64,000 bases of DNA from positions 1-64,000 of the forward strand of contig NZ_FOGR01000008.1 in assembly GCF_900111275.1 (NCBI RefSeq), in the 5' to 3' direction. Of the stretch, positions 1 through 64,000 are shown one piece after another. The translations under genes were made by a program, and so were the position numbers. The stretch's first letter is position 1. Every line of letters begins with the position of its first letter. Source of the stretch: Rhizobium sp. NFR03. GTDB taxonomy: Bacteria > Pseudomonadota > Alphaproteobacteria > Rhizobiales > Rhizobiaceae. The notes below the pieces were generated by a model. It was not told the origin of the DNA and did not search any database. It worked only from the letters and a program-made list of their open reading frames with translations.

Positions 1-170
1 CCCGACGCACCGGACAGAAGGATCATATGTTTGGCATTCGAGACGGCAGCACAGCCAACGGCTACCAGAAGCGTGGCCGCAAGCCGGGGCGAAGGACGGA
101 TTTCATGAACGATCCGGACGTCATCGCCAAAAGGCAGAAGGCCTTAGCGCGGATGGAGGCGGCAGAATGA
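1..170 (+). CDS. C-terminal part of an unrecognised protein
   Basis: The reading frame is open from the window edge to a TGA stop, so the gene probably starts outside the window. An internal ATG at 27 would give only 47 residues. The visible tail is basic and contains the motif KRGRKPGRR, which resembles an AT-hook-like DNA-contact segment, followed by a charged helix ending in RMEAAE. I do not recognise the family. The roughly 165 bases that follow, up to the insertion sequence, show no gene. Confidence 0.35.
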   Translation, partial: RRTGQKDHMFGIRDGSTANGYQKRGRKPGRRTDFMNDPDVIAKRQKALARMEAAE

Positions 171-344
171 CTGGGCCAGCCTCAAAGCTGAAGCCGAACA
201 GGCGCCAACAATCCGCCCCCGCTCCTCCCTTGCAACCCGGACCAGCCGGTCGGATCGGGGGCTGACCACCAGAGCCAGTGTCGCGTTTCTAAATGGCTAC
301 CGACGTCGCACCCCTAATCAGCTTTGACAGGCGGGTGTAGCGGG

Positions 345-356
345 GTGAGTTCAAGG
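345..356 (+). repeat. Left terminal inverted repeat core of the IS30 element
   Basis: The 12-base word GTGAGTTCAAGG occurs here and as its exact reverse complement just beyond the transposase stop. The flanking sequence also pairs partly, for example GTGCGACT here against CCGCGACT in the other copy. Confidence 0.65.
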
Positions 357-412
357 ATGAAGTGCGACTTCCGATAGATAACAGTGGCTTATCAGTTGCA
401 ACGAAACGGCCC

Positions 413-1422
413 ATGAAGCGCACCTACTCCCAGATCGATATGGATGAACGCCGCAAGATTGCTCGTTGGCGAATGGCCGGCATCGGTGTCGAGGTGATTG
501 CCGAGAAACTCGGACGGCATCGCTCGACAATTTTCGGCGAACTTAGACGCAATACGTTCGAGGATCAGCAGATGCCGGACCTCAACGGCTACTACTGCAT
601 GACGGCGAATTCGATGGCAAGTGAGCGACGTGCCAAACGACGTAAGCTCGCGCGGTTCTCGCATTTGCGTCAGTCGGTTATCGACCACATCCTGCATGGC
701 TGGTCGCCGCAGCAGATTGCTGGCCGGATGCGACTGGAGCGCCATCCGATCTCCGTCAGCCACGAGACGATCTACAAGTTCGCCTATTCACCGGACGGAC
801 AGGCGATCGAGCTGTGGCGACATCTGCCGGAGCATCGTGCCAGACGCAGGCCACAGCATGCCAGGCGCCGCCATGGCAGACGTTTCAGCTCGGACGTCAA
901 CATTCTCAACCGGCCGGATGTCGTCGCCGAACGCAAGCAGTTTGGGCATTGGGAATGCGATCTCATGCAGTTTCGCAAGACGTTCGGGAAGGCCAACGTC
1001 ACGTCGCTGGTCGAACGGGTCAGTCGCTTCGCCGTCTTCCTGCGCAACAATGACCGACAATCGCGGCTGGTGATGGACAGGCTGATCCAGGTTTTCCAGT
1101 CTCTGCCTCACCTCGCCCGCCGTTCGATCACCTTCGACCGCGGAACGGAGTTCACTGACTGGCCCTACTTGCAGGCGAGCATCGGAACGCAGTCATGGTT
1201 TTGCGATCCACGATCTCCCTGGCAGAAAGGTACTGTTGAAAACACCAACAGACGAGCCCGGAAATGGCTTTCGAGAGAGGTGGATCCACTGTCTCTCAGC
1301 GACCATGATCTACCCGGATCTGCAACCACCTGAACACGACAACACTCAAATGCCTCGGCTACAAAACACCCGCCGAAGTCTTTCGCCAGAAACTCCTCGC
1401 CCAAATCCGGCGCACCGGTTAG
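413..1422 (+). pseudogene. IS30-family transposase with a 1-base frameshift near the end
   Basis: The product starts MKRTYSQIDMDERRKIARWR, the usual start of IS30 transposases, with an N-terminal helix-turn-helix that recognises the element ends. A DDE catalytic core follows: the motifs HWECDL, ITFDRGTEF and KGTVENTNRRARKWL carry the acidic residues. After SDHDL the frame runs into a TGA at 1331. The typical tail ICNHLNTTTLKCLGYKTP continues in another frame to a TAG at 1420. One missing base near 1313 explains this. A longer in-frame start at 362 is less likely, because homologues begin at the MKRTY position. The shifted tail removes the conserved C-terminus, so activity is doubtful. Confidence 0.85.
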
Positions 1423-1450
1423 CTTCTGCCAGCCCGCAAGTCGCGGTTCG

Positions 1451-1462
1451 CCTTGAACTCAC
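1451..1462 (-). repeat. Right terminal inverted repeat core of the IS30 element
   Basis: CCTTGAACTCAC is the exact reverse complement of the left-end core. It lies 29 bases after the restored transposase stop codon. Confidence 0.65.
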
Positions 1463-1556
1463 CTGTATACCGGACGCCAACGGAAGTGTTTACAGCGCAT
1501 TTGCAGGAAGGCAGCTGATCCAATATCCTGCAAATCAGGCATGATGCACTTGGGTT

Positions 1557-1676
1557 AGCTTCTCCAGCTTCAGCCGCCTCAAGCATTTCCGTCGCTTCGC
1601 TACCCGCTACGACCGCCGCACCGTCCACTTCACCGGCTTCGTTCATCTCGCCGCCGCCCTGATCTGGCTCCGCTGA
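1557..1676 (+). pseudogene. C-terminal relic of an IS5-family transposase
   Basis: About 39 codons in one frame read SRLKHFRRFATRYDRR, then a segment ending LAAALIWLR and a stop. This is the hallmark tail of IS5-family transposases (RLKxxRRIATRYDK followed by a hydrophobic stretch ending in WL). Nothing upstream belongs to the same gene, since the IS30 element and about 85 bases of unassigned sequence lie there. It is a leftover fragment, not a functional gene. It ends 13 bases before the stop codon of the opposing efflux permease gene. Confidence 0.7.
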
Positions 1677-1689
1677 ATGTAGATCCGGC

Positions 1690-4600
1690 CTAAGTCGCGG
1701 CCGGCACCGGCGCTTCCTCGCCGGGCTTCGAATGGCGGCCCTTGAAGATGCGGCGCACGGTGACGAACAGCAGCGGAATGAAGAAGATCCCGATAAAGGT
1801 CGCCGCGATCATGCCGCCCATGACGCCGATGCCGATCGAGTTCTGCGCGCCCGAACCGGCGCCGCTCGCGATCGCCAGCGGCGTGACGCCGAGGATGAAG
1901 GCGAGCGAGGTCATCAGGATCGGGCGAAGGCGCTGGCGGGACGCTTCCATCGTCGCCGAGACGAGATCCTTCCCATGGGCCTGCTGCTCCATGGCGAATT
2001 CGACGATCAGGATCGCATTTTTCGCCGCGAGCCCGATGGTCGTCAGAAGTCCGACCTTGAAATAGACGTCGTTGGATTCCCCCATGATGGTGGCGGCAAA
2101 CAGCGCCCCGAAAATGCCGATCGGCACGGCGAGCATGACGGCGAAGGGGATAGACCAGCTCTCGTAGAGCGCGGCGAGCGCGAGGAACACGACGAGGCCG
2201 GAGATCAGGTACAATTGCGTTGCCTGGCTGCCCGACAGCCGCTCCTGCGCCGAGAGCCCTGTCCATTCATGGGCAAATCCCGCGCCCTGCTCCGCCATGA
2301 TCGTATCGATGACGTTCATGGCGTCGCCGGAACTGACGCCGGGTGCGGCCGAGCCCTGGATCTCCACCGCGGACGAGCCGTTATAGCGCTCGAGACGTGG
2401 TGAGCCGAACGACCAGCTGCCGCTCGAAAAGGCGGAGAACGGCACCATGGCATTGTCGGAGTTGCGGACATACCAGGTATCGAAGTCTTCCGGCTGCATG
2501 CGGAAATTCTGGTCCCCTTGCAGATAGACCGGCTTCACCCGTCCGCGATCGATGAAATCGTTGATATATTTCCCGCCCCAGGCCGTAGACAAGGTCGTAT
2601 CGATATCGGACAGGCCGAGATTGAGGGCGCTTGCCTTTTCCTGGTCGATGTTCACCTGATACTGTGTCTGGTCCTCCTGCCCGTTCGGCCGGGTTCCCTG
2701 TAGCAGCGGGCTCTGCCTGGCGGCGGCCAGCAGCTTGTTGCGCATCGCGATCAGCGCCTCATGCCCTTCGCCGTTGATGTCCTGGAGATAGACGTCGAAG
2801 CCGCCGGAGTTGCCGAAGCCCGGAATGGCGGGGGGCGCAAGCGCGGTAACGGAACCGTCCTGGATTTTCGAGAAGGCTTTCCGCGCCCGGGCGACGATGG
2901 CGGACGCACTGCCATTGGGATCGGTCCGCTGATCGAAACCCTTCAGCCGAACGAAGGTGAGGCCGACATTCTGTCCCTGTCCGCCGAAGCCGAAGCCCGC
3001 AGCACCGAACACGCCGTCGACATAGGCCTTCTCCTGATTGAGGTAGTAATCCGTCACCTGCCGCATGACCTTGATGGTGCGGTCCTGCGTGGCGCCCGGT
3101 GGCAGCTGGACGCTGGTGATGAGGATGCCCTGGTCTTCTTCGGGCAGGAACGAGCTCGGCAGCCGGTTGAAGAGATAGACGACGGCGCCGATAATGAGGA
3201 AGAACACGAGGAGGAAGGCGAACGGTCGGCGGATCATGCCGGAAATGCTGCGCTGATAGCCATTGGTCGTGCGGTCGAAGCCCCGGTTGAAGACCCCGGA
3301 AAGCCCCTTTTTCTTCGCCCCCTCCTTCGGCTTCTTCAAAAGGGTTGCGCACAGCGCCGGCGTCAGCGTCAGCGCCACGACGACGGACAGGACCATGGCC
3401 GAGACGATCGTCACCGAGAACTGCCGATAGATGATGCCGACCGAGCCGGAAAAGAACGCCATCGGAATGAAGACGGCCGACAGCACCGTGGCGATGCCGA
3501 CCAGCGCGCCGGTGATCTCGTTCATGGACTTGATGGTCGCCTCGCGCGGCTCCAGCCCATCCTCTTCCATGATGCGCTCGACATTCTCGACGACGACGAT
3601 GGCGTCGTCGACCAGAAGCCCGATGGCCAGCACCATGGCGAACATGGTGAGCGTGTTGATCGAGTAGCCGAAGGCGGAGAGAACTCCGAACGTACCGAGC
3701 AGAACGACGGGCACCGCGAGCGTCGGGATGAGCGTGGCGCGAAAACTCTGGAGAAACACCAGCATGACCACGAAGACCAGCACGATCGCCTCGATCAGCG
3801 TCTTGATCACATCCTTGATCGACAGCCGGACGAAGGGCGTGGTGTCGTTGGCATAGGCGACCTCGACATTCTGCGGCAGCGTCTCGCGCAGATTGTCGAT
3901 GGCGGTCGTCACCGCCTCTGCCGTGTCCAGCGCATTGGCGTTGGCGGCGAGATAGATGCCGAGGCCGGAGGCGTTCTTGCCATTATACATGCCGGACGTG
4001 TCGTAGCTCTCGGCGCCGAGCTCGACGCGGGCGACGTCGTTCAGACGGACCAGCGAACCGTCGGGGAGGCTCTTGATGATGATATTCTCGAACTGCTCGG
4101 GCGTCTGCAGCCGGCTCTTGGCGGTCACGGTCGCATTCAGTTGCTGGCCCTGGCGCTGCGGCAGGCCGCCGAGCTGCCCGGCCGAAACCTGCGTGTTCTG
4201 CGCCTCGATGGCGCTCGAAACGTCGCTCGCCATCAGGCTGTACTTCACCAGCTTGGCGGGATCGAGCCAGATGCGCATCGCATAGCCGGAACCGAAGATG
4301 CGCGTATCGCCGACACCGGGCACGCGCTTGATCGTGTCGTTCAGCGTGCTGTCGATGTAATCGGACAGGTCGAGCGAGGAGAGGCTGTTATCGGTGGAGA
4401 CCAGGGCGACGACCATCAGGAAGCCGGTGGAGGCCTTGGCGACCGTGATGCCACTCGACTGCACGCTTTGCGGCAGCTGCGATTCCACGAGCTGGAGCTT
4501 GTTCTGCACCTGCATCTGCGCGACATCCGGGTCGGCGGCATTGGTGAAGGTGAGCGAGATCGTCGCCGAGCCCGTCGATTGCGAGGTCGAGGTCATATAA

Positions 4601-4827
4601 TCGAGATTGTCGATCCCGGTCATGCCCTGCTCGATGACCTTGGTCACCGAGTTCTCGACCGTCTGCGCGTCTGCCCCGGCATAGTTGGCGCTGATGCGCA
4701 CCGATGTCGGGGCGATCTGCGGATATTGCGAGATCGACAGCGTGGTGATGGCGAGGACGCCCGCCAGCATGATGCAGATGGAAATGACCCAGGCGAAGAT
4801 CGGCCTGTCAATGAAGAAACGGGACAT
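1690..4827 (-). CDS. RND multidrug efflux permease, HAE1 (AcrB/MexF/BepE-like) family
   Basis: This is the inner-membrane proton-drug antiporter of a tripartite pump. At 1045 residues it has the length of the AcrB family. It starts MSRFFIDRPIFAWVISI, the standard first membrane helix with the FIDRPIFA signature. Two periplasmic halves and twelve membrane helices are apparent, and helix 4 carries the proton-relay motif GLLVDDAIVVVENVERIM near residue 405. The gene begins nine bases after the adaptor gene stops and is surely co-transcribed with it. No outer-membrane channel gene is adjacent, so the pump probably uses a TolC-like protein encoded elsewhere. The substrate range cannot be read from the sequence. 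Confidence 0.95.
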   Translation of the reverse strand: MSRFFIDRPIFAWVISICIMLAGVLAITTLSISQYPQIAPTSVRISANYAGADAQTVENSVTKVIEQGMTGIDNLDYMTSTSQSTGSATISLTFTNAADPDVAQMQVQNKLQLVESQLPQSVQSSGITVAKASTGFLMVVALVSTDNSLSSLDLSDYIDSTLNDTIKRVPGVGDTRIFGSGYAMRIWLDPAKLVKYSLMASDVSSAIEAQNTQVSAGQLGGLPQRQGQQLNATVTAKSRLQTPEQFENIIIKSLPDGSLVRLNDVARVELGAESYDTSGMYNGKNASGLGIYLAANANALDTAEAVTTAIDNLRETLPQNVEVAYANDTTPFVRLSIKDVIKTLIEAIVLVFVVMLVFLQSFRATLIPTLAVPVVLLGTFGVLSAFGYSINTLTMFAMVLAIGLLVDDAIVVVENVERIMEEDGLEPREATIKSMNEITGALVGIATVLSAVFIPMAFFSGSVGIIYRQFSVTIVSAMVLSVVVALTLTPALCATLLKKPKEGAKKKGLSGVFNRGFDRTTNGYQRSISGMIRRPFAFLLVFFLIIGAVVYLFNRLPSSFLPEEDQGILITSVQLPPGATQDRTIKVMRQVTDYYLNQEKAYVDGVFGAAGFGFGGQGQNVGLTFVRLKGFDQRTDPNGSASAIVARARKAFSKIQDGSVTALAPPAIPGFGNSGGFDVYLQDINGEGHEALIAMRNKLLAAARQSPLLQGTRPNGQEDQTQYQVNIDQEKASALNLGLSDIDTTLSTAWGGKYINDFIDRGRVKPVYLQGDQNFRMQPEDFDTWYVRNSDNAMVPFSAFSSGSWSFGSPRLERYNGSSAVEIQGSAAPGVSSGDAMNVIDTIMAEQGAGFAHEWTGLSAQERLSGSQATQLYLISGLVVFLALAALYESWSIPFAVMLAVPIGIFGALFAATIMGESNDVYFKVGLLTTIGLAAKNAILIVEFAMEQQAHGKDLVSATMEASRQRLRPILMTSLAFILGVTPLAIASGAGSGAQNSIGIGVMGGMIAATFIGIFFIPLLFVTVRRIFKGRHSKPGEEAPVPAAT

Positions 4828-4836
4828 GGGCCGACC

Positions 4837-6114
4837 TCAATTCTTTGCAGCAGGCAGGACGGGAGCAGCGGAGGCCTCTTTCGCCGGCGCGGCGGCCGTC
4901 GAACCGGCCTCGGCCTTGACGGGCGTCGGCCCTCCGGTCTTCTGGGCCTGTTCGAGTTCGCCGGTGGCGTCGTTGACGATGACGTTCGATGTCGTCACGT
5001 CCTGGCCGGCACGCACGCGCTGGCCCCCCTCGACCACCACGTTCTCGCCGTCCTTGATGCCCTCGGCGACCAGCCAGCTGTTGCCGATGCTGCGATCGAC
5101 CGTCAGCACGCGCTGCTCCACCTTTCCCTCCGGGGAGACGAACAAGGCCATTGCCTCGCCCTTGGTGTTGCGCGACACGGCGCGCTGCGGCACCAGATAG
5201 CTGTTCTGACGGATGCCCTCCTGAATCATGGCGCGGACATAGACGCCCGGCAGGAGCAGTTGCTGGGGATTGGGAAACTCCGCCCTGACGGTGACCGAGC
5301 CCGTGGTCTCCTCGACGGCGGCATCGAGAAATTCGATCCGGCCGGTCTGGTCATAATCGGAGCCGTCCTCCAGCTTCAGCTTGACGCTGACATTGGCGCC
5401 CGTCGTCTTCAGGCGCCCGTCCTCGATGGCGCGCCGCAACTTCAGGAGGTTGGCGCTCGATTGGGTCACATCGACATTGATCGGGTCGATCTGGCGGATC
5501 GTGGTCAGCGACGTCGTCTGGTCGGCGGTCACCAGTGCCCCGACCGTGACGGTGGACGCCCCGACGCGACCGCCGATCGGCGCACGAATCTTGGTATAAT
5601 CGAGGTTGATGCGGGCCGTCTCGAGCGCCGCCTTCGCCGAGGCGACATCGGCATTGGCCTGCGCCAGGGCGCCCTGCGCCTCGTCGAGATCCTGCTGGCT
5701 CACCGCATCGCTGCGGCTGAGGCCCTTATAGCGATCGACCTTCGCCTGCGCACTCGGCACCGCGCCGTTCGCCTTGGCGACGGCAGCGACCGCGCTGTCA
5801 TAGGCCGCCTGATAGGTCGCGGGGTCGATCTCGTAAAGCACATCGCCTTCCTTGACCGATCCGCCCTCCTGGAAATTCCGCTTGCGCACGATCCCGCCGA
5901 CCTGCGGCCGGACTTCGGCGATCAGCGATGCGGCCGTGCGTCCCGGCAGAAGCGCCGTGATGGCGACGGAGGTCGGGTGCAGCGTCATCACGCTGACCTC
6001 GGGCTTCACAGCCGGCGCGTTCGCAGTCTTCTGCTCGGTCTTCTCGTTGCATCCGGCAAGGGCGAAGAGCGCACCGAACAGGACCGCGGGCAGGACATGG
6101 CGGATATGGGACAC
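4837..6114 (-). CDS. RND efflux periplasmic adaptor (membrane fusion protein, lipoprotein)
   Basis: The protein links the RND permease encoded just downstream to an outer-membrane channel. I chose the GTG start because TGGAGA stands in ribosome-binding position. The start also gives a clean lipoprotein signal, VSHIRHVLPAVLFGALFALAGC, with the lipobox LAGC. An ATG 60 bases upstream would add a non-signal extension. The rest has the adaptor pattern: a beta-barrel and lipoyl segment (VRPQVGGIVRKRNFQEG), a coiled-coil hairpin with heptad alanines (about residues 85-150), and a C-terminal membrane-proximal domain (VVEGGQRVRAGQ). The family is the AcrA/MexE/BepD type. Confidence 0.93.
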   Translation of the reverse strand: MSHIRHVLPAVLFGALFALAGCNEKTEQKTANAPAVKPEVSVMTLHPTSVAITALLPGRTAASLIAEVRPQVGGIVRKRNFQEGGSVKEGDVLYEIDPATYQAAYDSAVAAVAKANGAVPSAQAKVDRYKGLSRSDAVSQQDLDEAQGALAQANADVASAKAALETARINLDYTKIRAPIGGRVGASTVTVGALVTADQTTSLTTIRQIDPINVDVTQSSANLLKLRRAIEDGRLKTTGANVSVKLKLEDGSDYDQTGRIEFLDAAVEETTGSVTVRAEFPNPQQLLLPGVYVRAMIQEGIRQNSYLVPQRAVSRNTKGEAMALFVSPEGKVEQRVLTVDRSIGNSWLVAEGIKDGENVVVEGGQRVRAGQDVTTSNVIVNDATGELEQAQKTGGPTPVKAEAGSTAAAPAKEASAAPVLPAAKN

Positions 6115-6174
6115 GTGGGATCTCCAGAGGCGACGGAACGGACATAGGCCGAACTCTACGCCAGACATCCCCAT

Positions 6175-6187
6175 GATTGCGGCAATC
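6175..6187. promoter_or_regulatory. Palindrome upstream of the efflux adaptor gene, possible repressor site
   Basis: GATTGC-G-GCAATC is a perfect 6-base-arm palindrome 61 bases before the adaptor start. An A/T-rich stretch (TATATTTTTTTG on the plus strand) lies next to it and could hold the promoter. Efflux pumps of this family are usually repressed by TetR-type proteins that bind such palindromes, but no TetR gene is present here. The site assignment is inference. Confidence 0.35.
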
Positions 6188-6252
6188 TTCAGCAGATCCT
6201 TATATTTTTTTGTCCGGGCGTTTCGGCGCGTGCAACCCGCTGCCTGAAGGTC

Positions 6253-6541
6253 TCAGAGCGAGGCGGTAATGCCGCCACCGACATAGCGGATATGGCCGTT
6301 GACGAAAGAGGATGCGGCGGATGATAGGAACACGCAGGCGCCGACCAGTTCGTCTACCTGCCCCCATCGCCTGGCCGGCGTGCGTCTGCCGAGCCAGGCC
6401 AAGAAGTCCGGGTCCGCGACCAGAGCTACGTTCAGCGGCGTCTCGAAATAGCCGGGCGCGATCGCATTGCACTGGAGGCCGTATCGCGCCTAGTCCGTCG
6501 CCATGCCATTGGTGAGGTTCGCCACAGCACCCTTCGTCGCC
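6253..6541 (-). pseudogene. C-terminal relic of an SDR-family oxidoreductase
   Basis: The minus strand reads ATKGAVANLTNGMATD, a stop codon, then ARYGLQCNAIAPGYFETPL and a tail ending VNGHIRYVGGGITASL. This is the second half of a classical short-chain dehydrogenase of the gluconate 5-dehydrogenase type. The in-frame TAG replaces the tryptophan usually found in TDWARYG. The catalytic tyrosine expected just before ATKG reads as phenylalanine. The NAD-binding half is missing, and the relic abuts the start of an unrelated ureohydrolase relic at about 6545, which suggests a deletion joint. Confidence 0.75.
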
Positions 6542-6551
6542 GTAAAAGTTC

Positions 6552-7021
6552 CAGCATGGTGGGCCATTCCGTAACGCGGTTCTCGACGGCGTCCTCGATT
6601 CCACCCGCGTCGTCCAGATCGGCATCCGCGGTGCAACTGAGTATCTCTGGAATTTTCCTACGAAAGCGGGATGACGGTTATTCACGCTGAAGATCCCGGC
6701 AGGATGGGCATTGACGCCATCATCGAGAAAGCACGCGCCGTGGTCGGTGAAGGGCCAACCTATCTGTCGTTCGATATCGATAGCATGGATCCGGCCTTCG
6801 CACCGGGTACCGGAACGCCCGAACCGATGGCCTCACCAGCCGGCAGGCCCTCGACATTCTTCACAAACTGAAGGGGGTGATGTTCGTGGGCGGCGATGTA
6901 GTCGAAGTGGCCCACAATATGACACAAGCCCCAATACAGCCCATGCCGGCGCCCATATTCTGTTCGAGATCCTCAGCTTGATCCGGTTTAGCCCGAAGCG
7001 TACATCCAGGGCCCAAACTTA
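6552..7021 (+). pseudogene. Relic of an agmatinase/arginase-family ureohydrolase
   Basis: Three frames together give the C-terminal half of a manganese ureohydrolase. First comes HGGPFRNAVLDG with VVQIGIRGATEY, then a segment with GEGPTYLSFDIDSMDPAFAPG, the metal-binding SFDxDxxDP signature. After it comes GLTSRQALDILHKL with VGGDVVEVAHNM, and finally a tail with NTAHAGAHILFEILSLI. At least two frameshifts and a stop codon break it, and the N-terminal metal ligands are absent. Agmatinase, guanidinobutyrase and guanidinopropionase cannot be told apart here. The 150 bases after it show no gene. Confidence 0.75.
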
Positions 7022-7169
7022 GCCGCAGGGCTAACTAAAGCACCGCGAGAGGACCTTACGGAGAGTAGTTTGGTCCAAATGATGTAACACGCCTTGAACC
7101 GATATGGACCGCCGATGCTTCACCCCGATTGCTTACTTGCCTGCCACCAAAAAACTTGGATACTAAATG

Positions 7170-8525
7170 TCAGGCAAGCGGCGTAACCTCCGGTGGAGAC
7201 TCGAGTTGCAGTGCGATCTGCTCCCACCGGTCGGCGAACGGCCCATAGGCGGTCTTGATGTCGACTCCGATCGCGAGTTCCGGGCACTCGTTCTCTCCAT
7301 TACTGCCCCAGTTCACCCAGCCGGACTGGCGACGCTGTACGATCTGGAAAGCGCCCGAAGGTTTTGACGTCCACCAGATCATCGCCCGTCCGCTTTCCTG
7401 GTGATACTCGACCGTCTTGTCGGCCGGGCCAGGGAAAATGGTTGCATGGGGAACGGCAGAGACGTCGACCGGCGCGTTTGTGAGAATCCAGGGCCGATCT
7501 TCGAGGTCGGCCGACACATGCGCAGCGGCACGCACCCTTGCCAGGCGTTCGCGCAGCTCTGCCTCGTCCAGAACGCCTTCCCAGACACAGAACAGGCGCC
7601 AGTAGAGGTCCCAGTGCGCGGACTCGATATCGGCCAGATATGTTCGGAAGGCCTCGAACTTGGGGCTTCGGTTTGTCGAGTTCGCAATGGCATCGGCCAC
7701 CATGTCAACGAGCTCGCCAGCATACGGATCGCCCGAACGGTAGCGGGTGCCGTCGAAGGCTGCGAAGCGATCAAAGACAAGTTCCCCCTTACCGCCTTCA
7801 AACTCGTCTCCGACGGTGATCTTGTTCGTAACCGAACGTCCGTTAATCACCGTCTGGAACGGGTCCACGTCATAGCGCCGCTGGAAGTAAGGCGTGCGGT
7901 AGGTGAATTTCCAGTCGATCGTGAAAAATTTCCCTTTAAGCTCATCCAGAAGACCGTCCGGAACTTTGCCATGCATACGATAATGGTGCAGGACCGGCCC
8001 GCATTCGACCGTCTCGATCCGCACGGTGGTGTGCTCGGGCGGATTGATCAACCCGTTCTCCGGCGTGAAGAACGGGCCGTAGAAGCCACCTATGGCGTTG
8101 TTCCCGGAAGGAAGCAGCTCGAAACCATCGGCCAGCGCCTTGAAATGACGGATACCCCATTTAGAGGAACCTAGACCTTCGGCTGTACCCGAGCAAAGTT
8201 CCAGGTCGAAGGCGCCGGTATCCAGACGGACGAAGCAGTCGGCCTCCTTGCCGTCACGCGCGACAATACCAGAGGGTGCTTCGCTTGCGGCATCGCATGG
8301 CCTCTCCAGCGTCAGGCGGCGGGTTCCGGTGAAGCTGACACAAGCGATAAACCGTGTTTCGCCGGCGACCGCACCGCTTTCGAGGCGCTGGCACAGCACC
8401 CTGTCGCCGGCGTCGTCGCGCGCCCACCAGAGGGCCTCGCGGAGATCTTGGCCGACGGAGAACACGACCGGTTCAAAGTCTCGCGAGCCTTCGAGCGGAT
8501 CACTGATCAGGATGGAATGCGCCAT
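7170..8525 (-). CDS. Conserved protein of unknown function in a ribose-type ABC operon
   Basis: The 451-residue protein starts MAHSILISDP after GGAGA in ribosome-binding position. The frame stays open far upstream through the permease gene, but that part is antisense-like and is not used. There is no signal peptide and there are no membrane helices, so the protein should be cytoplasmic. It is rich in beta-type segments and aromatic residues (FYGPFFTPENGLINPPEH, WKFTYRTPYFQRRYDVDP, WWTSKP). I do not recognise a catalytic motif. Its place as the last gene of a LacI-controlled sugar uptake operon suggests that it acts on the imported compound, perhaps as a carbohydrate-active enzyme. That is inference only. 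Confidence 0.8.
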   Translation of the reverse strand: MAHSILISDPLEGSRDFEPVVFSVGQDLREALWWARDDAGDRVLCQRLESGAVAGETRFIACVSFTGTRRLTLERPCDAASEAPSGIVARDGKEADCFVRLDTGAFDLELCSGTAEGLGSSKWGIRHFKALADGFELLPSGNNAIGGFYGPFFTPENGLINPPEHTTVRIETVECGPVLHHYRMHGKVPDGLLDELKGKFFTIDWKFTYRTPYFQRRYDVDPFQTVINGRSVTNKITVGDEFEGGKGELVFDRFAAFDGTRYRSGDPYAGELVDMVADAIANSTNRSPKFEAFRTYLADIESAHWDLYWRLFCVWEGVLDEAELRERLARVRAAAHVSADLEDRPWILTNAPVDVSAVPHATIFPGPADKTVEYHQESGRAMIWWTSKPSGAFQIVQRRQSGWVNWGSNGENECPELAIGVDIKTAYGPFADRWEQIALQLESPPEVTPLA

Positions 8526-8587
8526 GGATATGTCTCCGAATATACGATGAAGGGACGCCCGTACGGTGAAGCGTGCCGGCAAAGAGG

Positions 8588-9609
8588 TCAGGGTTTGCGG
8601 GGCGTATTTGCCTGCCCGAAGCGCAGGTAAAGCGGGCGCTGCTTGAGGCTGTCGATGGCGACAGCGAGGATGATCACCACGCCCTTGATGAGCAACTGGG
8701 TGAAGAACGGCACGTTGAGCAGAATGAGGCCAGTGCTCAGCACGCCGAGGATGATGGACCCGATCAGTGTGCCCACGATGCGGCCGCGACCGCCGGCAAG
8801 ACTGGTGCCGCCCAGCACGACGGCCGCGATGGCATCGAGTTCGTATCCCGTGCCGGCCGTTGGCTGCGCAGAGATCACGCGGGCCGAGAAGATCACACCC
8901 GCGAGCCCGGCGCAGGCGCCCGCGAGCACATAGACGGAGGTGACGACCCGCTTGACACGCACGCCGGCCAGCTTTGCCGCCTCGGCATTGCCGCCGACCG
9001 CATAGATGTGGCGGCCATAGCGCGTGCGCTCCAGGATAAACCAGACCACGACATAGACGGCGACCATCACGATGACCGGTACGGGGATCGGCCCGAGATA
9101 GCCGTTTCCGAGATTGCGGAAATTGAGGCTGGAGGAGACGATCGGCTGGCCATCGGTGATCGTGTAGGCCAGCCCTCGCAAAAAGGTCATGGTGCCCAGC
9201 GTCACGATGAAGGGCGCGAGCGACAGATAAGCGGTAAGCCAGCCATTGACGAGGCCGCAAAGTGCCCCTGCTCCCATGCCGACCAGGACGGCGAGAGGGG
9301 CGGGCACGCCGGTCATGGCCACGATCACGGCGACGACGCCGGAGACGGCGATGGTCGAACCGACGGAAAGATCGATTCCGCCGGTCAGGATGACGACCGT
9401 CATGCCGGCGGCGAGGATGGCATTGATCGAGATTGCGCGGGCAATGTTCAGGAGATTGTCGACGCGGTTGAAGTTGGGGGCGATGGCGGCCATCAACAGG
9501 ACGAGCGCGACCAGGACCATCAGAATGCCGACCCGGTCCCACCACCGCGCGAAATCGAACGGCTCGCGAGCCGGCTTCGCGGGATCCGCCGCGCCGTTTT
9601 CGTTGTTGC

Positions 9610-9613
<4 letters not shown>
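8588..9613 (-). CDS. Ribose-type ABC transporter permease (RbsC family)
   Basis: The integral membrane subunit of a carbohydrate uptake ABC system (CUT2 class) has 341 residues and about eight or more hydrophobic helices. Family signatures are TGGIDLSVGSTIAVSG near residue 80 and ELDAIAAVVLGGTSLAGGRGRIVGTLIG near residue 270, which is where the ATPase docks. The start codon overlaps the stop of the ATPase gene by four bases, so translation is coupled. Only one permease gene is present, as expected for a homodimeric channel of this class. Confidence 0.95.
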
Positions 9614-11121
<1,508 letters not shown>

Positions 11122-11142
11122 GGTCGTAGATCTCGCATGGGT

Positions 11143-11174
11143 GGCGGGAAGCGGGGGAGTTGCCGCTTCCCGCC
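11143..11174 (-). terminator. Strong hairpin between binding-protein and ATPase genes
   Basis: Perfect 12-base arms GGCGGGAAGCGG and CCGCTTCCCGCC are separated by eight bases. There is no run of T after the stem, so it is not a classical full terminator. In this position it more likely limits read-through or protects the upstream mRNA, which would give more binding protein than ATPase and permease. Confidence 0.6.
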
Positions 11175-11235
11175 GGGCGAGCCCTCCCGGTGAACAGGCG
11201 TTTGCCGAAGGGCTCTAACCCGGTGTTGCCGATAC

Positions 11236-11275
11236 CCTCTCCGGCAGCGGCACGAACGGGCTCCGCCGGCAGAGG
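11236..11275 (-). terminator. Second hairpin just after the binding-protein gene
   Basis: CCTCT-CCGGC pairs with GCCGG-C-AGAGG with one bulged base and a loop of about 20 bases. It lies 19 bases after the stop codon of the binding-protein gene and in series with a second strong hairpin further downstream. It probably acts as an attenuator or mRNA 3'-end stabiliser. Confidence 0.5.
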
Positions 11276-11293
11276 CTCAGGACGGTTTCGGCC

Positions 11294-12241
11294 TTACCAG
11301 CCGGTGTACTGGGCGACGTTCTGGCGATCGACGAGCACGCTCTCGATCAGGATCGTCTTGTCGGCTGGCGGTTTGCCCGCAGCGATGGCTTCGGCGACCT
11401 TTACCGCCTGACGGACCATCTCGGCGGGATTCTGCGTTGCCGTTCCGATAAAGGGCGAGCCGTCGCGCTTCAGCTCGTCGACCGCTTCCGGGCTGCCGTC
11501 CACACCGGTGACCTTGATCCGCCCGGCCTTGCCGGCCTGTTCGACCGCGAGAACGGCGCCAAGGGCGGACGGGTCGTTCATACCAAAAATGCCGGTGACA
11601 TCGGGGTTGGCGGTCAACATGTCCGTGGTCACCGCAAGGCCCGACGCGCGGTCGTTTTTAGACGCCTGCTGGCCGACGATCTTGATGCCCGGATAGTTCT
11701 TGGCGACGGCCTTACAGCCGGCGATACGGTCTATGATCGTCTGGATCGGCGTGCCGTCCACCAGGAGAACCTCACCCTTGCCGCCCATCTGCGTGAACAG
11801 ATAGTCGCATGAGCGTTCACCAGCCTGCACCGCATTGGTCATGATGACCGCATCCGCCCCTTTGGCCGGGGTATCTACGGCGATCACAATAACGCCGGCT
11901 TCTTTCGCCCGCACAATGGCGGGCTCGATTCCTGCTTCATCGACGGCGGAGATGACGATGAGGTTGACGCCCTGTTGAATGAAAGCGTCGATCTGCGTGT
12001 TCTGATTAGCGAGGTCGAGCTGGGCGTCCTGTGTATTGACGGTCGCACCGATCGCGCGGGCGGCATCTTCCGCGCCCTTTGTCATTGCCGAGAAGAACGG
12101 GTTCGACATGTCCTGCACCATCAGACCGATTTTCTCGATCTTCTTCGCGTCCTCAGCCGCTGCCGGCTGAACGGCAAAGACGGAACCGATAGCGATAACG
12201 GACGCCGTAATGGCAAGCCGGACGTTTGTTTTGTATTGCAT
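11294..12241 (-). CDS. Periplasmic sugar-binding protein of a ribose-type ABC transporter
   Basis: The 315-residue periplasmic receptor starts at the ATG preceded by GGAGGAAACC. It has a signal peptide (LAITASVIAIGSVFAVQPAAAED, cleaved near residue 30). The mature part is a type I periplasmic binding fold: IGLMVQDMSNPFFSAMTKG at the first lobe, VIVIAVDTPAKGADAVIMTN in the hinge region, and GIFGMNDPSALGAV in the second lobe. It is first in an operon with ATPase, permease and an unknown 451-aa protein. A CCTAATCGTTTAGG operator lies 98 bases upstream. The ligand is not readable from sequence. Confidence 0.94.
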   Translation of the reverse strand: MQYKTNVRLAITASVIAIGSVFAVQPAAAEDAKKIEKIGLMVQDMSNPFFSAMTKGAEDAARAIGATVNTQDAQLDLANQNTQIDAFIQQGVNLIVISAVDEAGIEPAIVRAKEAGVIVIAVDTPAKGADAVIMTNAVQAGERSCDYLFTQMGGKGEVLLVDGTPIQTIIDRIAGCKAVAKNYPGIKIVGQQASKNDRASGLAVTTDMLTANPDVTGIFGMNDPSALGAVLAVEQAGKAGRIKVTGVDGSPEAVDELKRDGSPFIGTATQNPAEMVRQAVKVAEAIAAGKPPADKTILIESVLVDRQNVAQYTGW

Positions 12242-12338
12242 GGTTTCCTCCATTCGCTCGCGCGCCGTGATGTGGCGGGGAGCCTCCTCACCCTTCGTGA
12301 TCGCGACGATCACCGCGATTTCTTTCCGTTACCCCGGG

Positions 12339-12352
12339 CCTAATCGTTTAGG
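12339..12352. promoter_or_regulatory. LacI-family operator upstream of the sugar ABC operon
   Basis: CCTAATCGTTTAGG is a near-perfect palindrome with a central CG, the usual geometry for LacI/GalR-family sites. Exactly the same 14 bases recur in front of the neighbouring LacI-type regulator gene. This strongly suggests that the regulator controls both the transport operon and itself. Confidence 0.8.
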
Positions 12353-12391
12353 TTCGGGATGACGTAATTTTCTTCGGCATGCGCTTCCTCG

Positions 12392-13477
12392 TTATGCCGA
12401 CTTGACTAAAGCGCCATCTAAGACGCTGCCTGCAGCACAGCCGCACGATCCGCGCAGCATCAATCGCGCAGGCACCTGCTGCTGATGTTCAGGCAGATAG
12501 CGTGGGCTGGAGGACTGGCCCTTGCGCTGAGCTTCCTCTTGCTCCTCGATGATCCCGCGCAACATCATGGCTGCGCGTCGACCAACCTCCTCGCTGTGCT
12601 CGTTGAGCACTGTAATCGGCGGATCGGTCAGTGCAGACCAGGCGAACTCATCATATGCTACGACGGCCATATCCTCGGGTATACGGATCATCCGCTGCCG
12701 AAGGAGACCCATTGCGCCGAGCAGCAGCGGATTGTTCCCGGCAATCAGCACATGTGGCGATGTGGCGGAGTCATCGAGATGGTGCGCCAACGCGGTCCGG
12801 GCGGACGCCGCATCGTTCGCGGTCTCAAGCACAACGAGATTTGCACCGGCAAGACGGGCAGCCTCGCGAAGACCGCTCTCGCGACCAAAGCGGGACGACC
12901 ACTTCGTGGGATAGACGAGAAAAAGCCATTCGCGATAGCCGTGCTCGGCTAGGTGCTGACCGACCATCAGGCTGGCATCGTGATTGTTCGTTGTAATGCT
13001 CGGGAAATGCGCCGCTTCCGGCGACGAGTCGACGAAGACGATCGGAATGTCCCATTTGGCCAGAAGCTCCGTGTGTTCCGGCTGAAGCGTCAACGCGGAA
13101 ATAACACCCGCTGTCCGCGACTCGATCAGGCGCTGGACGATGCGGGCCTCCAGCCGCGCATCATAGGCTCCATCGACAGCCACATCACCGATGATAACAG
13201 TCCATGCCGACGGATCGAGCGCCCGCTGGATGCCGGCCATCAGGTCGAGATAGTAGGAGTTGGACGTTCCTGCCGTAACGACAGCCACAGTATCGCGGTT
13301 CGCCCGCCGCAGTTCCTGTGCTGCGCGGTTGACCACGTAGCCAAGCTCCTGCGCGGCTTTCAGGATCTGTTCCCTGCTCTGTTCGGAAACACCATCACCA
13401 CCGCTCAGCGCACGGGATACCGTGAACACCGAGAAGCCGGTGGCATGACTGATATCGCGCATTGTCAAGCGAGCCAA
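12392..13477 (-). CDS. LacI-family transcriptional regulator of the sugar ABC operon
   Basis: A 361-residue repressor with an N-terminal helix-turn-helix (TMRDISHATGFSVFTVSRAL) and a C-terminal sugar-binding periplasmic-type domain. I chose the TTG start at MARLTMRD because GGGAGGAA stands six bases before it and LacI proteins typically begin MARVTLRD. The ATG 39 bases upstream would place the start inside the operator palindrome. The tail ends with several cysteines (LMLRGSCGCAAG). The effector is presumably the sugar moved by the adjacent transporter. Confidence 0.93.
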   Translation of the reverse strand: MARLTMRDISHATGFSVFTVSRALSGGDGVSEQSREQILKAAQELGYVVNRAAQELRRANRDTVAVVTAGTSNSYYLDLMAGIQRALDPSAWTVIIGDVAVDGAYDARLEARIVQRLIESRTAGVISALTLQPEHTELLAKWDIPIVFVDSSPEAAHFPSITTNNHDASLMVGQHLAEHGYREWLFLVYPTKWSSRFGRESGLREAARLAGANLVVLETANDAASARTALAHHLDDSATSPHVLIAGNNPLLLGAMGLLRQRMIRIPEDMAVVAYDEFAWSALTDPPITVLNEHSEEVGRRAAMMLRGIIEEQEEAQRKGQSSSPRYLPEHQQQVPARLMLRGSCGCAAGSVLDGALVKSA

Positions 13478-13514
13478 AGGCTTCCTCCCGGCGATCCAAC
13501 CTCCTCGAACCGCC

Positions 13515-13528
13515 AACCTAATCGTTTA
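13515..13528. promoter_or_regulatory. LacI-family operator at the regulator's own promoter
   Basis: The second exact copy of CCTAATCGTTTAGG lies 37 bases before the TTG start of the LacI-type gene. It points to autoregulation. Confidence 0.8.
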
Positions 13529-13708
13529 GGTAAGGTGACAAGTTTATGTCTATGTGTCAAGATCGATGTTGGCCATATCAACGCTGTACCGATGACGTCG
13601 CCTCCATGTTTATGATGACGCGGTCGTTGACTAGATCATGGATCGCGCCGGGGAGACAACGCGCATGCACCGGGCATTCCATCTCATTGGGTACAACAGG
13701 CAAAGCCT

Positions 13709-14098
13709 TCATCGTATGTCATACGGCACGATTGTTCTCTGGTTGTGATCAACGCCGATCCGTCCCTTCATAGGGGGCCAAGCTCGGCTCGCGCAGGCGG
13801 TTCGTTCGCAGATCCGACACGATATTCCTATGGGCTGGAACGTCGGCCGCGGTGTATCGAGAAACTCGTCTGCGTAGACAAAAGTGTCGGCGCTGCTCAT
13901 TTCGCATCCGAATGCCAGCGCATAGGCTATGTCCTGTCCAAGAAACCCGCCTGACCGCTTTGTAACCTGTACCGCGAGTGAGAGGTACTTTCCGCCGTCA
14001 GGCGTTTCCACAACCTGTCGCAGAATATACGCCGCCGTCCAAGGAGCGCAGCTAATCGCGCACACCCGAAACGACGTCTCGCTGTATGAGGAGATCAT
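13709..14098 (-). pseudogene. C-terminal relic of an ScfR/DUF2083-type XRE regulator
   Basis: The segment reads LRQVVETPDGGKYLSLAVQV, then FGCEMSSADTFVYADEF, IGISCRICERTACASRAWPP and VDHNQR. This is the conserved C-terminal part (DUF2083) of short-chain-fatty-acid-type XRE regulators, including the cysteine pattern CRxCER. The N-terminal helix-turn-helix and central region are missing. The first 20 or so residues are only loosely similar to the family. Homologues are around 450-500 residues, so this is a fragment. The 150 bases between it and the LacI operator hold nothing I can identify. Confidence 0.7.
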
Positions 14099-14220
14099 TG
14101 CGACATATCGGAAAAACGGACTGCTGCCCTAGTGGCTCCACAGTCGCTACTGGAAAGTTTGGCACTGCATCGGTGCCCTCAAGTCACAGGGAGTTGATGC
14201 TGCGACGGGCCCTCCTACTG

Positions 14221-14402
14221 CTAATAATCAGCACGCGGCGTCGCCCCGTCGGTACTCCCCGTTGCCCCTCCCAACTTGGCCTTGAGTGAGGGATCAAGCG
14301 TCAGCTCAATAGCCGCAAGCGTATCGGTCAGTTGATAAGCGCGGCTTGCGCCGATGACCGGTTCAGCAATCACCGGATTAGCAGTCCCCGGCAATTGTCA
14401 GC
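14221..14402 (-). pseudogene. C-terminal relic of an aldo/keto reductase
   Basis: The minus strand reads NPVIAEPVIGASRAYQLTDT followed by LAAIELTLDPSLKAKL and a short degenerate end. PVIGASRxxQLxDxLAAxELTL is the NADPH-adenine-binding tail of aldo/keto reductases. The barrel and catalytic tetrad are absent. It lies 120 bases from the ScfR relic in the same orientation, so both are probably parts of one decayed region. Confidence 0.65.
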
Positions 14403-14866
14403 TTCGTCAGCGAATTCCCCTTTCTGCGTCGATGGATTTCAGTTTCTCGATGCTTGCGTATTCCAAGTGCCCGCTCACCCCTGAGCGCCTACTCCCCGGT
14501 GGACATAGCCGATACGTCGATGAGAGGACGGGTGAAATCGTCATCGGTGTCGAGGAAAGCCAATCCACAATCCGGGGCAGGCAACTGACCAAGACTTTGA
14601 GTGTACCCGTTCGCAACGAGGTTAAGGGCCGCGTCGTCTTGAATCGGGCTGAAGCTACTCCTTCTAATGCAACCCAGCCTGATAATAAACCTGGTGAACA
14701 CCGCTAGATCGGCGTCTGGAACTGATCCACTCCGGAGGTTGCAGCCACCCACATTCGCGCTCCGACGTAAGGCGATGAGCGAAGGCTGAAAGCCATTTTG
14801 GCGCTGGTGGAGATCCAAAACGGACATACGAATCAGGAACCCGGACACGGTTCGCTTTTCGAGAAG
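14403..14866. other. Stretch without a recognisable gene
   Basis: Open frames exist on both strands (for example about 118 codons on each), but none has a recognisable motif or a convincing ribosome-binding site. Given the relics on the left, this is probably decayed sequence plus the promoter region of the histidine kinase gene. Confidence 0.5.
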
Positions 14867-16612
14867 ATGGATCGAATTCCTGTGCCTGCTACCAAGGGTA
14901 TAATTTTAGATGCATTATTGATAGGAAGACCTGATTTCTTGTCGCGATTTATAAGAGGTTTTCGTCTTTTGAAGCTGAATCGGCATGGCCAGTCCGACGG
15001 AGAGTTCGATACGGAGAAGGCGCAGGCACTTGTGCGGATCATCATCGTCACGGGAGCAATTAGCTACGTGCTGCCGTCGATATTGATGGGAGCCACGCCC
15101 ACCGAAGCTTGGGGTGTAGTGCCTCTTCTCATCTATTACTTCCCATTCTCGCTTGCGGCCTATCTGTGGATTGCCCGTCGGCCTGGCGAGAACAGGCTGC
15201 GCCGCACCATTACGATCACGCACGATCTTGGGGCGCTGACATTCACGGTTGCAATGGGAGGCGCGACGTTTCTTCCGCTCTTCGCCATCATGCTGTGGAT
15301 CACTGTGGGGAACGGACTTCGCTTCGGGCCCGCTTACCTCAAGGCCTCAACAGCTGCCACGCTGTCAGGCATCGCGGCGATTACCTACGCCAATCCGTAT
15401 TGGCAACAAAACCCGTTCATGGTCCTGACCTTCGCACTGACGACGCTGCTTGTTCCAGCCTATATTTACGTGCTGCTCGGTCGGCTCCGTAAAGCGTACG
15501 AGGCGGCACAGGAAGCGAGCTTATCAAAATCCCGATTCCTTGCGCAGGCGAGCCACGACTTGCGTCAGCCAATCCACGCCATCAGTCTTTTTACGGCCTG
15601 CCTGCGTGATGCAAGTCTGCAACCAAAAGAGTTGCAGATGGTCGAGAACATCGACCGATCGCTGCAGAGCGTATCGCGCCTGTTCAAGTCTCTTCTGGAT
15701 ATTTCGACACTCGACAGCGGCAGAGTTACGCCGAAGTTGGAAAAGATCGCGATCGCGGAGGTGATCGACGATGTCGTACGCCAAAATTACGAGACGGCAC
15801 AACTGAGTGGTGTCGAACTGCGCGTCGCGACCTGTAGCGCCGTTGTCGAAATCGACCGGGCTCTGTTCACGACCATGCTTCAGAACATCGTCAACAATGC
15901 AGTGAAGTATGCTGCGGGCCAGGTTATCGTTATCGGATGCCGACGTACCTCCAGACAGCGCTTGGCAGTTCAGGTGTACGATCGGGGTCCGGGTATTCCG
16001 TTCGAGCACCAGTCGAAGGTGTTCAACGAGTTCTATCAGGTTCGCGAACGTGGCGATAAAGACGTAGAGGGTGTAGGCCTCGGCTTGCCTATCGTAAGGC
16101 GTCTTTCCCATCTCCTCGATGTGAACGTCACGCTCCGATCAGTGCCGGGCAAAGGAACCTGCGTGACCTTGGGGAACTTGCAGATCGCTCGCAAAGTCAC
16201 TTCCGCTGGTGTAAAAGTCCCAACAGAACCGACGTCGGTCGGCGGGCTACGGGTCCTGCTGGTGGAAGACGATGAGGCGGTATTGGCTGCCACGGCCAGC
16301 CTTCTGCGCAAATGGGGATGCGAGGTTCAGGCTGAACTGGCGATACCAGAACAGGTGGCCGAGTGCGATCTCCTGATAACAGATTTTGACCTTGGCGGCG
16401 GCGTAACTGGAACGGAGTGCATTCATCTTGTCAGGAAGCGGGCCGGACGACAGGTTCCGGTCGTCGTCATGAGCGGCCATGACGAGGCGCGAGTGAGGGA
16501 GGATCTGGGTTCGCCCGACATTCCTATTTTGTCCAAGCCCGTTCGACCTGCCGAATTGCGCTCGATAATCGTCGTCAATGGCATGGAAGCTCGCAAAGCG
16601 TTGGTGACCTGA
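14867..16612 (+). CDS. Hybrid sensor histidine kinase/response regulator
   Basis: The N-terminus is uncertain: this ATG has only a weak GAGAAG upstream, and homologues probably start slightly further in, near FLSRFIRGFRLL. Several membrane helices lie in the first 200 residues (LVRIIIVTGAISYVLPSIL, VVPLLIYYFPFSLAAYLWI, FMVLTFALTTLLVPAYIYVLL). The dimerisation and phosphoacceptor motif is SRFLAQASHDLRQPIHAIS, followed by the ATPase domain (NIVNNAVKYA, DRGPGIPFEHQ, GVGLGLPIVRRL). A receiver domain follows (RVLLVEDDEAVL, DLLITDFDLGGG, LSKPVRPAEL). No output domain or partner regulator is nearby, so the target is unknown. The signal is probably sensed in or at the membrane. Confidence 0.9.
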   Translation: MDRIPVPATKGIILDALLIGRPDFLSRFIRGFRLLKLNRHGQSDGEFDTEKAQALVRIIIVTGAISYVLPSILMGATPTEAWGVVPLLIYYFPFSLAAYLWIARRPGENRLRRTITITHDLGALTFTVAMGGATFLPLFAIMLWITVGNGLRFGPAYLKASTAATLSGIAAITYANPYWQQNPFMVLTFALTTLLVPAYIYVLLGRLRKAYEAAQEASLSKSRFLAQASHDLRQPIHAISLFTACLRDASLQPKELQMVENIDRSLQSVSRLFKSLLDISTLDSGRVTPKLEKIAIAEVIDDVVRQNYETAQLSGVELRVATCSAVVEIDRALFTTMLQNIVNNAVKYAAGQVIVIGCRRTSRQRLAVQVYDRGPGIPFEHQSKVFNEFYQVRERGDKDVEGVGLGLPIVRRLSHLLDVNVTLRSVPGKGTCVTLGNLQIARKVTSAGVKVPTEPTSVGGLRVLLVEDDEAVLAATASLLRKWGCEVQAELAIPEQVAECDLLITDFDLGGGVTGTECIHLVRKRAGRQVPVVVMSGHDEARVREDLGSPDIPILSKPVRPAELRSIIVVNGMEARKALVT

Positions 16613-16794
16613 TCCCCAAGATCCCACCGCTGGCTGTGGGCGGGATGCGACCTGCTAGTACATGTGAACTGATGCAATTTCAGGTCTGCCACGGCATCAA
16701 GGTAGATCGTGGGAGTGTAGAAGTCTGGAGGAGATAGGTTGTCGCGAAATCCCAACACTCGCAGCGTCCGAAATCCAGGACTTCGGCGATAACC

Positions 16795-17403
16795 TCACGG
16801 CTCCCGCTGACGCGCCAGCCAGACCGTGTGCCCGCCACAGTCAGGGTCTTCCGCAACGTGGGCCACAACTTCAAAGCCGTTTCGGTCGAGCAGCAGGCGG
16901 TATTCGTCGGGGCCGAGGCTGGCGTGATAGAGGGGTTCTCCTTCCAACGTGCCTATGGCTTCTCCAACGGAGGGACCGCTCGTGAACAGCAATGGTGCTT
17001 CCGGTTCGAGATGGTCGCGGAAGATGGGGAACATCATGCGCTGATCGTGAGGCGCAAGGTGAAAGAAGCTGTCCCAGGCGATCAGTCCGCCATATTTCCG
17101 ATCCAGTTTCAGCGAGCGCATATCCGCCACTTCCGATGTCTCGCCGGGCAGGTTGGCCCGGAATAAGGCAACCATCTCGGGCGAACCGTCCACGCCGGTC
17201 ACCCGATGACCTCTGCCGACAAGGTAACGAGCGATAGGCTCGCCAGATCCGCATCCAATATCGAGCACCGTTGCCCCTTGCTGCACCATGTCGGCAAACC
17301 GCTCGACCCACACGCGCTCTGACAGCACCGTACCGCGCACGTTTGTCCACGCGTCAGCATGGCGACGATAAAGGTCTATGATGCGGGCCGCTTCGTCGAT
17401 CAT
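16795..17403 (-). CDS. Class I SAM-dependent methyltransferase
   Basis: A 202-residue soluble protein with the Rossmann methyltransferase core. Motif I is VLDIGCGSGEPIARYLVGRG, which binds S-adenosylmethionine. An acidic loop VTGVDGSPEMV follows, then motif II around GGLIAWDSFFHL. The C-terminus (FEVVAHVAEDPDCGGHTVWLARQ) is typical of small-molecule or antibiotic-type methyltransferases. The substrate cannot be inferred. The gene stands alone. The upstream 300 bases contain an A/T-rich patch but no further gene until vapB. Confidence 0.88.
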   Translation of the reverse strand: MIDEAARIIDLYRRHADAWTNVRGTVLSERVWVERFADMVQQGATVLDIGCGSGEPIARYLVGRGHRVTGVDGSPEMVALFRANLPGETSEVADMRSLKLDRKYGGLIAWDSFFHLAPHDQRMMFPIFRDHLEPEAPLLFTSGPSVGEAIGTLEGEPLYHASLGPDEYRLLLDRNGFEVVAHVAEDPDCGGHTVWLARQREP

Positions 17404-17622
17404 GCTCTCACTGTCTATCTGCTGTGTCCGGTGTCGCCAATCTCCCGATTAAATTTCAATTTCGCGACCGACTTTTGCACCGCCGCAGCATAGGATTTTC
17501 GCGCCGGAGTTCACCGCGCCTGCGTTGGCGCAGTGCGGGGGTGTTTTATATAAAAAATTCCGTTATTACGTATAGATCAGGAGTTTAGTGCGGTTGCTCG
17601 ACGGTGCTTCGCCTTGAACCAA

Positions 17623-17632
17623 TCGAACCTAC
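17623..17632. repeat. Direct repeat TCGAACCTAC, left of vapBC
   Basis: The same ten bases recur 733 bases further right, just after vapC. The reverse complement GTAGGTTCGA is the T-arm word common to many tRNA genes. The flanking bases do not form a tRNA here. Possibly a trace of an insertion event, but chance cannot be excluded. Confidence 0.35.
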
Positions 17633-17681
17633 GATCCGCAAAACACGAAGACAGCAGCCACACTGAACGAGTCGTAGATTT

Positions 17682-17699
17682 TAGCACCAAATGGTGCTA
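17682..17699. promoter_or_regulatory. Palindrome upstream of vapB, candidate VapBC operator
   Basis: TAGCACC-AAAT-GGTGCTA has perfect 7-base arms and ends 29 bases before the vapB start. VapB antitoxins, alone or with VapC, repress their own operon by binding such inverted repeats at the promoter. Position and symmetry fit well. Confidence 0.65.
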
Positions 17700-17728
17700 G
17701 ATCAGCCACTCATCTGCGGGAGCTAGAT

Positions 17729-17929
17729 ATGCGATCTACCATTAATCTCGACGACAATCTCATGGAACGGGCCAAGTTGCTCACAGGCACGAAGGAGACA
17801 GCAGCTCTTGTTCGACAAGCGCTGGAGACGCTGGTGCGTGTGGAATCCGGCAAAAGGCTGATCGCGCTTGGCGGCTCTATGCCTGAGGCTAAGGCATCGC
17901 CTCGCCGGCGGAGCGACGTCGCCAAGTGA
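17729..17929 (+). CDS. vapB: VapB-type antitoxin
   Basis: A 66-residue protein starting MRSTINLDDNLMERAKLLTG, the ribbon-helix-helix type N-terminus of VapB (family VapB/YgiT-like, DUF2191), followed by KETAALVRQALETLVRVES. The short basic tail would wrap the toxin. The start is preceded by GGGAGCT. The TGA stop overlaps the GTG start of the toxin gene, so the two are translated together with antitoxin first. Confidence 0.9.
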   Translation: MRSTINLDDNLMERAKLLTGTKETAALVRQALETLVRVESGKRLIALGGSMPEAKASPRRRSDVAK

Positions 17930-18309
17930 TCCTGGTAGACACCTCAATCTGGCTAGATCATTTTCGATACGGAGACGCAGAGCTACGAAAAATCATCGAT
18001 GATGACAGTTTGCTCTGCCACCCTTTCATTGTCGGCGAACTGGCGCTTGGTAGCCTGCGAGAACGCGATGCAGTTCTTGCTTTCCTGGCAGCTCAACGCG
18101 AAGCAATGATAGCGACCCATGCGGAGGTAATGACGATAATCGATCGCCATTCGATATTCAGCATGGGGATCGGTTACACGGATGCGCACTTGTTGACTTC
18201 AACACTGCTGGACAAACGGTCTAGTTTGTGGACAAGAGATAAGCGCCTGGCGGCCGCAGCACAAAAAGTCGGCGCAGCGCTTCATCTAGATGCGCAAGCC
18301 TCTCATTAG
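17926..18309 (+). CDS. vapC: VapC-type PIN-domain ribonuclease toxin
   Basis: A 127-residue PIN-domain protein. The four acidic residues that hold the catalytic magnesium are all present: D5 in MILVDTSIWLDHF, E38 in VGELALGSL, D86 in GIGYTDAHLL and D105 in LWTRDKRL. It is expected to cut RNA (tRNA or rRNA in characterised members) when not bound by VapB. It starts with GTG overlapping the antitoxin stop in a four-base GTGA overlap. The pair appears intact within a region of decayed genes, as is common for such modules. Confidence 0.93.
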   Translation: MILVDTSIWLDHFRYGDAELRKIIDDDSLLCHPFIVGELALGSLRERDAVLAFLAAQREAMIATHAEVMTIIDRHSIFSMGIGYTDAHLLTSTLLDKRSSLWTRDKRLAAAAQKVGAALHLDAQASH

Positions 18310-18345
18310 AACCGCAAGGCGGGACCGTTCAGCTCTATGAAGCAC

Positions 18346-18408
18346 TTGACCGGATTCGAACCTACAACCCTTGTGGCAACCAGTGACAAGCTCGACACCA
18401 TTGCTCCA
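18346..18408 (-). other. tRNA-like relic
   Basis: Read on the minus strand the segment has a D-arm-like GGAGCAATGGTGTCGAGC, an anticodon-arm-like pair CTTGT/ACAAG, and GTAGGTTCGAATCC in the place of a T arm. The T stem does not close and the acceptor stem is absent, so it is not a functional tRNA. It may be the trace of an integration event at a tRNA end, or a chance resemblance. Confidence 0.25.
18356..18365. repeat. Direct repeat TCGAACCTAC, right of vapBC
   Basis: Second copy of the ten bases found upstream of vapB, here inside the tRNA-like relic. The two copies bracket the toxin-antitoxin pair. Confidence 0.35.
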
Positions 18409-18557
18409 TTCAAGATCGATGAGGTGTCGGATATCGATGATCGGATCATACAGCGCGGCACCCGCCATAAGGCTTCGTTTTGAAGAGAAAGCGTTCAGGC
18501 TTATACCGCCGAATGACTGGTAGCTGTTGTGTCAAAAATCGCTTGCGGCCGAAGCGG

Positions 18558-18899
18558 TCACTGCGGTAAGCGCTCTGTTTCGCTTGGAACGTATTCAGAA
18601 TCTGAGTTTTTTCTCTCCACGGGAGTACAAAGTAAAATTCGCGCATACGCTTGCTCTGCGGCATCTGCCGCGGCGATATGTGAGGGCGCTTGGCCCGCTA
18701 CATCGTCTGCGGCGAGGCCATTATGGAGTACCGTCAACTCCCAATACCAATTCTCATTCAAGCTGATGTCGGAGACTGCGAGTTAGATACGCGCGACAAC
18801 CTTATCTCCGTCTAGGCCCTTAAAATCGCCATGACTAATCGGGTTGGCCTTGCGCCATTCAAGCCGCTCGTTAACAGAAGTAGGGACCGTTATGCTCAT
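18558..18899 (-). pseudogene. Small conserved protein gene interrupted by one stop codon
   Basis: One continuous frame of 113 codons runs from an ATG at 18899 (MSITVPTSVNERLEWRKANP) through HGDFKGLDGDKVVARI, a TAA at codon 39, then NENWYWELTVLHNG and IAAADAAEQAYARI. The layout matches small rhizobial proteins of about 80-110 residues with GDxxVGRIYxxxxGxxxxxWFW and a helical tail. The TAA stands where a tyrosine is usual (RIY), one base change away. Function unknown. The 290 bases to the right of it show no gene. Confidence 0.55.
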
Positions 18900-19190
18900 G
18901 TTCCCGAAACCCCTACTCGCCCGTGTTGTTCCGTGGCGGCAACATCGCTTACCGCCATCGGCAGGTCGTTCAACCTTAAGCCCACCTGATTTTCAAAGCT
19001 CTTGGCTCTCGGACACCCTCCTTTGCTAATGCTCAATTCTGCCTCGCCGCGGCGTAAAGTTTTCGGCAGTGTTTTCGAAGCTATGGCGTAGAATATCGTG
19101 CCACTGTTAGGATCGACGGCGATGGCGCGTTGCGAGGGCCGATGATCAGCACGACGTCTATGCTAGCTGTCCAGACCCCGTCCAGCGGTC

Positions 19191-19697
19191 TCACGAGAGC
19201 CCCCTTAGCAGCTTTGTGAGCAGGCTGTTCAGCGCGTGCTGCTCGGTTTCGGACAGCGCCGCAAGAATTGCGCGTTCATTCTCGACATGGGCCGGTAGCA
19301 CGTCGTCGATGAGCACCTTTCCCTTATCCGTCAGCGCGACAAGTGTGCCACGCCGGTCCGTTGGATGCTTGCGGCGCTCTATGAGCCCCGTCTTTTCGAG
19401 CCTGTCGATCCGTGCTGTCATCCCTCCCGACGAGATCATCGCCGCTTCGTAAAGCGCCGTGGGGGTGAGCGCACAAGCCCCTCCCGACCGGCGCAGCGTA
19501 GCCAGCACATCGAACTCACCATTCTGCAATCCGAACTCGGCAAAGAGCGGATTCAGCCGATCGCGTGTGACGATCTGCGCTAACTCGGTGAGACGGCCGA
19601 GAACTTCCATCGGAAAAGTGTCGATGCCCGGGCATTCGTTCCGCCACTGGCTGGCGGCAACGGCGGCGCGATCCTCATGGACAACCGGCTTGGTCAT
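19191..19697 (-). CDS. MarR-family transcriptional regulator
   Basis: A 168-residue winged-helix regulator. The DNA-binding core is GEFDVLATLRRSGGACALTP, LYEAAMISSGGMTARIDRLE and the wing GLIERRKHPTDRRGTLVALTD. The last helices form the dimer interface. It is divergent from two exporter genes and shares with them a 103-base intergenic region that contains a CTTTATATAAAG palindrome. Likely a repressor that responds to a small aromatic or toxic compound exported by those pumps. Confidence 0.92.
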   Translation of the reverse strand: MTKPVVHEDRAAVAASQWRNECPGIDTFPMEVLGRLTELAQIVTRDRLNPLFAEFGLQNGEFDVLATLRRSGGACALTPTALYEAAMISSGGMTARIDRLEKTGLIERRKHPTDRRGTLVALTDKGKVLIDDVLPAHVENERAILAALSETEQHALNSLLTKLLRGLS

Positions 19698-19720
19698 ATT
19701 TTTACCTTGACATTAAGATA

Positions 19721-19732
19721 CTTTATATAAAG
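19721..19732. promoter_or_regulatory. Candidate MarR operator overlapping a promoter
   Basis: CTTTATATAAAG is a perfect 12-base palindrome between the divergent MarR and exporter genes. TTGACA at 19707-19712 could be a -35 box for the exporter genes, which would put the palindrome over the promoter spacer and -10 region. That is the usual place for MarR repression. Confidence 0.5.
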
Positions 19733-19800
19733 ATAGTAAGCATCGTGACGCTCGATGGCAACCGCCTTTGACGTGCTTGCAAGATCAAGATCGAGAAAAA

Positions 19801-20718
19801 ATGATGAACGCGCCGCTCCGCGGCACGGCAGGCGCCCCTGCGTCCACCGCGCTGAAACCTCTCCTTTGCCTTTTGTCGACGGGTGCCCTGCTTGGCATGA
19901 CCACCGTGATTGCCGGCCTTGCTATCCGGGCGGGCTGGCATCCCGTTGCTTTCCTCTTCTGGTCGGCGCTGGGCGGAGGTTTGCTGCTAGCTATTATAGC
20001 ATTCATGAGCGGAGAGCGTCCGAAAGCTTCCCTCGCGCTGTTTCGCTATGCCCTGCTGTCGGGTCTGCTGAGCTTCGCACTGCCGAACATGCTGTCATTC
20101 GTCGCTATCCCACATGTCGGTGCGGGCTTTGTTGCGCTCTGCCTGGCCTTTCCGCCATTGCTGACCTATGGGCTGGCGTTGCCGCTTGGTCTGGATCGGT
20201 TCTCGGCCGGGGCGGTCGTCGGCATGGCTTTCGGGTTTGGCGGCGCCGTGCTGCTTGCGGCGTCCAAGCCCGCCGCCGGTGGTGACGGCTGGATGTGGAC
20301 AGGGGTCGTTCTCCTGGTTCCATTCATCATAGCGACCGGCAACATCTACCGTACCGTCGCCTGGCCAGAGCAGGCCTCGCCCCGACTGTTGGCGCCAGCC
20401 ATGGTGCTGACGGCGGCCATGATCATTGGACTCTACGCTACTCTCGCCCATGTGCCGTTCACTCCTGCGATCTGGGATCGCAGCGTTATGGTGCTGCTGA
20501 TGATGCAAATGGCGATCATCGCCGGCACCTATGCGCTCTATTTCGTGCTCCAGAAACTGAATGGTCCGGTAGGACTCGGCCAGATCGGCTGGATCGGCGC
20601 GGCAACCGGAAAGCTTCTGGCCGTTGCCTGTCTTGGAGAGGTGATCCATGCAATCCTTCCACCAGCGTTTTTGCTCATTCTTGTCGGCATCGTGCTCGTC
20701 AGCAGGAGGGGGAAATGA
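19801..20718 (+). CDS. EamA/DMT-family transporter
   Basis: An inner-membrane exporter of the drug/metabolite superfamily with about ten helices in 305 residues and two EamA repeats. The second repeat begins near VVLLVPFIIATGNIYRTVAWP and ends with VGLGQIGWIGAATGKLLAV. I place the start at MMNAPLRG. An upstream start at 19768 would add a charged extension without a ribosome-binding site. The stop overlaps the next exporter gene by four bases (ATGA). Confidence 0.87.
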   Translation: MMNAPLRGTAGAPASTALKPLLCLLSTGALLGMTTVIAGLAIRAGWHPVAFLFWSALGGGLLLAIIAFMSGERPKASLALFRYALLSGLLSFALPNMLSFVAIPHVGAGFVALCLAFPPLLTYGLALPLGLDRFSAGAVVGMAFGFGGAVLLAASKPAAGGDGWMWTGVVLLVPFIIATGNIYRTVAWPEQASPRLLAPAMVLTAAMIIGLYATLAHVPFTPAIWDRSVMVLLMMQMAIIAGTYALYFVLQKLNGPVGLGQIGWIGAATGKLLAVACLGEVIHAILPPAFLLILVGIVLVSRRGK

Positions 20719-21875
20719 CGCAACGCCAAGCCCTCGCTCTCGTGGTCATCGTGCTGGTGGCGCTGAATCTGCGGCCGGCCATGGCCGCACTTGGTCCCTT
20801 GCTGGACCTCATTGAGCAGTCCACGGGGATCAGTTCGGCCGGCGCCGGGATGCTCACAACCCTACCCGTCTTTCTCATGGGTCTTGGTGCCTTCGCGGGG
20901 CGGCAAATTCGTGTGCTCCTCGGCCAGCGTCGGGGGGGAGCACTGGGCATCGCCTTGGTCGCCGCAGCCTGCGCCAGCCGGTTCTTCTGGCACGATGCGA
21001 ACGGCATGTTCCTGACCGCGGCGATTGCCGGCTTTGGCATCGCGATCGTGCAAGCCCTGGTTCCCGGCATCATCAAGCAGTGGTTTGGCGAAGCAACCGG
21101 GCGAGCGATGGGTCTTTACACCACAGGCATCATGGGTGGTGCTGCCTTGGCCGCGGCAACCGCCGCCGGCTTCGCCCGCATGATGGGATGGCAAGCCACA
21201 TTGGCAGTCTGGTCAATCCCGGCGGTTGCCACACTGGTCTGTTGGCTGGCATTTCCTGCCCCTGAAATGCCCGTGCAGCCCAAACATGGAAGTGTCCGCA
21301 CCTCATTCTGGTGTTCTCGCAGGGCTTGGTCGTTGATGCTGTTCTTCGGGATCGGCACGGGCGCCTACACGCTGGTTCTCGCGTGGTTTCCGCCATTCTA
21401 CATCGGGCTTGGTCAGAGCCGCGAGATGAGTGGCTATCTGCTGGCCGGACTGACCCTCACCGAGGTGGTGGCCGGACTGGGGGTCTCAACCATGATCGGC
21501 CGGTTTCCGGATCGCCGTGGTCCCTTGCTCACTGCGCTGCTTTGCCTGCTTGCGGGCCTTGCATGCCTGCTCCTGGCGCCCGTTTCACTGGCGCTGGCGG
21601 CCGTCCTCATGCTTGGCATGGGTATTGGCGCTCTGTTTCCGCTGTCGCTGATCGTCACTCTGGACCACGCCGACGATCCGGCTGTGGCCGGCGACCTGGC
21701 GGCCTTCGTTCAGGGCGGGGGCTATATGATCGCAAGTGCAATGCCTCTCATTGCGGGAATCATACGAGACCGCTCTGCCGATCTTTCCCAAGCCTGGGTT
21801 CTGATGGCGTCGAGCGTGGTCGTTCTCATGGCCGTGGCCATGAGGTTCTCACCGCAAAGCGCTCGCGGAATATAA
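20715..21875 (+). CDS. MFS transporter, CynX/NimT family
   Basis: A 386-residue major facilitator with about twelve helices. It starts MTQRQALALVVIVLVALNLRPAMAALGPLL, where NLRPAxxxxGP is the family hallmark of CynX/NimT transporters (cyanate or nitroimidazole type). Motif GLGAFAGRQIRVLLGQRR lies between helices 2 and 3. The ATG overlaps the stop of the EamA gene and follows GGAGGGGGAA, so the two exporters are co-translated under the divergent MarR regulator. The substrate is unknown. Confidence 0.88.
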   Translation: MTQRQALALVVIVLVALNLRPAMAALGPLLDLIEQSTGISSAGAGMLTTLPVFLMGLGAFAGRQIRVLLGQRRGGALGIALVAAACASRFFWHDANGMFLTAAIAGFGIAIVQALVPGIIKQWFGEATGRAMGLYTTGIMGGAALAAATAAGFARMMGWQATLAVWSIPAVATLVCWLAFPAPEMPVQPKHGSVRTSFWCSRRAWSLMLFFGIGTGAYTLVLAWFPPFYIGLGQSREMSGYLLAGLTLTEVVAGLGVSTMIGRFPDRRGPLLTALLCLLAGLACLLLAPVSLALAAVLMLGMGIGALFPLSLIVTLDHADDPAVAGDLAAFVQGGGYMIASAMPLIAGIIRDRSADLSQAWVLMASSVVVLMAVAMRFSPQSARGI

Positions 21876-21886
21876 ATTGCGCGCAG

Positions 21887-21928
21887 GCTGCTGGATCAGC
21901 GTTTCACGCACAGTGCTGATCCAGCAGC
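21887..21928. terminator. Bidirectional terminator-like hairpin between convergent exporter genes
   Basis: GCTGCTGGATCAGC and GCTGATCCAGCAGC form perfect 14-base arms around a 14-base loop. The left arm contains the stop codon of the minus-strand MFS gene and lies 12 bases after the stop of the plus-strand one. There is no long T run. The symmetric location between convergent genes suggests it ends both transcripts. Confidence 0.65.
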
Positions 21929-23041
21929 GCCCAAAAGCAGGGCGATACCTGCCCACGGCAGCCCGCCTGCTCCTGCGGTTTGGAGAACGACGCCACCCAT
22001 GACGGCTCCGCCAAAAATGGCGATATTCCATGCCGTGACGATCATCGCCTGGGCCACGTCGGCCGCAGGACCGGCAGCACGCGCCGATGCGGTCTGAAAG
22101 ACCGTCGCCGACCCGCCGAAAGCCAGTCCCCAGATAATTGCGGCCCCGTAGATTGCCGACGATGCTCCCGTCGTCACCGCTAGTATCAAGACCGCCACAA
22201 GAAACAGGCCGATCCCGGTGAAGGTCAATGGTCGCAGCCATTTGTCGATCAACACGCCCGTCAGACCAATACTGACAAGTGCGGAACCCCCGAAGACAAG
22301 AAGGACACTGTCGATTTGGCCCGTCATGCGATGGCTGGCCAGAAGGGGTGCGATGTAGGTGTAGAGGAAATTATGGGCCAGGACGAAGCAGAGCGTCACC
22401 GCCAGCACCGGGCGCACGCCCGGAACCACGAAGACCTGGGTCAAGGAAGGGCGTTGCGTTTCAGGTTCGCCGGGGAAATCAGGCACCTTCGCGATGATCC
22501 AGCCAACCAACAGCAGCGCGATCACGCTGAGCAGACCGAAGGTCAGCCGCCAACCGGCGAGGTTGCCGATAAATGTGCCGGCCGGGATACCGATGGACAG
22601 CGCCAACGGCGTCCCCGCCATTGCAATGGCCATTGCCCGGCCTGCGAGGCAGGGCGGCGCCATGCGAACAGCATAGCCGGCCAGCAACGCCCACAGCAGG
22701 CCGGCTGAAACACCGCCGACGAAACGTGCTGCCATTGCGACGATGAAACTCGCCGTCAGCGCCGTGAACAGATTGGCGATAGCGAAACCGATGATGGCGC
22801 TGAGCAGGAGCGGTCGCCTACGCCAGCTTCGCGTTGCTGCCGTTAGCGGGATCGCTGCGAGCAGCGATCCCAGCGCATAGATACTGATCCATTGTCCCGC
22901 CATGGCGTCGCTCACGTCAAGCGCCCCTCCGATCTGCGGAAGCAGACCGGCCGGGAGGGCCTCCGTCAGGATGGTGACGAAGCCGGCCACCGCGAGTGCG
23001 CATAGCCCCGCTACCGGCAGCCGTTCGACCTGCGTCGTCAC
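21896..23041 (-). CDS. MFS efflux transporter (AraJ/DHA1 type)
   Basis: A 381-residue twelve-helix permease of the drug:H+ antiporter group. The first helices read LCALAVAGFVTILTEALPAGLLPQIGGAL, and motif A is reduced (ALGSLLAAIPLTAATRSWRRRPLLL). GGVSAGLLWALLAGYAVRMAP resembles the motif C region. Its start overlaps the stop of the small monooxygenase gene by four bases, so they form one unit divergent from a LysR regulator. An exporter for the product or substrate of the monooxygenase is plausible. Confidence 0.9.
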   Translation of the reverse strand: MTTQVERLPVAGLCALAVAGFVTILTEALPAGLLPQIGGALDVSDAMAGQWISIYALGSLLAAIPLTAATRSWRRRPLLLSAIIGFAIANLFTALTASFIVAMAARFVGGVSAGLLWALLAGYAVRMAPPCLAGRAMAIAMAGTPLALSIGIPAGTFIGNLAGWRLTFGLLSVIALLLVGWIIAKVPDFPGEPETQRPSLTQVFVVPGVRPVLAVTLCFVLAHNFLYTYIAPLLASHRMTGQIDSVLLVFGGSALVSIGLTGVLIDKWLRPLTFTGIGLFLVAVLILAVTTGASSAIYGAAIIWGLAFGGSATVFQTASARAAGPAADVAQAMIVTAWNIAIFGGAVMGGVVLQTAGAGGLPWAGIALLLGAAGSALCVKR

Positions 23042-23376
23042 ACGAAGGCCTCCGGCAGCACCAGGTCACCAACGGTGTAGGTGTGAAACTCGCTCGACGA
23101 GACGGTGTCGAGCTTGCGGAACTTTTCGAGAAATACCGGATCGGAAAAGAAGATCTCGACGTCGCCGGGGTCGGAGATCGCCTCAATATTCACAACGGTG
23201 AGCCCATCGGTGCTCTTGGCGAGGTTGCTCCAAAGAAAGCCCGGCTTCCGCTCGGCGACATAGTGGACGACATCTTGAATCAGCCGAAACGCCTCCTCCT
23301 GTTTGCCGGGGTGAACGTGAATCACGTTGACGATGAAAGTCGTCCGGGCGGGCTGGATCGTGAAGGTGGGGATCAT
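23038..23376 (-). CDS. Small ABM-domain monooxygenase-like protein
   Basis: A 112-residue ferredoxin-like-fold protein of the antibiotic biosynthesis monooxygenase/quinol monooxygenase (YgiN-like) type. Recognisable parts are TTFIVNVIHVHPGKQEEAFR, PGFLWSNLAKSTDGLTVVN and DPVFLEKFRKLD. Members often act as cofactor-free oxygenases on quinols or as detoxifying enzymes. The specific reaction cannot be named. It is the first gene of a two-gene operon with the MFS pump. Confidence 0.8.
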   Translation of the reverse strand: MIPTFTIQPARTTFIVNVIHVHPGKQEEAFRLIQDVVHYVAERKPGFLWSNLAKSTDGLTVVNIEAISDPGDVEIFFSDPVFLEKFRKLDTVSSSEFHTYTVGDLVLPEAFV

Positions 23377-23464
23377 GTGCGTCTCCTTGGTTTCGGAAGC
23401 CTAAGGGATAGCGGTCGCACAGCACCGGAAAAATGGGCCGTTGTTCCGATGACTGCGGATTAAT

Positions 23465-23478
23465 ATTCCTGTAAGAAT
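23465..23478. promoter_or_regulatory. Inverted repeat next to a LysR gene
   Basis: ATTC-CTGTAA-GAAT lies six bases before the start of the LysR gene and about 90 bases upstream of the divergent monooxygenase-MFS operon. It has the size and symmetry of a LysR-type recognition site (T-N11-A class). Confidence 0.4.
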
Positions 23479-23484
23479 TAGCGC

Positions 23485-24372
23485 ATGGACAAACTCACGG
23501 CGTTCGACGCCTTCGTGCAATCGGCTGAAACCGGCAGCTTCGTTGCGGCTGGCCGCAAGCTCGGTCTTTCCGCCTCTGCGGTCGGCAAGGCAGTGGTGCG
23601 GCTTGAACGCCGACTGAACGTCAGCCTGTTCCACCGCAACACGCGCAATATGACCCTGACGGAGGAAGGGCGGCTGTTCCTTGAACGCTGCCGTCGCATC
23701 TTCGAGGAGGTCGAGGCCGCGGAAGCCGAGCTTGCCCGATCCAATCGGACGCCGCGAGGGAGGCTGCGGGTCAGTCTGCCCCTGGTCGGCATGCTGTTGA
23801 CGCCAGTGATGGCCAAGTTTATGCGCGCCTGGCCAGAGGTGCAGCTCGACCTGGATTTCAGCGATCGGCTGGTGGACGTTGTCGAGGAAGGGTTCGATGC
23901 CGTCATTCGCACCGGGCCACCATCGGACAGCAGGTTGATGAGCCGCAATGTCGGCCGGTTCAAAGTGAAGATCGTTGCCTCACCCGACTATCTGACGCGA
24001 TGCGGCGTGCCTGAAAACCCTGACGATCTGGAGCAGCATCAATGTCTTCACCAACGGTCGCCGAGTACCGGCAAGATTCGTCCCTGGCCGTTTGCTCGCG
24101 GGGAAGGGCAGGCAAAGATTGTCCTGCCCGAACGGATGAGCGCGACGGCGGTCGATCCTCTGATCGCGTTGGCGATTGAGGGGCTGGGCATTGCCTGTCT
24201 GCCGCCTTTTGCGATCCGTGGCGAGATCGCTGACGGCCGTCTCGTGTCCATCCTGGACCAGTGGGTAACCGAAACCGATCAGTTCAATGTTCTCTGGCCG
24301 GCCAGCCGCCAGATAACGCCAAAACTGAGGGCATTCATCGACTGCATGGCCGAGCATCTGCAGCCGCACTAG
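23485..24372 (+). CDS. LysR-family transcriptional regulator
   Basis: A 295-residue regulator. The N-terminal helix-turn-helix is KLTAFDAFVQSAETGSFVAA, RKLGLSASAVGKAVVRLE and RLNVSLFHRNTRNMTLTEEG. The C-terminal inducer-binding domain follows (FDAVIRTGPPSDSRLMSR, LVSILDQWV). It belongs to the large group of DhcR/PgrR-like LysR proteins. It is divergent from the ABM-monooxygenase/MFS pair and probably controls it. Confidence 0.92.
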   Translation: MDKLTAFDAFVQSAETGSFVAAGRKLGLSASAVGKAVVRLERRLNVSLFHRNTRNMTLTEEGRLFLERCRRIFEEVEAAEAELARSNRTPRGRLRVSLPLVGMLLTPVMAKFMRAWPEVQLDLDFSDRLVDVVEEGFDAVIRTGPPSDSRLMSRNVGRFKVKIVASPDYLTRCGVPENPDDLEQHQCLHQRSPSTGKIRPWPFARGEGQAKIVLPERMSATAVDPLIALAIEGLGIACLPPFAIRGEIADGRLVSILDQWVTETDQFNVLWPASRQITPKLRAFIDCMAEHLQPH

Positions 24373-24417
24373 GCACCTCGTCGAGCCGGCACGACCCAGC
24401 CCCAACGCGGACATTGC

Positions 24418-25035
24418 TCAGGCAACTGGCGGGACTGCTGCTTCCCGTTCCAGTGCCGCCGCGACCGAGGGGCGAACCTCTACCCTGCGCATGTAGGCTG
24501 CGACCCTCGGCCAGCGACCGAGATCAATGCCAAAGCCCTTCATCCAACCAAGGACCGTGAAGAGGTAAGCATCTGCCACCGTGAAGTGGTTGCCCATCAG
24601 ATAGTCTTGCGTCGCTAGACCGGTTTCGATGAGGTCAAAGCGGCGCGATAGCTTCGTCGTGAAGAGATCCCGCACCGTCTTCGGCAGGTCTTGATTGAAG
24701 AGCGGGCTCGATCCGGAGTGGATTTCGCTGGTGATGTAGTTGAGCCACTCCTGAAGCCGCACACGTTCCAGGGTGCCGTTGGCTGGAGCCAGTCCTGAAT
24801 ACAGCTTCAGATCCGCCAGATACTGGACGATAGCCGGCCCCTCCGTCAGCACGTCTCCCGTGTCGAGCACGAGTGCCGCAACATAGCCCTTCGGATTGGT
24901 GGAGAGAAAATCGCCACCCTCCGACGTACGCTTCGTACGGTTGTCGACCCGCACGAGATCGTAGGGCAACCCCAACTCCTGAAGAACGATATGGGGCGAT
25001 AGGGAGCAGGTGGCAGGGGCGAAATAGAGTTTCAT
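24418..25035 (-). CDS. Glutathione S-transferase
   Basis: A 205-residue two-domain GST of the beta type. The thioredoxin-like N-domain begins MKLYFAPATCSLSPHIVLQE, where C10 and S11-L12-S13 match the beta-class glutathione-binding segment. GPAIVQYLADL binds the gamma-glutamyl part. The helical C-domain contains the N-capping motif FTVADAYLFTVLGW. I start at this ATG because GGAG precedes it and the fold begins here. It is divergent from a LysR gene. Confidence 0.92.
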   Translation of the reverse strand: MKLYFAPATCSLSPHIVLQELGLPYDLVRVDNRTKRTSEGGDFLSTNPKGYVAALVLDTGDVLTEGPAIVQYLADLKLYSGLAPANGTLERVRLQEWLNYITSEIHSGSSPLFNQDLPKTVRDLFTTKLSRRFDLIETGLATQDYLMGNHFTVADAYLFTVLGWMKGFGIDLGRWPRVAAYMRRVEVRPSVAAALEREAAVPPVA

Positions 25036-25136
25036 GAGGAAGGCTCCGCGGTCGATGGATGTCACCTTTGACATTGACGCAGACACGAGAATAAGGAAAA
25101 TTACTGACGAAGATTTATGATATAAGCTCGCGTACT

Positions 25137-25994
25137 ATGAACCTCACACAACTCCGCAGCCTGGTCGCCGTTGCCGATGCGGGTAGCTTCACCGCCGCCG
25201 CGACGAGTGTCGGCGTCACGCAGTCCGGCATGAGCCAGGCGCTGGCGGCGCTGGAAGAAAGCCTGGGCGTAAAGCTGTTGGCGCGCCAGCGGCACGGCGT
25301 CGAACTCACCGCCTTCGGAGAGAGGGCGTTGGACCATGCTCGTGCGGCGCTCCTGCATCTGGAGGCGATCCGGAAAGAAGCGGCGGAGGCGACCGGCGAG
25401 GAAGCCGGATCGGTGCGGATCGCGGCATTTCCCAGCATCTTTGCCACGGTGTTGCCGCCGCTTCTGCGACGCTTCCGCGCTCTCCATCCGGGCATTGAGC
25501 TGGTTGTGCTCGAAACGGACGACCGGGAGGTCGAGGCCTGGCTGAATGCCGGGGCCATCGATCTCGGCGTCGTTCTCAACCCGTCGCCGGACAGCGATGC
25601 TGTTCCGATCGGACAGGACGCGTGGGTCGCCGTTCTGCCAACGGCGCACCGCCTAGGACGACGTGGCACACTCTCCTTTGCCGAACTGGCGGCCGAACCC
25701 TTCGTGCTCGCGACCGGCGGGTGCCACGTCCATGCGCGAACGCTCGCCGAGGCCGCCGGCCTGTCGCTCGCGGACGTGCGAATGGAGGTGCGGGACTGGA
25801 CCAGCGCGATTGCGCTGGTCAGGGAAGGTGTGGGTGTCAGCCTCGTGCCGGAATCGACGCTGCCCGAGAGACGGAAAGGCTTGAGGACCACACGGCTCGA
25901 TCCGTCTTTGTGCCGCCACTTCGGCTTGAAGGCGTCGCCGGTGCGTCGCCGTTCGCGGGCCGCAAACTTGCTGATCGAACTGGCGCGTGGATGA
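25137..25994 (+). CDS. LysR-family transcriptional regulator
   Basis: A 285-residue regulator with N-terminal helix-turn-helix (MNLTQLRSLVAVADAGSFTAA, VGVTQSGMSQALAALE) and an effector domain (GSVRIAAFPSIFATVLPPLL, ELVVLETDDREVEAWL). The gene is divergent from the glutathione transferase gene and probably regulates it. A short inverted repeat TTAT-GAT-ATAA lies 12 bases before its start. Confidence 0.92.
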   Translation: MNLTQLRSLVAVADAGSFTAAATSVGVTQSGMSQALAALEESLGVKLLARQRHGVELTAFGERALDHARAALLHLEAIRKEAAEATGEEAGSVRIAAFPSIFATVLPPLLRRFRALHPGIELVVLETDDREVEAWLNAGAIDLGVVLNPSPDSDAVPIGQDAWVAVLPTAHRLGRRGTLSFAELAAEPFVLATGGCHVHARTLAEAAGLSLADVRMEVRDWTSAIALVREGVGVSLVPESTLPERRKGLRTTRLDPSLCRHFGLKASPVRRRSRAANLLIELARG

Positions 25995-26635
25995 GGTCAC
26001 TTACCGGGCTTTGCACGCGTTAATGAAGCATAAAGCCCAAGGGGCCGTGTTTTATGGCCATAGGACACTCGACCAGAACCCTATCGATCAGTCTCGCACA
26101 ACGACAGATCGGCACAGCTTTGTGCCATCGCCAATGTCGAGTGCGGCGCATCCAGCAGACCGGGCCTATTCTGCCTGCGATGCCGGCTCCACCGAACCCT
26201 GGCGGTTGCAGCGCATTCGCGTAACGATCCTTCGCGCGATAGGTGATACCTCGCCGGACGGTATTTTCTGTCGCGGCTTCGAACAGACTGAAGAGGCTCG
26301 CGACAAATGTCACACCTCAACCACTTCGCTTTCCACCCCTTGAAACGAAGTGAACTCGTGCCACCCCGAGGGTCGCCAATGGACGCCGCAAATCTGCGAA
26401 ACCGGCGACGATATTCACGGAATTCCCATAGAGAAGACACTACCGCATCGCCAGCGACATCAAAGGAAGTTGGACGTGAGCGTTGACTACGCGCCCGGCC
26501 ATCTTCACGCTCAAGAGCTCACAAGACTATCTTTCAAGGCACTTGATCCTCAGAAAACTCGGATGCTAAACATTCAACAACTTGGGAACTCTCGCTGAGT
26601 ACCTCTAAAGCGCCTGATAGCCTAAGGGATTGAAT
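25995..26635. other. 640-base stretch without a recognisable gene
   Basis: Several short open frames exist on both strands but none shows a known motif or a good ribosome-binding site. I see no repeat or RNA structure. It may be decayed coding sequence, as in other gaps of this window. Confidence 0.5.
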
Positions 26636-27238
26636 GTGACCGCCGAAAAGCCTGACCAGACCGATCGGCCGCTCCCAAACCCATCCAGACTTGGCATGCG
26701 GTTGCGACTGTCGCGGCAGACGCGGGGAATGACGTTGAAGGCCCTTGCGGAGGCCGCACACTGCTCCGAGAGCCTGCTCTCCAAGATTGAAAATGGTAAG
26801 GCGTCACCGTCCCTCCCGATGCTTCATCGCCTGGTAGGCGCTCTCGACACGAATATCGGGTGGATGTTCGAAGAATCCGACGGCGAGGAAGGCATTATTT
26901 TCAGGGCCGGAACACGCCCGATGATCGCTCTTGATCCCTTGCGCCGCGGGGAAGGTATCTCCCTGGAGCGGATCATTCCCTATTCCGCCGGCCATCTTCT
27001 CCAGTGCAACATCCACCATATCGAAGAAGACGGTGAAAGCGCAGGCCCCATCCAGCATGCGGGCGAAGAGGTCGGCTATCTCCTGGCTGGCGATATAGAG
27101 TTAATCGTTGACGGCAAGAGCTTTCGCCTCTCGGCTGGGGATGCCTTTGTTTTTAACTCGGAACTCCCGCACCATTACCGCAACATGGGCAGGGAACGAG
27201 CCAGCATCTTCTGGGTCAATACGCCTGCGACCTTCTAG
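26636..27238 (+). CDS. XRE-family regulator with C-terminal cupin domain
   Basis: A 200-residue regulator. The N-terminal helix-turn-helix is LGMRLRLSRQTRGMTLKALA, EAAHCSESLLSKIENGKASP. The C-terminal cupin carries AGEEVGYLLAGDIELIVDGK and FNSELPHHYRNMG, which normally binds the effector. I choose GTG as start because AAGGGA stands six bases before it. It directly precedes an uptake-catabolic operon on the same strand and is its likely repressor or sensor. Regulators of this type often respond to amino acids, polyamines or sugar derivatives. Confidence 0.9.
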   Translation: MTAEKPDQTDRPLPNPSRLGMRLRLSRQTRGMTLKALAEAAHCSESLLSKIENGKASPSLPMLHRLVGALDTNIGWMFEESDGEEGIIFRAGTRPMIALDPLRRGEGISLERIIPYSAGHLLQCNIHHIEEDGESAGPIQHAGEEVGYLLAGDIELIVDGKSFRLSAGDAFVFNSELPHHYRNMGRERASIFWVNTPATF

Positions 27239-27280
27239 CCATTGCGCAAGTCAGAACCTAAAGAATCTTGTTCATGCCTG

Positions 27281-27309
27281 TTGACAGTTATTCAAGTCTC
27301 TTGAATTAT
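27281..27309 (+). promoter_or_regulatory. Promoter with internal palindromic operator
   Basis: TTGACA and AATTAT are 17 bases apart, a good fit to a housekeeping promoter. The spacer contains the perfect inverted repeat TTCAAG-TCT-CTTGAA at 27291-27305. A protein bound there would block RNA polymerase. The XRE-cupin protein encoded just upstream is the obvious candidate. Confidence 0.7.
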
Positions 27310-27368
27310 GTTGATGCGCTTAAAGAGAGGGAGGTTCATGGAGCCTCCCCAAAACAAGGGGAACCCGA

Positions 27369-28310
27369 ATGCGCCTTTCAAAAATTCTGAGCAGTAGCGC
27401 TGCGGCCATGGCACTGACATTCGTCCTCGGCGCGGCATCCGCCAGCGCGGAGACCTTCGCTCTCGTCACAATCAACCAGCAGGCCCTGTTCTTCAACCAG
27501 ATCAATGACGGAGCCCAGAAGGCTGCAAAGGCTGCCGGTGCCGACCTCGTCATCTTCAACGCCAACAACGTGCCGGCCGCGCAGAACGACGCGATCGAGA
27601 CATATATCACGCAGAAGGTCGACGGCATCATCCTCGTCGCAATCGACGTCAACGGCGTGAAGCCCGCCATCACGACAGCCAAGACGGCCGGCATCCCGGT
27701 CATCGCCATCGATGCGCAGATCCCAGGCGGCGACAACGTCTCCTTCATCGGCGTCGACAATGCCAAGGCCGGCGAAGATATCGGCAAGTTCTTCGCCGAT
27801 TACGTCAAGTCCGACATGTCGGGATCGGCGAAGACCGGCATCGTCGGCGCGCTCAACTCCTTCATCCAGAACCAGCGTCTGGACGGCTTCAAGAAGGCGG
27901 CGGTTGCAGGCGGGGACGGTGTGACATTTCTCGACACAGTCGACGGGCAGAACCAGCAGGACGTCGCGCTCGGTGCCGCCGAAAACCTGATGACAGCCAA
28001 TCCCGACATGACGGCGATCTACGCCACGGGCGAGCCCCAGCTCATCGGCGCTGTCTCCGCGGTAGAAAGCCAGGGCCGCCAGAAGGACGTAAAGGTCTTC
28101 GGTTGGGACCTGACCGCTCAGGCCGTCAAGGGCATCGAGGAAGGCTGGGTCACGGCCGTCGTCCAGCAGGATCCGGCCGGCGAAGGCAAGGCGGCCGTTG
28201 AGGCCTTGGTCAAGCTGAAGAGGGGCGAGACCATCGAGCCCGTCATCAACGTCCCCGTGACCATCGTCACCAAGGGCAACGTCGCTCAGTTCAAGGACAT
28301 GTTCAAGTAA
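27369..28310 (+). CDS. Periplasmic sugar-binding protein (RbsB/FrcB-like)
   Basis: A 313-residue secreted receptor with a clear signal peptide (MRLSKILSSSAAAMALTFVL, cleaved after ASA near residue 25). The type I binding fold follows: LVTINQQALFFNQINDGAQK, IPVIAIDAQIPGGDNVSFIG, GAAENLMTANPDMTAIYATG. It follows AAGGGGAA at ribosome-binding distance and a strong promoter. It is the first gene of a sugar-type ABC and catabolic operon. The ligand is unknown. Related proteins bind ribose, fructose and other monosaccharides. Confidence 0.93.
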   Translation: MRLSKILSSSAAAMALTFVLGAASASAETFALVTINQQALFFNQINDGAQKAAKAAGADLVIFNANNVPAAQNDAIETYITQKVDGIILVAIDVNGVKPAITTAKTAGIPVIAIDAQIPGGDNVSFIGVDNAKAGEDIGKFFADYVKSDMSGSAKTGIVGALNSFIQNQRLDGFKKAAVAGGDGVTFLDTVDGQNQQDVALGAAENLMTANPDMTAIYATGEPQLIGAVSAVESQGRQKDVKVFGWDLTAQAVKGIEEGWVTAVVQQDPAGEGKAAVEALVKLKRGETIEPVINVPVTIVTKGNVAQFKDMFK

Positions 28311-28338
28311 GGCAGCGTTTCCGCCGGGCTCCCGTGCA

Positions 28339-28353
28339 CCGACCCGCCGTCGG
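28339..28353 (+). terminator. Short hairpin between binding-protein and ATPase genes
   Basis: CCGAC-CCGCC-GTCGG lies in the 124-base gap after the binding-protein stop codon. As in the other sugar transporter of this window, such a structure may reduce read-through and keep binding protein in excess. There is no T run. Confidence 0.35.
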
Positions 28354-28434
28354 GCCGGGATATCCGTGTGCGCGGCCGCAGCAGGTCCCCCATGCCGGCT
28401 GTGGTACCCGCCCTCTCTTTAAGGACACTCCATC

Positions 28435-29244
28435 ATGACCGACGGTCACCCCTACCGCGTCCGGATGACAGGCATCTCCAAACGCTACAATCCCATTCAG
28501 ACGCTCGACAATGTGACACTCACGCTGAAGCCGGGCGAGGTTCTCGGACTCGTCGGTGACAATGGAGCGGGAAAATCGACGCTGAGCAAGGTTTTGTCCG
28601 GTGCGGTCATACCCGACAGCGGGACGATCGAAATCGACGGCGAGCGCGTCTCCTTCTCGTCTCCCGCGGATGCGCGTGGCGCGCATGTGGAGATGGTCTA
28701 TCAGGACCTTTCGCTCTGCGACACGGTCGATGTGGCGGGCAACCTCTTTCTCGGGCGCGAACCGCGCCGCCGCGTGCTCGGCGTGCCCTTCCTCGATACC
28801 AAGACCATGCACGCACAGACCCGCGCTATGCTCGATCGCCTCGGCATCGTCATCGCCGACACGCGCCTGAAGGTCGAAAACCTCTCGGGCGGCCAGCGCC
28901 AGTCCATCGCCATCGGCCGAGCCGCCTCCTTCGAGCCGAAGGTGCTTATCATGGACGAACCCACTGCCGCCCTGGCCGTGGCTGAGGTCGAGGCGGTGCT
29001 GGAACTAATCCGCACGGTCAGCGCGCGCGGCGTCAGCGTCATCCTCATCACCCACCGCCTGCAGGATCTGTTCCTCGTCTGCGACCGGATCCAGGTTATG
29101 TACGAAGGCCGCAACGTTGCCGAGCGGCGGATCGAGGACACCAGCATCGAGGAGGTCGTCAACCTCATCGTCGGCCGCAAATTCTCCGCGCGCTCTGCAA
29201 GGCACAGGCTCGACCGCGATACCGAAACGGGAGTTTCCGCATGA
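28435..29244 (+). CDS. Single-domain sugar ABC transporter ATPase (FrcA-like)
   Basis: A 269-residue ATPase with one ABC domain: Walker A GDNGAGKST, signature LSGGQRQSIAIGRA, Walker B VLIMDEPTAAL and the switch region VILITHRLQ. Most ribose-type importers have a fused two-domain ATPase of about 500 residues. The half-size form is known from the fructose importer FrcBCA of rhizobia and would work as a homodimer. It overlaps the permease gene start by four bases. Confidence 0.94.
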   Translation: MTDGHPYRVRMTGISKRYNPIQTLDNVTLTLKPGEVLGLVGDNGAGKSTLSKVLSGAVIPDSGTIEIDGERVSFSSPADARGAHVEMVYQDLSLCDTVDVAGNLFLGREPRRRVLGVPFLDTKTMHAQTRAMLDRLGIVIADTRLKVENLSGGQRQSIAIGRAASFEPKVLIMDEPTAALAVAEVEAVLELIRTVSARGVSVILITHRLQDLFLVCDRIQVMYEGRNVAERRIEDTSIEEVVNLIVGRKFSARSARHRLDRDTETGVSA

Positions 29245-30284
29245 ACCCCTTGCCTCCTCCCGCATCCTCTTCGGCTGGCTCCGCTCATGCCGGTGCGCAT
29301 GCTGCCGGCCCTCGCCACCGCAAATCGGGTCTTTGGGACAAGCTTCTCGAAAACGGCAGCGTCGTCTCCATCGCCCTTTTCTTCGTCGTCGTCTGCGTCG
29401 TCTTCTCCGTCATCACCGGCGCGTTCCTCTCGGCGCCGAACATCCTGAACATCATCCGGCAGTGCGCGCCGCTTCTGATCGTGGCAGCCGCGATGACCTT
29501 CGTAATCACAACCGGCGGCATCGACCTTTCGGTCGGCTCCGTTCTGGCGCTGGTGGCGACCTTGTCGGCGACAGCTTTGCAGGCGGGACTGCCCTGGCCG
29601 CTGGTCATCGTCCTGATGCTCACGCTCGGCGCGGCGATCGGTGCGATCCACGGCTTCTTCATCGCCTACGAGAAGATACCGTCGTTCATCGTCACCCTGG
29701 CGGGTCTATCGATCATTCGGGGGCTGGCTCTCCTGATCACAGGTGGCTACTCGATCCCCGTCGATCCCTCCAGCACCTTCACCCTCATCGGTCGCGCCTG
29801 GTTCCTCGGCGTGCCCGTGCCGGCTCTGATTGCACTGGTCGTTCTTGGCATCGCCTACGTCGTCTTCAACCGTACGCCCTTCGGCCGCTATGTGACCGGC
29901 ATCGGCGCGAACGCGGAAGCCGTGCGCCGGGCGGGCATCGACACGCGCTTCACGACGCTGTTCGTCTATATTCTTTCCAGCAGCGCAGCAGCACTTGCCG
30001 GCATCATCGTCACCGCCCGCCTCGGCTCCGGCTCGTCCAATGCCGGACAAGGCTTCGAACTCGAGGTCATCGCCGCTGTCGTGCTCGGCGGTACCAGCCT
30101 CTTCGGTGGCCGCGGCACCATCATCGGAACGATCCTTGGAGCGCTTACCGTGGCCGTTATCGCCAACGGCCTCATCCTTGCTCATATGTCGCCGTTCCTG
30201 ACGCCAATCGTCACCGGCACCATCATCCTGATCGCCGTTTGGCTCAATTTCCGCCTGTTCCGCGGCGCGGGGAAAGGGCGATGA
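29241..30284 (+). CDS. Ribose-type ABC transporter permease (FrcC-like)
   Basis: The 347-residue channel subunit carries the CUT2 signatures TTGGIDLSVGSVLALVATLS and FELEVIAAVVLGGTSLFGGRG and about eight or more membrane helices. The first 40 residues are a proline/alanine/histidine-rich cytoplasmic stretch. Both ends overlap neighbouring genes in ATGA-type overlaps, which shows tight coupling with the ATPase and with the phosphotriesterase-family gene. Confidence 0.94.
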   Translation: MNPLPPPASSSAGSAHAGAHAAGPRHRKSGLWDKLLENGSVVSIALFFVVVCVVFSVITGAFLSAPNILNIIRQCAPLLIVAAAMTFVITTGGIDLSVGSVLALVATLSATALQAGLPWPLVIVLMLTLGAAIGAIHGFFIAYEKIPSFIVTLAGLSIIRGLALLITGGYSIPVDPSSTFTLIGRAWFLGVPVPALIALVVLGIAYVVFNRTPFGRYVTGIGANAEAVRRAGIDTRFTTLFVYILSSSAAALAGIIVTARLGSGSSNAGQGFELEVIAAVVLGGTSLFGGRGTIIGTILGALTVAVIANGLILAHMSPFLTPIVTGTIILIAVWLNFRLFRGAGKGR

Positions 30285-31375
30285 CCATGGACCACCTGTT
30301 CGGGTCGGCACCCCGCGAGCGTGCGCAGATCGGCGTTACCTCTGGAACGGTGATGACCGTGCTCGGACCGATCCCCGTCAGCGAGATGGGTGTCACGCTG
30401 ATGCACGAGCACATCCTTCTCGATGGCGCGAAATCCTGGCGCTGCCCTTGCCATCCGGAAGCCCAGGCGATCGGCACGCAGCCCGTCAGCATGGAGATCA
30501 TCGGCGAATTGCGGATGAACCCCTATATGAACCGCGACAATGTCTCGCTGGATGACAGCGACCTCGCTCTCTCTGAACTCAAGCGCTTCCAGGCGCTCGG
30601 GGGTCACACGGTCGTCGACACCACGAATATCGGCATCGGCCGGGAGCCGGCAAAGCTCGCGCGCATCGCCCGCATGTCCGGCCTGAAGATCATCATTGGC
30701 ACCGGTTTCTATCTTGAGTTTAGCCATCCGGAATGGCTAAAGGCGATGGATGTGGACGACGTCGCCCGCTTCATCGTCGACGATGTCGGCGGTGGCGAGA
30801 CGCAGCCCGACGTCATGGCCGGCATCATCGGCGAGATCGGCGTCAGCAAGGATTTTACGGCGGAGGAGCGGAAGTCGTTGCGCGGCGCAGCACGAGCCTC
30901 GAAGATCACCGGCGTGCCGCTCTCCATCCATCTGCCCGGCTGGGAGCGCCTTGCCCATGAGGTTCTCGACATCGTGGAGGACGAAGGCGCCGATCTCCGG
31001 CATACCGTGCTTTGCCATATGAACCCGAGCCACGAAGACATTCCGTACCAGAAGGCACTGGCCGAACGCGGAGCGTTTCTCGAATACGACATGATTGGAA
31101 TGGACTTCTACTATGCCGACCAGGATGCGCAGTCGCCATCCGATGAGCAGAATGCGCGTGCCATCCGGTCGCTCATTGATATGGGCTACGCCGACCGCAT
31201 CCTCCTGTCGCAGGATGTCTTTCTCAAGATCATGCTGACCCGCTATGGCGGCTTCGGCTACGGTTTCATCCTCAAGCACTTCCTGCCGCGGCTGAAGCGC
31301 CACGGCGTCGATCAGGCCGCCATCGACTGTATGCTGATCGACAATCCTAGATCTGTCTTCGCCAGCCCGCGCTGA
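30281..31375 (+). CDS. Phosphotriesterase-family metal-dependent hydrolase
   Basis: A 364-residue TIM-barrel amidohydrolase of the phosphotriesterase/PHP group. The metal-binding HxH is H42-H44 in TLMHEHILLDG. Further ligand regions are GIIGEIGVSKDF (bridging acidic/lysine position), SIHLPGWERL, LCHMNPSHED and ILLSQDVF with the catalytic aspartate. Characterised relatives hydrolyse lactones or esters more often than phosphotriesters. The gene overlaps the permease stop, so the enzyme probably acts on the imported compound, possibly as a lactonase. Substrate not readable. Confidence 0.88.
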   Translation: MTMDHLFGSAPRERAQIGVTSGTVMTVLGPIPVSEMGVTLMHEHILLDGAKSWRCPCHPEAQAIGTQPVSMEIIGELRMNPYMNRDNVSLDDSDLALSELKRFQALGGHTVVDTTNIGIGREPAKLARIARMSGLKIIIGTGFYLEFSHPEWLKAMDVDDVARFIVDDVGGGETQPDVMAGIIGEIGVSKDFTAEERKSLRGAARASKITGVPLSIHLPGWERLAHEVLDIVEDEGADLRHTVLCHMNPSHEDIPYQKALAERGAFLEYDMIGMDFYYADQDAQSPSDEQNARAIRSLIDMGYADRILLSQDVFLKIMLTRYGGFGYGFILKHFLPRLKRHGVDQAAIDCMLIDNPRSVFASPR

Positions 31376-31402
31376 GCGTCCACCAAACTTTCAGGAGCCT
31401 CC

Positions 31403-32185
31403 ATGTCACCGTCCACTTTAAAGTCCAAAGTTCTTCTCGCAGGCGAATCCTGGGTGTCTACCGCAACTCATATCAAGGGTTTCGACCAGTTTCCGACCGT
31501 GACGTATCACACCGGCGCCGACGAGCTACTCGCTGCTTTGAAACAGGGCCCGTTCGACGTGCAGTTCATGCCAGCACACGAGGCGCAGCGGGATTTTCCG
31601 CAGTCGCTGGAAGCACTGCAGGCTTATGATGCGATCATCTTGTCGGATATCGGCGCGAACACGCTGTTGCTGCATCCGGATACCTGGATCCACTCGAAGA
31701 CGACGCCGAACCGCCTGCGCCTGTTACGCGACTACGTCCGCGAAGGCGGCGCGCTGCTGATGTTCGGCGGCTATTACAGCTTTCAGGGCATCAATGGCGG
31801 CGCCCGCTATCGCAAGACCCCCGTGGAAGAGGTATTGCCAGTCGACTGCCTGTCCGCAGACGACCGCGTCGAGGTGCCCGAGGGCTTCGCGCCGGTCGTG
31901 ACGGGCGATACTGGCCACCCGATCCTGAAAGGGTTAGGCACCGACTGGCCGATCCTGCTGGGATACAACGAAGTAACGGTGAAGGACGGAGCCGAGGTTC
32001 TGGCAACTGTTTCCACCGACTATGGCTCCCAGCCGCTGCTCGTCACCGGCACCTACGGCAAGGGGCGCACCGTCGCCTGGACATCGGATGTCGGCCCGCA
32101 CTGGCTTCCGTCCTCCTTCATCGCCTGGCCGGGCTACAAAACGTTGTTCGAACAGATGCTGTCCTGGGCGACATCCAAGGCCTGA
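31403..32185 (+). CDS. Glutamine-amidotransferase-like protein, DUF1355 type
   Basis: A 260-residue protein with a flavodoxin/GATase-like fold: KVLLAGESWVSTATHIKGFD at the start, FDVQFMPAHEAQRDFP, YDAIILSDIGANTLLL, GGALLMFGGYYSFQGINGGA and GKGRTVAWTSDVGPHW. It belongs to a family annotated as cytoplasmic GATase-like. There is no cysteine in the nucleophile-elbow position, where LMFGGYYSF is seen. Glutaminase activity is therefore unlikely and the protein may be a binding or hydrolytic variant. AGGAGCCTCC precedes the ATG. Confidence 0.82.
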   Translation: MSPSTLKSKVLLAGESWVSTATHIKGFDQFPTVTYHTGADELLAALKQGPFDVQFMPAHEAQRDFPQSLEALQAYDAIILSDIGANTLLLHPDTWIHSKTTPNRLRLLRDYVREGGALLMFGGYYSFQGINGGARYRKTPVEEVLPVDCLSADDRVEVPEGFAPVVTGDTGHPILKGLGTDWPILLGYNEVTVKDGAEVLATVSTDYGSQPLLVTGTYGKGRTVAWTSDVGPHWLPSSFIAWPGYKTLFEQMLSWATSKA

Positions 32186-32188
32186 ACC

Positions 32189-33103
32189 ATGACCGTGCAC
32201 GTCGTTGGCAATGCCTGTATCGACACGACATTCCGTCTCCCCCGATTTGCCCTCGCCGGGGAGACGCTGAACGCGAGCAGCCATTTCAAGGGCCTCGGCG
32301 GCAAGGGCGCGAACCAGGCCGTGGCGGCTGCGCGAACCGGGGCAGTCGTCGCGCTTTGGACAGCCATCGGACGCGACGGGGACGGGCGCCGGATAAGCGA
32401 CATGCTGGCCGGCGAGATTGCCGCGCTCCGAGCGACGGAGTTCAACCTTCCGAGCGATTGCTCGACGATTGCCGTGGATGCAGCCGGTGAAAACTTCGTC
32501 CTGAGCGGTGTGGCCTGCGCGGAGGCGTTCGACCCCATCCGCCAGACTGCGCTTGCAACGGAGGTCAGACCGTTCGACGTCGTCGTGCTGCAGGGCAACC
32601 TATCTTCCGATGCGACGAACGCGTGTCTGACCCTGGCGCGGGCCGCTGGGGCAAAAACGATTTTCAACGCCAGCCCGCTTGCGGTCGGTGCTGTGGTCGA
32701 ACTTGCCTGCGTCGATGTCGTCATCGTCAACGAAGGCGAAGCCCTGTCGATCTCCGGCATGCAGACAGCGCAGGAGGCCGCCACTATCCTACTGGAACGT
32801 GGTGCCCGGTCCGCCGTCATCACACTCGGCGCTCGCGGATGTCTTTTTCTTCCGCACGCGCAGTCCGAGTCGATCGTCATGGCGGCGCCCGCAGTAAAAG
32901 TCGTCGATTCGAGCGGGGCGGGAGACGTGCTCTGTGGCGTGTTTGCAGGTTACGTATCGATGGGCTTGTCGCCGCTTGCGGCTTTGGCGATGGCGGTACA
33001 AGCCGCGGCACTCGCCGTGACGAGGCAAGGCACGATGGCATCCTGCCCGTCGGCGGCCGATCTTGCCAGCATACTAAAAACAACAGGATTGGAAGAGATA
33101 TGA
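32189..33103 (+). CDS. PfkB-family carbohydrate kinase
   Basis: A 304-residue ribokinase-type kinase. The N-terminal signature is LGGKGANQAVAAARTGAVVAL and the C-terminal one is VKVVDSSGAGDVLCGVFAGY, with the catalytic aspartate in SGAGD. It should phosphorylate a sugar or sugar-containing compound after import. It starts three bases after the DUF1355 gene and its stop overlaps the BtpA gene in an ATGA overlap. Confidence 0.93.
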   Translation: MTVHVVGNACIDTTFRLPRFALAGETLNASSHFKGLGGKGANQAVAAARTGAVVALWTAIGRDGDGRRISDMLAGEIAALRATEFNLPSDCSTIAVDAAGENFVLSGVACAEAFDPIRQTALATEVRPFDVVVLQGNLSSDATNACLTLARAAGAKTIFNASPLAVGAVVELACVDVVIVNEGEALSISGMQTAQEAATILLERGARSAVITLGARGCLFLPHAQSESIVMAAPAVKVVDSSGAGDVLCGVFAGYVSMGLSPLAALAMAVQAAALAVTRQGTMASCPSAADLASILKTTGLEEI

Positions 33104-33942
33104 CAGAGGTTGCGAAACCCGTTGGACCGGGCACCGGCGATGCGATCACCGCATTGTTCGGCAAGAGCAAGGCCGTCATCGGCGTCGTCCATCTCACAGC
33201 GCTCCCCGGCGCGCCACGGTACAAGGGCGAGGCTATCGAGGATGTCTATCAGCAAGGCCTGGACGATGCCCGCGCCTATCTGGAAGGCGGTTGCGACGGC
33301 GTCATCATCGAGAACCACGGGGACATTCCCTTCTCCAAGCCCGACGATATCGGTCCGGAAACCTCCGCATACATGTCGGTGATCTCCGATCGCATCCGCC
33401 GCGAACTCGGGCGTCCGATCGGCATCAACGTTCTTGCCAATGCCGCGATTCCGGCCCTTGCGATCGCAAGCGCTGCGGGCGCCGGCTTCGTGCGGGTCAA
33501 TCAATGGGCCAATGCCTATGTCGCCAATGAAGGTTTCATCGAAGGCGAAGCAGCGCGGGCCATGCGTTACCGCGCAAAGCTGAGGGCGCAGGGCATCCGT
33601 ATCTTCGCCGATGCACATGTGAAACATGGTGCGCACGCCATTGTTTCCGACAGACCCGTCGAGGAGCAGGTCAAAGACCTCGTCTTCTTCGACGCCGATG
33701 CCATCATCGCCACAGGACAGCGCACCGGTCACGCGGCCGATCTCGGTTACATCAGAATGATCAAGGAAGCAGGCGGGTTGCCAACGCTGGTCGGCAGCGG
33801 AGTCACGCCCGAAAACGCGCGCGATATTCTCGACATCGTCGATGGCGTGATCGTTGCAAGTTCGCTGAAATACGATGGCGTATGGTGGAACCATGTCGAC
33901 AAAGCCCGCGTCATCGCCTTCATCGACGGCCTTAAGGGATGA
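33100..33942 (+). CDS. BtpA/SgcQ-family protein
   Basis: A 280-residue TIM-barrel protein. Family signatures are VIGVVHLTALPGAPRYKG at the start, GVIIENHGDIPF near residue 70, GINVLANAAIPALAIASAAG and LVGSGVTPENARDILDIVDG. BtpA was first linked to photosystem I in cyanobacteria. The bacterial SgcQ branch sits in sugar operons and its reaction is not established to my knowledge. By fold it could be a phospho-sugar aldolase, isomerase or nucleosidase. It would act after the PfkB kinase. Confidence 0.9.
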   Translation: MTEVAKPVGPGTGDAITALFGKSKAVIGVVHLTALPGAPRYKGEAIEDVYQQGLDDARAYLEGGCDGVIIENHGDIPFSKPDDIGPETSAYMSVISDRIRRELGRPIGINVLANAAIPALAIASAAGAGFVRVNQWANAYVANEGFIEGEAARAMRYRAKLRAQGIRIFADAHVKHGAHAIVSDRPVEEQVKDLVFFDADAIIATGQRTGHAADLGYIRMIKEAGGLPTLVGSGVTPENARDILDIVDGVIVASSLKYDGVWWNHVDKARVIAFIDGLKG

Positions 33943-35210
33943 CGACGCGCTCGATTGACATAAACGGTGCGCGTCTTTTGCGACGGCTTGATGCATTCGC
34001 GGCGCTAGGCGCAACGCGGGCAGGTGGCGTCAACCGGCAGGCCCTAAGCATCGAGGACCGGCAAGCGCGAGCGCTGCTTGCGGAACTAGCGATCGAACGA
34101 GGATTCCGCGTCTATCAGGACCCGGTTGCAAACCTCTTCATTCGCCGCGACGGGACGCACGACGATCTGCCTCCGTTCATGATCGGCAGTCACCTTGACA
34201 GCCAACCGACCGGCGGTCGGTTCGACGGCGCACTCGGCACGCTTGCAGCGTTCGAGGTTCTTGAAACGCTGCAGGATCATGCCGTTGTCACGGATGGGCC
34301 GGTCGAGGTCGTTGCATGGACGAACGAAGAGGGTAGCCGCTTCGTGCCGGGCGTCATGGGTTCCATGGCTTTTTCACTGAGCCACATGCCCGATGTATGG
34401 AAGGACATCCGGGACGCACAAGGAACGAAGCTTCAAGATGCTATAGCCGAAACACTCGCGGCACTGCCTGCGGCTGAACTGCGCGCGCTTGGAATGCCAG
34501 TTGCCGGCTATCTCGAACTCCACATCGAGCAAGCGCCAACCCTAGAACGTGAAGGGGTTCCCATCGGCATCGTGACGGGTGTTCAGGGTACCCGCTGGCT
34601 GGAAATCCGAGTGACCGGTCAAGCTGCTCATGCCGGCACTACCCCTCTTGATCATCGCCGCGATCCCGTCGTTGCTGCGACAAGCGCACTCAATGCGCTC
34701 TATGCCAGTATCATGCCGGACGACCCGGAGGCGCGCTTTACTGTCGGCCGTCTGTCAGTAGAGCCCGACTCGATCAACGCGATCCCCGGCTTGCTCAGGC
34801 TCACCATCGACCTGCGCCATCCCGATGCCAAACGGCTCAGCGAAATCGAAGCCCTGATCATCGCCCTCTTCCAGTCTTCGTCTCACGCAAACGGCTGCAC
34901 GCTTGATACGCGCAGAACCTTTGATGTTGCGCCGACGATCTTTGCTGAAAATATCATCCGGGAATCGGAGCGCGCCGCACGCCGCCTCGGCCTGCCATTC
35001 CGGCACATGATCTCGGGCGCTTTCCACGACGCCCTCTATATTTCCCGGATCGCCCCCACAGCCATGATCTTCGTCCCCTGCCGGGATGGGTTGAGCCATA
35101 ACGAGGACGAATATGTCGAACCGGAACATTCGATTTCAGGCGCGAGGATGCTGTTCGAAACGGTCTGCGGCCTCTTGGGACAACCGGCTTTCGGTCTTCC
35201 GTTAGTGTAG
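33939..35210 (+). CDS. M20-family Zn-dependent amidohydrolase (N-carbamoyl amino acid/allantoate hydrolase type)
   Basis: A 423-residue metallopeptidase-like hydrolase. Metal and substrate motifs are MIGSHLDSQPTGGRFDGALG, WTNEEGSRFVPGVMGS, YLELHIEQAPTLE, GQAAHAGTTPLDHRRDP and FRHMISGAFHDALYI. This is the family of N-carbamoyl-L-amino acid hydrolase, beta-ureidopropionase and allantoate amidohydrolase, which cut ureido or amide bonds. Its presence implies that the imported compound contains nitrogen. The ATG overlaps the BtpA stop. It is the last gene of the operon. Confidence 0.9.
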   Translation: MTTRSIDINGARLLRRLDAFAALGATRAGGVNRQALSIEDRQARALLAELAIERGFRVYQDPVANLFIRRDGTHDDLPPFMIGSHLDSQPTGGRFDGALGTLAAFEVLETLQDHAVVTDGPVEVVAWTNEEGSRFVPGVMGSMAFSLSHMPDVWKDIRDAQGTKLQDAIAETLAALPAAELRALGMPVAGYLELHIEQAPTLEREGVPIGIVTGVQGTRWLEIRVTGQAAHAGTTPLDHRRDPVVAATSALNALYASIMPDDPEARFTVGRLSVEPDSINAIPGLLRLTIDLRHPDAKRLSEIEALIIALFQSSSHANGCTLDTRRTFDVAPTIFAENIIRESERAARRLGLPFRHMISGAFHDALYISRIAPTAMIFVPCRDGLSHNEDEYVEPEHSISGARMLFETVCGLLGQPAFGLPLV

Positions 35211-35548
35211 ATAGACCAGGCTTATCGGTCAGCCGTTGTGATCTTCATGAGCGCTTGTGCCCTTTCGCCCAGATGATAGGGCTTGGCAAGAGTCGGCGTG
35301 TCGGGAAAGGCCGCGCTGCGATCGGCATATCCGGCCCTTTTCTGGGGCTAGACGAGCCAAAAGGTGAGTCATGCCCGCCCCCTCGCCGCCTGAAGCCGCG
35401 CGGCGTCACTGTCGTACCGAACGAAAGGCCCACGTTCAAAGCGGGCCGTTTTGAATCAGGGCTTGGTCTCGTCGGAAGGTGCAGTATCATCCGAGGGAGC
35501 CGCCTCGTTATGGAATAAGTAATTTCATATCAGATGTGAAACGGGAAA
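35211..35548. other. Stretch without a recognisable gene
   Basis: Short open frames of about 80 codons run in both directions but carry no known motif. The words GGGAAAGGCCGCGCTGCG and GAGCCAAAAGGTGAG do not form clear structures. Its right end leads into the terminator of the opposing transporter operon. Confidence 0.5.
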
Positions 35549-35578
35549 GCCGGCCGCCTGCGGCGACCGGCCGGCCGG
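35549..35578 (-). terminator. Terminator-like hairpin after the amide-type transporter operon
   Basis: CCGGCCG and CGGCCGG arms flank a loop that itself can pair (GCC/GGC). It starts 27 bases after the stop codon of the binding-protein gene on the minus strand and is followed there by CTTTCCCG, a short T-containing tail. It probably ends the long minus-strand operon. Confidence 0.6.
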
Positions 35579-35604
35579 TTTATCGGCTCGAAAAAGGAGC
35601 CTGC

Positions 35605-36798
35605 TTACTTGACCACAGCTTCGAGCGGCACTGGCTCAGAGATGGTCCAGTTTCCGACCACGCCCGGCTTGCCCTTGTTCGTCTCTACGATCAGGTAGCG
35701 GGCCTGGTTCTGGTGGTGCAGTTCGGGCGTGAATGTACGCGGGCCAAAAAGCGTCGGCTCGCCCTTCATCTTCTCGAGTTCCGCAACGACAGCACCGGCT
35801 TCGGTCGTCTTGGCACGTTCGACGGCCTTGGCCCAGACGTCGATCATCGAATAGCCGGGATAGACATACTGGCTCGACGGGTCTGAGCCGGTCTTTTTCT
35901 TGTAGACGGCGTTGAACGTGTTGACGTCGGGGTTGGGGTCGTCGCCGTAGATGGAGCCCTGCACAGGCGTGAAGAAGTTGGAGAGATCCGGCACAGCCGA
36001 TAGCCAGTAGCTTCCATCGACACCCGAACCATTGAGGATCATGGCGTTGATGCCGGCGGCGCGGATCTGCTTGATGGCGGAGACGGCGCCGGGCATCATG
36101 GTGCAGAGCATGATTGCGTCCGGCTCCTGCGGCAGCGCCTTGATACGGCTGATCTGCGCGGCAATCGAGGCATCCTCGTTCTTGAACGTGTCTTCCCCGA
36201 CCAGCTTGGCGCCTTCCGCTTCCAGCTTCGGCATCATCCAGTCGAAACCGTCGCAGATCCCCTTGTTATATTCCGTCCAGGTATCGAGCAGGCGATAGAA
36301 GGTCTTGGCTTTTTTCTCCTTGAAGGCCCACTCCGCCATAGTCGCGCCCTGCACGGCGGCGAGAACCGACGCCGAGAAGCTGTGCGGACCGACGCCCTGA
36401 ATGCCGGCCTTGACCGATTCCGCGCAGAGGAAGAAAGAGACGAGCCCCGCATCTTCGGCTGCAAGCGCTGCCGGCGCGCCGAAGTCGTAATCGCACGAGA
36501 CGACCACGAGATCGGCGCCCTCGTCGATCACGGACAGGCCGGCCTTTGCGCCTTCGGCGCGGTCGGACTTGGTGTCGGCGCTGACGACCTCGATCTTCTT
36601 GCCGAGCAGGCCGCCGGCCGCGTTGATCTCATCGATGCGGATCATCGCCGCGTCCTGCGCCGGCTTGTCATAGGCCTCCATGAAGCCGGAGGCTCCCGTG
36701 GCAAACCCGACCACGATCCGCTCGTCATCGGCGAAGGCCGGATAGGCGGCCATCGTCGTGGTCAGAAGGGCTGCAAGCATTCTTGTCATTCTAGGCAT
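35605..36798 (-). CDS. Branched-chain/amide-type ABC substrate-binding protein (LivK family)
   Basis: A 397-residue periplasmic receptor with signal peptide (MTRMLAALLTTTMAAYPAFADD, cleaved near residue 24). The type I fold is of the Liv/amide class: YDKPAQDAAMIRIDEINAAG, GLLGKKIEVVSADTKSD, ISRIKALPQEPDAIMLCTM. AAGGAGC stands before the ATG. The gene is last in the order ATPase-ATPase-permease-permease-receptor. With oxoprolinase-type genes upstream, the ligand is likely an amide, lactam or amino-acid derivative. Confidence 0.92.
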   Translation of the reverse strand: MPRMTRMLAALLTTTMAAYPAFADDERIVVGFATGASGFMEAYDKPAQDAAMIRIDEINAAGGLLGKKIEVVSADTKSDRAEGAKAGLSVIDEGADLVVVSCDYDFGAPAALAAEDAGLVSFFLCAESVKAGIQGVGPHSFSASVLAAVQGATMAEWAFKEKKAKTFYRLLDTWTEYNKGICDGFDWMMPKLEAEGAKLVGEDTFKNEDASIAAQISRIKALPQEPDAIMLCTMMPGAVSAIKQIRAAGINAMILNGSGVDGSYWLSAVPDLSNFFTPVQGSIYGDDPNPDVNTFNAVYKKKTGSDPSSQYVYPGYSMIDVWAKAVERAKTTEAGAVVAELEKMKGEPTLFGPRTFTPELHHQNQARYLIVETNKGKPGVVGNWTISEPVPLEAVVK

Positions 36799-36838
36799 TG
36801 GCTGCTCCTTTTTTACCGGTCGGTTTCCTCTCCGCCGG

Positions 36839-37936
36839 CTATTGTTGGGATGACTGTTTTCTGGAACTGCGACGAAACGACGTGATCTCGCGATTGCCGA
36901 TCAGCCCGGCGGGCCGGAGCGCGAGAATGACGATCATGATGACCCCGAGCGCGATTTCCTGCAGGCCTTTCGGCAGGCCGAAGGTGGTGCTGCCGATGGC
37001 GACGCCCGCCTCGAGCCATCGCAAGGCCTGGATAAGCGCCGAGAGAAGAACGACGCCGATCACCGCGCCCGAAAGGCTGCCCATGCCGCCGACGACCAGC
37101 ATGGACAAGGTGATGAAGGTCAGGCCGAGATAGAACGTATCCGGCGTGACGACGCCGATGGAGTGGGCCATCAATGCGCCGCCAAGCCCCATGACTGCGC
37201 CCGAGATGGTGAAGGCGACCAGCCGCGCGCGAGGAATATCGACGCCGGAGGCCGCAGCCGCTGTCGGCTCGTCGCGGGCGGCCCGAAGCGCAAGCCCGGC
37301 TCGGGAGATCGCGTGACCCCAGGCGATGAAGATCGAGATGATGGCCGCGCCGACATAGGGCCAGATCGTCCGGACGATGGGAATGCCGACGACGGACGAC
37401 GTTGCCCCGGTCACATCCTCCCAGTTGGAATAGATCGTGTTGATCATCGCCAGCATCGCGAATGTGGCAATCGACGCGGCGATGCCGGACAGGCGCATTA
37501 GCACCCGGCCGAACACGAGAGCAGCGACGCCTGCGAACAGCGCCGCGAGAAACGCCGATTGCCAGTAGGGCAAGCGCGTTTCGAGCAGCCACTGCGGCAA
37601 GCCGGGAAGCGCGCTTTTCTTCATGATCGGGTTGATCGTCAGCCACGCCGCCGCGTACGCCCCCATGCAGGTAAAGCCGATATGACCGAAGCTGAGGACG
37701 CCCGAATTGCCGATGAAAATATAAAGGCCGACGACAAGCGTCACCCGCACGAAAACATCGATGACGGCCTGGTTGAACGGTTTTGACCCGCTGAGAACGG
37801 TAAGGCCGGCGATGGCGAGGATCAGCAGGGACAGAAGCACCGGGGTCATGATCGTCCGTCTGGCCAGCGAAAACGGCGCGGGCTTGCGGGACGACAGAAG
37901 ATCGGCGGGAAGCGGGGAAACGGTGGCGGTGGTCAT
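36839..37936 (-). CDS. Branched-chain/amide-type ABC permease (LivM family)
   Basis: A 365-residue permease with about ten helices. Signatures are GNSGVLSFGHIGFTCMGAYA and the transporter-ATPase contact region NEPTAAAASGVDIPRARLVA (visible as DEPTAAAASGVDI). It pairs with the shorter LivH-type subunit encoded four bases upstream to form the channel. Confidence 0.93.
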   Translation of the reverse strand: MTTATVSPLPADLLSSRKPAPFSLARRTIMTPVLLSLLILAIAGLTVLSGSKPFNQAVIDVFVRVTLVVGLYIFIGNSGVLSFGHIGFTCMGAYAAAWLTINPIMKKSALPGLPQWLLETRLPYWQSAFLAALFAGVAALVFGRVLMRLSGIAASIATFAMLAMINTIYSNWEDVTGATSSVVGIPIVRTIWPYVGAAIISIFIAWGHAISRAGLALRAARDEPTAAAASGVDIPRARLVAFTISGAVMGLGGALMAHSIGVVTPDTFYLGLTFITLSMLVVGGMGSLSGAVIGVVLLSALIQALRWLEAGVAIGSTTFGLPKGLQEIALGVIMIVILALRPAGLIGNREITSFRRSSRKQSSQQ

Positions 37937-37940
37937 CGGA

Positions 37941-38846
37941 TCAGACCCTTTCCTTGGTGCCGCGCGCGGCGATCAGTCCCTGGGGACGGAAGAGGAGAAT
38001 GAGGATGACCGCGCCATAGACGAAGGCATCGCGGAAGGGGCGCGCATCCACCGGCAGCACGACCTGCATGACCACGGAGGCCCCGCCGAGCAGAAAGCCG
38101 GCAAGCACCGCACCCGCCAGACTTCCCAGCCCACCGATAACGGTGGCGATGAAGGCCATCAGCATGATCGACGCGCCCATCTGGATATCGGCCGTGCCGG
38201 TCTGGCTGCCGAAGATCAGCGCGATGGCGCCGGCCAGGGCGCCTGAGAGCGCAAAAGCACCCATGATCACGCGGTTGGCGCGCACGCCCAGCATGCGGGC
38301 CATGGAGAAGTTTTCAGCCGCCGCCCGCATTTCCAGACCGAAGCGGGTCCGGCGGAGAAACAGGGAGAGACCTATGAGGATGACGACGGTGGCGACGATG
38401 GTGATCAGTTGCAACAGGGGCAACCGCGCACCGAAGATCTCGACCGGCTGCGACAGCATCGGCAGCAGCGAAATGGATTTCGGACGGCTCGTGAAAAGCA
38501 TCAGCAGGAAGTAACGGATGACGAAGCCGAGCGCGAAGGACGCGATCATCATTGTCGCCGGACTTGCACGGCGGAACCGCCGGAAGACCAGGATCTCGCA
38601 AAGGACGGACAGGCCCGCCCCGACGACGAGAACCAGCGGCACCAGCAAATACCAGGGCAGTTGCCCGGCGAACACCACCGCCATGGCATCGGTCGATGGC
38701 CAGAGCAGCGCGAAGATGCAGAAGGCGATGACGTCGCCATGGGCGAAATTGACCAGCCGCATGACGCCGAAGATGAGGGCGATGCCCAGCGCGCCGAGCG
38801 CATAGAGCGAGCCGAGGGAGAGTCCGTCGAAGACGATCTGCAACAT
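37941..38846 (-). CDS. Branched-chain/amide-type ABC permease (LivH family)
   Basis: A 301-residue permease starting MLQIVFDGLSLGSLYALGAL, the classical LivH start. An ATG five codons upstream is also possible, but GAGG stands at good distance from this one. Helix and contact motifs are GVMRLVNFAHGDVIAF, EMRAAAENFSMARMLGVRAN and FIATVIGGLGSLAGAVLAGFL. The gene overlaps the LivF-type gene slightly at its start. Confidence 0.92.
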   Translation of the reverse strand: MLQIVFDGLSLGSLYALGALGIALIFGVMRLVNFAHGDVIAFCIFALLWPSTDAMAVVFAGQLPWYLLVPLVLVVGAGLSVLCEILVFRRFRRASPATMMIASFALGFVIRYFLLMLFTSRPKSISLLPMLSQPVEIFGARLPLLQLITIVATVVILIGLSLFLRRTRFGLEMRAAAENFSMARMLGVRANRVIMGAFALSGALAGAIALIFGSQTGTADIQMGASIMLMAFIATVIGGLGSLAGAVLAGFLLGGASVVMQVVLPVDARPFRDAFVYGAVILILLFRPQGLIAARGTKERV

Positions 38847-38847
38847 C

Positions 38848-39582
38848 TCAATGATCCTCATATCCGAAATAGGCCGCCTGAATGGCCTCGCTGTTGCCGA
38901 GCGAGCGGGCATCGCCGTCCAGCACGATCTCGCCGCCACGCATGAGGATCATGCGACCGCCGATCATCACGGCGCGGGCCGAACTCTGCTCGACGATCAG
39001 CAAGGTCAGCCGGCGCTGCGAGCGCAGCGCGATTAGGCACTCATAGACCTGATCGGTGATATTGGGCGCAAGGCCGAGCGAAGGCTCGTCGATGGCGATC
39101 AGGCGGGGGCTGGTCATCAGCGCCCGCCCGATGACCAGCATCTGCTGCTGGCCGCCGGAAAGAAGGCCGGCCTGCCCGTTACGGCGCTCCTTCAGGATCG
39201 GGAACGTCTCGTAGACGGCTTCGAGTTCCGTGGCGGCGCGGGCTTTCCAGCCACGCTCTTTCGCCCGCATGCCGGTTCCCACCATGAGGTTCTCCTCGAT
39301 GGTCAGCGACCCGAACACCTCGCGACCTTCCGGCACCATGGAGAAGCCGAGCCGGGCGATATCTTCCGGCGCCCTGCCGGTAATGTCGTCCCCGACAAAG
39401 GAAATCCTGCCGGATGCTGCCGGTGTGACGCCGGCAATGGTGCGCATCAGCGACGATTTCCCGGCCCCGTTCGGGCCGGTGACAAAGACGATCTCGCCCT
39501 CGTTCATGGAGAAGGACACGCCGCGAACGGCGGTCAGGCGGCCATAGCGGATCGTGATGTCGGAAACGGCAAGGACGCTCAT
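38848..39582 (-). CDS. Branched-chain/amide-type ABC ATPase (LivF family)
   Basis: A 244-residue ATPase: Walker A GPNGAGKSSL, signature LLSGGQQQMLVIGRALM, Walker B LIAIDEPSLGLAP. LivF-type features are the short helical region and EGREVFGSLTIEENL. The ATG overlaps the stop of the LivG-type gene by four bases. A longer in-frame start exists upstream but would run through the LivG gene and is not credible. Confidence 0.94.
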   Translation of the reverse strand: MSVLAVSDITIRYGRLTAVRGVSFSMNEGEIVFVTGPNGAGKSSLMRTIAGVTPAASGRISFVGDDITGRAPEDIARLGFSMVPEGREVFGSLTIEENLMVGTGMRAKERGWKARAATELEAVYETFPILKERRNGQAGLLSGGQQQMLVIGRALMTSPRLIAIDEPSLGLAPNITDQVYECLIALRSQRRLTLLIVEQSSARAVMIGGRMILMRGGEIVLDGDARSLGNSEAIQAAYFGYEDH

Positions 39583-40331
39583 TGCAGGGCCTCCAGAACG
39601 GGAAGATCCGTATCGACGGCGGTGCCCATATAGGCGTGCCGCACCTTTTCGCTGTCGCGGATGGCGGCGGGCGTTCCCTCCTCGATGACAGCGCCGCTGT
39701 CGAGCACCACGATGTGATCGCATAGCCCGAGAACGAGCCCGACATTGTGCTCGATCAGAAGCACGCCGCAGCCGCGTTCGCGGGCGATGCGGCGTATGAG
39801 GGCGGAAAGATCGCCGGCTTCATGGCTGCTCATGCCAGCGGCCGGTTCATCGAGAAGGATATAGGCCGGCTGGCCCATCAGCGCGCGGCCGATGGCGACA
39901 CGGCGCTCGTCCGTATAGGGCAGCGTGCCCGCGATGCGATCACCCAGAGCGCTGATGCCGATCCAGTCGAGCATGGCCGCAGCCTCGGCCACGGCCGACC
40001 GCCGGCTCATGCCGAGGCCGACGCCGGTCACCTCCAGATTGTCTATAACGGCCAGGTCGCGAAACAGCCGGCCGCCCTGGAATGTCCGGGCGATGCCGCG
40101 ACGGCGCACCTGATGCGGCTTCAGCCGGTCGAGAGAGTGTCCATCGAGTTCGACGGCGCCCTCCGTCGGCATCTGAAAGCCGGTGAGAACATTGACGAGC
40201 GTCGTCTTGCCCGCCCCGTTCGGGCCGATCAGGCCGCTGATATGACCAGGCGTGATGTCGAGCGTAACCGACGACAGCGCCTTGAGGCCCGCGAAGGCGA
40301 CCGAGACGTTTTTCGCGCTGAGTTGACCCAT
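39579..40331 (-). CDS. Branched-chain/amide-type ABC ATPase (LivG family)
   Basis: A 250-residue ATPase: Walker A GPNGAGKTTLV, the LivG-specific region RRGIARTFQGGRLFRDLAVI, signature LPYTDERRVAIGRALM, Walker B YILLDEPAAGMS and a typical end of LivG proteins (VLDSGAVIEEGTP). I start at MGQLSAKNV, preceded by GGGAA. An upstream ATG adds 12 residues without family support. It is separated from pxpC by 285 bases. Confidence 0.93.
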   Translation of the reverse strand: MGQLSAKNVSVAFAGLKALSSVTLDITPGHISGLIGPNGAGKTTLVNVLTGFQMPTEGAVELDGHSLDRLKPHQVRRRGIARTFQGGRLFRDLAVIDNLEVTGVGLGMSRRSAVAEAAAMLDWIGISALGDRIAGTLPYTDERRVAIGRALMGQPAYILLDEPAAGMSSHEAGDLSALIRRIARERGCGVLLIEHNVGLVLGLCDHIVVLDSGAVIEEGTPAAIRDSEKVRHAYMGTAVDTDLPVLEALQ

Positions 40332-40608
40332 GCCGCTGTTCCCATATGTTGCCGAAGGACAGGGCACGCGACATCAGGCCGTGTCCGGCCTGTGAATGTC
40401 AGTGAAGTTCCCCATCGGTTCCGGCGATCTCTGCGGATCGTCCGGTGTGCCAAAGTCACGCCGTTTTCCGGCTTCGTCTTGTCGATGCGCGCGCCCGATG
40501 TGGTCACCTGGCGCGAGCGAAGGGCCGGCTTTGGCCGACCGTACCCTCCCTGATCCCGGTTCCTCCTCCGGGGCATCGCCGGTCGCCTCGCGGCAGCCGG
40601 TCAGATCC

Positions 40609-40626
40609 GTCCGCCATCAGGCGGAC
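40609..40626 (-). terminator. Hairpin overlapping the pxpC stop codon
   Basis: GTCCGCC-ATCA-GGCGGAC is a perfect 7-base-arm hairpin that contains the stop codon of pxpC. There is no T run. It may partly separate the enzyme genes from the transporter genes, which start 285 bases further on. That gap holds no gene that I can identify. Confidence 0.45.
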
Positions 40627-41600
40627 AGGTATTCCTCTGCCCTCGACAGGGCGGCCCGGCGGTCGGCCCGTGCCGACAGTGCCTGCTTGAGCGTTACCGG
40701 CACGAAGCGCGCCGGCATGTGCGGCTGCATTTGCGCGATGCGGTCCATGTCGGCGGAGATGACGACGCCGAGCATCATGTAGCCGCCGCCCGAAACCGCG
40801 TCGCGGTGAAGGACGATCGGCTCGGTGCCGCTCGGCACCTGAACCGAACCGTAGGGATAGCAGGCATCGACGATGTTCGATGGATCCGAGCCGGCACCGA
40901 ACGGTTGTTCGCGCGGCATGAAATCGAGCGGCGTGCCGCCCCGGAACCGGTAGCCGATCCGGTCGGCCTCGGGCGCAACCTTCCAGGTATCCTCGAAGAA
41001 GCGCTTGCCGGCCGCCTCGGTGATGCGGTGCCAGTAGATGCCGGGAAGCATGCGGAGTTCGGCGGGCGATGCGCCGATACCGCGCAATTCGGGAGGCAGC
41101 GAACGACCGGCCACCCCTGCCCCTGCATGAGAGCCGTCCCCGACCGGAAGGACGTCTCCCGCCTTCAGCACCCGCCCCTCGAACCCGCCGAGCGTGCCGA
41201 GCACATAGGTCGAACGGGAGCCGAGAACGACGGGAACGTCGATACCGCCGGACACGGCGATGTAGGCGCGCGCGCCGCCCTTGAGATAGCCGAAGGAGAG
41301 GCGGTCGCCGGCCTTGACGGGAAAACTCTCCCAGGTCGGACGCTCATCGCCATTGACCTTCGGCGGCAGCTCGCCGCCGGTCACGGCAACGGTCGCGGCG
41401 GCCTCGAACTCCAGTTCCGGACCCATGAAGGTCGCTTCGAGGACGGCCGCATTCGGATCGTTACCGACGAGCAGGTTGGCGATCCTCGTTGCGAACCGGT
41501 CCATGCCGCCGCCTTCGGGGATGCCGACATGATAGTAGCCGGGGCGACCGAGATCCTGCACGGATGTGGCAAGGCCGGGCGAAATTACCTTAACGGCCAT
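40617..41600 (-). CDS. pxpC: 5-oxoprolinase subunit C-like / biotin-dependent carboxyltransferase-like protein (KipA family)
   Basis: A 327-residue protein of the KipA/PxpC family. Signatures are MAVKVISPGLATSVQDLGRPGYYHVGIPEGG at the start (quoted in part: VQDLGRPGYYHVG), NLLVGNDPNAAVLEATFMGP, GGARAYIAVSGGIDVP and GDAVSGGGYMMLG-like HRDAVSGGGYMMLG. The same fold makes up the second half of the carboxyltransferase domain of urea carboxylase. It overlaps pxpB by 11 bases. With PxpA and PxpB it would open 5-oxoproline (pyroglutamate) to glutamate using ATP, but the nearby biotin genes leave another reaction possible. Confidence 0.88.
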   Translation of the reverse strand: MAVKVISPGLATSVQDLGRPGYYHVGIPEGGGMDRFATRIANLLVGNDPNAAVLEATFMGPELEFEAAATVAVTGGELPPKVNGDERPTWESFPVKAGDRLSFGYLKGGARAYIAVSGGIDVPVVLGSRSTYVLGTLGGFEGRVLKAGDVLPVGDGSHAGAGVAGRSLPPELRGIGASPAELRMLPGIYWHRITEAAGKRFFEDTWKVAPEADRIGYRFRGGTPLDFMPREQPFGAGSDPSNIVDACYPYGSVQVPSGTEPIVLHRDAVSGGGYMMLGVVISADMDRIAQMQPHMPARFVPVTLKQALSARADRRAALSRAEEYLSA

Positions 41601-42465
41601 CGAGAAGCTCCATCAGTTTGGCGTTGGTGCCGTAAATGTCGCTGTTGAACCGGGTGAGGTTGAAGCTGCAGTCGCGGACCGCAGGCTGCCAGCGGTTGGC
41701 GGCAATCTCCTCCAGCGTCGCGTCGTATTCGTCCTTCGTAATTGCCTTGAACTTGACGATATCGCCCGGCTTGAACAGGCACATCTCATCGGAGAGATAG
41801 CGCACCGTGCGGGTGGGATCGTAGATCGGCGCGGGGGTCACGCCATACATCTGATAGCCGCCAGCGCCGCGCACGGAGTATATCGCCGCAAAGCAGCCGC
41901 CATGGCCGACCGTCAGCTTGGGCGTGTCGGTTCGCGGCCGCAGATACTTCGGCGCCTCGATCTGCTTCTTGCGCTCGACCATCTGGTAAAGCCATGGCAG
42001 GCCGGCGACGAAACCGACCATCGAGACGAACCAGGGCTGGCCGGAATAGGCGGCTATGAACGCCTCGACCGTCGCATAACCATTGATGCGGGCGGAATAT
42101 TCAAGATCCGTGGCGCTCGGGTCCTGATGCCGCTCGCGAAAGCGCATGCCGGTCTCGTGCGTCCAGGGGTCCTGAAAATAGACCGGAAGCTCGATGATGC
42201 GCGTCTTCAGCGACGCATCTGACGTGGAGGCCGCGTGCTCCATCGACGCCAGTTCCTTGAGGAGATCCTGCGGCGAGATGATGTCGGGATCAAAGCGGAT
42301 CTGGAAGCTCGCATTGGCGGGACACGTCTCGGTCACGCCGCGAATTCCAGCCTCGCGCACCGCATTGATCATCGAGAGGCCGGTGAAGAACGAGGCGAGC
42401 GACATGTCCTCGGAGACCTCTCCGAAAATATGTTCGTCTCCGCCGAAGTTGAAGTGTATCGACAT
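41590..42465 (-). CDS. pxpB: 5-oxoprolinase subunit B-like / allophanate-hydrolase subunit 1-like protein (KipI family)
   Basis: A 291-residue protein with the KipI/PxpB C-terminal region: VGFVAGLPWLYQM (usually GFxPGFxYL), GHGGCFAAIYSVRGAGGYQMYGVT and FKPGDIVKFKAITKDEYD. The N-terminal part FNFGGDEHIFGEVSEDMSLA is longer than in plain PxpB (around 220 residues) and resembles the form found next to biotin carboxylase genes. The fold equals the first half of the urea-carboxylase carboxyltransferase. It lies 12 bases after accC. Confidence 0.86.
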   Translation of the reverse strand: MSIHFNFGGDEHIFGEVSEDMSLASFFTGLSMINAVREAGIRGVTETCPANASFQIRFDPDIISPQDLLKELASMEHAASTSDASLKTRIIELPVYFQDPWTHETGMRFRERHQDPSATDLEYSARINGYATVEAFIAAYSGQPWFVSMVGFVAGLPWLYQMVERKKQIEAPKYLRPRTDTPKLTVGHGGCFAAIYSVRGAGGYQMYGVTPAPIYDPTRTVRYLSDEMCLFKPGDIVKFKAITKDEYDATLEEIAANRWQPAVRDCSFNLTRFNSDIYGTNAKLMELLDGR

Positions 42466-42477
42466 CCGTTCTCCTTC

Positions 42478-43842
42478 TCAGCCGGCCAGCGCCGCTGCGT
42501 TGTCGGTCAGCCAGCCTTCCAGCCAGCGGGTGTGAACGTCTCCGGCCAGCACGGCGGGATCGGCGGCAAGGGCGAGAAAAAGCGGCTTCGTCGTCTTCAT
42601 CCCGGCAATCTCAAGTTCCCGCAGAGCCCGGACCAGACGCGCGATGGCCGCCTCCCGCGTTTCCCCGTGCACGATCAGCTTGGCAAGCAGCGAGTCATAG
42701 AAGGGCGGAACGTCGTAGCCGCTGTAAAGCATGGAATCGAACCGCACGCCTGGTCCGCCGGGAATGCGGAGATCGCCGACCTTCCCCGGAAACGGTGCGA
42801 AATCACGCGCAGGATCTTCCGCATTGAGCCGGACCTCGATGGCATGTCCCTTGACCCTGATGTTGCCCTGAGAGAGCCGCAGCGGCTCGCCGCCTGCAAT
42901 GCGCAGCATTTCGGCGACCAAATCGATACCGGTGATCGCCTCGGTCACCGGATGCTCGACCTGAATGCGGGTGTTCATTTCGATGAAGTAGAACCGGTCG
43001 GCCGCATCGTCGTAGAGATACTCGACGGTGCCGGCGCCAGAATAGGAAACGGCCTTCGCCAGCGCGACGGCTGAGGCGCAAAGCTCGGCCCGCAACGCAT
43101 CCGACAGCGCGCGGGACGGCGCCTCTTCCCAGACCTTCTGGCGACGGCGCTGCAACGAACACTCCCGCTCGAAGCAGTGCACCGCATCGCGGCCATCGGC
43201 CAGAATCTGCACCTCGATATGACGCGCCCGGCCGATGACTTTCTCCATATAGAGGCCGCCATCGCCGAAGGCGGCGAGCGCCTCGGCCTGTGCCTGCGGA
43301 AAGGCCTGATCGAACTCGTCCAGCGAATTTGCGATGCGGATACCGCGCCCGCCGCCGCCAGCAGCGGCCTTGATCATGACAGGAAAGCCCGTTTCCTCAA
43401 GCACGGCGCGCGCGGCCTCTATGCTTTCCACGCGACCGGCCGAGCCGGGCACCACGGGCACACCGGCGGCGGCGGCGGCCGAACGCGCCGAAACCTTGTC
43501 GCCCATCAGGCGGATCGCGCGGCCGGAGGGGCCGACGAAGACGAGGCCCGTAGCCGTGACCGCGTCCGAAAAATCCGCGTTTTCGGCAAGAAAACCATAA
43601 CCGGGATGAATGCTGTCGCACCCTGTCGATCTCGCAGCTTCCAGCAGGGCGTTCATGTCGAGATAGGATTTCTTTGCCGCGGGCGGTCCGATATGGACGG
43701 CTTCGTCGGCGATCTTCACGTGCAGTGCGTCGGCATCGGCCGCGGAATAGACGGCCACTGTCGCGATGCCGAGATCCTGTGCCGCCCGGATCACCCTGAC
43801 GGCGATTTCGCCTCTGTTGGCAATGAGCAGCTTCTTCAACAT
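42478..43842 (-). CDS. accC: Biotin carboxylase (AccC family)
   Basis: A 454-residue ATP-grasp enzyme that carboxylates biotin with bicarbonate and ATP. Motifs: start MLKKLLIANRGEIAVRVIRA, glycine-rich loop IKAAAGGGGRGIRIA, CFERECSLQRRRQKVWEEAPS, EMNTRIQVEHPVTEAITGID and IRVKGHAIEVRLNAEDP. Length and motifs match AccC. Because it stands between a tiny biotin carrier gene and pxpBC, it is probably not the housekeeping acetyl-CoA carboxylase subunit. It may charge the carrier for a carboxylation specific to this pathway. Confidence 0.93.
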   Translation of the reverse strand: MLKKLLIANRGEIAVRVIRAAQDLGIATVAVYSAADADALHVKIADEAVHIGPPAAKKSYLDMNALLEAARSTGCDSIHPGYGFLAENADFSDAVTATGLVFVGPSGRAIRLMGDKVSARSAAAAAGVPVVPGSAGRVESIEAARAVLEETGFPVMIKAAAGGGGRGIRIANSLDEFDQAFPQAQAEALAAFGDGGLYMEKVIGRARHIEVQILADGRDAVHCFERECSLQRRRQKVWEEAPSRALSDALRAELCASAVALAKAVSYSGAGTVEYLYDDAADRFYFIEMNTRIQVEHPVTEAITGIDLVAEMLRIAGGEPLRLSQGNIRVKGHAIEVRLNAEDPARDFAPFPGKVGDLRIPGGPGVRFDSMLYSGYDVPPFYDSLLAKLIVHGETREAAIARLVRALRELEIAGMKTTKPLFLALAADPAVLAGDVHTRWLEGWLTDNAAALAG

Positions 43843-44075
43843 CAGCCAAGGTCCGCCAGAGGCGCGCCGGCCATGACGGGATCCTCATTGTCGATGAGGA
43901 AGGCGATGGCGGTGCCGGCGACCTCGGCCCGCACCTCGTGGAACGACTTCATCACCTCGATAAGTCCGATGACGTCGCCGACAGCCACATCGTCTCCGTC
44001 GGCTTTGAGAGGCGGCTGGCCGGGCGCGGCACTCCGGTAGAAGGTTCCGGGAAGGGGCGAAAGGATCTGTGTCAT
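43842..44075 (-). CDS. accB: Biotin carrier (lipoyl/biotinyl domain) protein
   Basis: A 77-residue protein that is only a biotinyl domain. The start PLPGTFYRSAAPGQPPLKAD matches the AccB carrier domain, and the attachment lysine is K43 in GLIEVMKSFHEVRAE (canonical EAMKM reads EVMKS). The N-terminal half of a full AccB (about 150 residues) is missing. This short form is often seen next to pxp genes. Its stop codon overlaps the accC start. Confidence 0.9.
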   Translation of the reverse strand: MTQILSPLPGTFYRSAAPGQPPLKADGDDVAVGDVIGLIEVMKSFHEVRAEVAGTAIAFLIDNEDPVMAGAPLADLG

Positions 44076-44171
44076 GGCATGGGTCTCCGATACCGGGAAT
44101 GCAACGTCAGGCTTGCGAGACAGGCTCTAAATGCTGGCATGAACGGCGCTGGGCGGTCGTTCCGGTCGTCT

Positions 44172-44888
44172 TCACGCGGCGATTGCGGCACGGACCGCCC
44201 TGGCGATATCGATAGCGTTCGGCGTGTCGGAATGAATGCAGATGGTTTCGCAGGTAACCGGAAAATGGCTGCCGTCTGTCGCGGTTCCCTGACGTTCGTT
44301 GATCGCACGCAGGCATCGTTCCGTCATCAAGGCCGGATCCTTCGCCTCGTGTTCGCGCGTCACGATCAGCACGCCACCCGGATCGTAGTCGAGATCGGCG
44401 TAGAATTCGGGAACGAAGCCGATGCCGCGCTCCTTGTAGATCGTTTCGTGCAGCGTGCCTGTCATGCCGAACAGCGGCACGCCGAAGATCTCCGCCGCAT
44501 CACAGATGCCGTGCGCGATCGCTTCCTGCCTTGAGGCCATGCCGTAAAGGCTGCCATGCGGCTTGATGTGGTTGAGTTCCATCCCCTCCGCCCTGAGGAA
44601 GCCGACGAGCGCGCCAACCTGATAAAGCACCGAATTGGCGATTTCCTCACGGCTCATCTTCATCTCGCGCCGGCCGAAACCCTGCAGATCCGGCAGGGAT
44701 GGATGGGCGCCCACCCTGACACCCTGCGCCTTCGCGCTGCGCACCGTGGAGCGCATGTGATCGGGATCGGAAGCATGGAAGCCGCAGGCGACATTGGCAA
44801 CGTCGATGAGCGGCATCAGGCCGGCATCGTCGCCCAGCCTGTAAAGGCCAAAGCTTTCGCCCATGTCACAATTGAGCGTGACGTGCAT
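44172..44888 (-). CDS. pxpA: 5-oxoprolinase subunit A (LamB/YcsF family)
   Basis: A 238-residue protein. The start MHVTLNCDMGESFGLYRLGD is the family hallmark and follows GAGGGGT. Further conserved parts are IDVANVACGFHASDPDHM, VGAHPSLPDLQGFGRREM, LNHIKPHGSLYGMA and CIHSDTPNAIDIARAVR. PxpA with PxpB and PxpC forms the widespread bacterial ATP-dependent 5-oxoprolinase. A longer frame start 135 bases upstream has no support. It is first in the operon and divergent from a LysR gene. Confidence 0.92.
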   Translation of the reverse strand: MHVTLNCDMGESFGLYRLGDDAGLMPLIDVANVACGFHASDPDHMRSTVRSAKAQGVRVGAHPSLPDLQGFGRREMKMSREEIANSVLYQVGALVGFLRAEGMELNHIKPHGSLYGMASRQEAIAHGICDAAEIFGVPLFGMTGTLHETIYKERGIGFVPEFYADLDYDPGGVLIVTREHEAKDPALMTERCLRAINERQGTATDGSHFPVTCETICIHSDTPNAIDIARAVRAAIAA

Positions 44889-44974
44889 TTCAGTACCCCT
44901 CGTTAAGCTGCCGTCTTTGCGGCGTTGCACAATTGATGTCTGACGTTTTTGCGCTTGTGAAATAGTTATTTCTC

Positions 44975-44987
44975 GAATGTAATATTC
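44975..44987. promoter_or_regulatory. LysR-type site between pxpA and its divergent regulator
   Basis: GAAT-GTAAT-ATTC is a perfect inverted repeat in the A/T-rich 133-base region shared by pxpA and the LysR gene. Size and position fit a LysR recognition site controlling both directions. Confidence 0.5.
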
Positions 44988-45021
44988 AAAAAAACGATAA
45001 TGCTTCAGAGGGCAAAACGGC

Positions 45022-45927
45022 ATGAGTATTACATTGAAACAACTGGATTATTTTATTGCGTCGGCAGAAAGCGGGCAGGTCAGTCAAGCAGCGTTCAACC
45101 TGAATATTTCGCAATCGGCCGTCACCGCGGCCATCAAGTCGCTCGAGGAGGAACTCGGCGTCCGTTTGCTGGAACGCACACATTCGGGTGTCAGGCTGAC
45201 GATGGAGGGCGCGCGGTTCCTCGATCATGCCCGCATCATTACCGGCGCGGTCGCCGCCGCCGTGCATACGCCGCTGCGCGAAAGAAGCGGGCAGACGGGA
45301 CGCCTGAGCATCGGCATGACGTACACGGTCACCGGTTACTTCATGTCGAAATACTATGCCCGCTTCCGCAAGACCTATCCGCACATCAGCGTCGAGATCA
45401 AGGAACTGTCACGCGAGGCGCTGGAGCGACAGCTGGCGCGGGGCGACATAGCAATCGCACTGATGCTGGTGTCCAATCTTCAGAATTCGGATGCGCTTGA
45501 GCAGGAGCTTCTGCTGCGATCCAGCCGCAGACTGTGGCTTCCGGCCGACCATCACCTTCTGTCCCGTACCGAAATCCGCCTCGCGGACGTGGCGCTGGAG
45601 GATTACGTCATGCTGACCGTCGATGAGGCAAGCAAGACGGCAACACGCTACTGGGAACAGGCGGGGCTTCGTCCCCGCACCGTGCTGACCACCAGTTCGG
45701 TCGAAGCCGTTCGCTCGCTGGTCTCGGCGGGCGTCGGCGTGACGATCCTCTCCGACATGGTCTACCGGCCCTGGTCGCTCGACGGCCAGCGCATCGAGCT
45801 GCGACGACTGGTGGAGCCGATCCCCAGCATGGATGTCGGCCTTGCCTGGGCGCGCTCCCGCCCGATCGAATCCGCCGCGGCCACCTTCCGCGCCTTCATG
45901 TCGGTGACCATGGGCGGTGGCGGCTAG
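45022..45927 (+). CDS. LysR-family transcriptional regulator of the pxp operon
   Basis: A 301-residue regulator: helix-turn-helix TLKQLDYFIASAESGQVSQA, FNLNISQSAVTAAIKSLEEE, then an inducer domain (GRLSIGMTYTVTGYFMSKYY, SVEIKELSREALERQLARGD). It resembles the CynR/NAC-like LysR group. It is divergent from pxpA and its stop codon overlaps that of the convergent CoA-transferase gene by four bases. Confidence 0.93.
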   Translation: MSITLKQLDYFIASAESGQVSQAAFNLNISQSAVTAAIKSLEEELGVRLLERTHSGVRLTMEGARFLDHARIITGAVAAAVHTPLRERSGQTGRLSIGMTYTVTGYFMSKYYARFRKTYPHISVEIKELSREALERQLARGDIAIALMLVSNLQNSDALEQELLLRSSRRLWLPADHHLLSRTEIRLADVALEDYVMLTVDEASKTATRYWEQAGLRPRTVLTTSSVEAVRSLVSAGVGVTILSDMVYRPWSLDGQRIELRRLVEPIPSMDVGLAWARSRPIESAAATFRAFMSVTMGGGG

Positions 45928-47078
45928 AGCTGGTCGAAGTCGCACCCGATGTCGCGCAGGATCTCCTGCGTATGCTCGCCGAGGCGCGGAGAGCGACGGG
46001 CCAGAACGAGTTCGGCCTCCGAGAATGTCAGCGGCGTGCGGACGCCAGGAACGCCTTCGACCTCGATCTGCATGCCGCGAGACACGAACTGCGGATCGTT
46101 GAAAAGCTCGCTCATGGTGTTGATCGGGCCGGCGGGAACGACAATCGTTTCGAGCCTTGCCAGCAGGGCGTCCTTCGCCCAGAGCCGTGTCTTCGCCTCG
46201 ATGGTTTCGGTCAGCAGGAGGCGATGGCGAACCCGCGCGGCATTGGTCGCGAAGCGTTCGTCCAGCGCAAGGTCCGCCAGATCGAGCGAGATCGCCAGCC
46301 GGGCAAATTGCGCGTCGTTGCCGCAGGCGATGATGATGTGGCCATCGGACACTGCCACCGTCTGGTAAGGCGCGATATTCGGATGCGCGTTTCCCATCCT
46401 GCGGGGCACCACGCCGGTCGCCAGATAGTTCATCGCCTGATTCGCGAGAACGCCGCCCATGCAGTCGAGAAGCGAAATGTCGATCTGCTGACCCCTGCCC
46501 GTGCGGGCGCGTTGTAACAGCGCTGACTGGATACCAACAACGCCATAGAGCCCGCTGAAGATATCGGCAAAGGCGACGCCGATCTTCTGCGGCGATCCTT
46601 GCGGCTCCCCCGTGAGATCCATGATGCCGGCAATGCCCTGCACCATGAAATCATAACCGGCCCGGTGCGCCTGCGGCCCCGTCTGGCCGAAGCCGGTGAT
46701 GGAGCAGTAGATCAGGCCCGGCTGATGTTCCGCAAGGCTTGCATAATCCAGACCGTATTTTGCAAGACCGCCAACCTTGAAATTCTCGACCACGACATCG
46801 GCGGTGAGGATCAGCGCCTTGACCGCCGCCTGCCCCTCGGGCGTCGTGAAGTCCAGCACGATCCCGCGCTTGCCACGGTTGCAAGCATGAAAATAGGCGG
46901 CCGAGGATGTCTCGCCGTCATCGACATAGGGCGGCCCCCAGCGTCGCGTGTCGTCCCCATCAGGGCTTTCCACCTTGATCACGTCGGCGCCGAGATCGGC
47001 CAGCGTCTGCCCGATCCAGGGACCGGCCAGAATACGGGCGAGTTCGATGACGCGAATGCCTTCGAGCGGCGCGGACAT
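45924..47078 (-). CDS. CaiB/BaiF (class III) CoA-transferase, possible glutarate CoA-transferase
   Basis: A 384-residue class III CoA-transferase: start PLEGIRVIELARILAGPWIG, QTLADLGADVIKVESPDGDD, ADVVVENFKVGGLAKYGLDY, and the catalytic aspartate in VAFADIFSGLYGVVGIQSAL. It stands 38 bases after glutaryl-CoA dehydrogenase on the same strand. The pair gcdH plus CaiB-type transferase (gcdG) under a LysR regulator is the glutarate utilisation unit known from Pseudomonas, where the transferase makes glutaryl-CoA from succinyl-CoA. I infer that role here. Confidence 0.92.
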   Translation of the reverse strand: MSAPLEGIRVIELARILAGPWIGQTLADLGADVIKVESPDGDDTRRWGPPYVDDGETSSAAYFHACNRGKRGIVLDFTTPEGQAAVKALILTADVVVENFKVGGLAKYGLDYASLAEHQPGLIYCSITGFGQTGPQAHRAGYDFMVQGIAGIMDLTGEPQGSPQKIGVAFADIFSGLYGVVGIQSALLQRARTGRGQQIDISLLDCMGGVLANQAMNYLATGVVPRRMGNAHPNIAPYQTVAVSDGHIIIACGNDAQFARLAISLDLADLALDERFATNAARVRHRLLLTETIEAKTRLWAKDALLARLETIVVPAGPINTMSELFNDPQFVSRGMQIEVEGVPGVRTPLTFSEAELVLARRSPRLGEHTQEILRDIGCDFDQL

Positions 47079-47116
47079 TGTGAGGTTCCCCGGTTGCGGC
47101 GTGTTCGGGCGCAGCG

Positions 47117-48304
47117 TCAGAAAAAGGCTTGCAGGCCTGTCTGCGCGCGGCCGAGAATGAGGGCGTGAACGTCATGCGTGCCCTCATACGTGTTGACGGT
47201 CTCGAGGTTCTGCGCGTGGCGCATCACGTGGTACTCGATCTGGATCCCGTTTCCGCCATGCATGTCGCGCGCATTTCGGGCAATATCGAGCGCCTTGCCG
47301 CAATTGTTGCGCTTGATCAGCGAGATCATCTCGGGCGCAAACCGGTGCCCGTCCATCAAGCGCCCGACGCGGAGCGACGCCTGCAAGCCGAGCGCGATTT
47401 CCGTCTGCATATCCGCCAGCTTCTTCTGGAACAGCTGGGTCGCCGCCAGCGGCCGGCCGAACTGTACGCGGTCGAGACCGTAAGCGCGGGTACGCTCCCA
47501 GCAATCTTCCGCCGCTCCCATGACACCCCAGGAAATGCCGTATCGCGCCCTGTTCAGACAGCCGAACGGGCCTTTAAGCCCGGAGACGCCGGGAAGCAGC
47601 GCGTCCTCGCCGACCTCGACACCGTCAATGACGATCTCGCCGGTGATCGAAGCGCGCAGACTGAGCTTGCCCCCGATCTTCGGTGCCGACAGGCCCTTCA
47701 TTCCCTTCTCCAGAATGAAGCCCCTTATAGAATCGTCATGCGCTGCGGATTTTGCCCAGACGACGAAGACATCGGCGATCGGCGAATTGGAGATCCACGT
47801 CTTGGCCCCGTGCAGCCGGTAACCGGTGGCCGTCTTTTCGGCACGCGTCTTCATGCCGCCGGGATCCGACCCCGCATCCGGCTCCGTCAGTCCGAAGCAG
47901 CCGATCCGGTCGCCGGAGACGAGACCGGGCAGAAACCTGTCCTTCTGCGCCTCGCTGCCATAGGCATGGATCGGGAAGATCACCAGCGAACTCTGCACGC
48001 TCATCATCGACCTGTAGCCGGAATCCACGCGCTCGATTTCGCGCGCAACCAGCCCGTAGGAGACGTAGCTCGCACCGGCGGCGCCGTATTTTTCCGGCAG
48101 CGTCACGCCAAGCAGCCCGGCCTGCCCCATCGCCCTGAAGAGGCCCGTATCGGTCGTCTCTTTCAGATAGGCATCCCTGATCCGGGGCGCGAGCTCCGTG
48201 CGGGCGAAAGCTTGCGCGGCATCCCGGATCATCCGCTCCTCGTCGCTCAACTGATCGTCGAGCAGGAAAGGATCGTTCCAGGAAAAGGGTGCCATGTCGG
48301 TCAT
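47117..48304 (-). CDS. gcdH: Glutaryl-CoA dehydrogenase
   Basis: A 395-residue FAD enzyme that oxidises and decarboxylates glutaryl-CoA to crotonyl-CoA. It starts at [19 protein letters not shown] after GGAGAG; an upstream ATG adds 19 unsupported residues. GcdH-specific features are the N-terminal [19 protein letters not shown], [38 protein letters not shown] and the catalytic glutamate in [17 protein letters not shown]. The end of the family is GLQAFF, as seen here. Confidence 0.95.
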
Positions 48305-48331
48305 ATCGAGCTCTCCGTGTGCAAGGATCAT

Positions 48332-48348
48332 GCGGTCGGCGCGACCGC
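48332..48348. promoter_or_regulatory. Palindrome between gcdH and its divergent LysR gene
   Basis: GCGGTCG-GCG-CGACCGC is perfect and lies 28 bases upstream of the gcdH start, in the 93-base divergent region. It could be an operator of the adjacent LysR protein or a hairpin in the gcdH leader mRNA. Confidence 0.4.
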
Positions 48349-48397
48349 TTCGCAAAACCATATTTACTCATGCCGCCATTCGCTTTAGTCATAGCGG

Positions 48398-49345
48398 ATG
48401 GCCGCCCTTCCCCGTCAGCTCGTTCCCTCGACATCCGCCCTCACGGCGTTCGACGCCGTGGCGAAGCTCGGCAGTTTTTCGGCTGCCGCGCAGGGCCTCA
48501 ACCTGACTCAGGGCGCGGTCAGCCGGCAGGTCGCGCTGCTGGAGGGACAGCTGGGCGTCAGGCTTTTCGAACGGACCAACAAGGGCGTCGTCCTTACGGC
48601 GAAGGGCGAACACTATGCCGCAGGCGTCTCCGACATTATCAACCGCATCCGCACACTCTCGCTCGAAACCATGGCGAGCGATGCCAAGGGCTTGCTGAAA
48701 CTGGCCATCCTACCCACATTCGGCACGAGATGGCTGATGCCGCGCATGCCGGACTTCATCCGGCGGAACCCCGGCATCACCATCAATTTCGCGACGCGCA
48801 TCGGCCAGTTCGACTTCCGCTCCGCGTCCATCGATGCGGCGATCCATGTCGGACGGCCGGACTGGCCTGCGGCCGACTGTCAGTTTCTGATGCACGAGAC
48901 GGTTGTTCCCGTCTGCAGCCCGGCATTCCGGCAGCAGCACCCCGTCCGTGGCCCGAGGGATCTCCTGTCCGCCCCGCTCATCGACATGGCCTCGCGGCCC
49001 GGTGCCTGGCAGCACTGGTTTGCAAGCCTCGGTATTCCCGTTTCGCATCGCCAGCGCATGTCGTTCGAGCAATTCTCGAGCGTCGCGCAGGCCTGCATAG
49101 AAGGACTGGGCGTGGCGTTGATGCCAACTTTCCTCATTGCCGCGGAGATGGAAGCGGGACAGCTTGTCGAAGCCTATGACTGGCGCATCCAGAGCCCGTC
49201 ATCCTACTATGTCGTGCGACCGCTTGACCGCGTGGATTACGGCCCCGCAGCCCGTTTCGCCGTGTGGATCCTCGATCAGGCGGCGCAGTTCCACCGCTCC
49301 GGCGAGGTATCCAAGGATCCGGCCGTCCACACGCCGCATCGCTGA
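48398..49345 (+). CDS. LysR-family regulator, GcvA/GcdR-like
   Basis: A 315-residue LysR protein of the GcvA branch: PSTSALTAFDAVAKLGSFSA, LNLTQGAVSRQVALLE, LGVRLFERTNKGVVLTAKGE, then LAILPTFGTRWLMPRMPDF and IDAAIHVGRPDWPAADCQFL. It is divergent from gcdH and very probably its activator, in parallel with GcdR of pseudomonads. The gene ends 58 bases before the convergent aminotransferase gene, with a hairpin between. Confidence 0.92.
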   Translation: MAALPRQLVPSTSALTAFDAVAKLGSFSAAAQGLNLTQGAVSRQVALLEGQLGVRLFERTNKGVVLTAKGEHYAAGVSDIINRIRTLSLETMASDAKGLLKLAILPTFGTRWLMPRMPDFIRRNPGITINFATRIGQFDFRSASIDAAIHVGRPDWPAADCQFLMHETVVPVCSPAFRQQHPVRGPRDLLSAPLIDMASRPGAWQHWFASLGIPVSHRQRMSFEQFSSVAQACIEGLGVALMPTFLIAAEMEAGQLVEAYDWRIQSPSSYYVVRPLDRVDYGPAARFAVWILDQAAQFHRSGEVSKDPAVHTPHR

Positions 49346-49353
49346 ATGTCAGG

Positions 49354-49388
49354 CCGAGGCGTCATCCGAGGCTTTGATGACGCCTTGG
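49354..49388. terminator. Bidirectional terminator-like hairpin between convergent genes
   Basis: GGCGTCATC and GATGACGCC pair perfectly around CGAGGCTTT. The stem extends by four more pairs (CCGA with TTGG, one wobble), giving 13 base pairs. It lies between the stop codons of the convergent LysR and aminotransferase genes. Confidence 0.65.
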
Positions 49389-49403
49389 AATATGCTTCCG
49401 GCG

Positions 49404-50786
49404 TTATGCCAGCCCTTCTGCGGCAACCGCGCCGGTCAGCCGTTCGAGCGTCCGGCCCATGCGGGTCATGATGTCGGCAACGTCGTCCTCGGTGGCGATC
49501 AGGGGTGGGCAGAGGGCGAGCTGGTCGCCGATCGACCGGAAGATGATGCCTTCCTCATGGCCGATCGCGGAGGCGATGGCACCTGCCCGGCCAAGTTTAT
49601 CGAAGGCCTTGCGGGTCGTCTTGTCGGCCACCAGTTCGAGCGCGCCGATCAGGCCCGCACCGCGCGCCTCGCCGACAAGCGGATGATCCGCGAACGCCTG
49701 AAGGCCGGCCTGGAACGGCGCTTCCAGCCGGGCGGCATTGCCCATCAGGTCACGCTCCTCGATGATCGCGAGGTTTTCCAGAGCCACGGCCGAGGCGACG
49801 GGGTGGCCGGAGGCAGTATAGCCGTGGCCGAAGACACCCATCTTTTCCGAATTGTCGGCGATGACCTGATAGATCGGATCGGAGAACATGACGGCGGCAA
49901 GCGGCATGTAGGACGAGGTAATCTGTTTCGACAGCGTCATGATGTCCGGTGTGAAATTGTACTTCTGGCAGCCGAACGGCGTTCCTAGGCGACCGAAGCC
50001 GCAGATGACTTCGTCGGAAACGATCAGAATATCGTTGGCGCGGCAGATCCGCTCGACGCCTTCCCAGTAGCCGGCAGGTGGCGGCATCACACCGCCGGCT
50101 GCCATCAGCGGCTCGCCGATAAAGGCGGCGATGGTGTCGGCGCCCTCGTCGGCGATCACGCTTTCGAGTTCCGCCAGAAGCCGGGCCGTAAACGTTGCCT
50201 CGTCCTCGCCGGCAGCACCGAACCGGTAGAAATGCGGGCAGGTCAGATGGTGCACCGGAATGGCCGGCAGGTCGAAATCACGGTGATTGGTGGGCAGGCC
50301 CGTCAGGCTGCCGGAGGCGACGGTAATGCCGTGATAGCCCTTGATACGGGAGAGAAATTTCTTCTTTTTCGGCCGGCCCAGCGCGTTGTTCATGTACCAG
50401 ACCATTTTCACGATCGTATCGTTCGCCTCCGAGCCGGAGGAGGTGAAGAATGCCCTGGAAATGTTTGGCGGCGTCATGTCCACCAGCTTTTCGGCAAGCC
50501 GGATCGACGGCTCGTGAGCCTTGGAGGAGAACGTGTGGTAATAAGGCAGCTTGAGCATCTGCTTGTAGGCGGCTTCCGCGAGGCGCGGCTCCGAAAAGCC
50601 GACAGCCACGGACCAGAGGCCGGCCAGACCTTCGATATATTCCTTGCCGCGGTCGTCGTAGACGCGGATCCCCTCGCCCCGGTCGATCACCAGAGGCCCG
50701 GTTCTCTCATGCTGGCGCATATTGGTATTGGGGTGCATCGTGTTCGCGATGTCGGCGTCGGCAAGCGAATTGGAGAGCATGGTCAT
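49404..50786 (-). CDS. Class III PLP-dependent aminotransferase (omega-amino acid/polyamine type)
   Basis: A 460-residue aminotransferase. K287 in TLSKQITSSYMPLAAV binds PLP and D258 in ILIVSDEVICGFGRLG contacts the ring nitrogen. FTSSGSEANDTIVKMVWYMN binds the phosphate, and IEGLAGLWSVAVGFSEPRLA is the entry typical of omega-amino acid:pyruvate and diamine transaminases. I start at MTMLSNS, with GAGAAAG upstream. Beside glutarate genes and a lactam-opening enzyme, an omega-amino acid such as 5-aminovalerate is a reasonable amino donor, but beta-alanine, GABA or putrescine cannot be excluded. Confidence 0.93.
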   Translation of the reverse strand: MTMLSNSLADADIANTMHPNTNMRQHERTGPLVIDRGEGIRVYDDRGKEYIEGLAGLWSVAVGFSEPRLAEAAYKQMLKLPYYHTFSSKAHEPSIRLAEKLVDMTPPNISRAFFTSSGSEANDTIVKMVWYMNNALGRPKKKKFLSRIKGYHGITVASGSLTGLPTNHRDFDLPAIPVHHLTCPHFYRFGAAGEDEATFTARLLAELESVIADEGADTIAAFIGEPLMAAGGVMPPPAGYWEGVERICRANDILIVSDEVICGFGRLGTPFGCQKYNFTPDIMTLSKQITSSYMPLAAVMFSDPIYQVIADNSEKMGVFGHGYTASGHPVASAVALENLAIIEERDLMGNAARLEAPFQAGLQAFADHPLVGEARGAGLIGALELVADKTTRKAFDKLGRAGAIASAIGHEEGIIFRSIGDQLALCPPLIATEDDVADIMTRMGRTLERLTGAVAAEGLA

Positions 50787-50890
50787 GTCTTTCTCGCGGG
50801 GGCTGGAACTGGTGGTGAGCATCCCGATGGCCTTCGTGTGCCCGATTGCGTCTGACCGATCCTCATCGAACCGGCCGTCATTCCTTAATG

Positions 50891-50920
50891 TGCGTCAGGG
50901 TGCGTCATGGTGCAAACGCT
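50891..50920 (-). repeat. Ten-base tandem repeat upstream of the aminotransferase gene
   Basis: GTGCGTCAGG, GTGCGTCATG and the partial GTGCAAACGC follow each other at exactly ten-base spacing, one helical turn. On the coding strand this gives TGACGCAC twice in the same orientation, 105 bases before the start codon. Directly repeated sites at this spacing are typical for AraC-type activators, and an AraC gene ends this gene cluster. Confidence 0.45.
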
Positions 50921-53275
50921 TCATGGTATCAGAGTATTCGCGCGCCAGTCCCTCGCGACATGCGACAGGGCGGGCGCCGGTTCGATATCGTGGAGCAGCC
51001 GGAGAACGCGGGGAGGCGTCAGCGGAAGGCGGGAAACCGGCTTGCCGATGGCACGCGCAACGGCGCAGGCGATGGCTGCGCCCACGGCCAGAATAGGAAC
51101 CTCGCCTGCACCCTTGGTGCCGAGCGGACCGATGGAGGGCGCGCCTTCGTAGAGATCAGCGACGACCGGAACGACATCCTGCGCCAGCGGCACCCGGTAG
51201 GTCTCGAAACTATCCTGCGCGATCCGGCCGTCCCCGGTGATCGTGACTTCTTCATGCAAGGCATAGCCGAGCCCCTGCACCACCCCGCCCTGAATCTGGC
51301 CCATGATGGCCCGGCGGTTGAGCGCGCGGCCGACATCCTGCACGACCCTATAGGCGAGCACCTCGACATGGCCTGTCTCGGGATCGACCGCCACTTCAGC
51401 CTCGTGCACCACGAACACGGGAATATCGAGCGCATCGATGAAGTGCCCCATGGCGCAGCCGGACATCGCCGGCGTGTTCTTCGCGGTGAAGCTGCCCGTG
51501 CCGCTGATCGGCCCTGTGGTGGACTGCGCATAGGACACCACTTCGGGAATGCCGACACCCGATCCCGGCCGGCCGGCAATCTCGACGCGGCCATCGCGCA
51601 GCACCAGATCGCGCGGTGCCGTCTGCAGCATTTCACCGGCCGACCGCAACAGCTTCTCGCGCACTTCCGCCGATGCGCCCATGCTCGCCGCCCCGATGGA
51701 GACGGTGGTCCGCCCGCCGCCGACCCCGACATCGAGCCCCGACGCATCCGTATCCGCCTCGCGCACCACGATCTGGTCCGGACGCAGGCCAAGCTGTCCC
51801 GCAACGATCTGCGGCAGTGACTGCATCATCGTTCCCGAACCGATTTCCACACCTGACGTCACGAGTGTCGCGCTGCCGTCGGCGTTGAGGTTGATGGTCG
51901 CGGCGGAGGGGCCGACGAAGATGAACCATGTGCCAACTGCCATAGCCCGACCGTAGAGCCGGCCGTCGGCCCTCTCCTTCAGCGTGCCGGTTTTTGCCCG
52001 TAGCGCGTCCATTCGCTCCAGCATGGGACCGAGAACATCGCCCTCGAAGATCTGGCCGGTCGGACCGGGATCGCCATCGCGCAGAACGTTGCGCTTTCGA
52101 AACGCAATCGGATCCATGTCGATGGCGGCGCAGATCTCGTCGGTATGACGTTCGACGGCAAAGCTGTTGTAGACGCCGTTGCAGGCCCGGAACGCGCCAT
52201 TGGGCGGCGTATTGGTGTAGACGGCGCGACTGACCACCCGGACGGCGCCAAGCCGGTAATTGCCAGCGAGCGTATGAGATGTCATGGTGGTGAGGAATAC
52301 CTGCTCGCCGCCATAGGCACCGCAATCCATCAGCACCACAGCCTCGCGGGCCGCGATCTCCCCGTCCGCCGTTACGGCGGAGCGGATTACGATCTCGGCG
52401 TTTTCCCGGCAGAGACAGGTCGCCATCTCCTCCTGCCTGTTGTTTTCGAGCATCACGGGCAGCCCCGTCATACGGGCAAGGAGCGCCGTCACCGGCTCGA
52501 TCGATGCATCGAATTTCAGCCCGAAGCCGCCTCCGACCGGCGGCACCGTCACACGGACGCGGCCGGGTGGCAGCTGCATCACCCGCCCCGTCACGTTGCG
52601 GACGGTCCATGGCACCTGCGTGGACGCTTCGATATGCGCGCGCCCATCCTCCCACCGGCCGATGGCCACCCTTGGCTCGAAGGGGACGTGGCTCTGCCGC
52701 CCCACCTCGAATCGGCTCTCGACGATGGTGACATCGGCCCTCGCAAAAGCCTGATCGACATCGCCCCGCACGGACTTTGCCTCCCAGGCGATATTGCCGG
52801 ATCGCGCACCGCCTTCGGTCAGCACGTCGTAGCTGCGCCAGTCCTCATGCACCGGCCGGGCATCGGTCGCCAGCGCGTCGGCCATGGTGAGGAGAGGCGC
52901 AACCGGCTCGACCTCCAGAACGATGGCGGCAAGAGCCGCACGTGCGTCTTCAAGCGTATCTGCCGCAATGGCCGCGATAGGCTCGCCGTGATACCGGATG
53001 ACCTCAGCTGCAAAGAGCGGGTGGTCGGCAATGCCGATGCCATACTGTCCGGGCGCATCCGCTGCGGTCACGATGCCACGAACGCCGGGACATTTCAGCG
53101 CCTCTGACAGGTCCAGCCGCACGATCCGGCCGGCCGGCACCGTTGCGCGGAAAAGCACGGCCTGAAGCATATCCGGCCGTGCGCGATCGTTGGTATAGCG
53201 GGTTCGCCCGCGCAGCTTGTCGCGCGCATCCCGACGGGGAAGATCCATCACGGTCGCTGCCAGATCGTCCGTCAT
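50921..53275 (-). CDS. Molybdenum hydroxylase large subunit (xanthine dehydrogenase/CoxL family)
   Basis: The 784-residue molybdopterin-binding catalytic subunit. It starts with an aldehyde-oxidase-type a/b hammerhead (LRGRTRYTNDRARPDMLQAV, GIVTAADAPGQYGIGIADHP). Cofactor-binding motifs are VPPVGGGFGLKFD, NGAFRACNGVYNSFAVER and GVGGGRTTVSIG. The catalytic glutamate is in LGTKGAGEVPILAVGAAI near the end. It lacks the AYRCSFR-type loop of carbon monoxide dehydrogenase, so it should hydroxylate an organic substrate, for example an N-heterocycle or aldehyde. Last of three subunit genes with four-base overlaps. Confidence 0.93.
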   Translation of the reverse strand: MTDDLAATVMDLPRRDARDKLRGRTRYTNDRARPDMLQAVLFRATVPAGRIVRLDLSEALKCPGVRGIVTAADAPGQYGIGIADHPLFAAEVIRYHGEPIAAIAADTLEDARAALAAIVLEVEPVAPLLTMADALATDARPVHEDWRSYDVLTEGGARSGNIAWEAKSVRGDVDQAFARADVTIVESRFEVGRQSHVPFEPRVAIGRWEDGRAHIEASTQVPWTVRNVTGRVMQLPPGRVRVTVPPVGGGFGLKFDASIEPVTALLARMTGLPVMLENNRQEEMATCLCRENAEIVIRSAVTADGEIAAREAVVLMDCGAYGGEQVFLTTMTSHTLAGNYRLGAVRVVSRAVYTNTPPNGAFRACNGVYNSFAVERHTDEICAAIDMDPIAFRKRNVLRDGDPGPTGQIFEGDVLGPMLERMDALRAKTGTLKERADGRLYGRAMAVGTWFIFVGPSAATINLNADGSATLVTSGVEIGSGTMMQSLPQIVAGQLGLRPDQIVVREADTDASGLDVGVGGGRTTVSIGAASMGASAEVREKLLRSAGEMLQTAPRDLVLRDGRVEIAGRPGSGVGIPEVVSYAQSTTGPISGTGSFTAKNTPAMSGCAMGHFIDALDIPVFVVHEAEVAVDPETGHVEVLAYRVVQDVGRALNRRAIMGQIQGGVVQGLGYALHEEVTITGDGRIAQDSFETYRVPLAQDVVPVVADLYEGAPSIGPLGTKGAGEVPILAVGAAIACAVARAIGKPVSRLPLTPPRVLRLLHDIEPAPALSHVARDWRANTLIP

Positions 53276-53748
53276 GAGCGTACTCCCTGCCGATGCCCGA
53301 CGAATTCCATCACGGCATCGACGATCCGCTCATAGCCGGTGCACCGACAGATGTTGCCCGCCATAGCCGCCTTCACATCCGTGCGGGTGGGAGCCGGACT
53401 GTCTCGCAGAAAGGACGAAAGGCTCATGACCATTCCGGGAAAGCACATGCCGCATTGCACGACATCGGCCGCCTCCAGCGCAGCCGCCAGCGGATGAAGC
53501 GGACCATCGCCGGTGGACATGGCCTCGATGGAGGTGACGGCCGCGCCTTGCAGCAGGCCGATGGGACGAAGGCAGGACATCACGGCCATGCCATCGACCT
53601 CGACCGTGCAGGCACCGCAAAAACCCTCGCGGCAGACGGCCTTGGTGCCCGTCAGAAAACGCTCCCGCCGGAGCACATCGACCAGCGGCGTCATCGGATC
53701 ACCGGTAAAACGGCAGGCGGAGCCGTTGATGGTCAACGTGACGGTCAT
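53272..53748 (-). CDS. Molybdenum hydroxylase iron-sulphur subunit (CoxS family)
   Basis: A 158-residue protein with two [2Fe-2S] clusters. The plant-ferredoxin-type cluster is CREGFCGACTVEVDGMAVMSC. The second is QCGMCFPGMVMSL plus NICRCTGYERIVDAVMEF. It passes electrons from the molybdenum centre to the FAD subunit. It overlaps both neighbours in ATGA-type overlaps. Confidence 0.95.
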   Translation of the reverse strand: MTVTLTINGSACRFTGDPMTPLVDVLRRERFLTGTKAVCREGFCGACTVEVDGMAVMSCLRPIGLLQGAAVTSIEAMSTGDGPLHPLAAALEAADVVQCGMCFPGMVMSLSSFLRDSPAPTRTDVKAAMAGNICRCTGYERIVDAVMEFVGHRQGVRS

Positions 53749-54602
53749 CGTATCCCCTCCTGTCGAGCAAGCGCCACCGCCGCCCGCCGCGCAAGCGCCG
53801 GAAGGACCTGCCGGCGATACCAGCCATCCGCTTCAGGCCCGTCGCGACCCTTGAAATCATTGCAGGAAGCAGCAAGCGCTGCTGTGCGCTCCGGGTCGAG
53901 AGGCATGTCCCCACGGTCGGGCGCAAGCGCCTCTTCCAGCGCGTGCCAGCGACGAGCGACGGGCTCGACAGATCCCACGGCAAAACGAAGCCGCCGGTCC
54001 CGATCTCGCGCCACGGAAAGGATCGCAACGGGATAATCGCCGGCCTTGCGAAGCGGCAGTCTCATATGGGTGCTGGCGACGAGATTGCGGGGCAGGATCA
54101 CGCTGACAAGAAGAGTGTCGGTCAGGTACCGCGCCCTGTCGTCCAGAAATACAGCGATCGGCAACTGCTCCGCGCCGGCGCGCGTCCGAAGTTCGACAAT
54201 GGCTTCCGTCGCCAGAAACGCCGGCAGAAGATCGGCGGCGGCAAAGTCCCGCGTGCAGAGATTGCCCCCGACTGTCGCCACACGGCGGATCGCCGGATTG
54301 GCCGCACCGGATGCAGCCGTCGCCACAGCCTCGAGACCGGCGATGCCGGCCAGAGACCGGGCAAGCGCCTCGTGCGTGACCGATGCCCCGATACGGACCC
54401 GGTCCGTACCGATAGCGATGTCGCCAAGCCCCGGAATGGCCTGTAGCGACACCAGTGCGCGTGTAATGCTCTCCCGCCGCAGGGGCGCGCGCATCAGCCA
54501 TGTCCCGCCGGCAAGGATCGTCGCGCCGTCGAGACGAGCGGCCAGCGCGCCCTCGACGGTTTCTGGCAGCATCAGCGAGCGCTCTTCGAGATCGACCGTC
54601 AT
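53745..54602 (-). CDS. Molybdenum hydroxylase FAD subunit (CoxM family)
   Basis: A 285-residue FAD-binding subunit. Motifs are GATILAGGTWLMRAPLRRES (pyrophosphate binding) and IRRVATVGGNLCTRDFAAAD. The C-terminal domain ends ALARRAAVALARQEGIR. The start MTVDLEERSLMLP follows AGGGGA. Upstream in the same frame is a long extension without family support that includes three copies of a 14-base repeat. It is the first of three subunit genes. Confidence 0.92.
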   Translation of the reverse strand: MTVDLEERSLMLPETVEGALAARLDGATILAGGTWLMRAPLRRESITRALVSLQAIPGLGDIAIGTDRVRIGASVTHEALARSLAGIAGLEAVATAASGAANPAIRRVATVGGNLCTRDFAAADLLPAFLATEAIVELRTRAGAEQLPIAVFLDDRARYLTDTLLVSVILPRNLVASTHMRLPLRKAGDYPVAILSVARDRDRRLRFAVGSVEPVARRWHALEEALAPDRGDMPLDPERTAALAASCNDFKGRDGPEADGWYRRQVLPALARRAAVALARQEGIR

Positions 54603-54631
54603 GTTCGCGTCCCCTGTTTCGCGTCCCCCAT
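54599..54631 (-). CDS. Possible 10-residue leader peptide overlapping the FAD-subunit start
   Basis: ATG GGG GAC GCG AAA CAG GGG ACG CGA ACA TGA encodes MGDAKQGTRT. It has its own GAGGA seven bases upstream, and its TGA overlaps the ATG of the FAD-subunit gene in an ATGA overlap. Such an arrangement would couple the two translations. Whether it is translated is unknown; it may be just a by-product of the repeat triplication. Confidence 0.3.
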   Translation of the reverse strand: MGDAKQGTRT

Positions 54632-54645
54632 TTCGCGTCCTCTGT
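54604..54645 (-). repeat. Three tandem 14-base repeats carrying the ribosome-binding segment
   Basis: Three units start at 54604, 54618 and 54632. Each contains GGACGCGAA on the coding strand, preceded by AGGG, GGGG or AGA. The unit next to the gene contains the ribosome-binding site of the FAD-subunit gene. The exact 14-base period with small differences suggests local duplication. A change in copy number would alter spacing and frame of the leader. Confidence 0.6.
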
Positions 54646-54694
54646 GCCGCGCGATGCGGCGTTGCAGCATAGTGTCCGAACCCGGCCGTCCTGT

Positions 54695-54708
54695 GAAATA
54701 CGCATTTC
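54695..54708. promoter_or_regulatory. Inverted repeat upstream of the molybdenum hydroxylase operon
   Basis: GAAAT-ACGC-ATTTC lies 93 bases before the FAD-subunit start, between it and the end of the hydantoinase genes. Plausible regulator site for a promoter of the three-gene operon. Confidence 0.35.
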
Positions 54709-54737
54709 GGGAAAGTCTTATCGGGAAAACAGATACC

Positions 54738-54763
54738 CGACCGGCGGGTTTGCGAGCCGGTCG
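54738..54763 (-). terminator. Hairpin immediately after the hydantoinase B stop codon
   Basis: CGACCGGC and GCCGGTCG pair perfectly around a ten-base loop. On the transcribed strand it starts right after the TGA and is followed by GGTATCTGTTTTC. It probably ends or attenuates the hydantoinase transcript before the molybdenum hydroxylase genes. Confidence 0.55.
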
Positions 54764-56728
54764 TCAGGCCCAGTGCGCAACACTTCGCTTCTCGAAACTC
54801 TCGCGAAACTGCATCGTGGTCTTCTCCAGCACCTCGCCGCTTTCCCAGTCGAGAATAACGGCAAAGCGGCGGACGGCGTCGAGAGCGTTTATCTCGCCCG
54901 CCTTGTAGCGGATCGAGATATCGCGAGGGTCGCATCTGGCCCAGCCCTTGCGCTCGCTGCGGATCTCGGCCCGCGCCGCTTCCGTTGCCGCCGTATCCAC
55001 CTTAAAGGCGCAGAGGTCGCGGTCGATCTCGAGGATCACCACGCCATAGTCGAGGACTGCCCGGGCGATGGAGACGTAATCGTCGATCACGTCTTCCAGC
55101 ACATGGAGCGGATCGCGCTCCAGCGGATCGCCGAAGCCGCCGCCACCGGCTGTCGGGCGCGCAAACTGGTCGCCCGTCGAAACGGCGTAATCGGAAAAAA
55201 CGGAGCCGAGCCAGGTATCGGTGTCCTCGCCGGCCCGCCGGATCGTCAGCCCGTGCGGCATGGACGGCAGCCCGCCTTCGACACCCCAGACAACCGCCCG
55301 CTCCCGGTCGCAGATGTAGGACATGACAGCATCTTCGGCGTCCAGCAGCACGGAGGTTTTCTGCACGCCGACACCGCCGCGCCATTTGCCGGGACCGGCG
55401 GAATCGCGGCCGATCTGGAATTCCAGCGTACGGGTCGGATTGACGCGCTCATTACCCTCGTTCGGCTGGGACATCAGCCCGGTCCCGAAGCAGGCCGTCG
55501 TCACATCGGCGCCGTCCTTGCCGTTGCGGCCGCCCCAGCCGCCGGGAAGCCATTCGTAGAACATGAAGATCGGCTTTTCCGGCTTGCGCGCATCCCGGCC
55601 GCCGGCCAGGAGATATTCCAGATTGAACGCACAGGCGATGGCTCGTTCCGGCATGATCTTCGACCACATCTCGAAGATCGCATTCATGATCTTCTCGAAC
55701 GGCATCAGAAACCCGGTGACGGCAACGGGCCATTCCGCGCTGACGACGCTGTTCTTCGGCGCGCTGACCCGGATCATCCGGTAGAAGCCGCTGTTGAGCG
55801 GCAGGTCGGGGAAGAAGGTCTTCATGCCTGCGACCACGGCCGAGAAGGTTGCGCCCGGCGCGGAATTATACATCGAGGCAATGGTGGCATGGCTTCCGGT
55901 GAAGTCATAATGCACGCTGTCGCCGGAGATCGTCATCTTGATGCGGATCGGGATCATTCCCTCGCCGCCGCCGAGATCGCGGTCGATGTAGTCGACCGTT
56001 TCCCAGGTGCCGTCCGGCAGCTCGGACAGGCGCTTGCGAACCGCGCGCTCGACGTAATCCTGCACTTCCTCCATGCCGCGCGTTACCGTATCGCGACCGT
56101 ACTTGCGCACCAGCCGCAGCAATTCGCGCTCCGCCGCCTGCGTCGCCTGCGCCTGGGAGTGGATATCCCCGATGATGGACGCGGGATCGCGCGTGTTGGC
56201 GGCAATCAGGTTGGCGACATCGGAACAGAAGCGACCGGTGCGAAACAGCCGCACCGGCGTGATCCGCAGTCCCTCGCGAAACATGTCGCGCGCCGTCACG
56301 TCGAACGAGCCCGGCACCGAACCGCCGAGGTCCGACCAGTGACCGTTCGACTGGGCAAAGCCGATCAGCTTGTCTTCATCGAAGATCGGTCGCACCAGCC
56401 GCACATCGCTGAAGTGCGTGCCGCCGGCATAGGGATCGTTGATGGCGTAGACATCGCCCGGCGCCATGTCGCCCTCGAACACCCGGATGACCTCCTTGCA
56501 GGTGTTGTGCAGGGTGCCGACATGGACGGCGATATCGTAGTTGCCCTGCGCGACCGAGTTTCCATCCGCGTCGTGCAGCGCATTGGAAAAATCCCGGTTG
56601 TAGATGACGAAGGAATAGCAGGTGCGCAGCATCTGCTCCGCCATCTGGTCGACGGTGGTGATGAAGGAGTTCTTCAGCACCTCGAACGTGACCGGGTCGA
56701 GCTGCCCGGCACTCATGAGCCTGGTCAT
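54764..56728 (-). CDS. Hydantoinase/oxoprolinase family B subunit
   Basis: A 654-residue subunit. It starts QLDPVTFEVLKNSFITTVDQMAEQM (quoted in part: LDPVTFEVLKNSF), the HyuB hallmark. Others are DVYAINDPYAGGTHFSDVRL, RTGRFCSDVANLIAANTRDP, ISGDSVHYDFTGSHATIASM and GGGGFGDPLERDP. With the A subunit it forms an ATP-dependent lactam, hydantoin or oxoproline hydrolase. The closest functional model I know is OplBA of Pseudomonas putida, which opens valerolactam. Acetophenone-carboxylase-type relatives also exist. Three bases separate the two genes. Confidence 0.93.
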   Translation of the reverse strand: MTRLMSAGQLDPVTFEVLKNSFITTVDQMAEQMLRTCYSFVIYNRDFSNALHDADGNSVAQGNYDIAVHVGTLHNTCKEVIRVFEGDMAPGDVYAINDPYAGGTHFSDVRLVRPIFDEDKLIGFAQSNGHWSDLGGSVPGSFDVTARDMFREGLRITPVRLFRTGRFCSDVANLIAANTRDPASIIGDIHSQAQATQAAERELLRLVRKYGRDTVTRGMEEVQDYVERAVRKRLSELPDGTWETVDYIDRDLGGGEGMIPIRIKMTISGDSVHYDFTGSHATIASMYNSAPGATFSAVVAGMKTFFPDLPLNSGFYRMIRVSAPKNSVVSAEWPVAVTGFLMPFEKIMNAIFEMWSKIMPERAIACAFNLEYLLAGGRDARKPEKPIFMFYEWLPGGWGGRNGKDGADVTTACFGTGLMSQPNEGNERVNPTRTLEFQIGRDSAGPGKWRGGVGVQKTSVLLDAEDAVMSYICDRERAVVWGVEGGLPSMPHGLTIRRAGEDTDTWLGSVFSDYAVSTGDQFARPTAGGGGFGDPLERDPLHVLEDVIDDYVSIARAVLDYGVVILEIDRDLCAFKVDTAATEAARAEIRSERKGWARCDPRDISIRYKAGEINALDAVRRFAVILDWESGEVLEKTTMQFRESFEKRSVAHWA

Positions 56729-56731
56729 GTT

Positions 56732-58759
56732 CTAGCCTTTCGTTCCGATAAGAATATTGAGAAATGCATCGACCCGCGCCGCCATGTCGGGCGGAACCAC
56801 GGTGGTGGAGTCGAACTGCTCGACGATAGCCGGCCCCTGGAACACTGCACCGGCCTCAAGCACCTCGCGCTGGTAGACGGCTGCATCGTGCGAGACGCCA
56901 TCGAACCAGACCGGCCGCCGGGCGACCGGCTCCGGCACGTGCTCTCTCTCCTCGTGCCTTGGCAGGTCGGCTTTCGGCACGATGCCTACCGCCTTGATGG
57001 CGATGCGGAAGATGGAGACCGGCGCCTCGTCGCGACGGTAATTGAATTCGCGCTCATGCTCGGCGTGGAAAGCCTCGATCAGGTCGGCAATACTGTCGAT
57101 ACGATGAGGGGCATTGACGGCGAGCGACCGCCACTGGCCCTGATACATCATCTCGACCGACCGCTGGAGCGCCATATCGGCCGGCGCGATGCCTTCATGG
57201 GCGAGCCGCTCCGCCGCCTGGCTCTCCATCGCAGCGAAAGCAGCCTCCATATCGGCCGGCGCGACGATGGATGCATCCGTCATGAAGCTTTCGGAAAAGT
57301 CGTGCTGGACATCGACCAGCAGGCAGCCGAGCGCCGATGTGACGCCGGGATTGGGAGGGACGATGACTGTGGGGATGGAGAGTTCGCGGGCGACGGCTGC
57401 GCCATGCAGGGCTCCGGCACCGCCAAAGGCGACGAGTGCGAAGTCGCGCGGGTCGTAGCCCCGGCTGATCGAGAGCAGCCGCACAGCATTGGCCATGTTG
57501 GCATTGGCGACGGCGATGATGGCTTCGGCGGCGGCGTGCAGTTCCATGCCGAAGGGCGTGGCGACGGTATCGAGAACCGCCCGCGCGGCAAGCGCCGGAT
57601 CGAGCCTGATCTTGCCGCCGGCAAGACGGGTGCCGAGCCGCCCCAACACGACATTCGCATCCGTATTCGTGGCGGTCGCATTGCCGTTGCGGTAGCAGGC
57701 GGGACCGGGATGAGCCCCGGCCGATTGGGGACCGTTGCGCAGCGATCCCCCCTCGTCTTTCCACGCGAGCGAACCGCCACCGGCGCCGATCGTCAGGACC
57801 TCGATGGAGGGAAAGCGAATGGGATAGCCAAATTCGATATACCAGTCCTTGGTGATGCGGGACACGCCGTTAAAGGCGAGCGACACGTCGGTACTCGTTC
57901 CCCCCATGTCAAAGCCGATGGAATTGGGAAAGCCGCAGAGATTGCCGATGAACCGGCTGGCAAGCGCGCCCGCCGCGATTCCCGAACCGGCAAGCCGCGC
58001 CGAGAATTCGCGCACGCTTGCCGGCGTCATGACCCCGCCGCCGGAATGCAGCAGCAGCAGGTCTCGATGATATCCGCGCGCGGCGAGCGTCTCTCCGAGA
58101 CGCGAGACATAATCGACCACCACGGGCGCGCAGACGGCATTCGCCATCGTGGTCGAGAACCGTTCATGCTCGAAGATCTCCGGCATGACCTCCGAGGATA
58201 TCGACACCGGCAGGTCCGGCATGACCTCCTTCAGGATATCGCGCATACGGCGTTCGTTCGCGCCGTTAACGTAGGAATTCATGAAGCAGACGGCAGCGGA
58301 CCTGACCTCGCGCCGCCTGAGAATATCGGCCACCCGGTGCGCCTGCGTCTCGTCGAGCGCCTGAAGCACCGTGCCTTCGGCATCGATACGCTCGCTGACG
58401 GTCAGCCGGTCGCGACGGGGAATGTAGGGCTTGGCGACATCCTTGTAGGTATCCCAGAGATCCTCCTTGTTCGCGCGCCGGATCTCCACGACATCGCGGA
58501 AGCCCTCGGTGCAGATCATCGCGGTGCGCGGCAGACGCCGGGTTATGAGGGCATTGGTGGCAACGGTCGTCCCGTGCGAGAACATCGTCACCTCGGAAAG
58601 GTCGATGCCGGCCTGCTCGACGCCGTTGAGGATGGCGCGCATGGGATCGTCGGGGGTCGATCCGGTCTTCTCGATCCGGATGGCGCCGGTGTCTTCGTCC
58701 ATGATGCAGATATCGGTGAAGGTGCCTCCGACATCCACGGCCACGCGCGTCCTCGTCAT
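56732..58759 (-). CDS. Hydantoinase/oxoprolinase family A subunit
   Basis: A 675-residue ASKHA-fold subunit that binds ATP. Motifs are VAVDVGGTFTDICIMDEDTG at the start, MFSHGTTVATNALITRRLPR, SVSISSEVMPEIFEHERFST-type region (VSISSEVMPEIFEHER), GFDMGGTSTDVSLAFNGV, LTIGAGGGSLAWKDEGG and DFALVAFGGAGALHG. The residues after GGTSTD match HyuA/OplA-type enzymes that phosphorylate the carbonyl of the ring amide before hydrolysis. It is first of the pair and lies next to an AraC regulator on the same strand. Confidence 0.93.
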   Translation of the reverse strand: MTRTRVAVDVGGTFTDICIMDEDTGAIRIEKTGSTPDDPMRAILNGVEQAGIDLSEVTMFSHGTTVATNALITRRLPRTAMICTEGFRDVVEIRRANKEDLWDTYKDVAKPYIPRRDRLTVSERIDAEGTVLQALDETQAHRVADILRRREVRSAAVCFMNSYVNGANERRMRDILKEVMPDLPVSISSEVMPEIFEHERFSTTMANAVCAPVVVDYVSRLGETLAARGYHRDLLLLHSGGGVMTPASVREFSARLAGSGIAAGALASRFIGNLCGFPNSIGFDMGGTSTDVSLAFNGVSRITKDWYIEFGYPIRFPSIEVLTIGAGGGSLAWKDEGGSLRNGPQSAGAHPGPACYRNGNATATNTDANVVLGRLGTRLAGGKIRLDPALAARAVLDTVATPFGMELHAAAEAIIAVANANMANAVRLLSISRGYDPRDFALVAFGGAGALHGAAVARELSIPTVIVPPNPGVTSALGCLLVDVQHDFSESFMTDASIVAPADMEAAFAAMESQAAERLAHEGIAPADMALQRSVEMMYQGQWRSLAVNAPHRIDSIADLIEAFHAEHEREFNYRRDEAPVSIFRIAIKAVGIVPKADLPRHEEREHVPEPVARRPVWFDGVSHDAAVYQREVLEAGAVFQGPAIVEQFDSTTVVPPDMAARVDAFLNILIGTKG

Positions 58760-58860
58760 GCTTCTATCCTCGTCATGGTCTGATCCTTATCGAACACGGG
58801 GGCTCCTTCGCTGCCCGTATTGCGGGCGGCGTTCGGCGTCTGCAGAGTGCGTGCCAGCGG

Positions 58861-58880
58861 CCGGTCGGTTTTTGGACCGG
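58861..58880 (-). terminator. Hairpin between the AraC gene and the hydantoinase genes
   Basis: CCGGTC and GACCGG arms enclose an eight-base loop with five A/T pairs. It lies 42 bases after the AraC stop codon on the minus strand. It may end the regulator transcript or structure the hydantoinase leader. Confidence 0.45.
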
Positions 58881-58921
58881 CGCGTTCTCAGATGGAGCGC
58901 GCGTGCTTTACCGGCCGCGCC

Positions 58922-59902
58922 CTAGTGGCGTCCCGGCATATCCGGCAGCTCGATTGCCCGGAGCGCTGCCTTGCGGCGAGTGTCGCCCGGAGAACAGCCG
59001 AACCGGGCGCGATAATGTCGGCAGAACTGGGACTGGTCGGAAAAACCCCAGCGGTAGGCGATCTCCGCGATGGTCACCGTGCAGGTCACGGATCTCAATT
59101 CCTCGGAGCACTGGTCGAGACGGCTGTCGCGGATGAAACCGTTGATCGACGTGTTGCTCTCCTGAAAAAGGCCCTGGAGATAGCGCAGCGAAATGCCTCC
59201 GGCATCGGCAACCGACTGCGGCGAAAGGGACCGGCTCTTCACATTGTCGCGGATGAACTGCTCGGCGCGATGCAGGTGTCCGGCACGGATGGAGGAGATG
59301 TTGCTGTCGAGCACGCGGTCGTCGCTGACGATGGAAAGGCACAGCATTTCAAGGATATGCCGGCCCGTCATCTCGCGGGCGGCCTCGTCGATATCGGCGA
59401 CGTGGCTGACGGTCGTGCGCACCATGTCGAGGAAGAGCGCGGCCACGCCCTTCGTCGCGTCGAAACTGAGAGCACTGAACCTGTCCGTCGAGCCGATGCG
59501 CGAGCGCACGCTTGCGGAGGGAACCTTGAGAACCCAGAGCGAATTCGGCCGTCCGTGCCAGAATTCGTAAGGCGCATCGCCCTGTTCGACGATGAAACCG
59601 CCCGGCTCGCATTTGACGCTGCGCGACCCTTGCGAGAAGTTGACGTCGCTCACCTCGGGAATGGAGACGAGCAGGCTGGCCTCGCGCTCGTTGAGGAAAT
59701 GCCGCCGGTGCCGGTGGTAGCTGACGGCGTTGCAGCGCATGCGCGAGACGCCGATGAGCCCGAGCGACCAGGTTTCAAGCTCGCCCCGGAATTCCAGACG
59801 GTTGCGGTAGTCCGTATCCAGCGGAAAGTACGTCTCGGTAACGGCTGCCTGCCAGGAATCGCCTCCGGCAACGCCGTCGATGCTATCGACAACATATCTC
59901 AT
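58922..59902 (-). CDS. AraC-family transcriptional regulator
   Basis: A 326-residue activator with an N-terminal sensing domain of the AraC-binding-like type (SQGSRSVKCEPGGFIVEQGD, YEFWHGRPNSLWVLKVP). The C-terminal double helix-turn-helix is GISLRYLQGLFQESNTSING, IAEIAYRWGFSDQSQFCRHY, RARFGCSPGD. It stands upstream of the hydantoinase A gene on the same strand. In Pseudomonas the lactam hydrolase OplBA is controlled by the AraC protein OplR, so a similar role is likely but unproven. Confidence 0.92.
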   Translation of the reverse strand: MRYVVDSIDGVAGGDSWQAAVTETYFPLDTDYRNRLEFRGELETWSLGLIGVSRMRCNAVSYHRHRRHFLNEREASLLVSIPEVSDVNFSQGSRSVKCEPGGFIVEQGDAPYEFWHGRPNSLWVLKVPSASVRSRIGSTDRFSALSFDATKGVAALFLDMVRTTVSHVADIDEAAREMTGRHILEMLCLSIVSDDRVLDSNISSIRAGHLHRAEQFIRDNVKSRSLSPQSVADAGGISLRYLQGLFQESNTSINGFIRDSRLDQCSEELRSVTCTVTIAEIAYRWGFSDQSQFCRHYRARFGCSPGDTRRKAALRAIELPDMPGRH

Positions 59903-60002
59903 CTCTCGACATTCCCCTGATGGCCCGGTTTTCCGGCTTCGTTTTGTTGTGGAAAGAATACAGATTTTTCAAAGGTCGTATTGTTGAATAGCGAATAAAA
60001 TT

Positions 60003-60158
60003 ATGGATCACACCGCACCCGGTCCATGCGCGACATGCGCGACCGAACCCCCGCGCAAGGATCTGTGGAAACCGGGCAACACCGCCGCCCTTATGGGGCC
60101 GTTCATCCCGGTCGTCGCGCAGGGACGCTGGCCCGGCGAAAATGTCCATGGTAACTGA
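60003..60158 (+). CDS. Possible 51-residue protein or gene remnant
   Basis: A short open frame starts MDHTAPGPCATCATEPPRKD and ends in TGA. It has a CxxC pair and a later hydrophobic stretch, LMGPFIPVV. I see no good ribosome-binding site and no known family. It lies between the AraC gene and a truncated ABC ATPase, so it may be the broken start of a lost gene. Confidence 0.25.
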   Translation: MDHTAPGPCATCATEPPRKDLWKPGNTAALMGPFIPVVAQGRWPGENVHGN

Positions 60159-60268
60159 CTTACGTGTTCTGGTCTGCATTCTCTGCCGGGCAAGCTGTAC
60201 TCTCAGGGTATCGAAGCTATTTTGCCTGCACTTTCACATCCAGACCTGATAGACGACAAGGTGCTGCC

Positions 60269-60574
60269 GTCATCGACGCGCGCGATCTGGTGAAGCGGTT
60301 CGATGCAATGACTGCGGTGGCCGGCATGTCGCTGCGGCTCGCCAGGGGTGAAATGGTCGGGCTGATCGGCCCTAACGGTGCGGGAGAGACCACGCTCTTC
60401 AATCTGATTTCCGGCAATCTCAAGCCGACGTCCGGCGAGATCCGTATCGCAGGTCGCGATGCGTCTCAGGATCGTCCCAAGCAGCGCATCCGCCTCGGCG
60501 TCGGCCGCACGTTCCAGATCCTTCGCCCCTTCACGCCGTCCAGTCTATCGCAAAACTCAGTCGCACAAGTCTAA
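60269..60574 (+). pseudogene. Truncated LivG-type ABC ATPase with mutated Walker A
   Basis: The first 90 or so residues of a LivG-family ATPase are present: VIDARDLVKRFDAMTAVAGM, GLIGPNGAGETTLFNLISGN and RIRLGVGRTFQILRPF. The Walker A lysine is replaced by glutamate (GAG for AAG), which should abolish ATP binding. After RPF the sequence loses similarity and stops. Signature and Walker B motifs are missing. An IS66-type end lies about 30 bases downstream, which probably caused the truncation. Confidence 0.8.
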
Positions 60575-60663
60575 CTTTTGCACCTGATATTTGCGACAGA
60601 TTTTCGTAAGCATCCGAGAAGCCCCGCCTTGAGCGGTTGAGTTGAATCTGTCGTTTTGTCGCT

Positions 60664-61073
60664 ATGGACAGGCATAAGGACAGTTTTCGGACACCGGTGA
60701 GCTGGCTTGAAATCATCGACACAGGGCGTTGGCGGCGCTTTACGGCCGCGGCCAAGTTCAAATTATCGAGGGAGGCTTTTCTGGCGATGGTCGCCAGGTC
60801 TCCGCGACGGCTGAGAAGCACGGGGTTTCCCGCTCACAACTGTACCGTTGTCGTCAGTCGGCGCAGTCTGGCAGTCTTTGCCGCAATCAGATTGAGGGCT
60901 TCGTGCCCGCAGTGATCACACCGGACGTGCCTACGCCCGCTTCTTCTCCATCGCTTCCGGTAGTGGGTAGCGGTCGCATGGAGGTGCTGAGCACGAACGG
61001 CCGACGCGTCATTGTCGACCGTGACGTCGATGCGCTGCTGCGCATCCTGCGCGGGCTGGAGACGTTGCGATGA
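60664..61073 (+). pseudogene. IS66 accessory protein TnpA, frameshifted
   Basis: The start VSWLEIIDTGRWRRFTAAAK is in one frame. GGFSGDGRQVSATAEKHGVS, RSQLYRCRQ and QIEGFVPAVITPDV then continue in another frame, up to GRRVIVDRDVDALLRILRGLE. The helix-turn-helix segment (ATAEKHGVSRSQLYR) is typical of TnpA. At least one frameshift and probable small deletions break it. Confidence 0.75.
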
Positions 61074-61252
61074 TCCCGATCCCGCCAGGGGTCCAGGTGT
61101 GGCTGGCGACGGGCTATACGCATATGCGGTGCGGCTTTCCATCTCTGGCGCTGCGGGTGCAGGAGGTGCTGAAGCATGACCCGCTGGGCGACCATCTGTT
61201 CTGCTTCAGGGGCGAACGCGGCGATCTGATCAAGGTCGTTTGGCATGATGGC
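61070..61252 (+). pseudogene. IS66 Orf2 protein TnpB, truncated
   Basis: MIPIPPGVQVWLATGYTHMR followed by CGFPSLALRVQEVLKHDPLG, FCFRGERGDLIKVVWHDGQ is the clear N-terminal half of IS66 TnpB. After HDGQ the sequence is unrelated. It starts four bases before the end of tnpA, as in intact elements. Confidence 0.8.
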
Positions 61253-61413
61253 CAAGCGGCAGCGGATAGACCCAGCATGCACTCATATAAACCCCGATCA
61301 CCCCTTGGGCCAAGCCAGCATCTCAAACCAGAGAGCCCGCAACCTCAATGAGGCAGTAGACGAGCAGAACGTTCATTTGCTAGCGCGCACAGCCCGAACG
61401 GCCGAGCAAAGTA

Positions 61414-63147
61414 TCAGCTCATTCCTGAAGACATAATGTCCTGCCAGGCCTGATAGGCTGACAGAACCAGTGTCATCTGCGCCGTGTGTCCTGCTACGAA
61501 ATCCGCTCCGTAGATCGTCTCGTCGGGATATTCCGTGATCAGCGTTATGGGAACGCCATGCCTGTCATCGACGGATGACAGGCATGGAAACCCGTTGATG
61601 ATCCGGAAGCCGGTCTCACCGGCATGCACCTCGTAAAGCGCGATCTGGCAACGGTTATAGTCGAGGAGCCCGGGGACCGCGCCGAGATCGCGGGTGACCC
61701 TGTCGAGCAGTGCTTCCGCCTGTTCTACCCAGCCTTCATGATGCCGCACGATGAGGAAGAACCCTTTCGGCAGCGTCCACATCTCGAAACCGCGCGGCAG
61801 ATAGCCCGACAAAGGGCGTGTCCATTCGTGGGACGGATATCCGTGCAGGTTCAGATGCAACGCGGAAGCGCTCAGTTCCTGGGCTTTGAAGCGAATGTCT
61901 TTCTCGTAGAGAGGGGCGCCGGACGTCTCGCGCGTTCGATATTCGAGATCGTCCCCAAGTGCTGTATAGCGCGCCGCGTGATGCATGTGTCGGGGATTGT
62001 CTACCCGCAAACGCTGGTGCACGGCGTAGCCATCGGGATTTTCCAGAGGCGAGACCGTAAAGTGGGCGTTTGCCTGCGCACGAAGTCTGGAGGCTGCGCG
62101 GAGCGCTCCGACGATGCCGGTGGTTTCATTCGGGTGCTGGCCGCCGCTGATCATGACCGCGGCGTCCGTTCCCTCGATATAGCGGGCAGTGACTTGTCGG
62201 CCGGAGCGTGATACCGCCGTGAATTCCTCACCGCCGAGGCCGGAGAGAAATCGTGAGATTTGATCGGCAGACAGAGGCGCGGCTGCTTCATCGATGCGGT
62301 CATCCGGACAATCCAGAAAGTCGTTTCGAAGCGGGCGTTCTTCCACACGGACGGAAATCACCCCTTCGCTCCGCAGGATCTCGGGCACGATCTGGCCGGG
62401 CTTGAGGCCACGATCGCCAAGCGGCCGACCGGATTTCTTCTGGAAGATTTCAAGGAGCGAGAAGTAGATGTCCTCGTGCAACGCTTCGCGCAGGCTGATG
62501 ACCTCATCCCCGACGGAGAGCGGAAAATCCTCTGCGGGATGGTGGATGCTTATGTTCAGCTCCTCGAAGTAAGGCTCTTCCTCACCCCATGCATATGTCT
62601 CGATGGCCTTGATAGTGTCGCCAAAAAGACACTCGTAGTCCGTTTCCAGACGTTCACCCACGGCCCTGTCATGCTCCCTCATCCAGCCGGTGGGGGAGAC
62701 GACCGTTTGGCCGATTGCATCGACATGAACGTGATTGGGCGCAAGGATCGTCAGCCCTTCGGTTCCCCGAGCGCGCGTCAGCAGCACGTCGTACCGAAAC
62801 GCGTCGTCGCGGCGAGGCGTAAACGTCAATTCAGCATTGCCGACCAGCGCAGCCAGCGGATAGGCTTCCAGCCGAAAGCGGTTTTCAGCGGCGCGGGCGT
62901 GAACCGGATAGTGGATTTCTATCCGCTCCGCACCTTCAAGATCGATCTCCTCCAGAAAGGCGTGCAACAGAGGCTTGTAAGCACTCCGGATCCGGGCTGT
63001 GACGCCTTTCGCGGCGAGACGCTGTTCCGCTCTTCTGCGGCTCTGGAGATCGTCGAAGGTCCATGCCTCGAAGGACTGGCCCAATGTCGCCTGCTCGACC
63101 ATTGCGTCGAGGGTGCGCTGGAAGTCTCGGGTGAAGATTTCGCGCAT
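61414..63147 (-). CDS. M14-type zinc carboxypeptidase-like protein
   Basis: A 577-residue cytoplasmic protein. The zinc site is visible: H338 and E341 in SGGQHPNETTG and H435 in LHLNLHGYPSHEW. Also seen are SPLENPDGYAVHQRLRVDNP (substrate-binding Asn/Arg region) and a late glutamate in LITEYPDETIYG as catalytic candidate. The first 300 residues (EIHYPVHARAAENRFRLEAY and after) are an extra domain not found in classical M14 enzymes. It begins six bases after a dipeptide-type permease gene, so it probably trims or de-conjugates the imported peptide-like compound. Confidence 0.85.
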   Translation of the reverse strand: MREIFTRDFQRTLDAMVEQATLGQSFEAWTFDDLQSRRRAEQRLAAKGVTARIRSAYKPLLHAFLEEIDLEGAERIEIHYPVHARAAENRFRLEAYPLAALVGNAELTFTPRRDDAFRYDVLLTRARGTEGLTILAPNHVHVDAIGQTVVSPTGWMREHDRAVGERLETDYECLFGDTIKAIETYAWGEEEPYFEELNISIHHPAEDFPLSVGDEVISLREALHEDIYFSLLEIFQKKSGRPLGDRGLKPGQIVPEILRSEGVISVRVEERPLRNDFLDCPDDRIDEAAAPLSADQISRFLSGLGGEEFTAVSRSGRQVTARYIEGTDAAVMISGGQHPNETTGIVGALRAASRLRAQANAHFTVSPLENPDGYAVHQRLRVDNPRHMHHAARYTALGDDLEYRTRETSGAPLYEKDIRFKAQELSASALHLNLHGYPSHEWTRPLSGYLPRGFEMWTLPKGFFLIVRHHEGWVEQAEALLDRVTRDLGAVPGLLDYNRCQIALYEVHAGETGFRIINGFPCLSSVDDRHGVPITLITEYPDETIYGADFVAGHTAQMTLVLSAYQAWQDIMSSGMS

Positions 63148-63153
63148 GTTCCG

Positions 63154-64000
63154 TTACCTTGCTGTGCGACCGGTGGGGTCGAGGCTGTCGCGCAGCCAGT
63201 CGCCCAGGAGATTGAGACCCAGCACCGTCAACAGGATCGCAAGACCCGGGAAGACACTGACCCACCACGCGATCTGCAGGTAGGTTCGACCGTCCGCCAG
63301 CATCCCGCCCCAGCTCGGTATCGTCGGATCGACGCCCATGCCAAGGAATGTCAGACTGCTTTCCAGCAGGATGTTGTTGGCCACGTTGAGCGTCATCAAC
63401 ACGATGACCGGACCGATCAGGTTGGGCAGCAGGTGCTGGAAGACGATGCGCCAGTCCTTCACGCCGATTGCGCGGGCCGATAGGATGAACTCGCGCTCCC
63501 GCAGGGTAAGAACCGAACCGCGCACAAGCCGCGCATACTGCACCCATTGCGACACGATCAGCAGGAGGATGGTATTGGTCAGGCTTCCGCCCACGATTGC
63601 GATGAAGGTGATTGCAAGGAGGATGAACGGCATCGCAAGCTGGATATCGGCAAAGCGCATGACGACCATATCCCAGAAGCCGCGATAGTAGCCGGCCACC
63701 AGCCCCATCAGCACGCCGAAAACGACAGCGCCGATAACGGATGTGAAGCCGACAAGAAGCGAAATCCTGCCTCCTGCCACCACCCGCGCCAACACGTCGC
63801 GGCCGAGCGGATCCGTGCCGAACGGATGGGCTGTGGTCGTGAAGGGTCGGGCGAGGCGCGCCATCAAGTCGATCTTCTCCGCGCCGCCCGGAAACAGCAC
63901 GTCGGACAGAAGCACGGCTACGCAAATGACGATTGTCAGGGTGGCGCCGAGCACGAACTCGAGACTGTTGAAGCGGGAAAGACGGAAGGTTCGGAAAGCC
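63154..64000 (-). CDS. Dipeptide/oligopeptide ABC transporter permease (DppC/OppC family), partial
   Basis: The frame is open to the window edge, so the start lies outside. A GTG at 63954 is possible, but family members have about ten more residues before the first helix, and SRFNSLEFVLGATL fits such a start. Motifs are HPFGTDPLGRDVLARVVAGG, the ATPase-contact EAA loop ILSARAIGVKDWRIVFQHLL PN region, and LTFLGMGVDPTIPSWGGML. Part of a peptide or opine-type importer whose other genes lie beyond the edge. Confidence 0.92.
   Translation of the reverse strand, partial: AFRTFRLSRFNSLEFVLGATLTIVICVAVLLSDVLFPGGAEKIDLMARLARPFTTTAHPFGTDPLGRDVLARVVAGGRISLLVGFTSVIGAVVFGVLMGLVAGYYRGFWDMVVMRFADIQLAMPFILLAITFIAIVGGSLTNTILLLIVSQWVQYARLVRGSVLTLREREFILSARAIGVKDWRIVFQHLLPNLIGPVIVLMTLNVANNILLESSLTFLGMGVDPTIPSWGGMLADGRTYLQIAWWVSVFPGLAILLTVLGLNLLGDWLRDSLDPTGRTAR

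Follow-up and report, generated by a model that had tools for sequence, protein, structure and literature searches.

The 64,000-nucleotide window analysed here (positions 1–64,000, forward strand, of contig NZ_FOGR01000008.1 from Rhizobium sp. NFR03, assembly GCF_900111275.1) carries an island of genes whose families we named with Pfam and NCBIfam profiles and their cut-offs, bit scores against solved structures and inspection of motifs. A CaiB-type CoA-transferase gene, probably of the succinate–glutarate type (gcoT-like; 45924..47078, minus strand), precedes a glutaryl-CoA dehydrogenase gene, gcdH (47117..48361, minus), from which a GcdR-like LysR regulator, assigned by profile and layout, diverges (48398..49345, plus). 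The minus strand then encodes a class III omega-aminotransferase of the PRK06105 subfamily (49404..50822), a three-subunit molybdenum hydroxylase (50921–54602), the two subunits of a predicted ATP-dependent cyclic-amide hydrolase, HydB (hydrolytic; 54764..56728; profile and motifs) and HydA (ATP-using; 56732..58759; profile, tree and motifs), and an AraC-type regulator recognized by its profile (58922..59902). The sequence-only reading had named these families within 45924..59902, and Pfam and NCBIfam confirmed each of them; every motif sought was present. Two details need correcting: the CoA-transferase sits at the low end, before gcdH, and the LysR gene lies on the plus strand. The limits that it set enclose real genes but miss an adjoining biotin carboxylase/Pxp set and an ABC transporter (35605–45023), which together with a further LysR gene fill 35605–45927 and directly abut the unit.

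This adjoining block begins with a transporter of the branched-chain/amide type, comprising a substrate-binding protein, two permeases and two ATPases (35605..40367, minus; Pfam). It continues on the same strand with a PxpC-like, urea-carboxylase-like carboxyltransferase subunit (40617..41600; CT_A_B), a PxpB-like carboxyltransferase subunit (41590..42465; CT_C_D), a biotin carboxylase (42478..43842), a short biotin carrier of 77 aa found by inspection of its EVMKS motif, with no profile (43842..44075), and a PxpA (LamB/YcsF) subunit matched by Pfam (44172..45023). The LysR gene at 45022..45927 (plus; profile) also neighbours PxpA in three relatives (G017, G023 and G077). We considered and rejected a plain 5-oxoprolinase, as the equivalog cut-offs of PxpA, PxpB and PxpC are all missed. 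The PxpC-like subunit scores 271 bits to TIGR00724 (cut-off 230), 229 to urea carboxylase and 217 to the PxpC equivalog (cut-off 500); the PxpB-like subunit scores 94 bits to urea carboxylase versus 62 to PxpB (cut-off 146); the biotin carboxylase exceeds the PRK12833 cut-off (751 against 686 bits); and PxpA passes two PxpA subfamily cut-offs. The set thus resembles PxpABC 5-oxoprolinase in its PxpA, PxpB and PxpC relatives but has its own biotin carboxylase and carrier, and it resembles urea carboxylase in joining a biotin carboxylase to a carboxyltransferase but spreads these over separate polypeptides instead of one chain.

The molybdenum hydroxylase consists of a molybdopterin-binding large subunit (50921..53275, minus; profiles and motifs), a subunit with two [2Fe-2S] clusters (53272..53748, minus; profile and motif) and an FAD subunit (53745..54602, minus; profile). 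The open frame of the last runs to 54935, but its start is probably at about 54602, because the versions in near relatives (L045, L049 and L066) are 283–284 aa long. Profiles and a motif scan also recovered a GAGE motif, which we take to mark the xanthine-dehydrogenase type, and by domains and motif the enzyme belongs to that type. Among solved chains it comes closest to 4-hydroxybenzoyl-CoA reductase and 6-hydroxypseudooxynicotine dehydrogenase, and we predict that it is probably an oxidiser of nitrogen-containing rings.

Seen from the hydroxylase side, its pairing with an ATP-dependent ring opener, as the sequence-only reading had proposed, is conserved in many bacteria. Among the best 80 genome loci matching the hydroxylase, 72 carry a relative of HydA, PxpB or PxpC within about 10 kb (62 of the 66 loci that span 20 kb or more). 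Around other molybdenum hydroxylases of relatives, a control set that includes L193, only 2 of 20 loci do so (Fisher p 8e-12, with rows that are not independent). Thirty-six loci have HydAB only, 8 the Pxp/AccC set only and 28 both; the remaining 8, of which four are full length, lack both openers, and the R. tropici locus (L109) is surrounded by sugar genes. Two loci (L087 and L105) and two others (L079 and L122) carry swapped openers at one position before matching transporter clusters, whose genes were named via annotated records of Aureimonas and Rhizobium TH2; at these loci the two openers, HydAB and the Pxp set, look as if interchangeable. The biotin carboxylase/PxpABC set, LysR and transporter accompany the hydroxylase island in some relatives; transporter orthologues occur at 20–25 of the 80 loci and relatives of the AraC regulator (at least 45%) at 37. 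From the HydAB side the linkage is looser, with the hydroxylase in 3 of 20 plasmid loci around HydA relatives, hand-picked from 40 of 999 records.

HydAB belongs to the ATP-dependent hydantoinase/oxoprolinase family: its HydA and HydB domains are encoded by neighbouring genes, and the ATP-site motif is present. Identity with OplBA or CapAB is not supported: scores to the CapA and CapB equivalogs (510 and 289 bits) fall below the cut-off of 1000, and HydA lies apart from CapA. In a tree with three reference proteins only and long branches flagged, HydA forms its own clade of 26 of the 36 rows (support 100/99), separate from CapA, which groups with L082 in another place (100/99), and from N-methylhydantoinase and acetophenone carboxylase. 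Among solved structures, N-methylhydantoinase comes first (436 and 274 bits for HydA and HydB) and CapAB next (363 and 225 bits). HydAB of the same clade lies in some genomes near cytosine permeases, Zn-dependent hydrolases or methylmalonate-semialdehyde dehydrogenase, so a cyclic ureide fits these neighbours as well as a lactam does. On that account an imidazole- or pyrimidine-type ring would be hydroxylated to a hydantoin or dihydropyrimidine, ring opening would give an N-carbamoyl amino acid, and the substrate of the aminotransferase would be a beta-amino acid. Cytosine permeases beside HydAB in two Paracoccus and one Halomonas, a Natronorubrum HydAB next to a Zn-dependent hydrolase, an aminotransferase and methylmalonate-semialdehyde dehydrogenase, and the urea carboxylase likeness of the Pxp set agree with it, as does the nearest solved relative; yet HydA does not join N-methylhydantoinase in the tree and no carbamoylase was recognized at rhizobial loci among the annotated minority of neighbours, and we regard a ureide route as unlikely.

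The aminotransferase scores 734 bits to PRK06105 (cut-off 517) and 587 bits to 6G4B of Pseudomonas jessenii, which we take to be the omega-aminotransferase of the caprolactam pathway. Its proposed membership of the unit stands as to this closeness and its linkage, but orthologues of at least 60% identity occur at only 28 of the 80 hydroxylase loci. A rival reading is a C4 route, in which a 1-pyrroline- or pyrrolidine-type ring would pass through 2-pyrrolidinone and GABA to succinate semialdehyde, to be finished by the ordinary succinate semialdehyde dehydrogenase (SSADH) of the genome, the glutaryl-CoA genes being unrelated. In Halomonas, HydAB of the same clade has SSADH (692 bits, above cut-off) and an aminotransferase of the PRK06105 subfamily as neighbours, and in Rhodococcus gordoniae it lies next to GabT (583 bits, above cut-off); an SSADH above cut-off is present in the NFR03 genome, and the conserved hydroxylase loci (best 80) lack a gcdH orthologue. 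However, the Halomonas and Rhodococcus stretches read contain no molybdenum hydroxylase, their HydA proteins branch outside the rhizobial group, and the Rhodococcus locus has an aldehyde dehydrogenase below every SSADH cut-off and also a CoA-transferase frame broken by a stop. We consider this route somewhat unlikely.

The glutaryl-CoA trio is a local insertion into the cyclic-amide island. The gcdH product is a glutaryl-CoA dehydrogenase (GCDH), judged by its closest solved enzymes (739 bits to 4w9u, 590 to glutaryl-CoA dehydrogenase 3gnc and 537 to 1sir) and its YEG motif (TYEGTHD at 391), and the CoA-transferase matches NF052585 (succinate–glutarate) best of seven families (556 bits, below the cut-off of 750). 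The divergent LysR gene followed by gcdH and the CoA-transferase reproduces the gcdR-gcdH-gcoT arrangement. Relatives of GCDH, the CoA-transferase and GcdR are linked to the hydroxylase at 0 of the best 80 loci, and the trio is found in 0 of 6 relatives' islands, the sole trace being an acyl-CoA dehydrogenase related at 26% in G077; in one relative the trio's two flanking genes are direct neighbours. These counts rule out the trio as part of a conserved unit. The sequence-only reading had named a lack of linkage in relatives as a refuting result; judged by that, the full pathway from hydroxylase and hydantoinase to glutaryl-CoA fails, and a shorter hydroxylase–opener form stands.

Glutarate is nevertheless modestly favoured as the fate in this one genome, because its gcdH is the only copy found, lies inside the island and has no counterpart at E ≤ 1e-60 in six congeners, and because 2 of 8 haloarchaeal plasmids place HydAB next to relatives of GCDH and of the CoA-transferase. 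The C5 route proposed earlier would lead from piperidine or 1-piperideine via 2-piperidone, 5-aminovalerate, glutarate semialdehyde and glutarate to glutaryl-CoA and crotonyl-CoA, with the trio functional and the aldehyde dehydrogenase encoded elsewhere in the genome, where two SSADH-type genes exceed their cut-offs. In Natrinema and Natronococcus the plasmids combine HydAB (50–55%), an aminotransferase, a CoA-transferase (42–43%) and GCDH (48–51%); both hosts belong, however, to a single family, the aminotransferase is only about 26% like the Rhizobium one, no molybdenum genes lie within the stretches read, and the other six haloarchaeal loci lack the GCDH/CoA-transferase pair. The presence of gcdH somewhere in 49 of 50 hydroxylase-island genomes examined is weak evidence, since gcdH is widespread whether or not the island is there (27 of 41 genomes, NFR03 included), and gcdR-gcdH-gcoT stands alone as a cassette in three relatives (G014, G020 and G022). 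In P. putida, according to the available part of the source, GcdR is glutarate-responsive, and gcdH and the CoA-transferase form one unit with a divergent LysR gene, as here (PMC6667623), whereas the NFR03 trio is inserted in a cyclic-amide island. We judge the complete C5 route rather doubtful.

Taken together, the genes are probably best explained as a catabolic module that would convert an imported N-heterocycle or cyclic imine through a cyclic amide and an omega-amino acid to a semialdehyde, its reactions, substrate, ring size and step order being predicted from gene content. The molybdenum hydroxylase would oxidize the carbon adjoining the ring nitrogen to give the cyclic amide. HydAB could open this, with HydA activating the amide oxygen and HydB carrying out the hydrolysis. 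Alternatively or in addition, the biotin carboxylase, carrier and urea-carboxylase-like PxpB/PxpC could carboxylate the amide and pass it to PxpA; the two machines may do an equivalent job, by mutual replacement or as backup. The omega-aminotransferase would then form the semialdehyde and, in this strain and for a six-membered ring, the inserted cassette would convert a C5 acid into crotonyl-CoA. The loose HydAB-side link, the nearness of N-methylhydantoinase, the partial recurrence of the aminotransferase and the openerless loci count against this module.

A bolder version, which we put forward tentatively as possible, is a new N-heterocycle pathway in which two unrelated, interchangeable, carboxylation-linked openers would serve one dedicated molybdenum hydroxylase. 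One of them would be a new clade of HydAB, the other a split biotin complex of the urea carboxylase kind in which PxpA acts as lactam carboxylase-hydrolase; output would be coupled here to glutaryl-CoA via the inserted gcd cassette. The split opener would be a bacterial counterpart of fungal lamA/lamB, a 2-pyrrolidinone system. A literature search of titles, abstract openings and some passages, with subscription papers mostly beyond reach, found no single cluster of molybdenum hydroxylase, HydAB and PxpABC/biotin genes. If the proposed module is right, it would assign a testable function to genes that occur in many alphaproteobacteria associated with plants and at present carry the names of distant relatives ('xanthine dehydrogenase family', 'hydantoinase', 'biotin-dependent carboxyltransferase/5-oxoprolinase'). 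It would also show that nature has two unrelated, ATP-driven ways to open a stable cyclic amide, and bear on the bicarbonate need of CapAB and on breakdown of lactams (nylon monomers).

Two known pathways come close. Anaerobic indoleacetate degradation uses a molybdenum enzyme for ring hydroxylation and, to our knowledge, has neither an aminotransferase nor a Pxp set. By description it shares with the island ring hydroxylation, an ATP-dependent hydantoinase-type opener, a CoA-transferase and a decarboxylating acyl-CoA dehydrogenase, but its substrate is aromatic. In Aromatoleum/Azoarcus, the accessible text describes opening of 2-oxoindoleacetate by the hydantoinase-type enzyme (PMC8453981) and a CoA-transferase with a decarboxylating dehydrogenase (PMC8360864). 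Like the island, the caprolactam cluster of P. jessenii, as described in the available portions of two reports, joins a two-subunit ATP-dependent lactamase to an omega-aminotransferase, which is pyruvate-dependent, and has a CoA-transferase induced by caprolactam; those portions mention no molybdenum hydroxylase or biotin/PxpABC set (PMC6061476, PMC8453981), and the island HydA belongs to a different clade from CapA. CapAB, which is of the same family as HydAB, opens a lactam with ATP and requires bicarbonate, according to the part of the source available (PMC8453981), and this speaks for the proposed module.

The left flank of the island (26.6–35.2 kb) is syntenic in three relatives (G003, G004 and G006), and its right edge, at about 60.2 kb, falls in repeated sequence. 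The adjacency of aminotransferase and hydroxylase is old: three congeners retain the aminotransferase elsewhere with a frameshifted relic of the large-subunit gene alongside, so the pair was formerly present in the genus. We also considered that NFR03 might have acquired the entire island recently; the same remnants record an earlier presence of that pair.

Pfam and NCBIfam scans confirmed all of the gene families, across ten genes, that the sequence-only reading had joined into one cluster. Starting at an AraC-type gene (58922-59902, minus strand), the minus strand carries, in order, HydA and HydB (a predicted two-subunit, ATP-dependent opener of cyclic amides), the FAD, iron-sulfur and molybdenum subunits of a Mo hydroxylase (MoL, its large subunit) and a class III aminotransferase; a LysR gene (plus), gcdH and a CaiB-type CoA-transferase gene (minus) and a second LysR gene (plus) follow. 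Omitted from that reading was a stretch adjoining the second LysR gene (35605-45023), in which a Pfam scan of neighbouring genes identified PxpA, biotin carboxylase (AccC), PxpB, PxpC and a five-gene ABC transporter, and in which inspection added a 77-aa biotin carrier between PxpA and AccC; PxpA, the carrier, AccC, PxpB and PxpC together form a second predicted opener (the Pxp set). The motifs sought were found in HydA, HydB, MoL, glutaryl-CoA dehydrogenase (GCDH) and the aminotransferase, where they have presumed catalytic roles. GC content is 0.63-0.645 in the island versus 0.60-0.62 outside. At its right edge (60164-61261) lie a fragment of an ABC-transporter gene and sequence that recurs at other places in the genome and in congeners, perhaps mobile-element remains. 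Synteny with three congeners covers the left flank as far as 35.2 kb, and a separate cluster at 27369-35210 (ABC transporter, phosphotriesterase, GATase1-like, PfkB, BtpA and M20 genes) is likewise syntenic in congeners.

An opener lay near the Mo hydroxylase in 72 of 80 MoL loci (the best 80 of 149 genome loci, of which 66 span 20 kb or more) against 2 of 20 control loci, with a Fisher p of 8e-12 that overstates the case because the 80 loci are not independent. Controls were hand-picked, one locus per genome, from Mo hydroxylases that share 27-35% identity with MoL, and were read in 19.9-kb stretches slightly shorter than the case loci; island genomes, two short contigs and one further genome (G059) were skipped. 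Record titles place the 80 loci in Rhizobium, Agrobacterium, Mesorhizobium, Bradyrhizobium, Aureimonas, Ancylobacter, Sulfitobacter and others. HydAB occurred with the Pxp set in 28, HydAB alone in 36, Pxp alone in 8 and neither in 8. Gene by gene, these best 80 held HydA and HydB in 64, PxpC in 36, PxpB in 35, PxpA in 32, the aminotransferase in 28 and biotin carboxylase in 15; HydA and HydB appeared in 2/20 controls, and PxpA, PxpB and PxpC in 0/20 of the 19.9-kb control stretches. Loci L049-L053, L056-L062, L063, L067, L070, L073 and L075 have a PxpA of a second kind (54-57% identity), which sits between MoL and the aminotransferase in L049; PxpB/C are absent from the stretches of the last five of these loci. 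One control, L193 (G080:C17), combines a Mo hydroxylase of a different type, at 31% to MoL, with distant relatives of HydA, HydB, acyl-CoA dehydrogenase and CoA-transferase in a single 19.9-kb stretch, a make-up reminiscent of the indoleacetate pathway.

In a set of 101 genomes, made up of 100 relatives plus the window's own, six of the relatives were listed as having a close MoL, at 66-86% identity. Five of these neighbourhoods repeat the AraC-HydA-HydB-Mo order; the remaining one, in G077, carries the Pxp set in place of HydAB, with LysR but without the window's type of transporter. The complete LysR-PxpA-AccC-PxpBC-transporter set recurs in two (G017 and G023), in G051 PxpC, PxpB and AccC continue to the point where the read stretch stops, and the aminotransferase is found in four (81-90% identity). 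Three congeners carry the aminotransferase at 91-92% identity (G001:C41, L178 16381-18007; G002:C2, L180; G004:C3, L176) just downstream of a short, frameshifted MoL remnant, which argues that the aminotransferase-Mo pair is old in the genus and has decayed in these three.

The best evidence that the HydAB and Pxp machines may act on the same compound is a swap of openers before a shared transporter. Locus maps give HydA-HydB-[transporter]-Mo in Ancylobacter (L087) and Aureimonas (L105), and AccC-PxpB-PxpC-[the same protein clusters, c13, c10 and c6]-Mo in Metarhizobium (L079) and Pseudooceanicola (L122); annotated records of matching layout describe the transporter genes as a TorT-like binding protein, a sugar ABC ATPase and permeases. 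What appears new here is that two alternative ATP-dependent ring openers show a conserved pairing with the window's Mo hydroxylase. L082 (14509-18462), a Mo locus with the Pxp set, has a HydAB pair as well; its HydA clusters (100/99) with CapA of the Pseudomonas jessenii caprolactamase CapAB, and the pair is possibly a third kind of opener for this type of hydroxylase.

Phylogeny put the window HydA in a clade of 26 rows (100/99) that excludes the three reference proteins of the tree, CapA, N-methylhydantoinase and acetophenone carboxylase; several branches of this tree are long and its rooting is uncertain. The nearest solved relative of the window HydA is an N-methylhydantoinase. The suggested identity with OplBA is not supported, because P. 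putida OplAB is 80-86% identical to CapAB (excerpts of PMC8453981), whereas the window HydA falls outside CapA and scores 510 bits against a CapA cut-off of 1000. HydA at 56% identity or more occurred in four of 398 genomes of a sample from the phylum, its own included, and the next matches reached at most 42%, a gap that marks the clade as discrete in this sample (with no more than two candidates scored in each genome). By profile score the Pxp set is urea-carboxylase-like; assignment as 5-oxoprolinase was rejected, the scores falling short of its equivalog cut-offs. CapAB needs bicarbonate, and its authors weigh three mechanisms, a carboxylated lactim among them (same excerpts); a biotin carboxylase set in the pathway would fit such carboxylation-based activation.

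Most likely, the encoded proteins would import a substrate, hydroxylate it next to the ring nitrogen, open the ring at the expense of ATP and transaminate the product, although most of the 80 MoL loci are without the aminotransferase. Possibly the aminotransferase instead acts ahead of the Mo step, forming a cyclic imine from a diamine. Cyclic ureides would also suit the HydA clade, since some of its HydAB genes lie close to cytosine permeases and Zn-dependent hydrolases.

The pathway had been proposed to continue through glutaryl-CoA. The GCDH assignment is sound by comparison with solved glutaryl-CoA dehydrogenases, and the trio of gcdR (LysR), gcdH and CoA-transferase is laid out as in gcdR-gcdH-gcoT of P. 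putida (PMC6667623). As a test of conserved linkage, however, co-occurrence upheld Mo hydroxylase with opener and not the trio, which gives the proposed pathway partial support: GCDH, CoA-transferase and GcdR were found in 0/80 MoL loci (best 80 of 149) at the identity limits used, with one GCDH relative (26%) and one CoA-transferase relative (36%) at E<=1e-10, and the trio in 0/6 close-MoL stretches, where the one match was an acyl-CoA dehydrogenase relative at 26% in G077. The window's trio sits exactly between the aminotransferase and the Pxp-side LysR gene, which adjoin directly in Rhizobium skierniewicense (G023). gcdH is single-copy in the window's genome and was found in none of six congeners at E<=1e-60. 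Of the 50 Mo-island genomes tested, which comprised the hosts of 47 of the 80 loci and three genomes from the comparison set, 49 have it somewhere; this figure is weakened by a general sample in which 27 of 41 genomes, the window's own among them, have it too.

From the HydAB side the link is looser, with a Mo hydroxylase in 3 of 20 plasmid loci around HydA relatives (hand-picked from 40 listed of 999 records). HydAB adjoins GCDH, CoA-transferase and aminotransferase in Natrinema and Natronococcus (haloarchaea of one family; the Natronococcus GCDH match falls in two pieces) and lies beside GCDH plus CoA-transferase in 0/6 other haloarchaeal plasmid loci; Halomonas and Rhodococcus have SSADH or GabT instead, and Natronorubrum a methylmalonate-semialdehyde dehydrogenase. 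Since these neighbours differ, the HydA clade seems to serve several chain lengths, and a C5 route in Rhizobium sp. NFR03 is therefore a possibility and not a finding. Four plasmid matches (H37-H40, HydA at 41.6%) come from plasmids, each about 190 kb in size, of Agrobacterium and R. rhizogenes; such genes have been suggested to open opine lactams (excerpt of PMC6733357).
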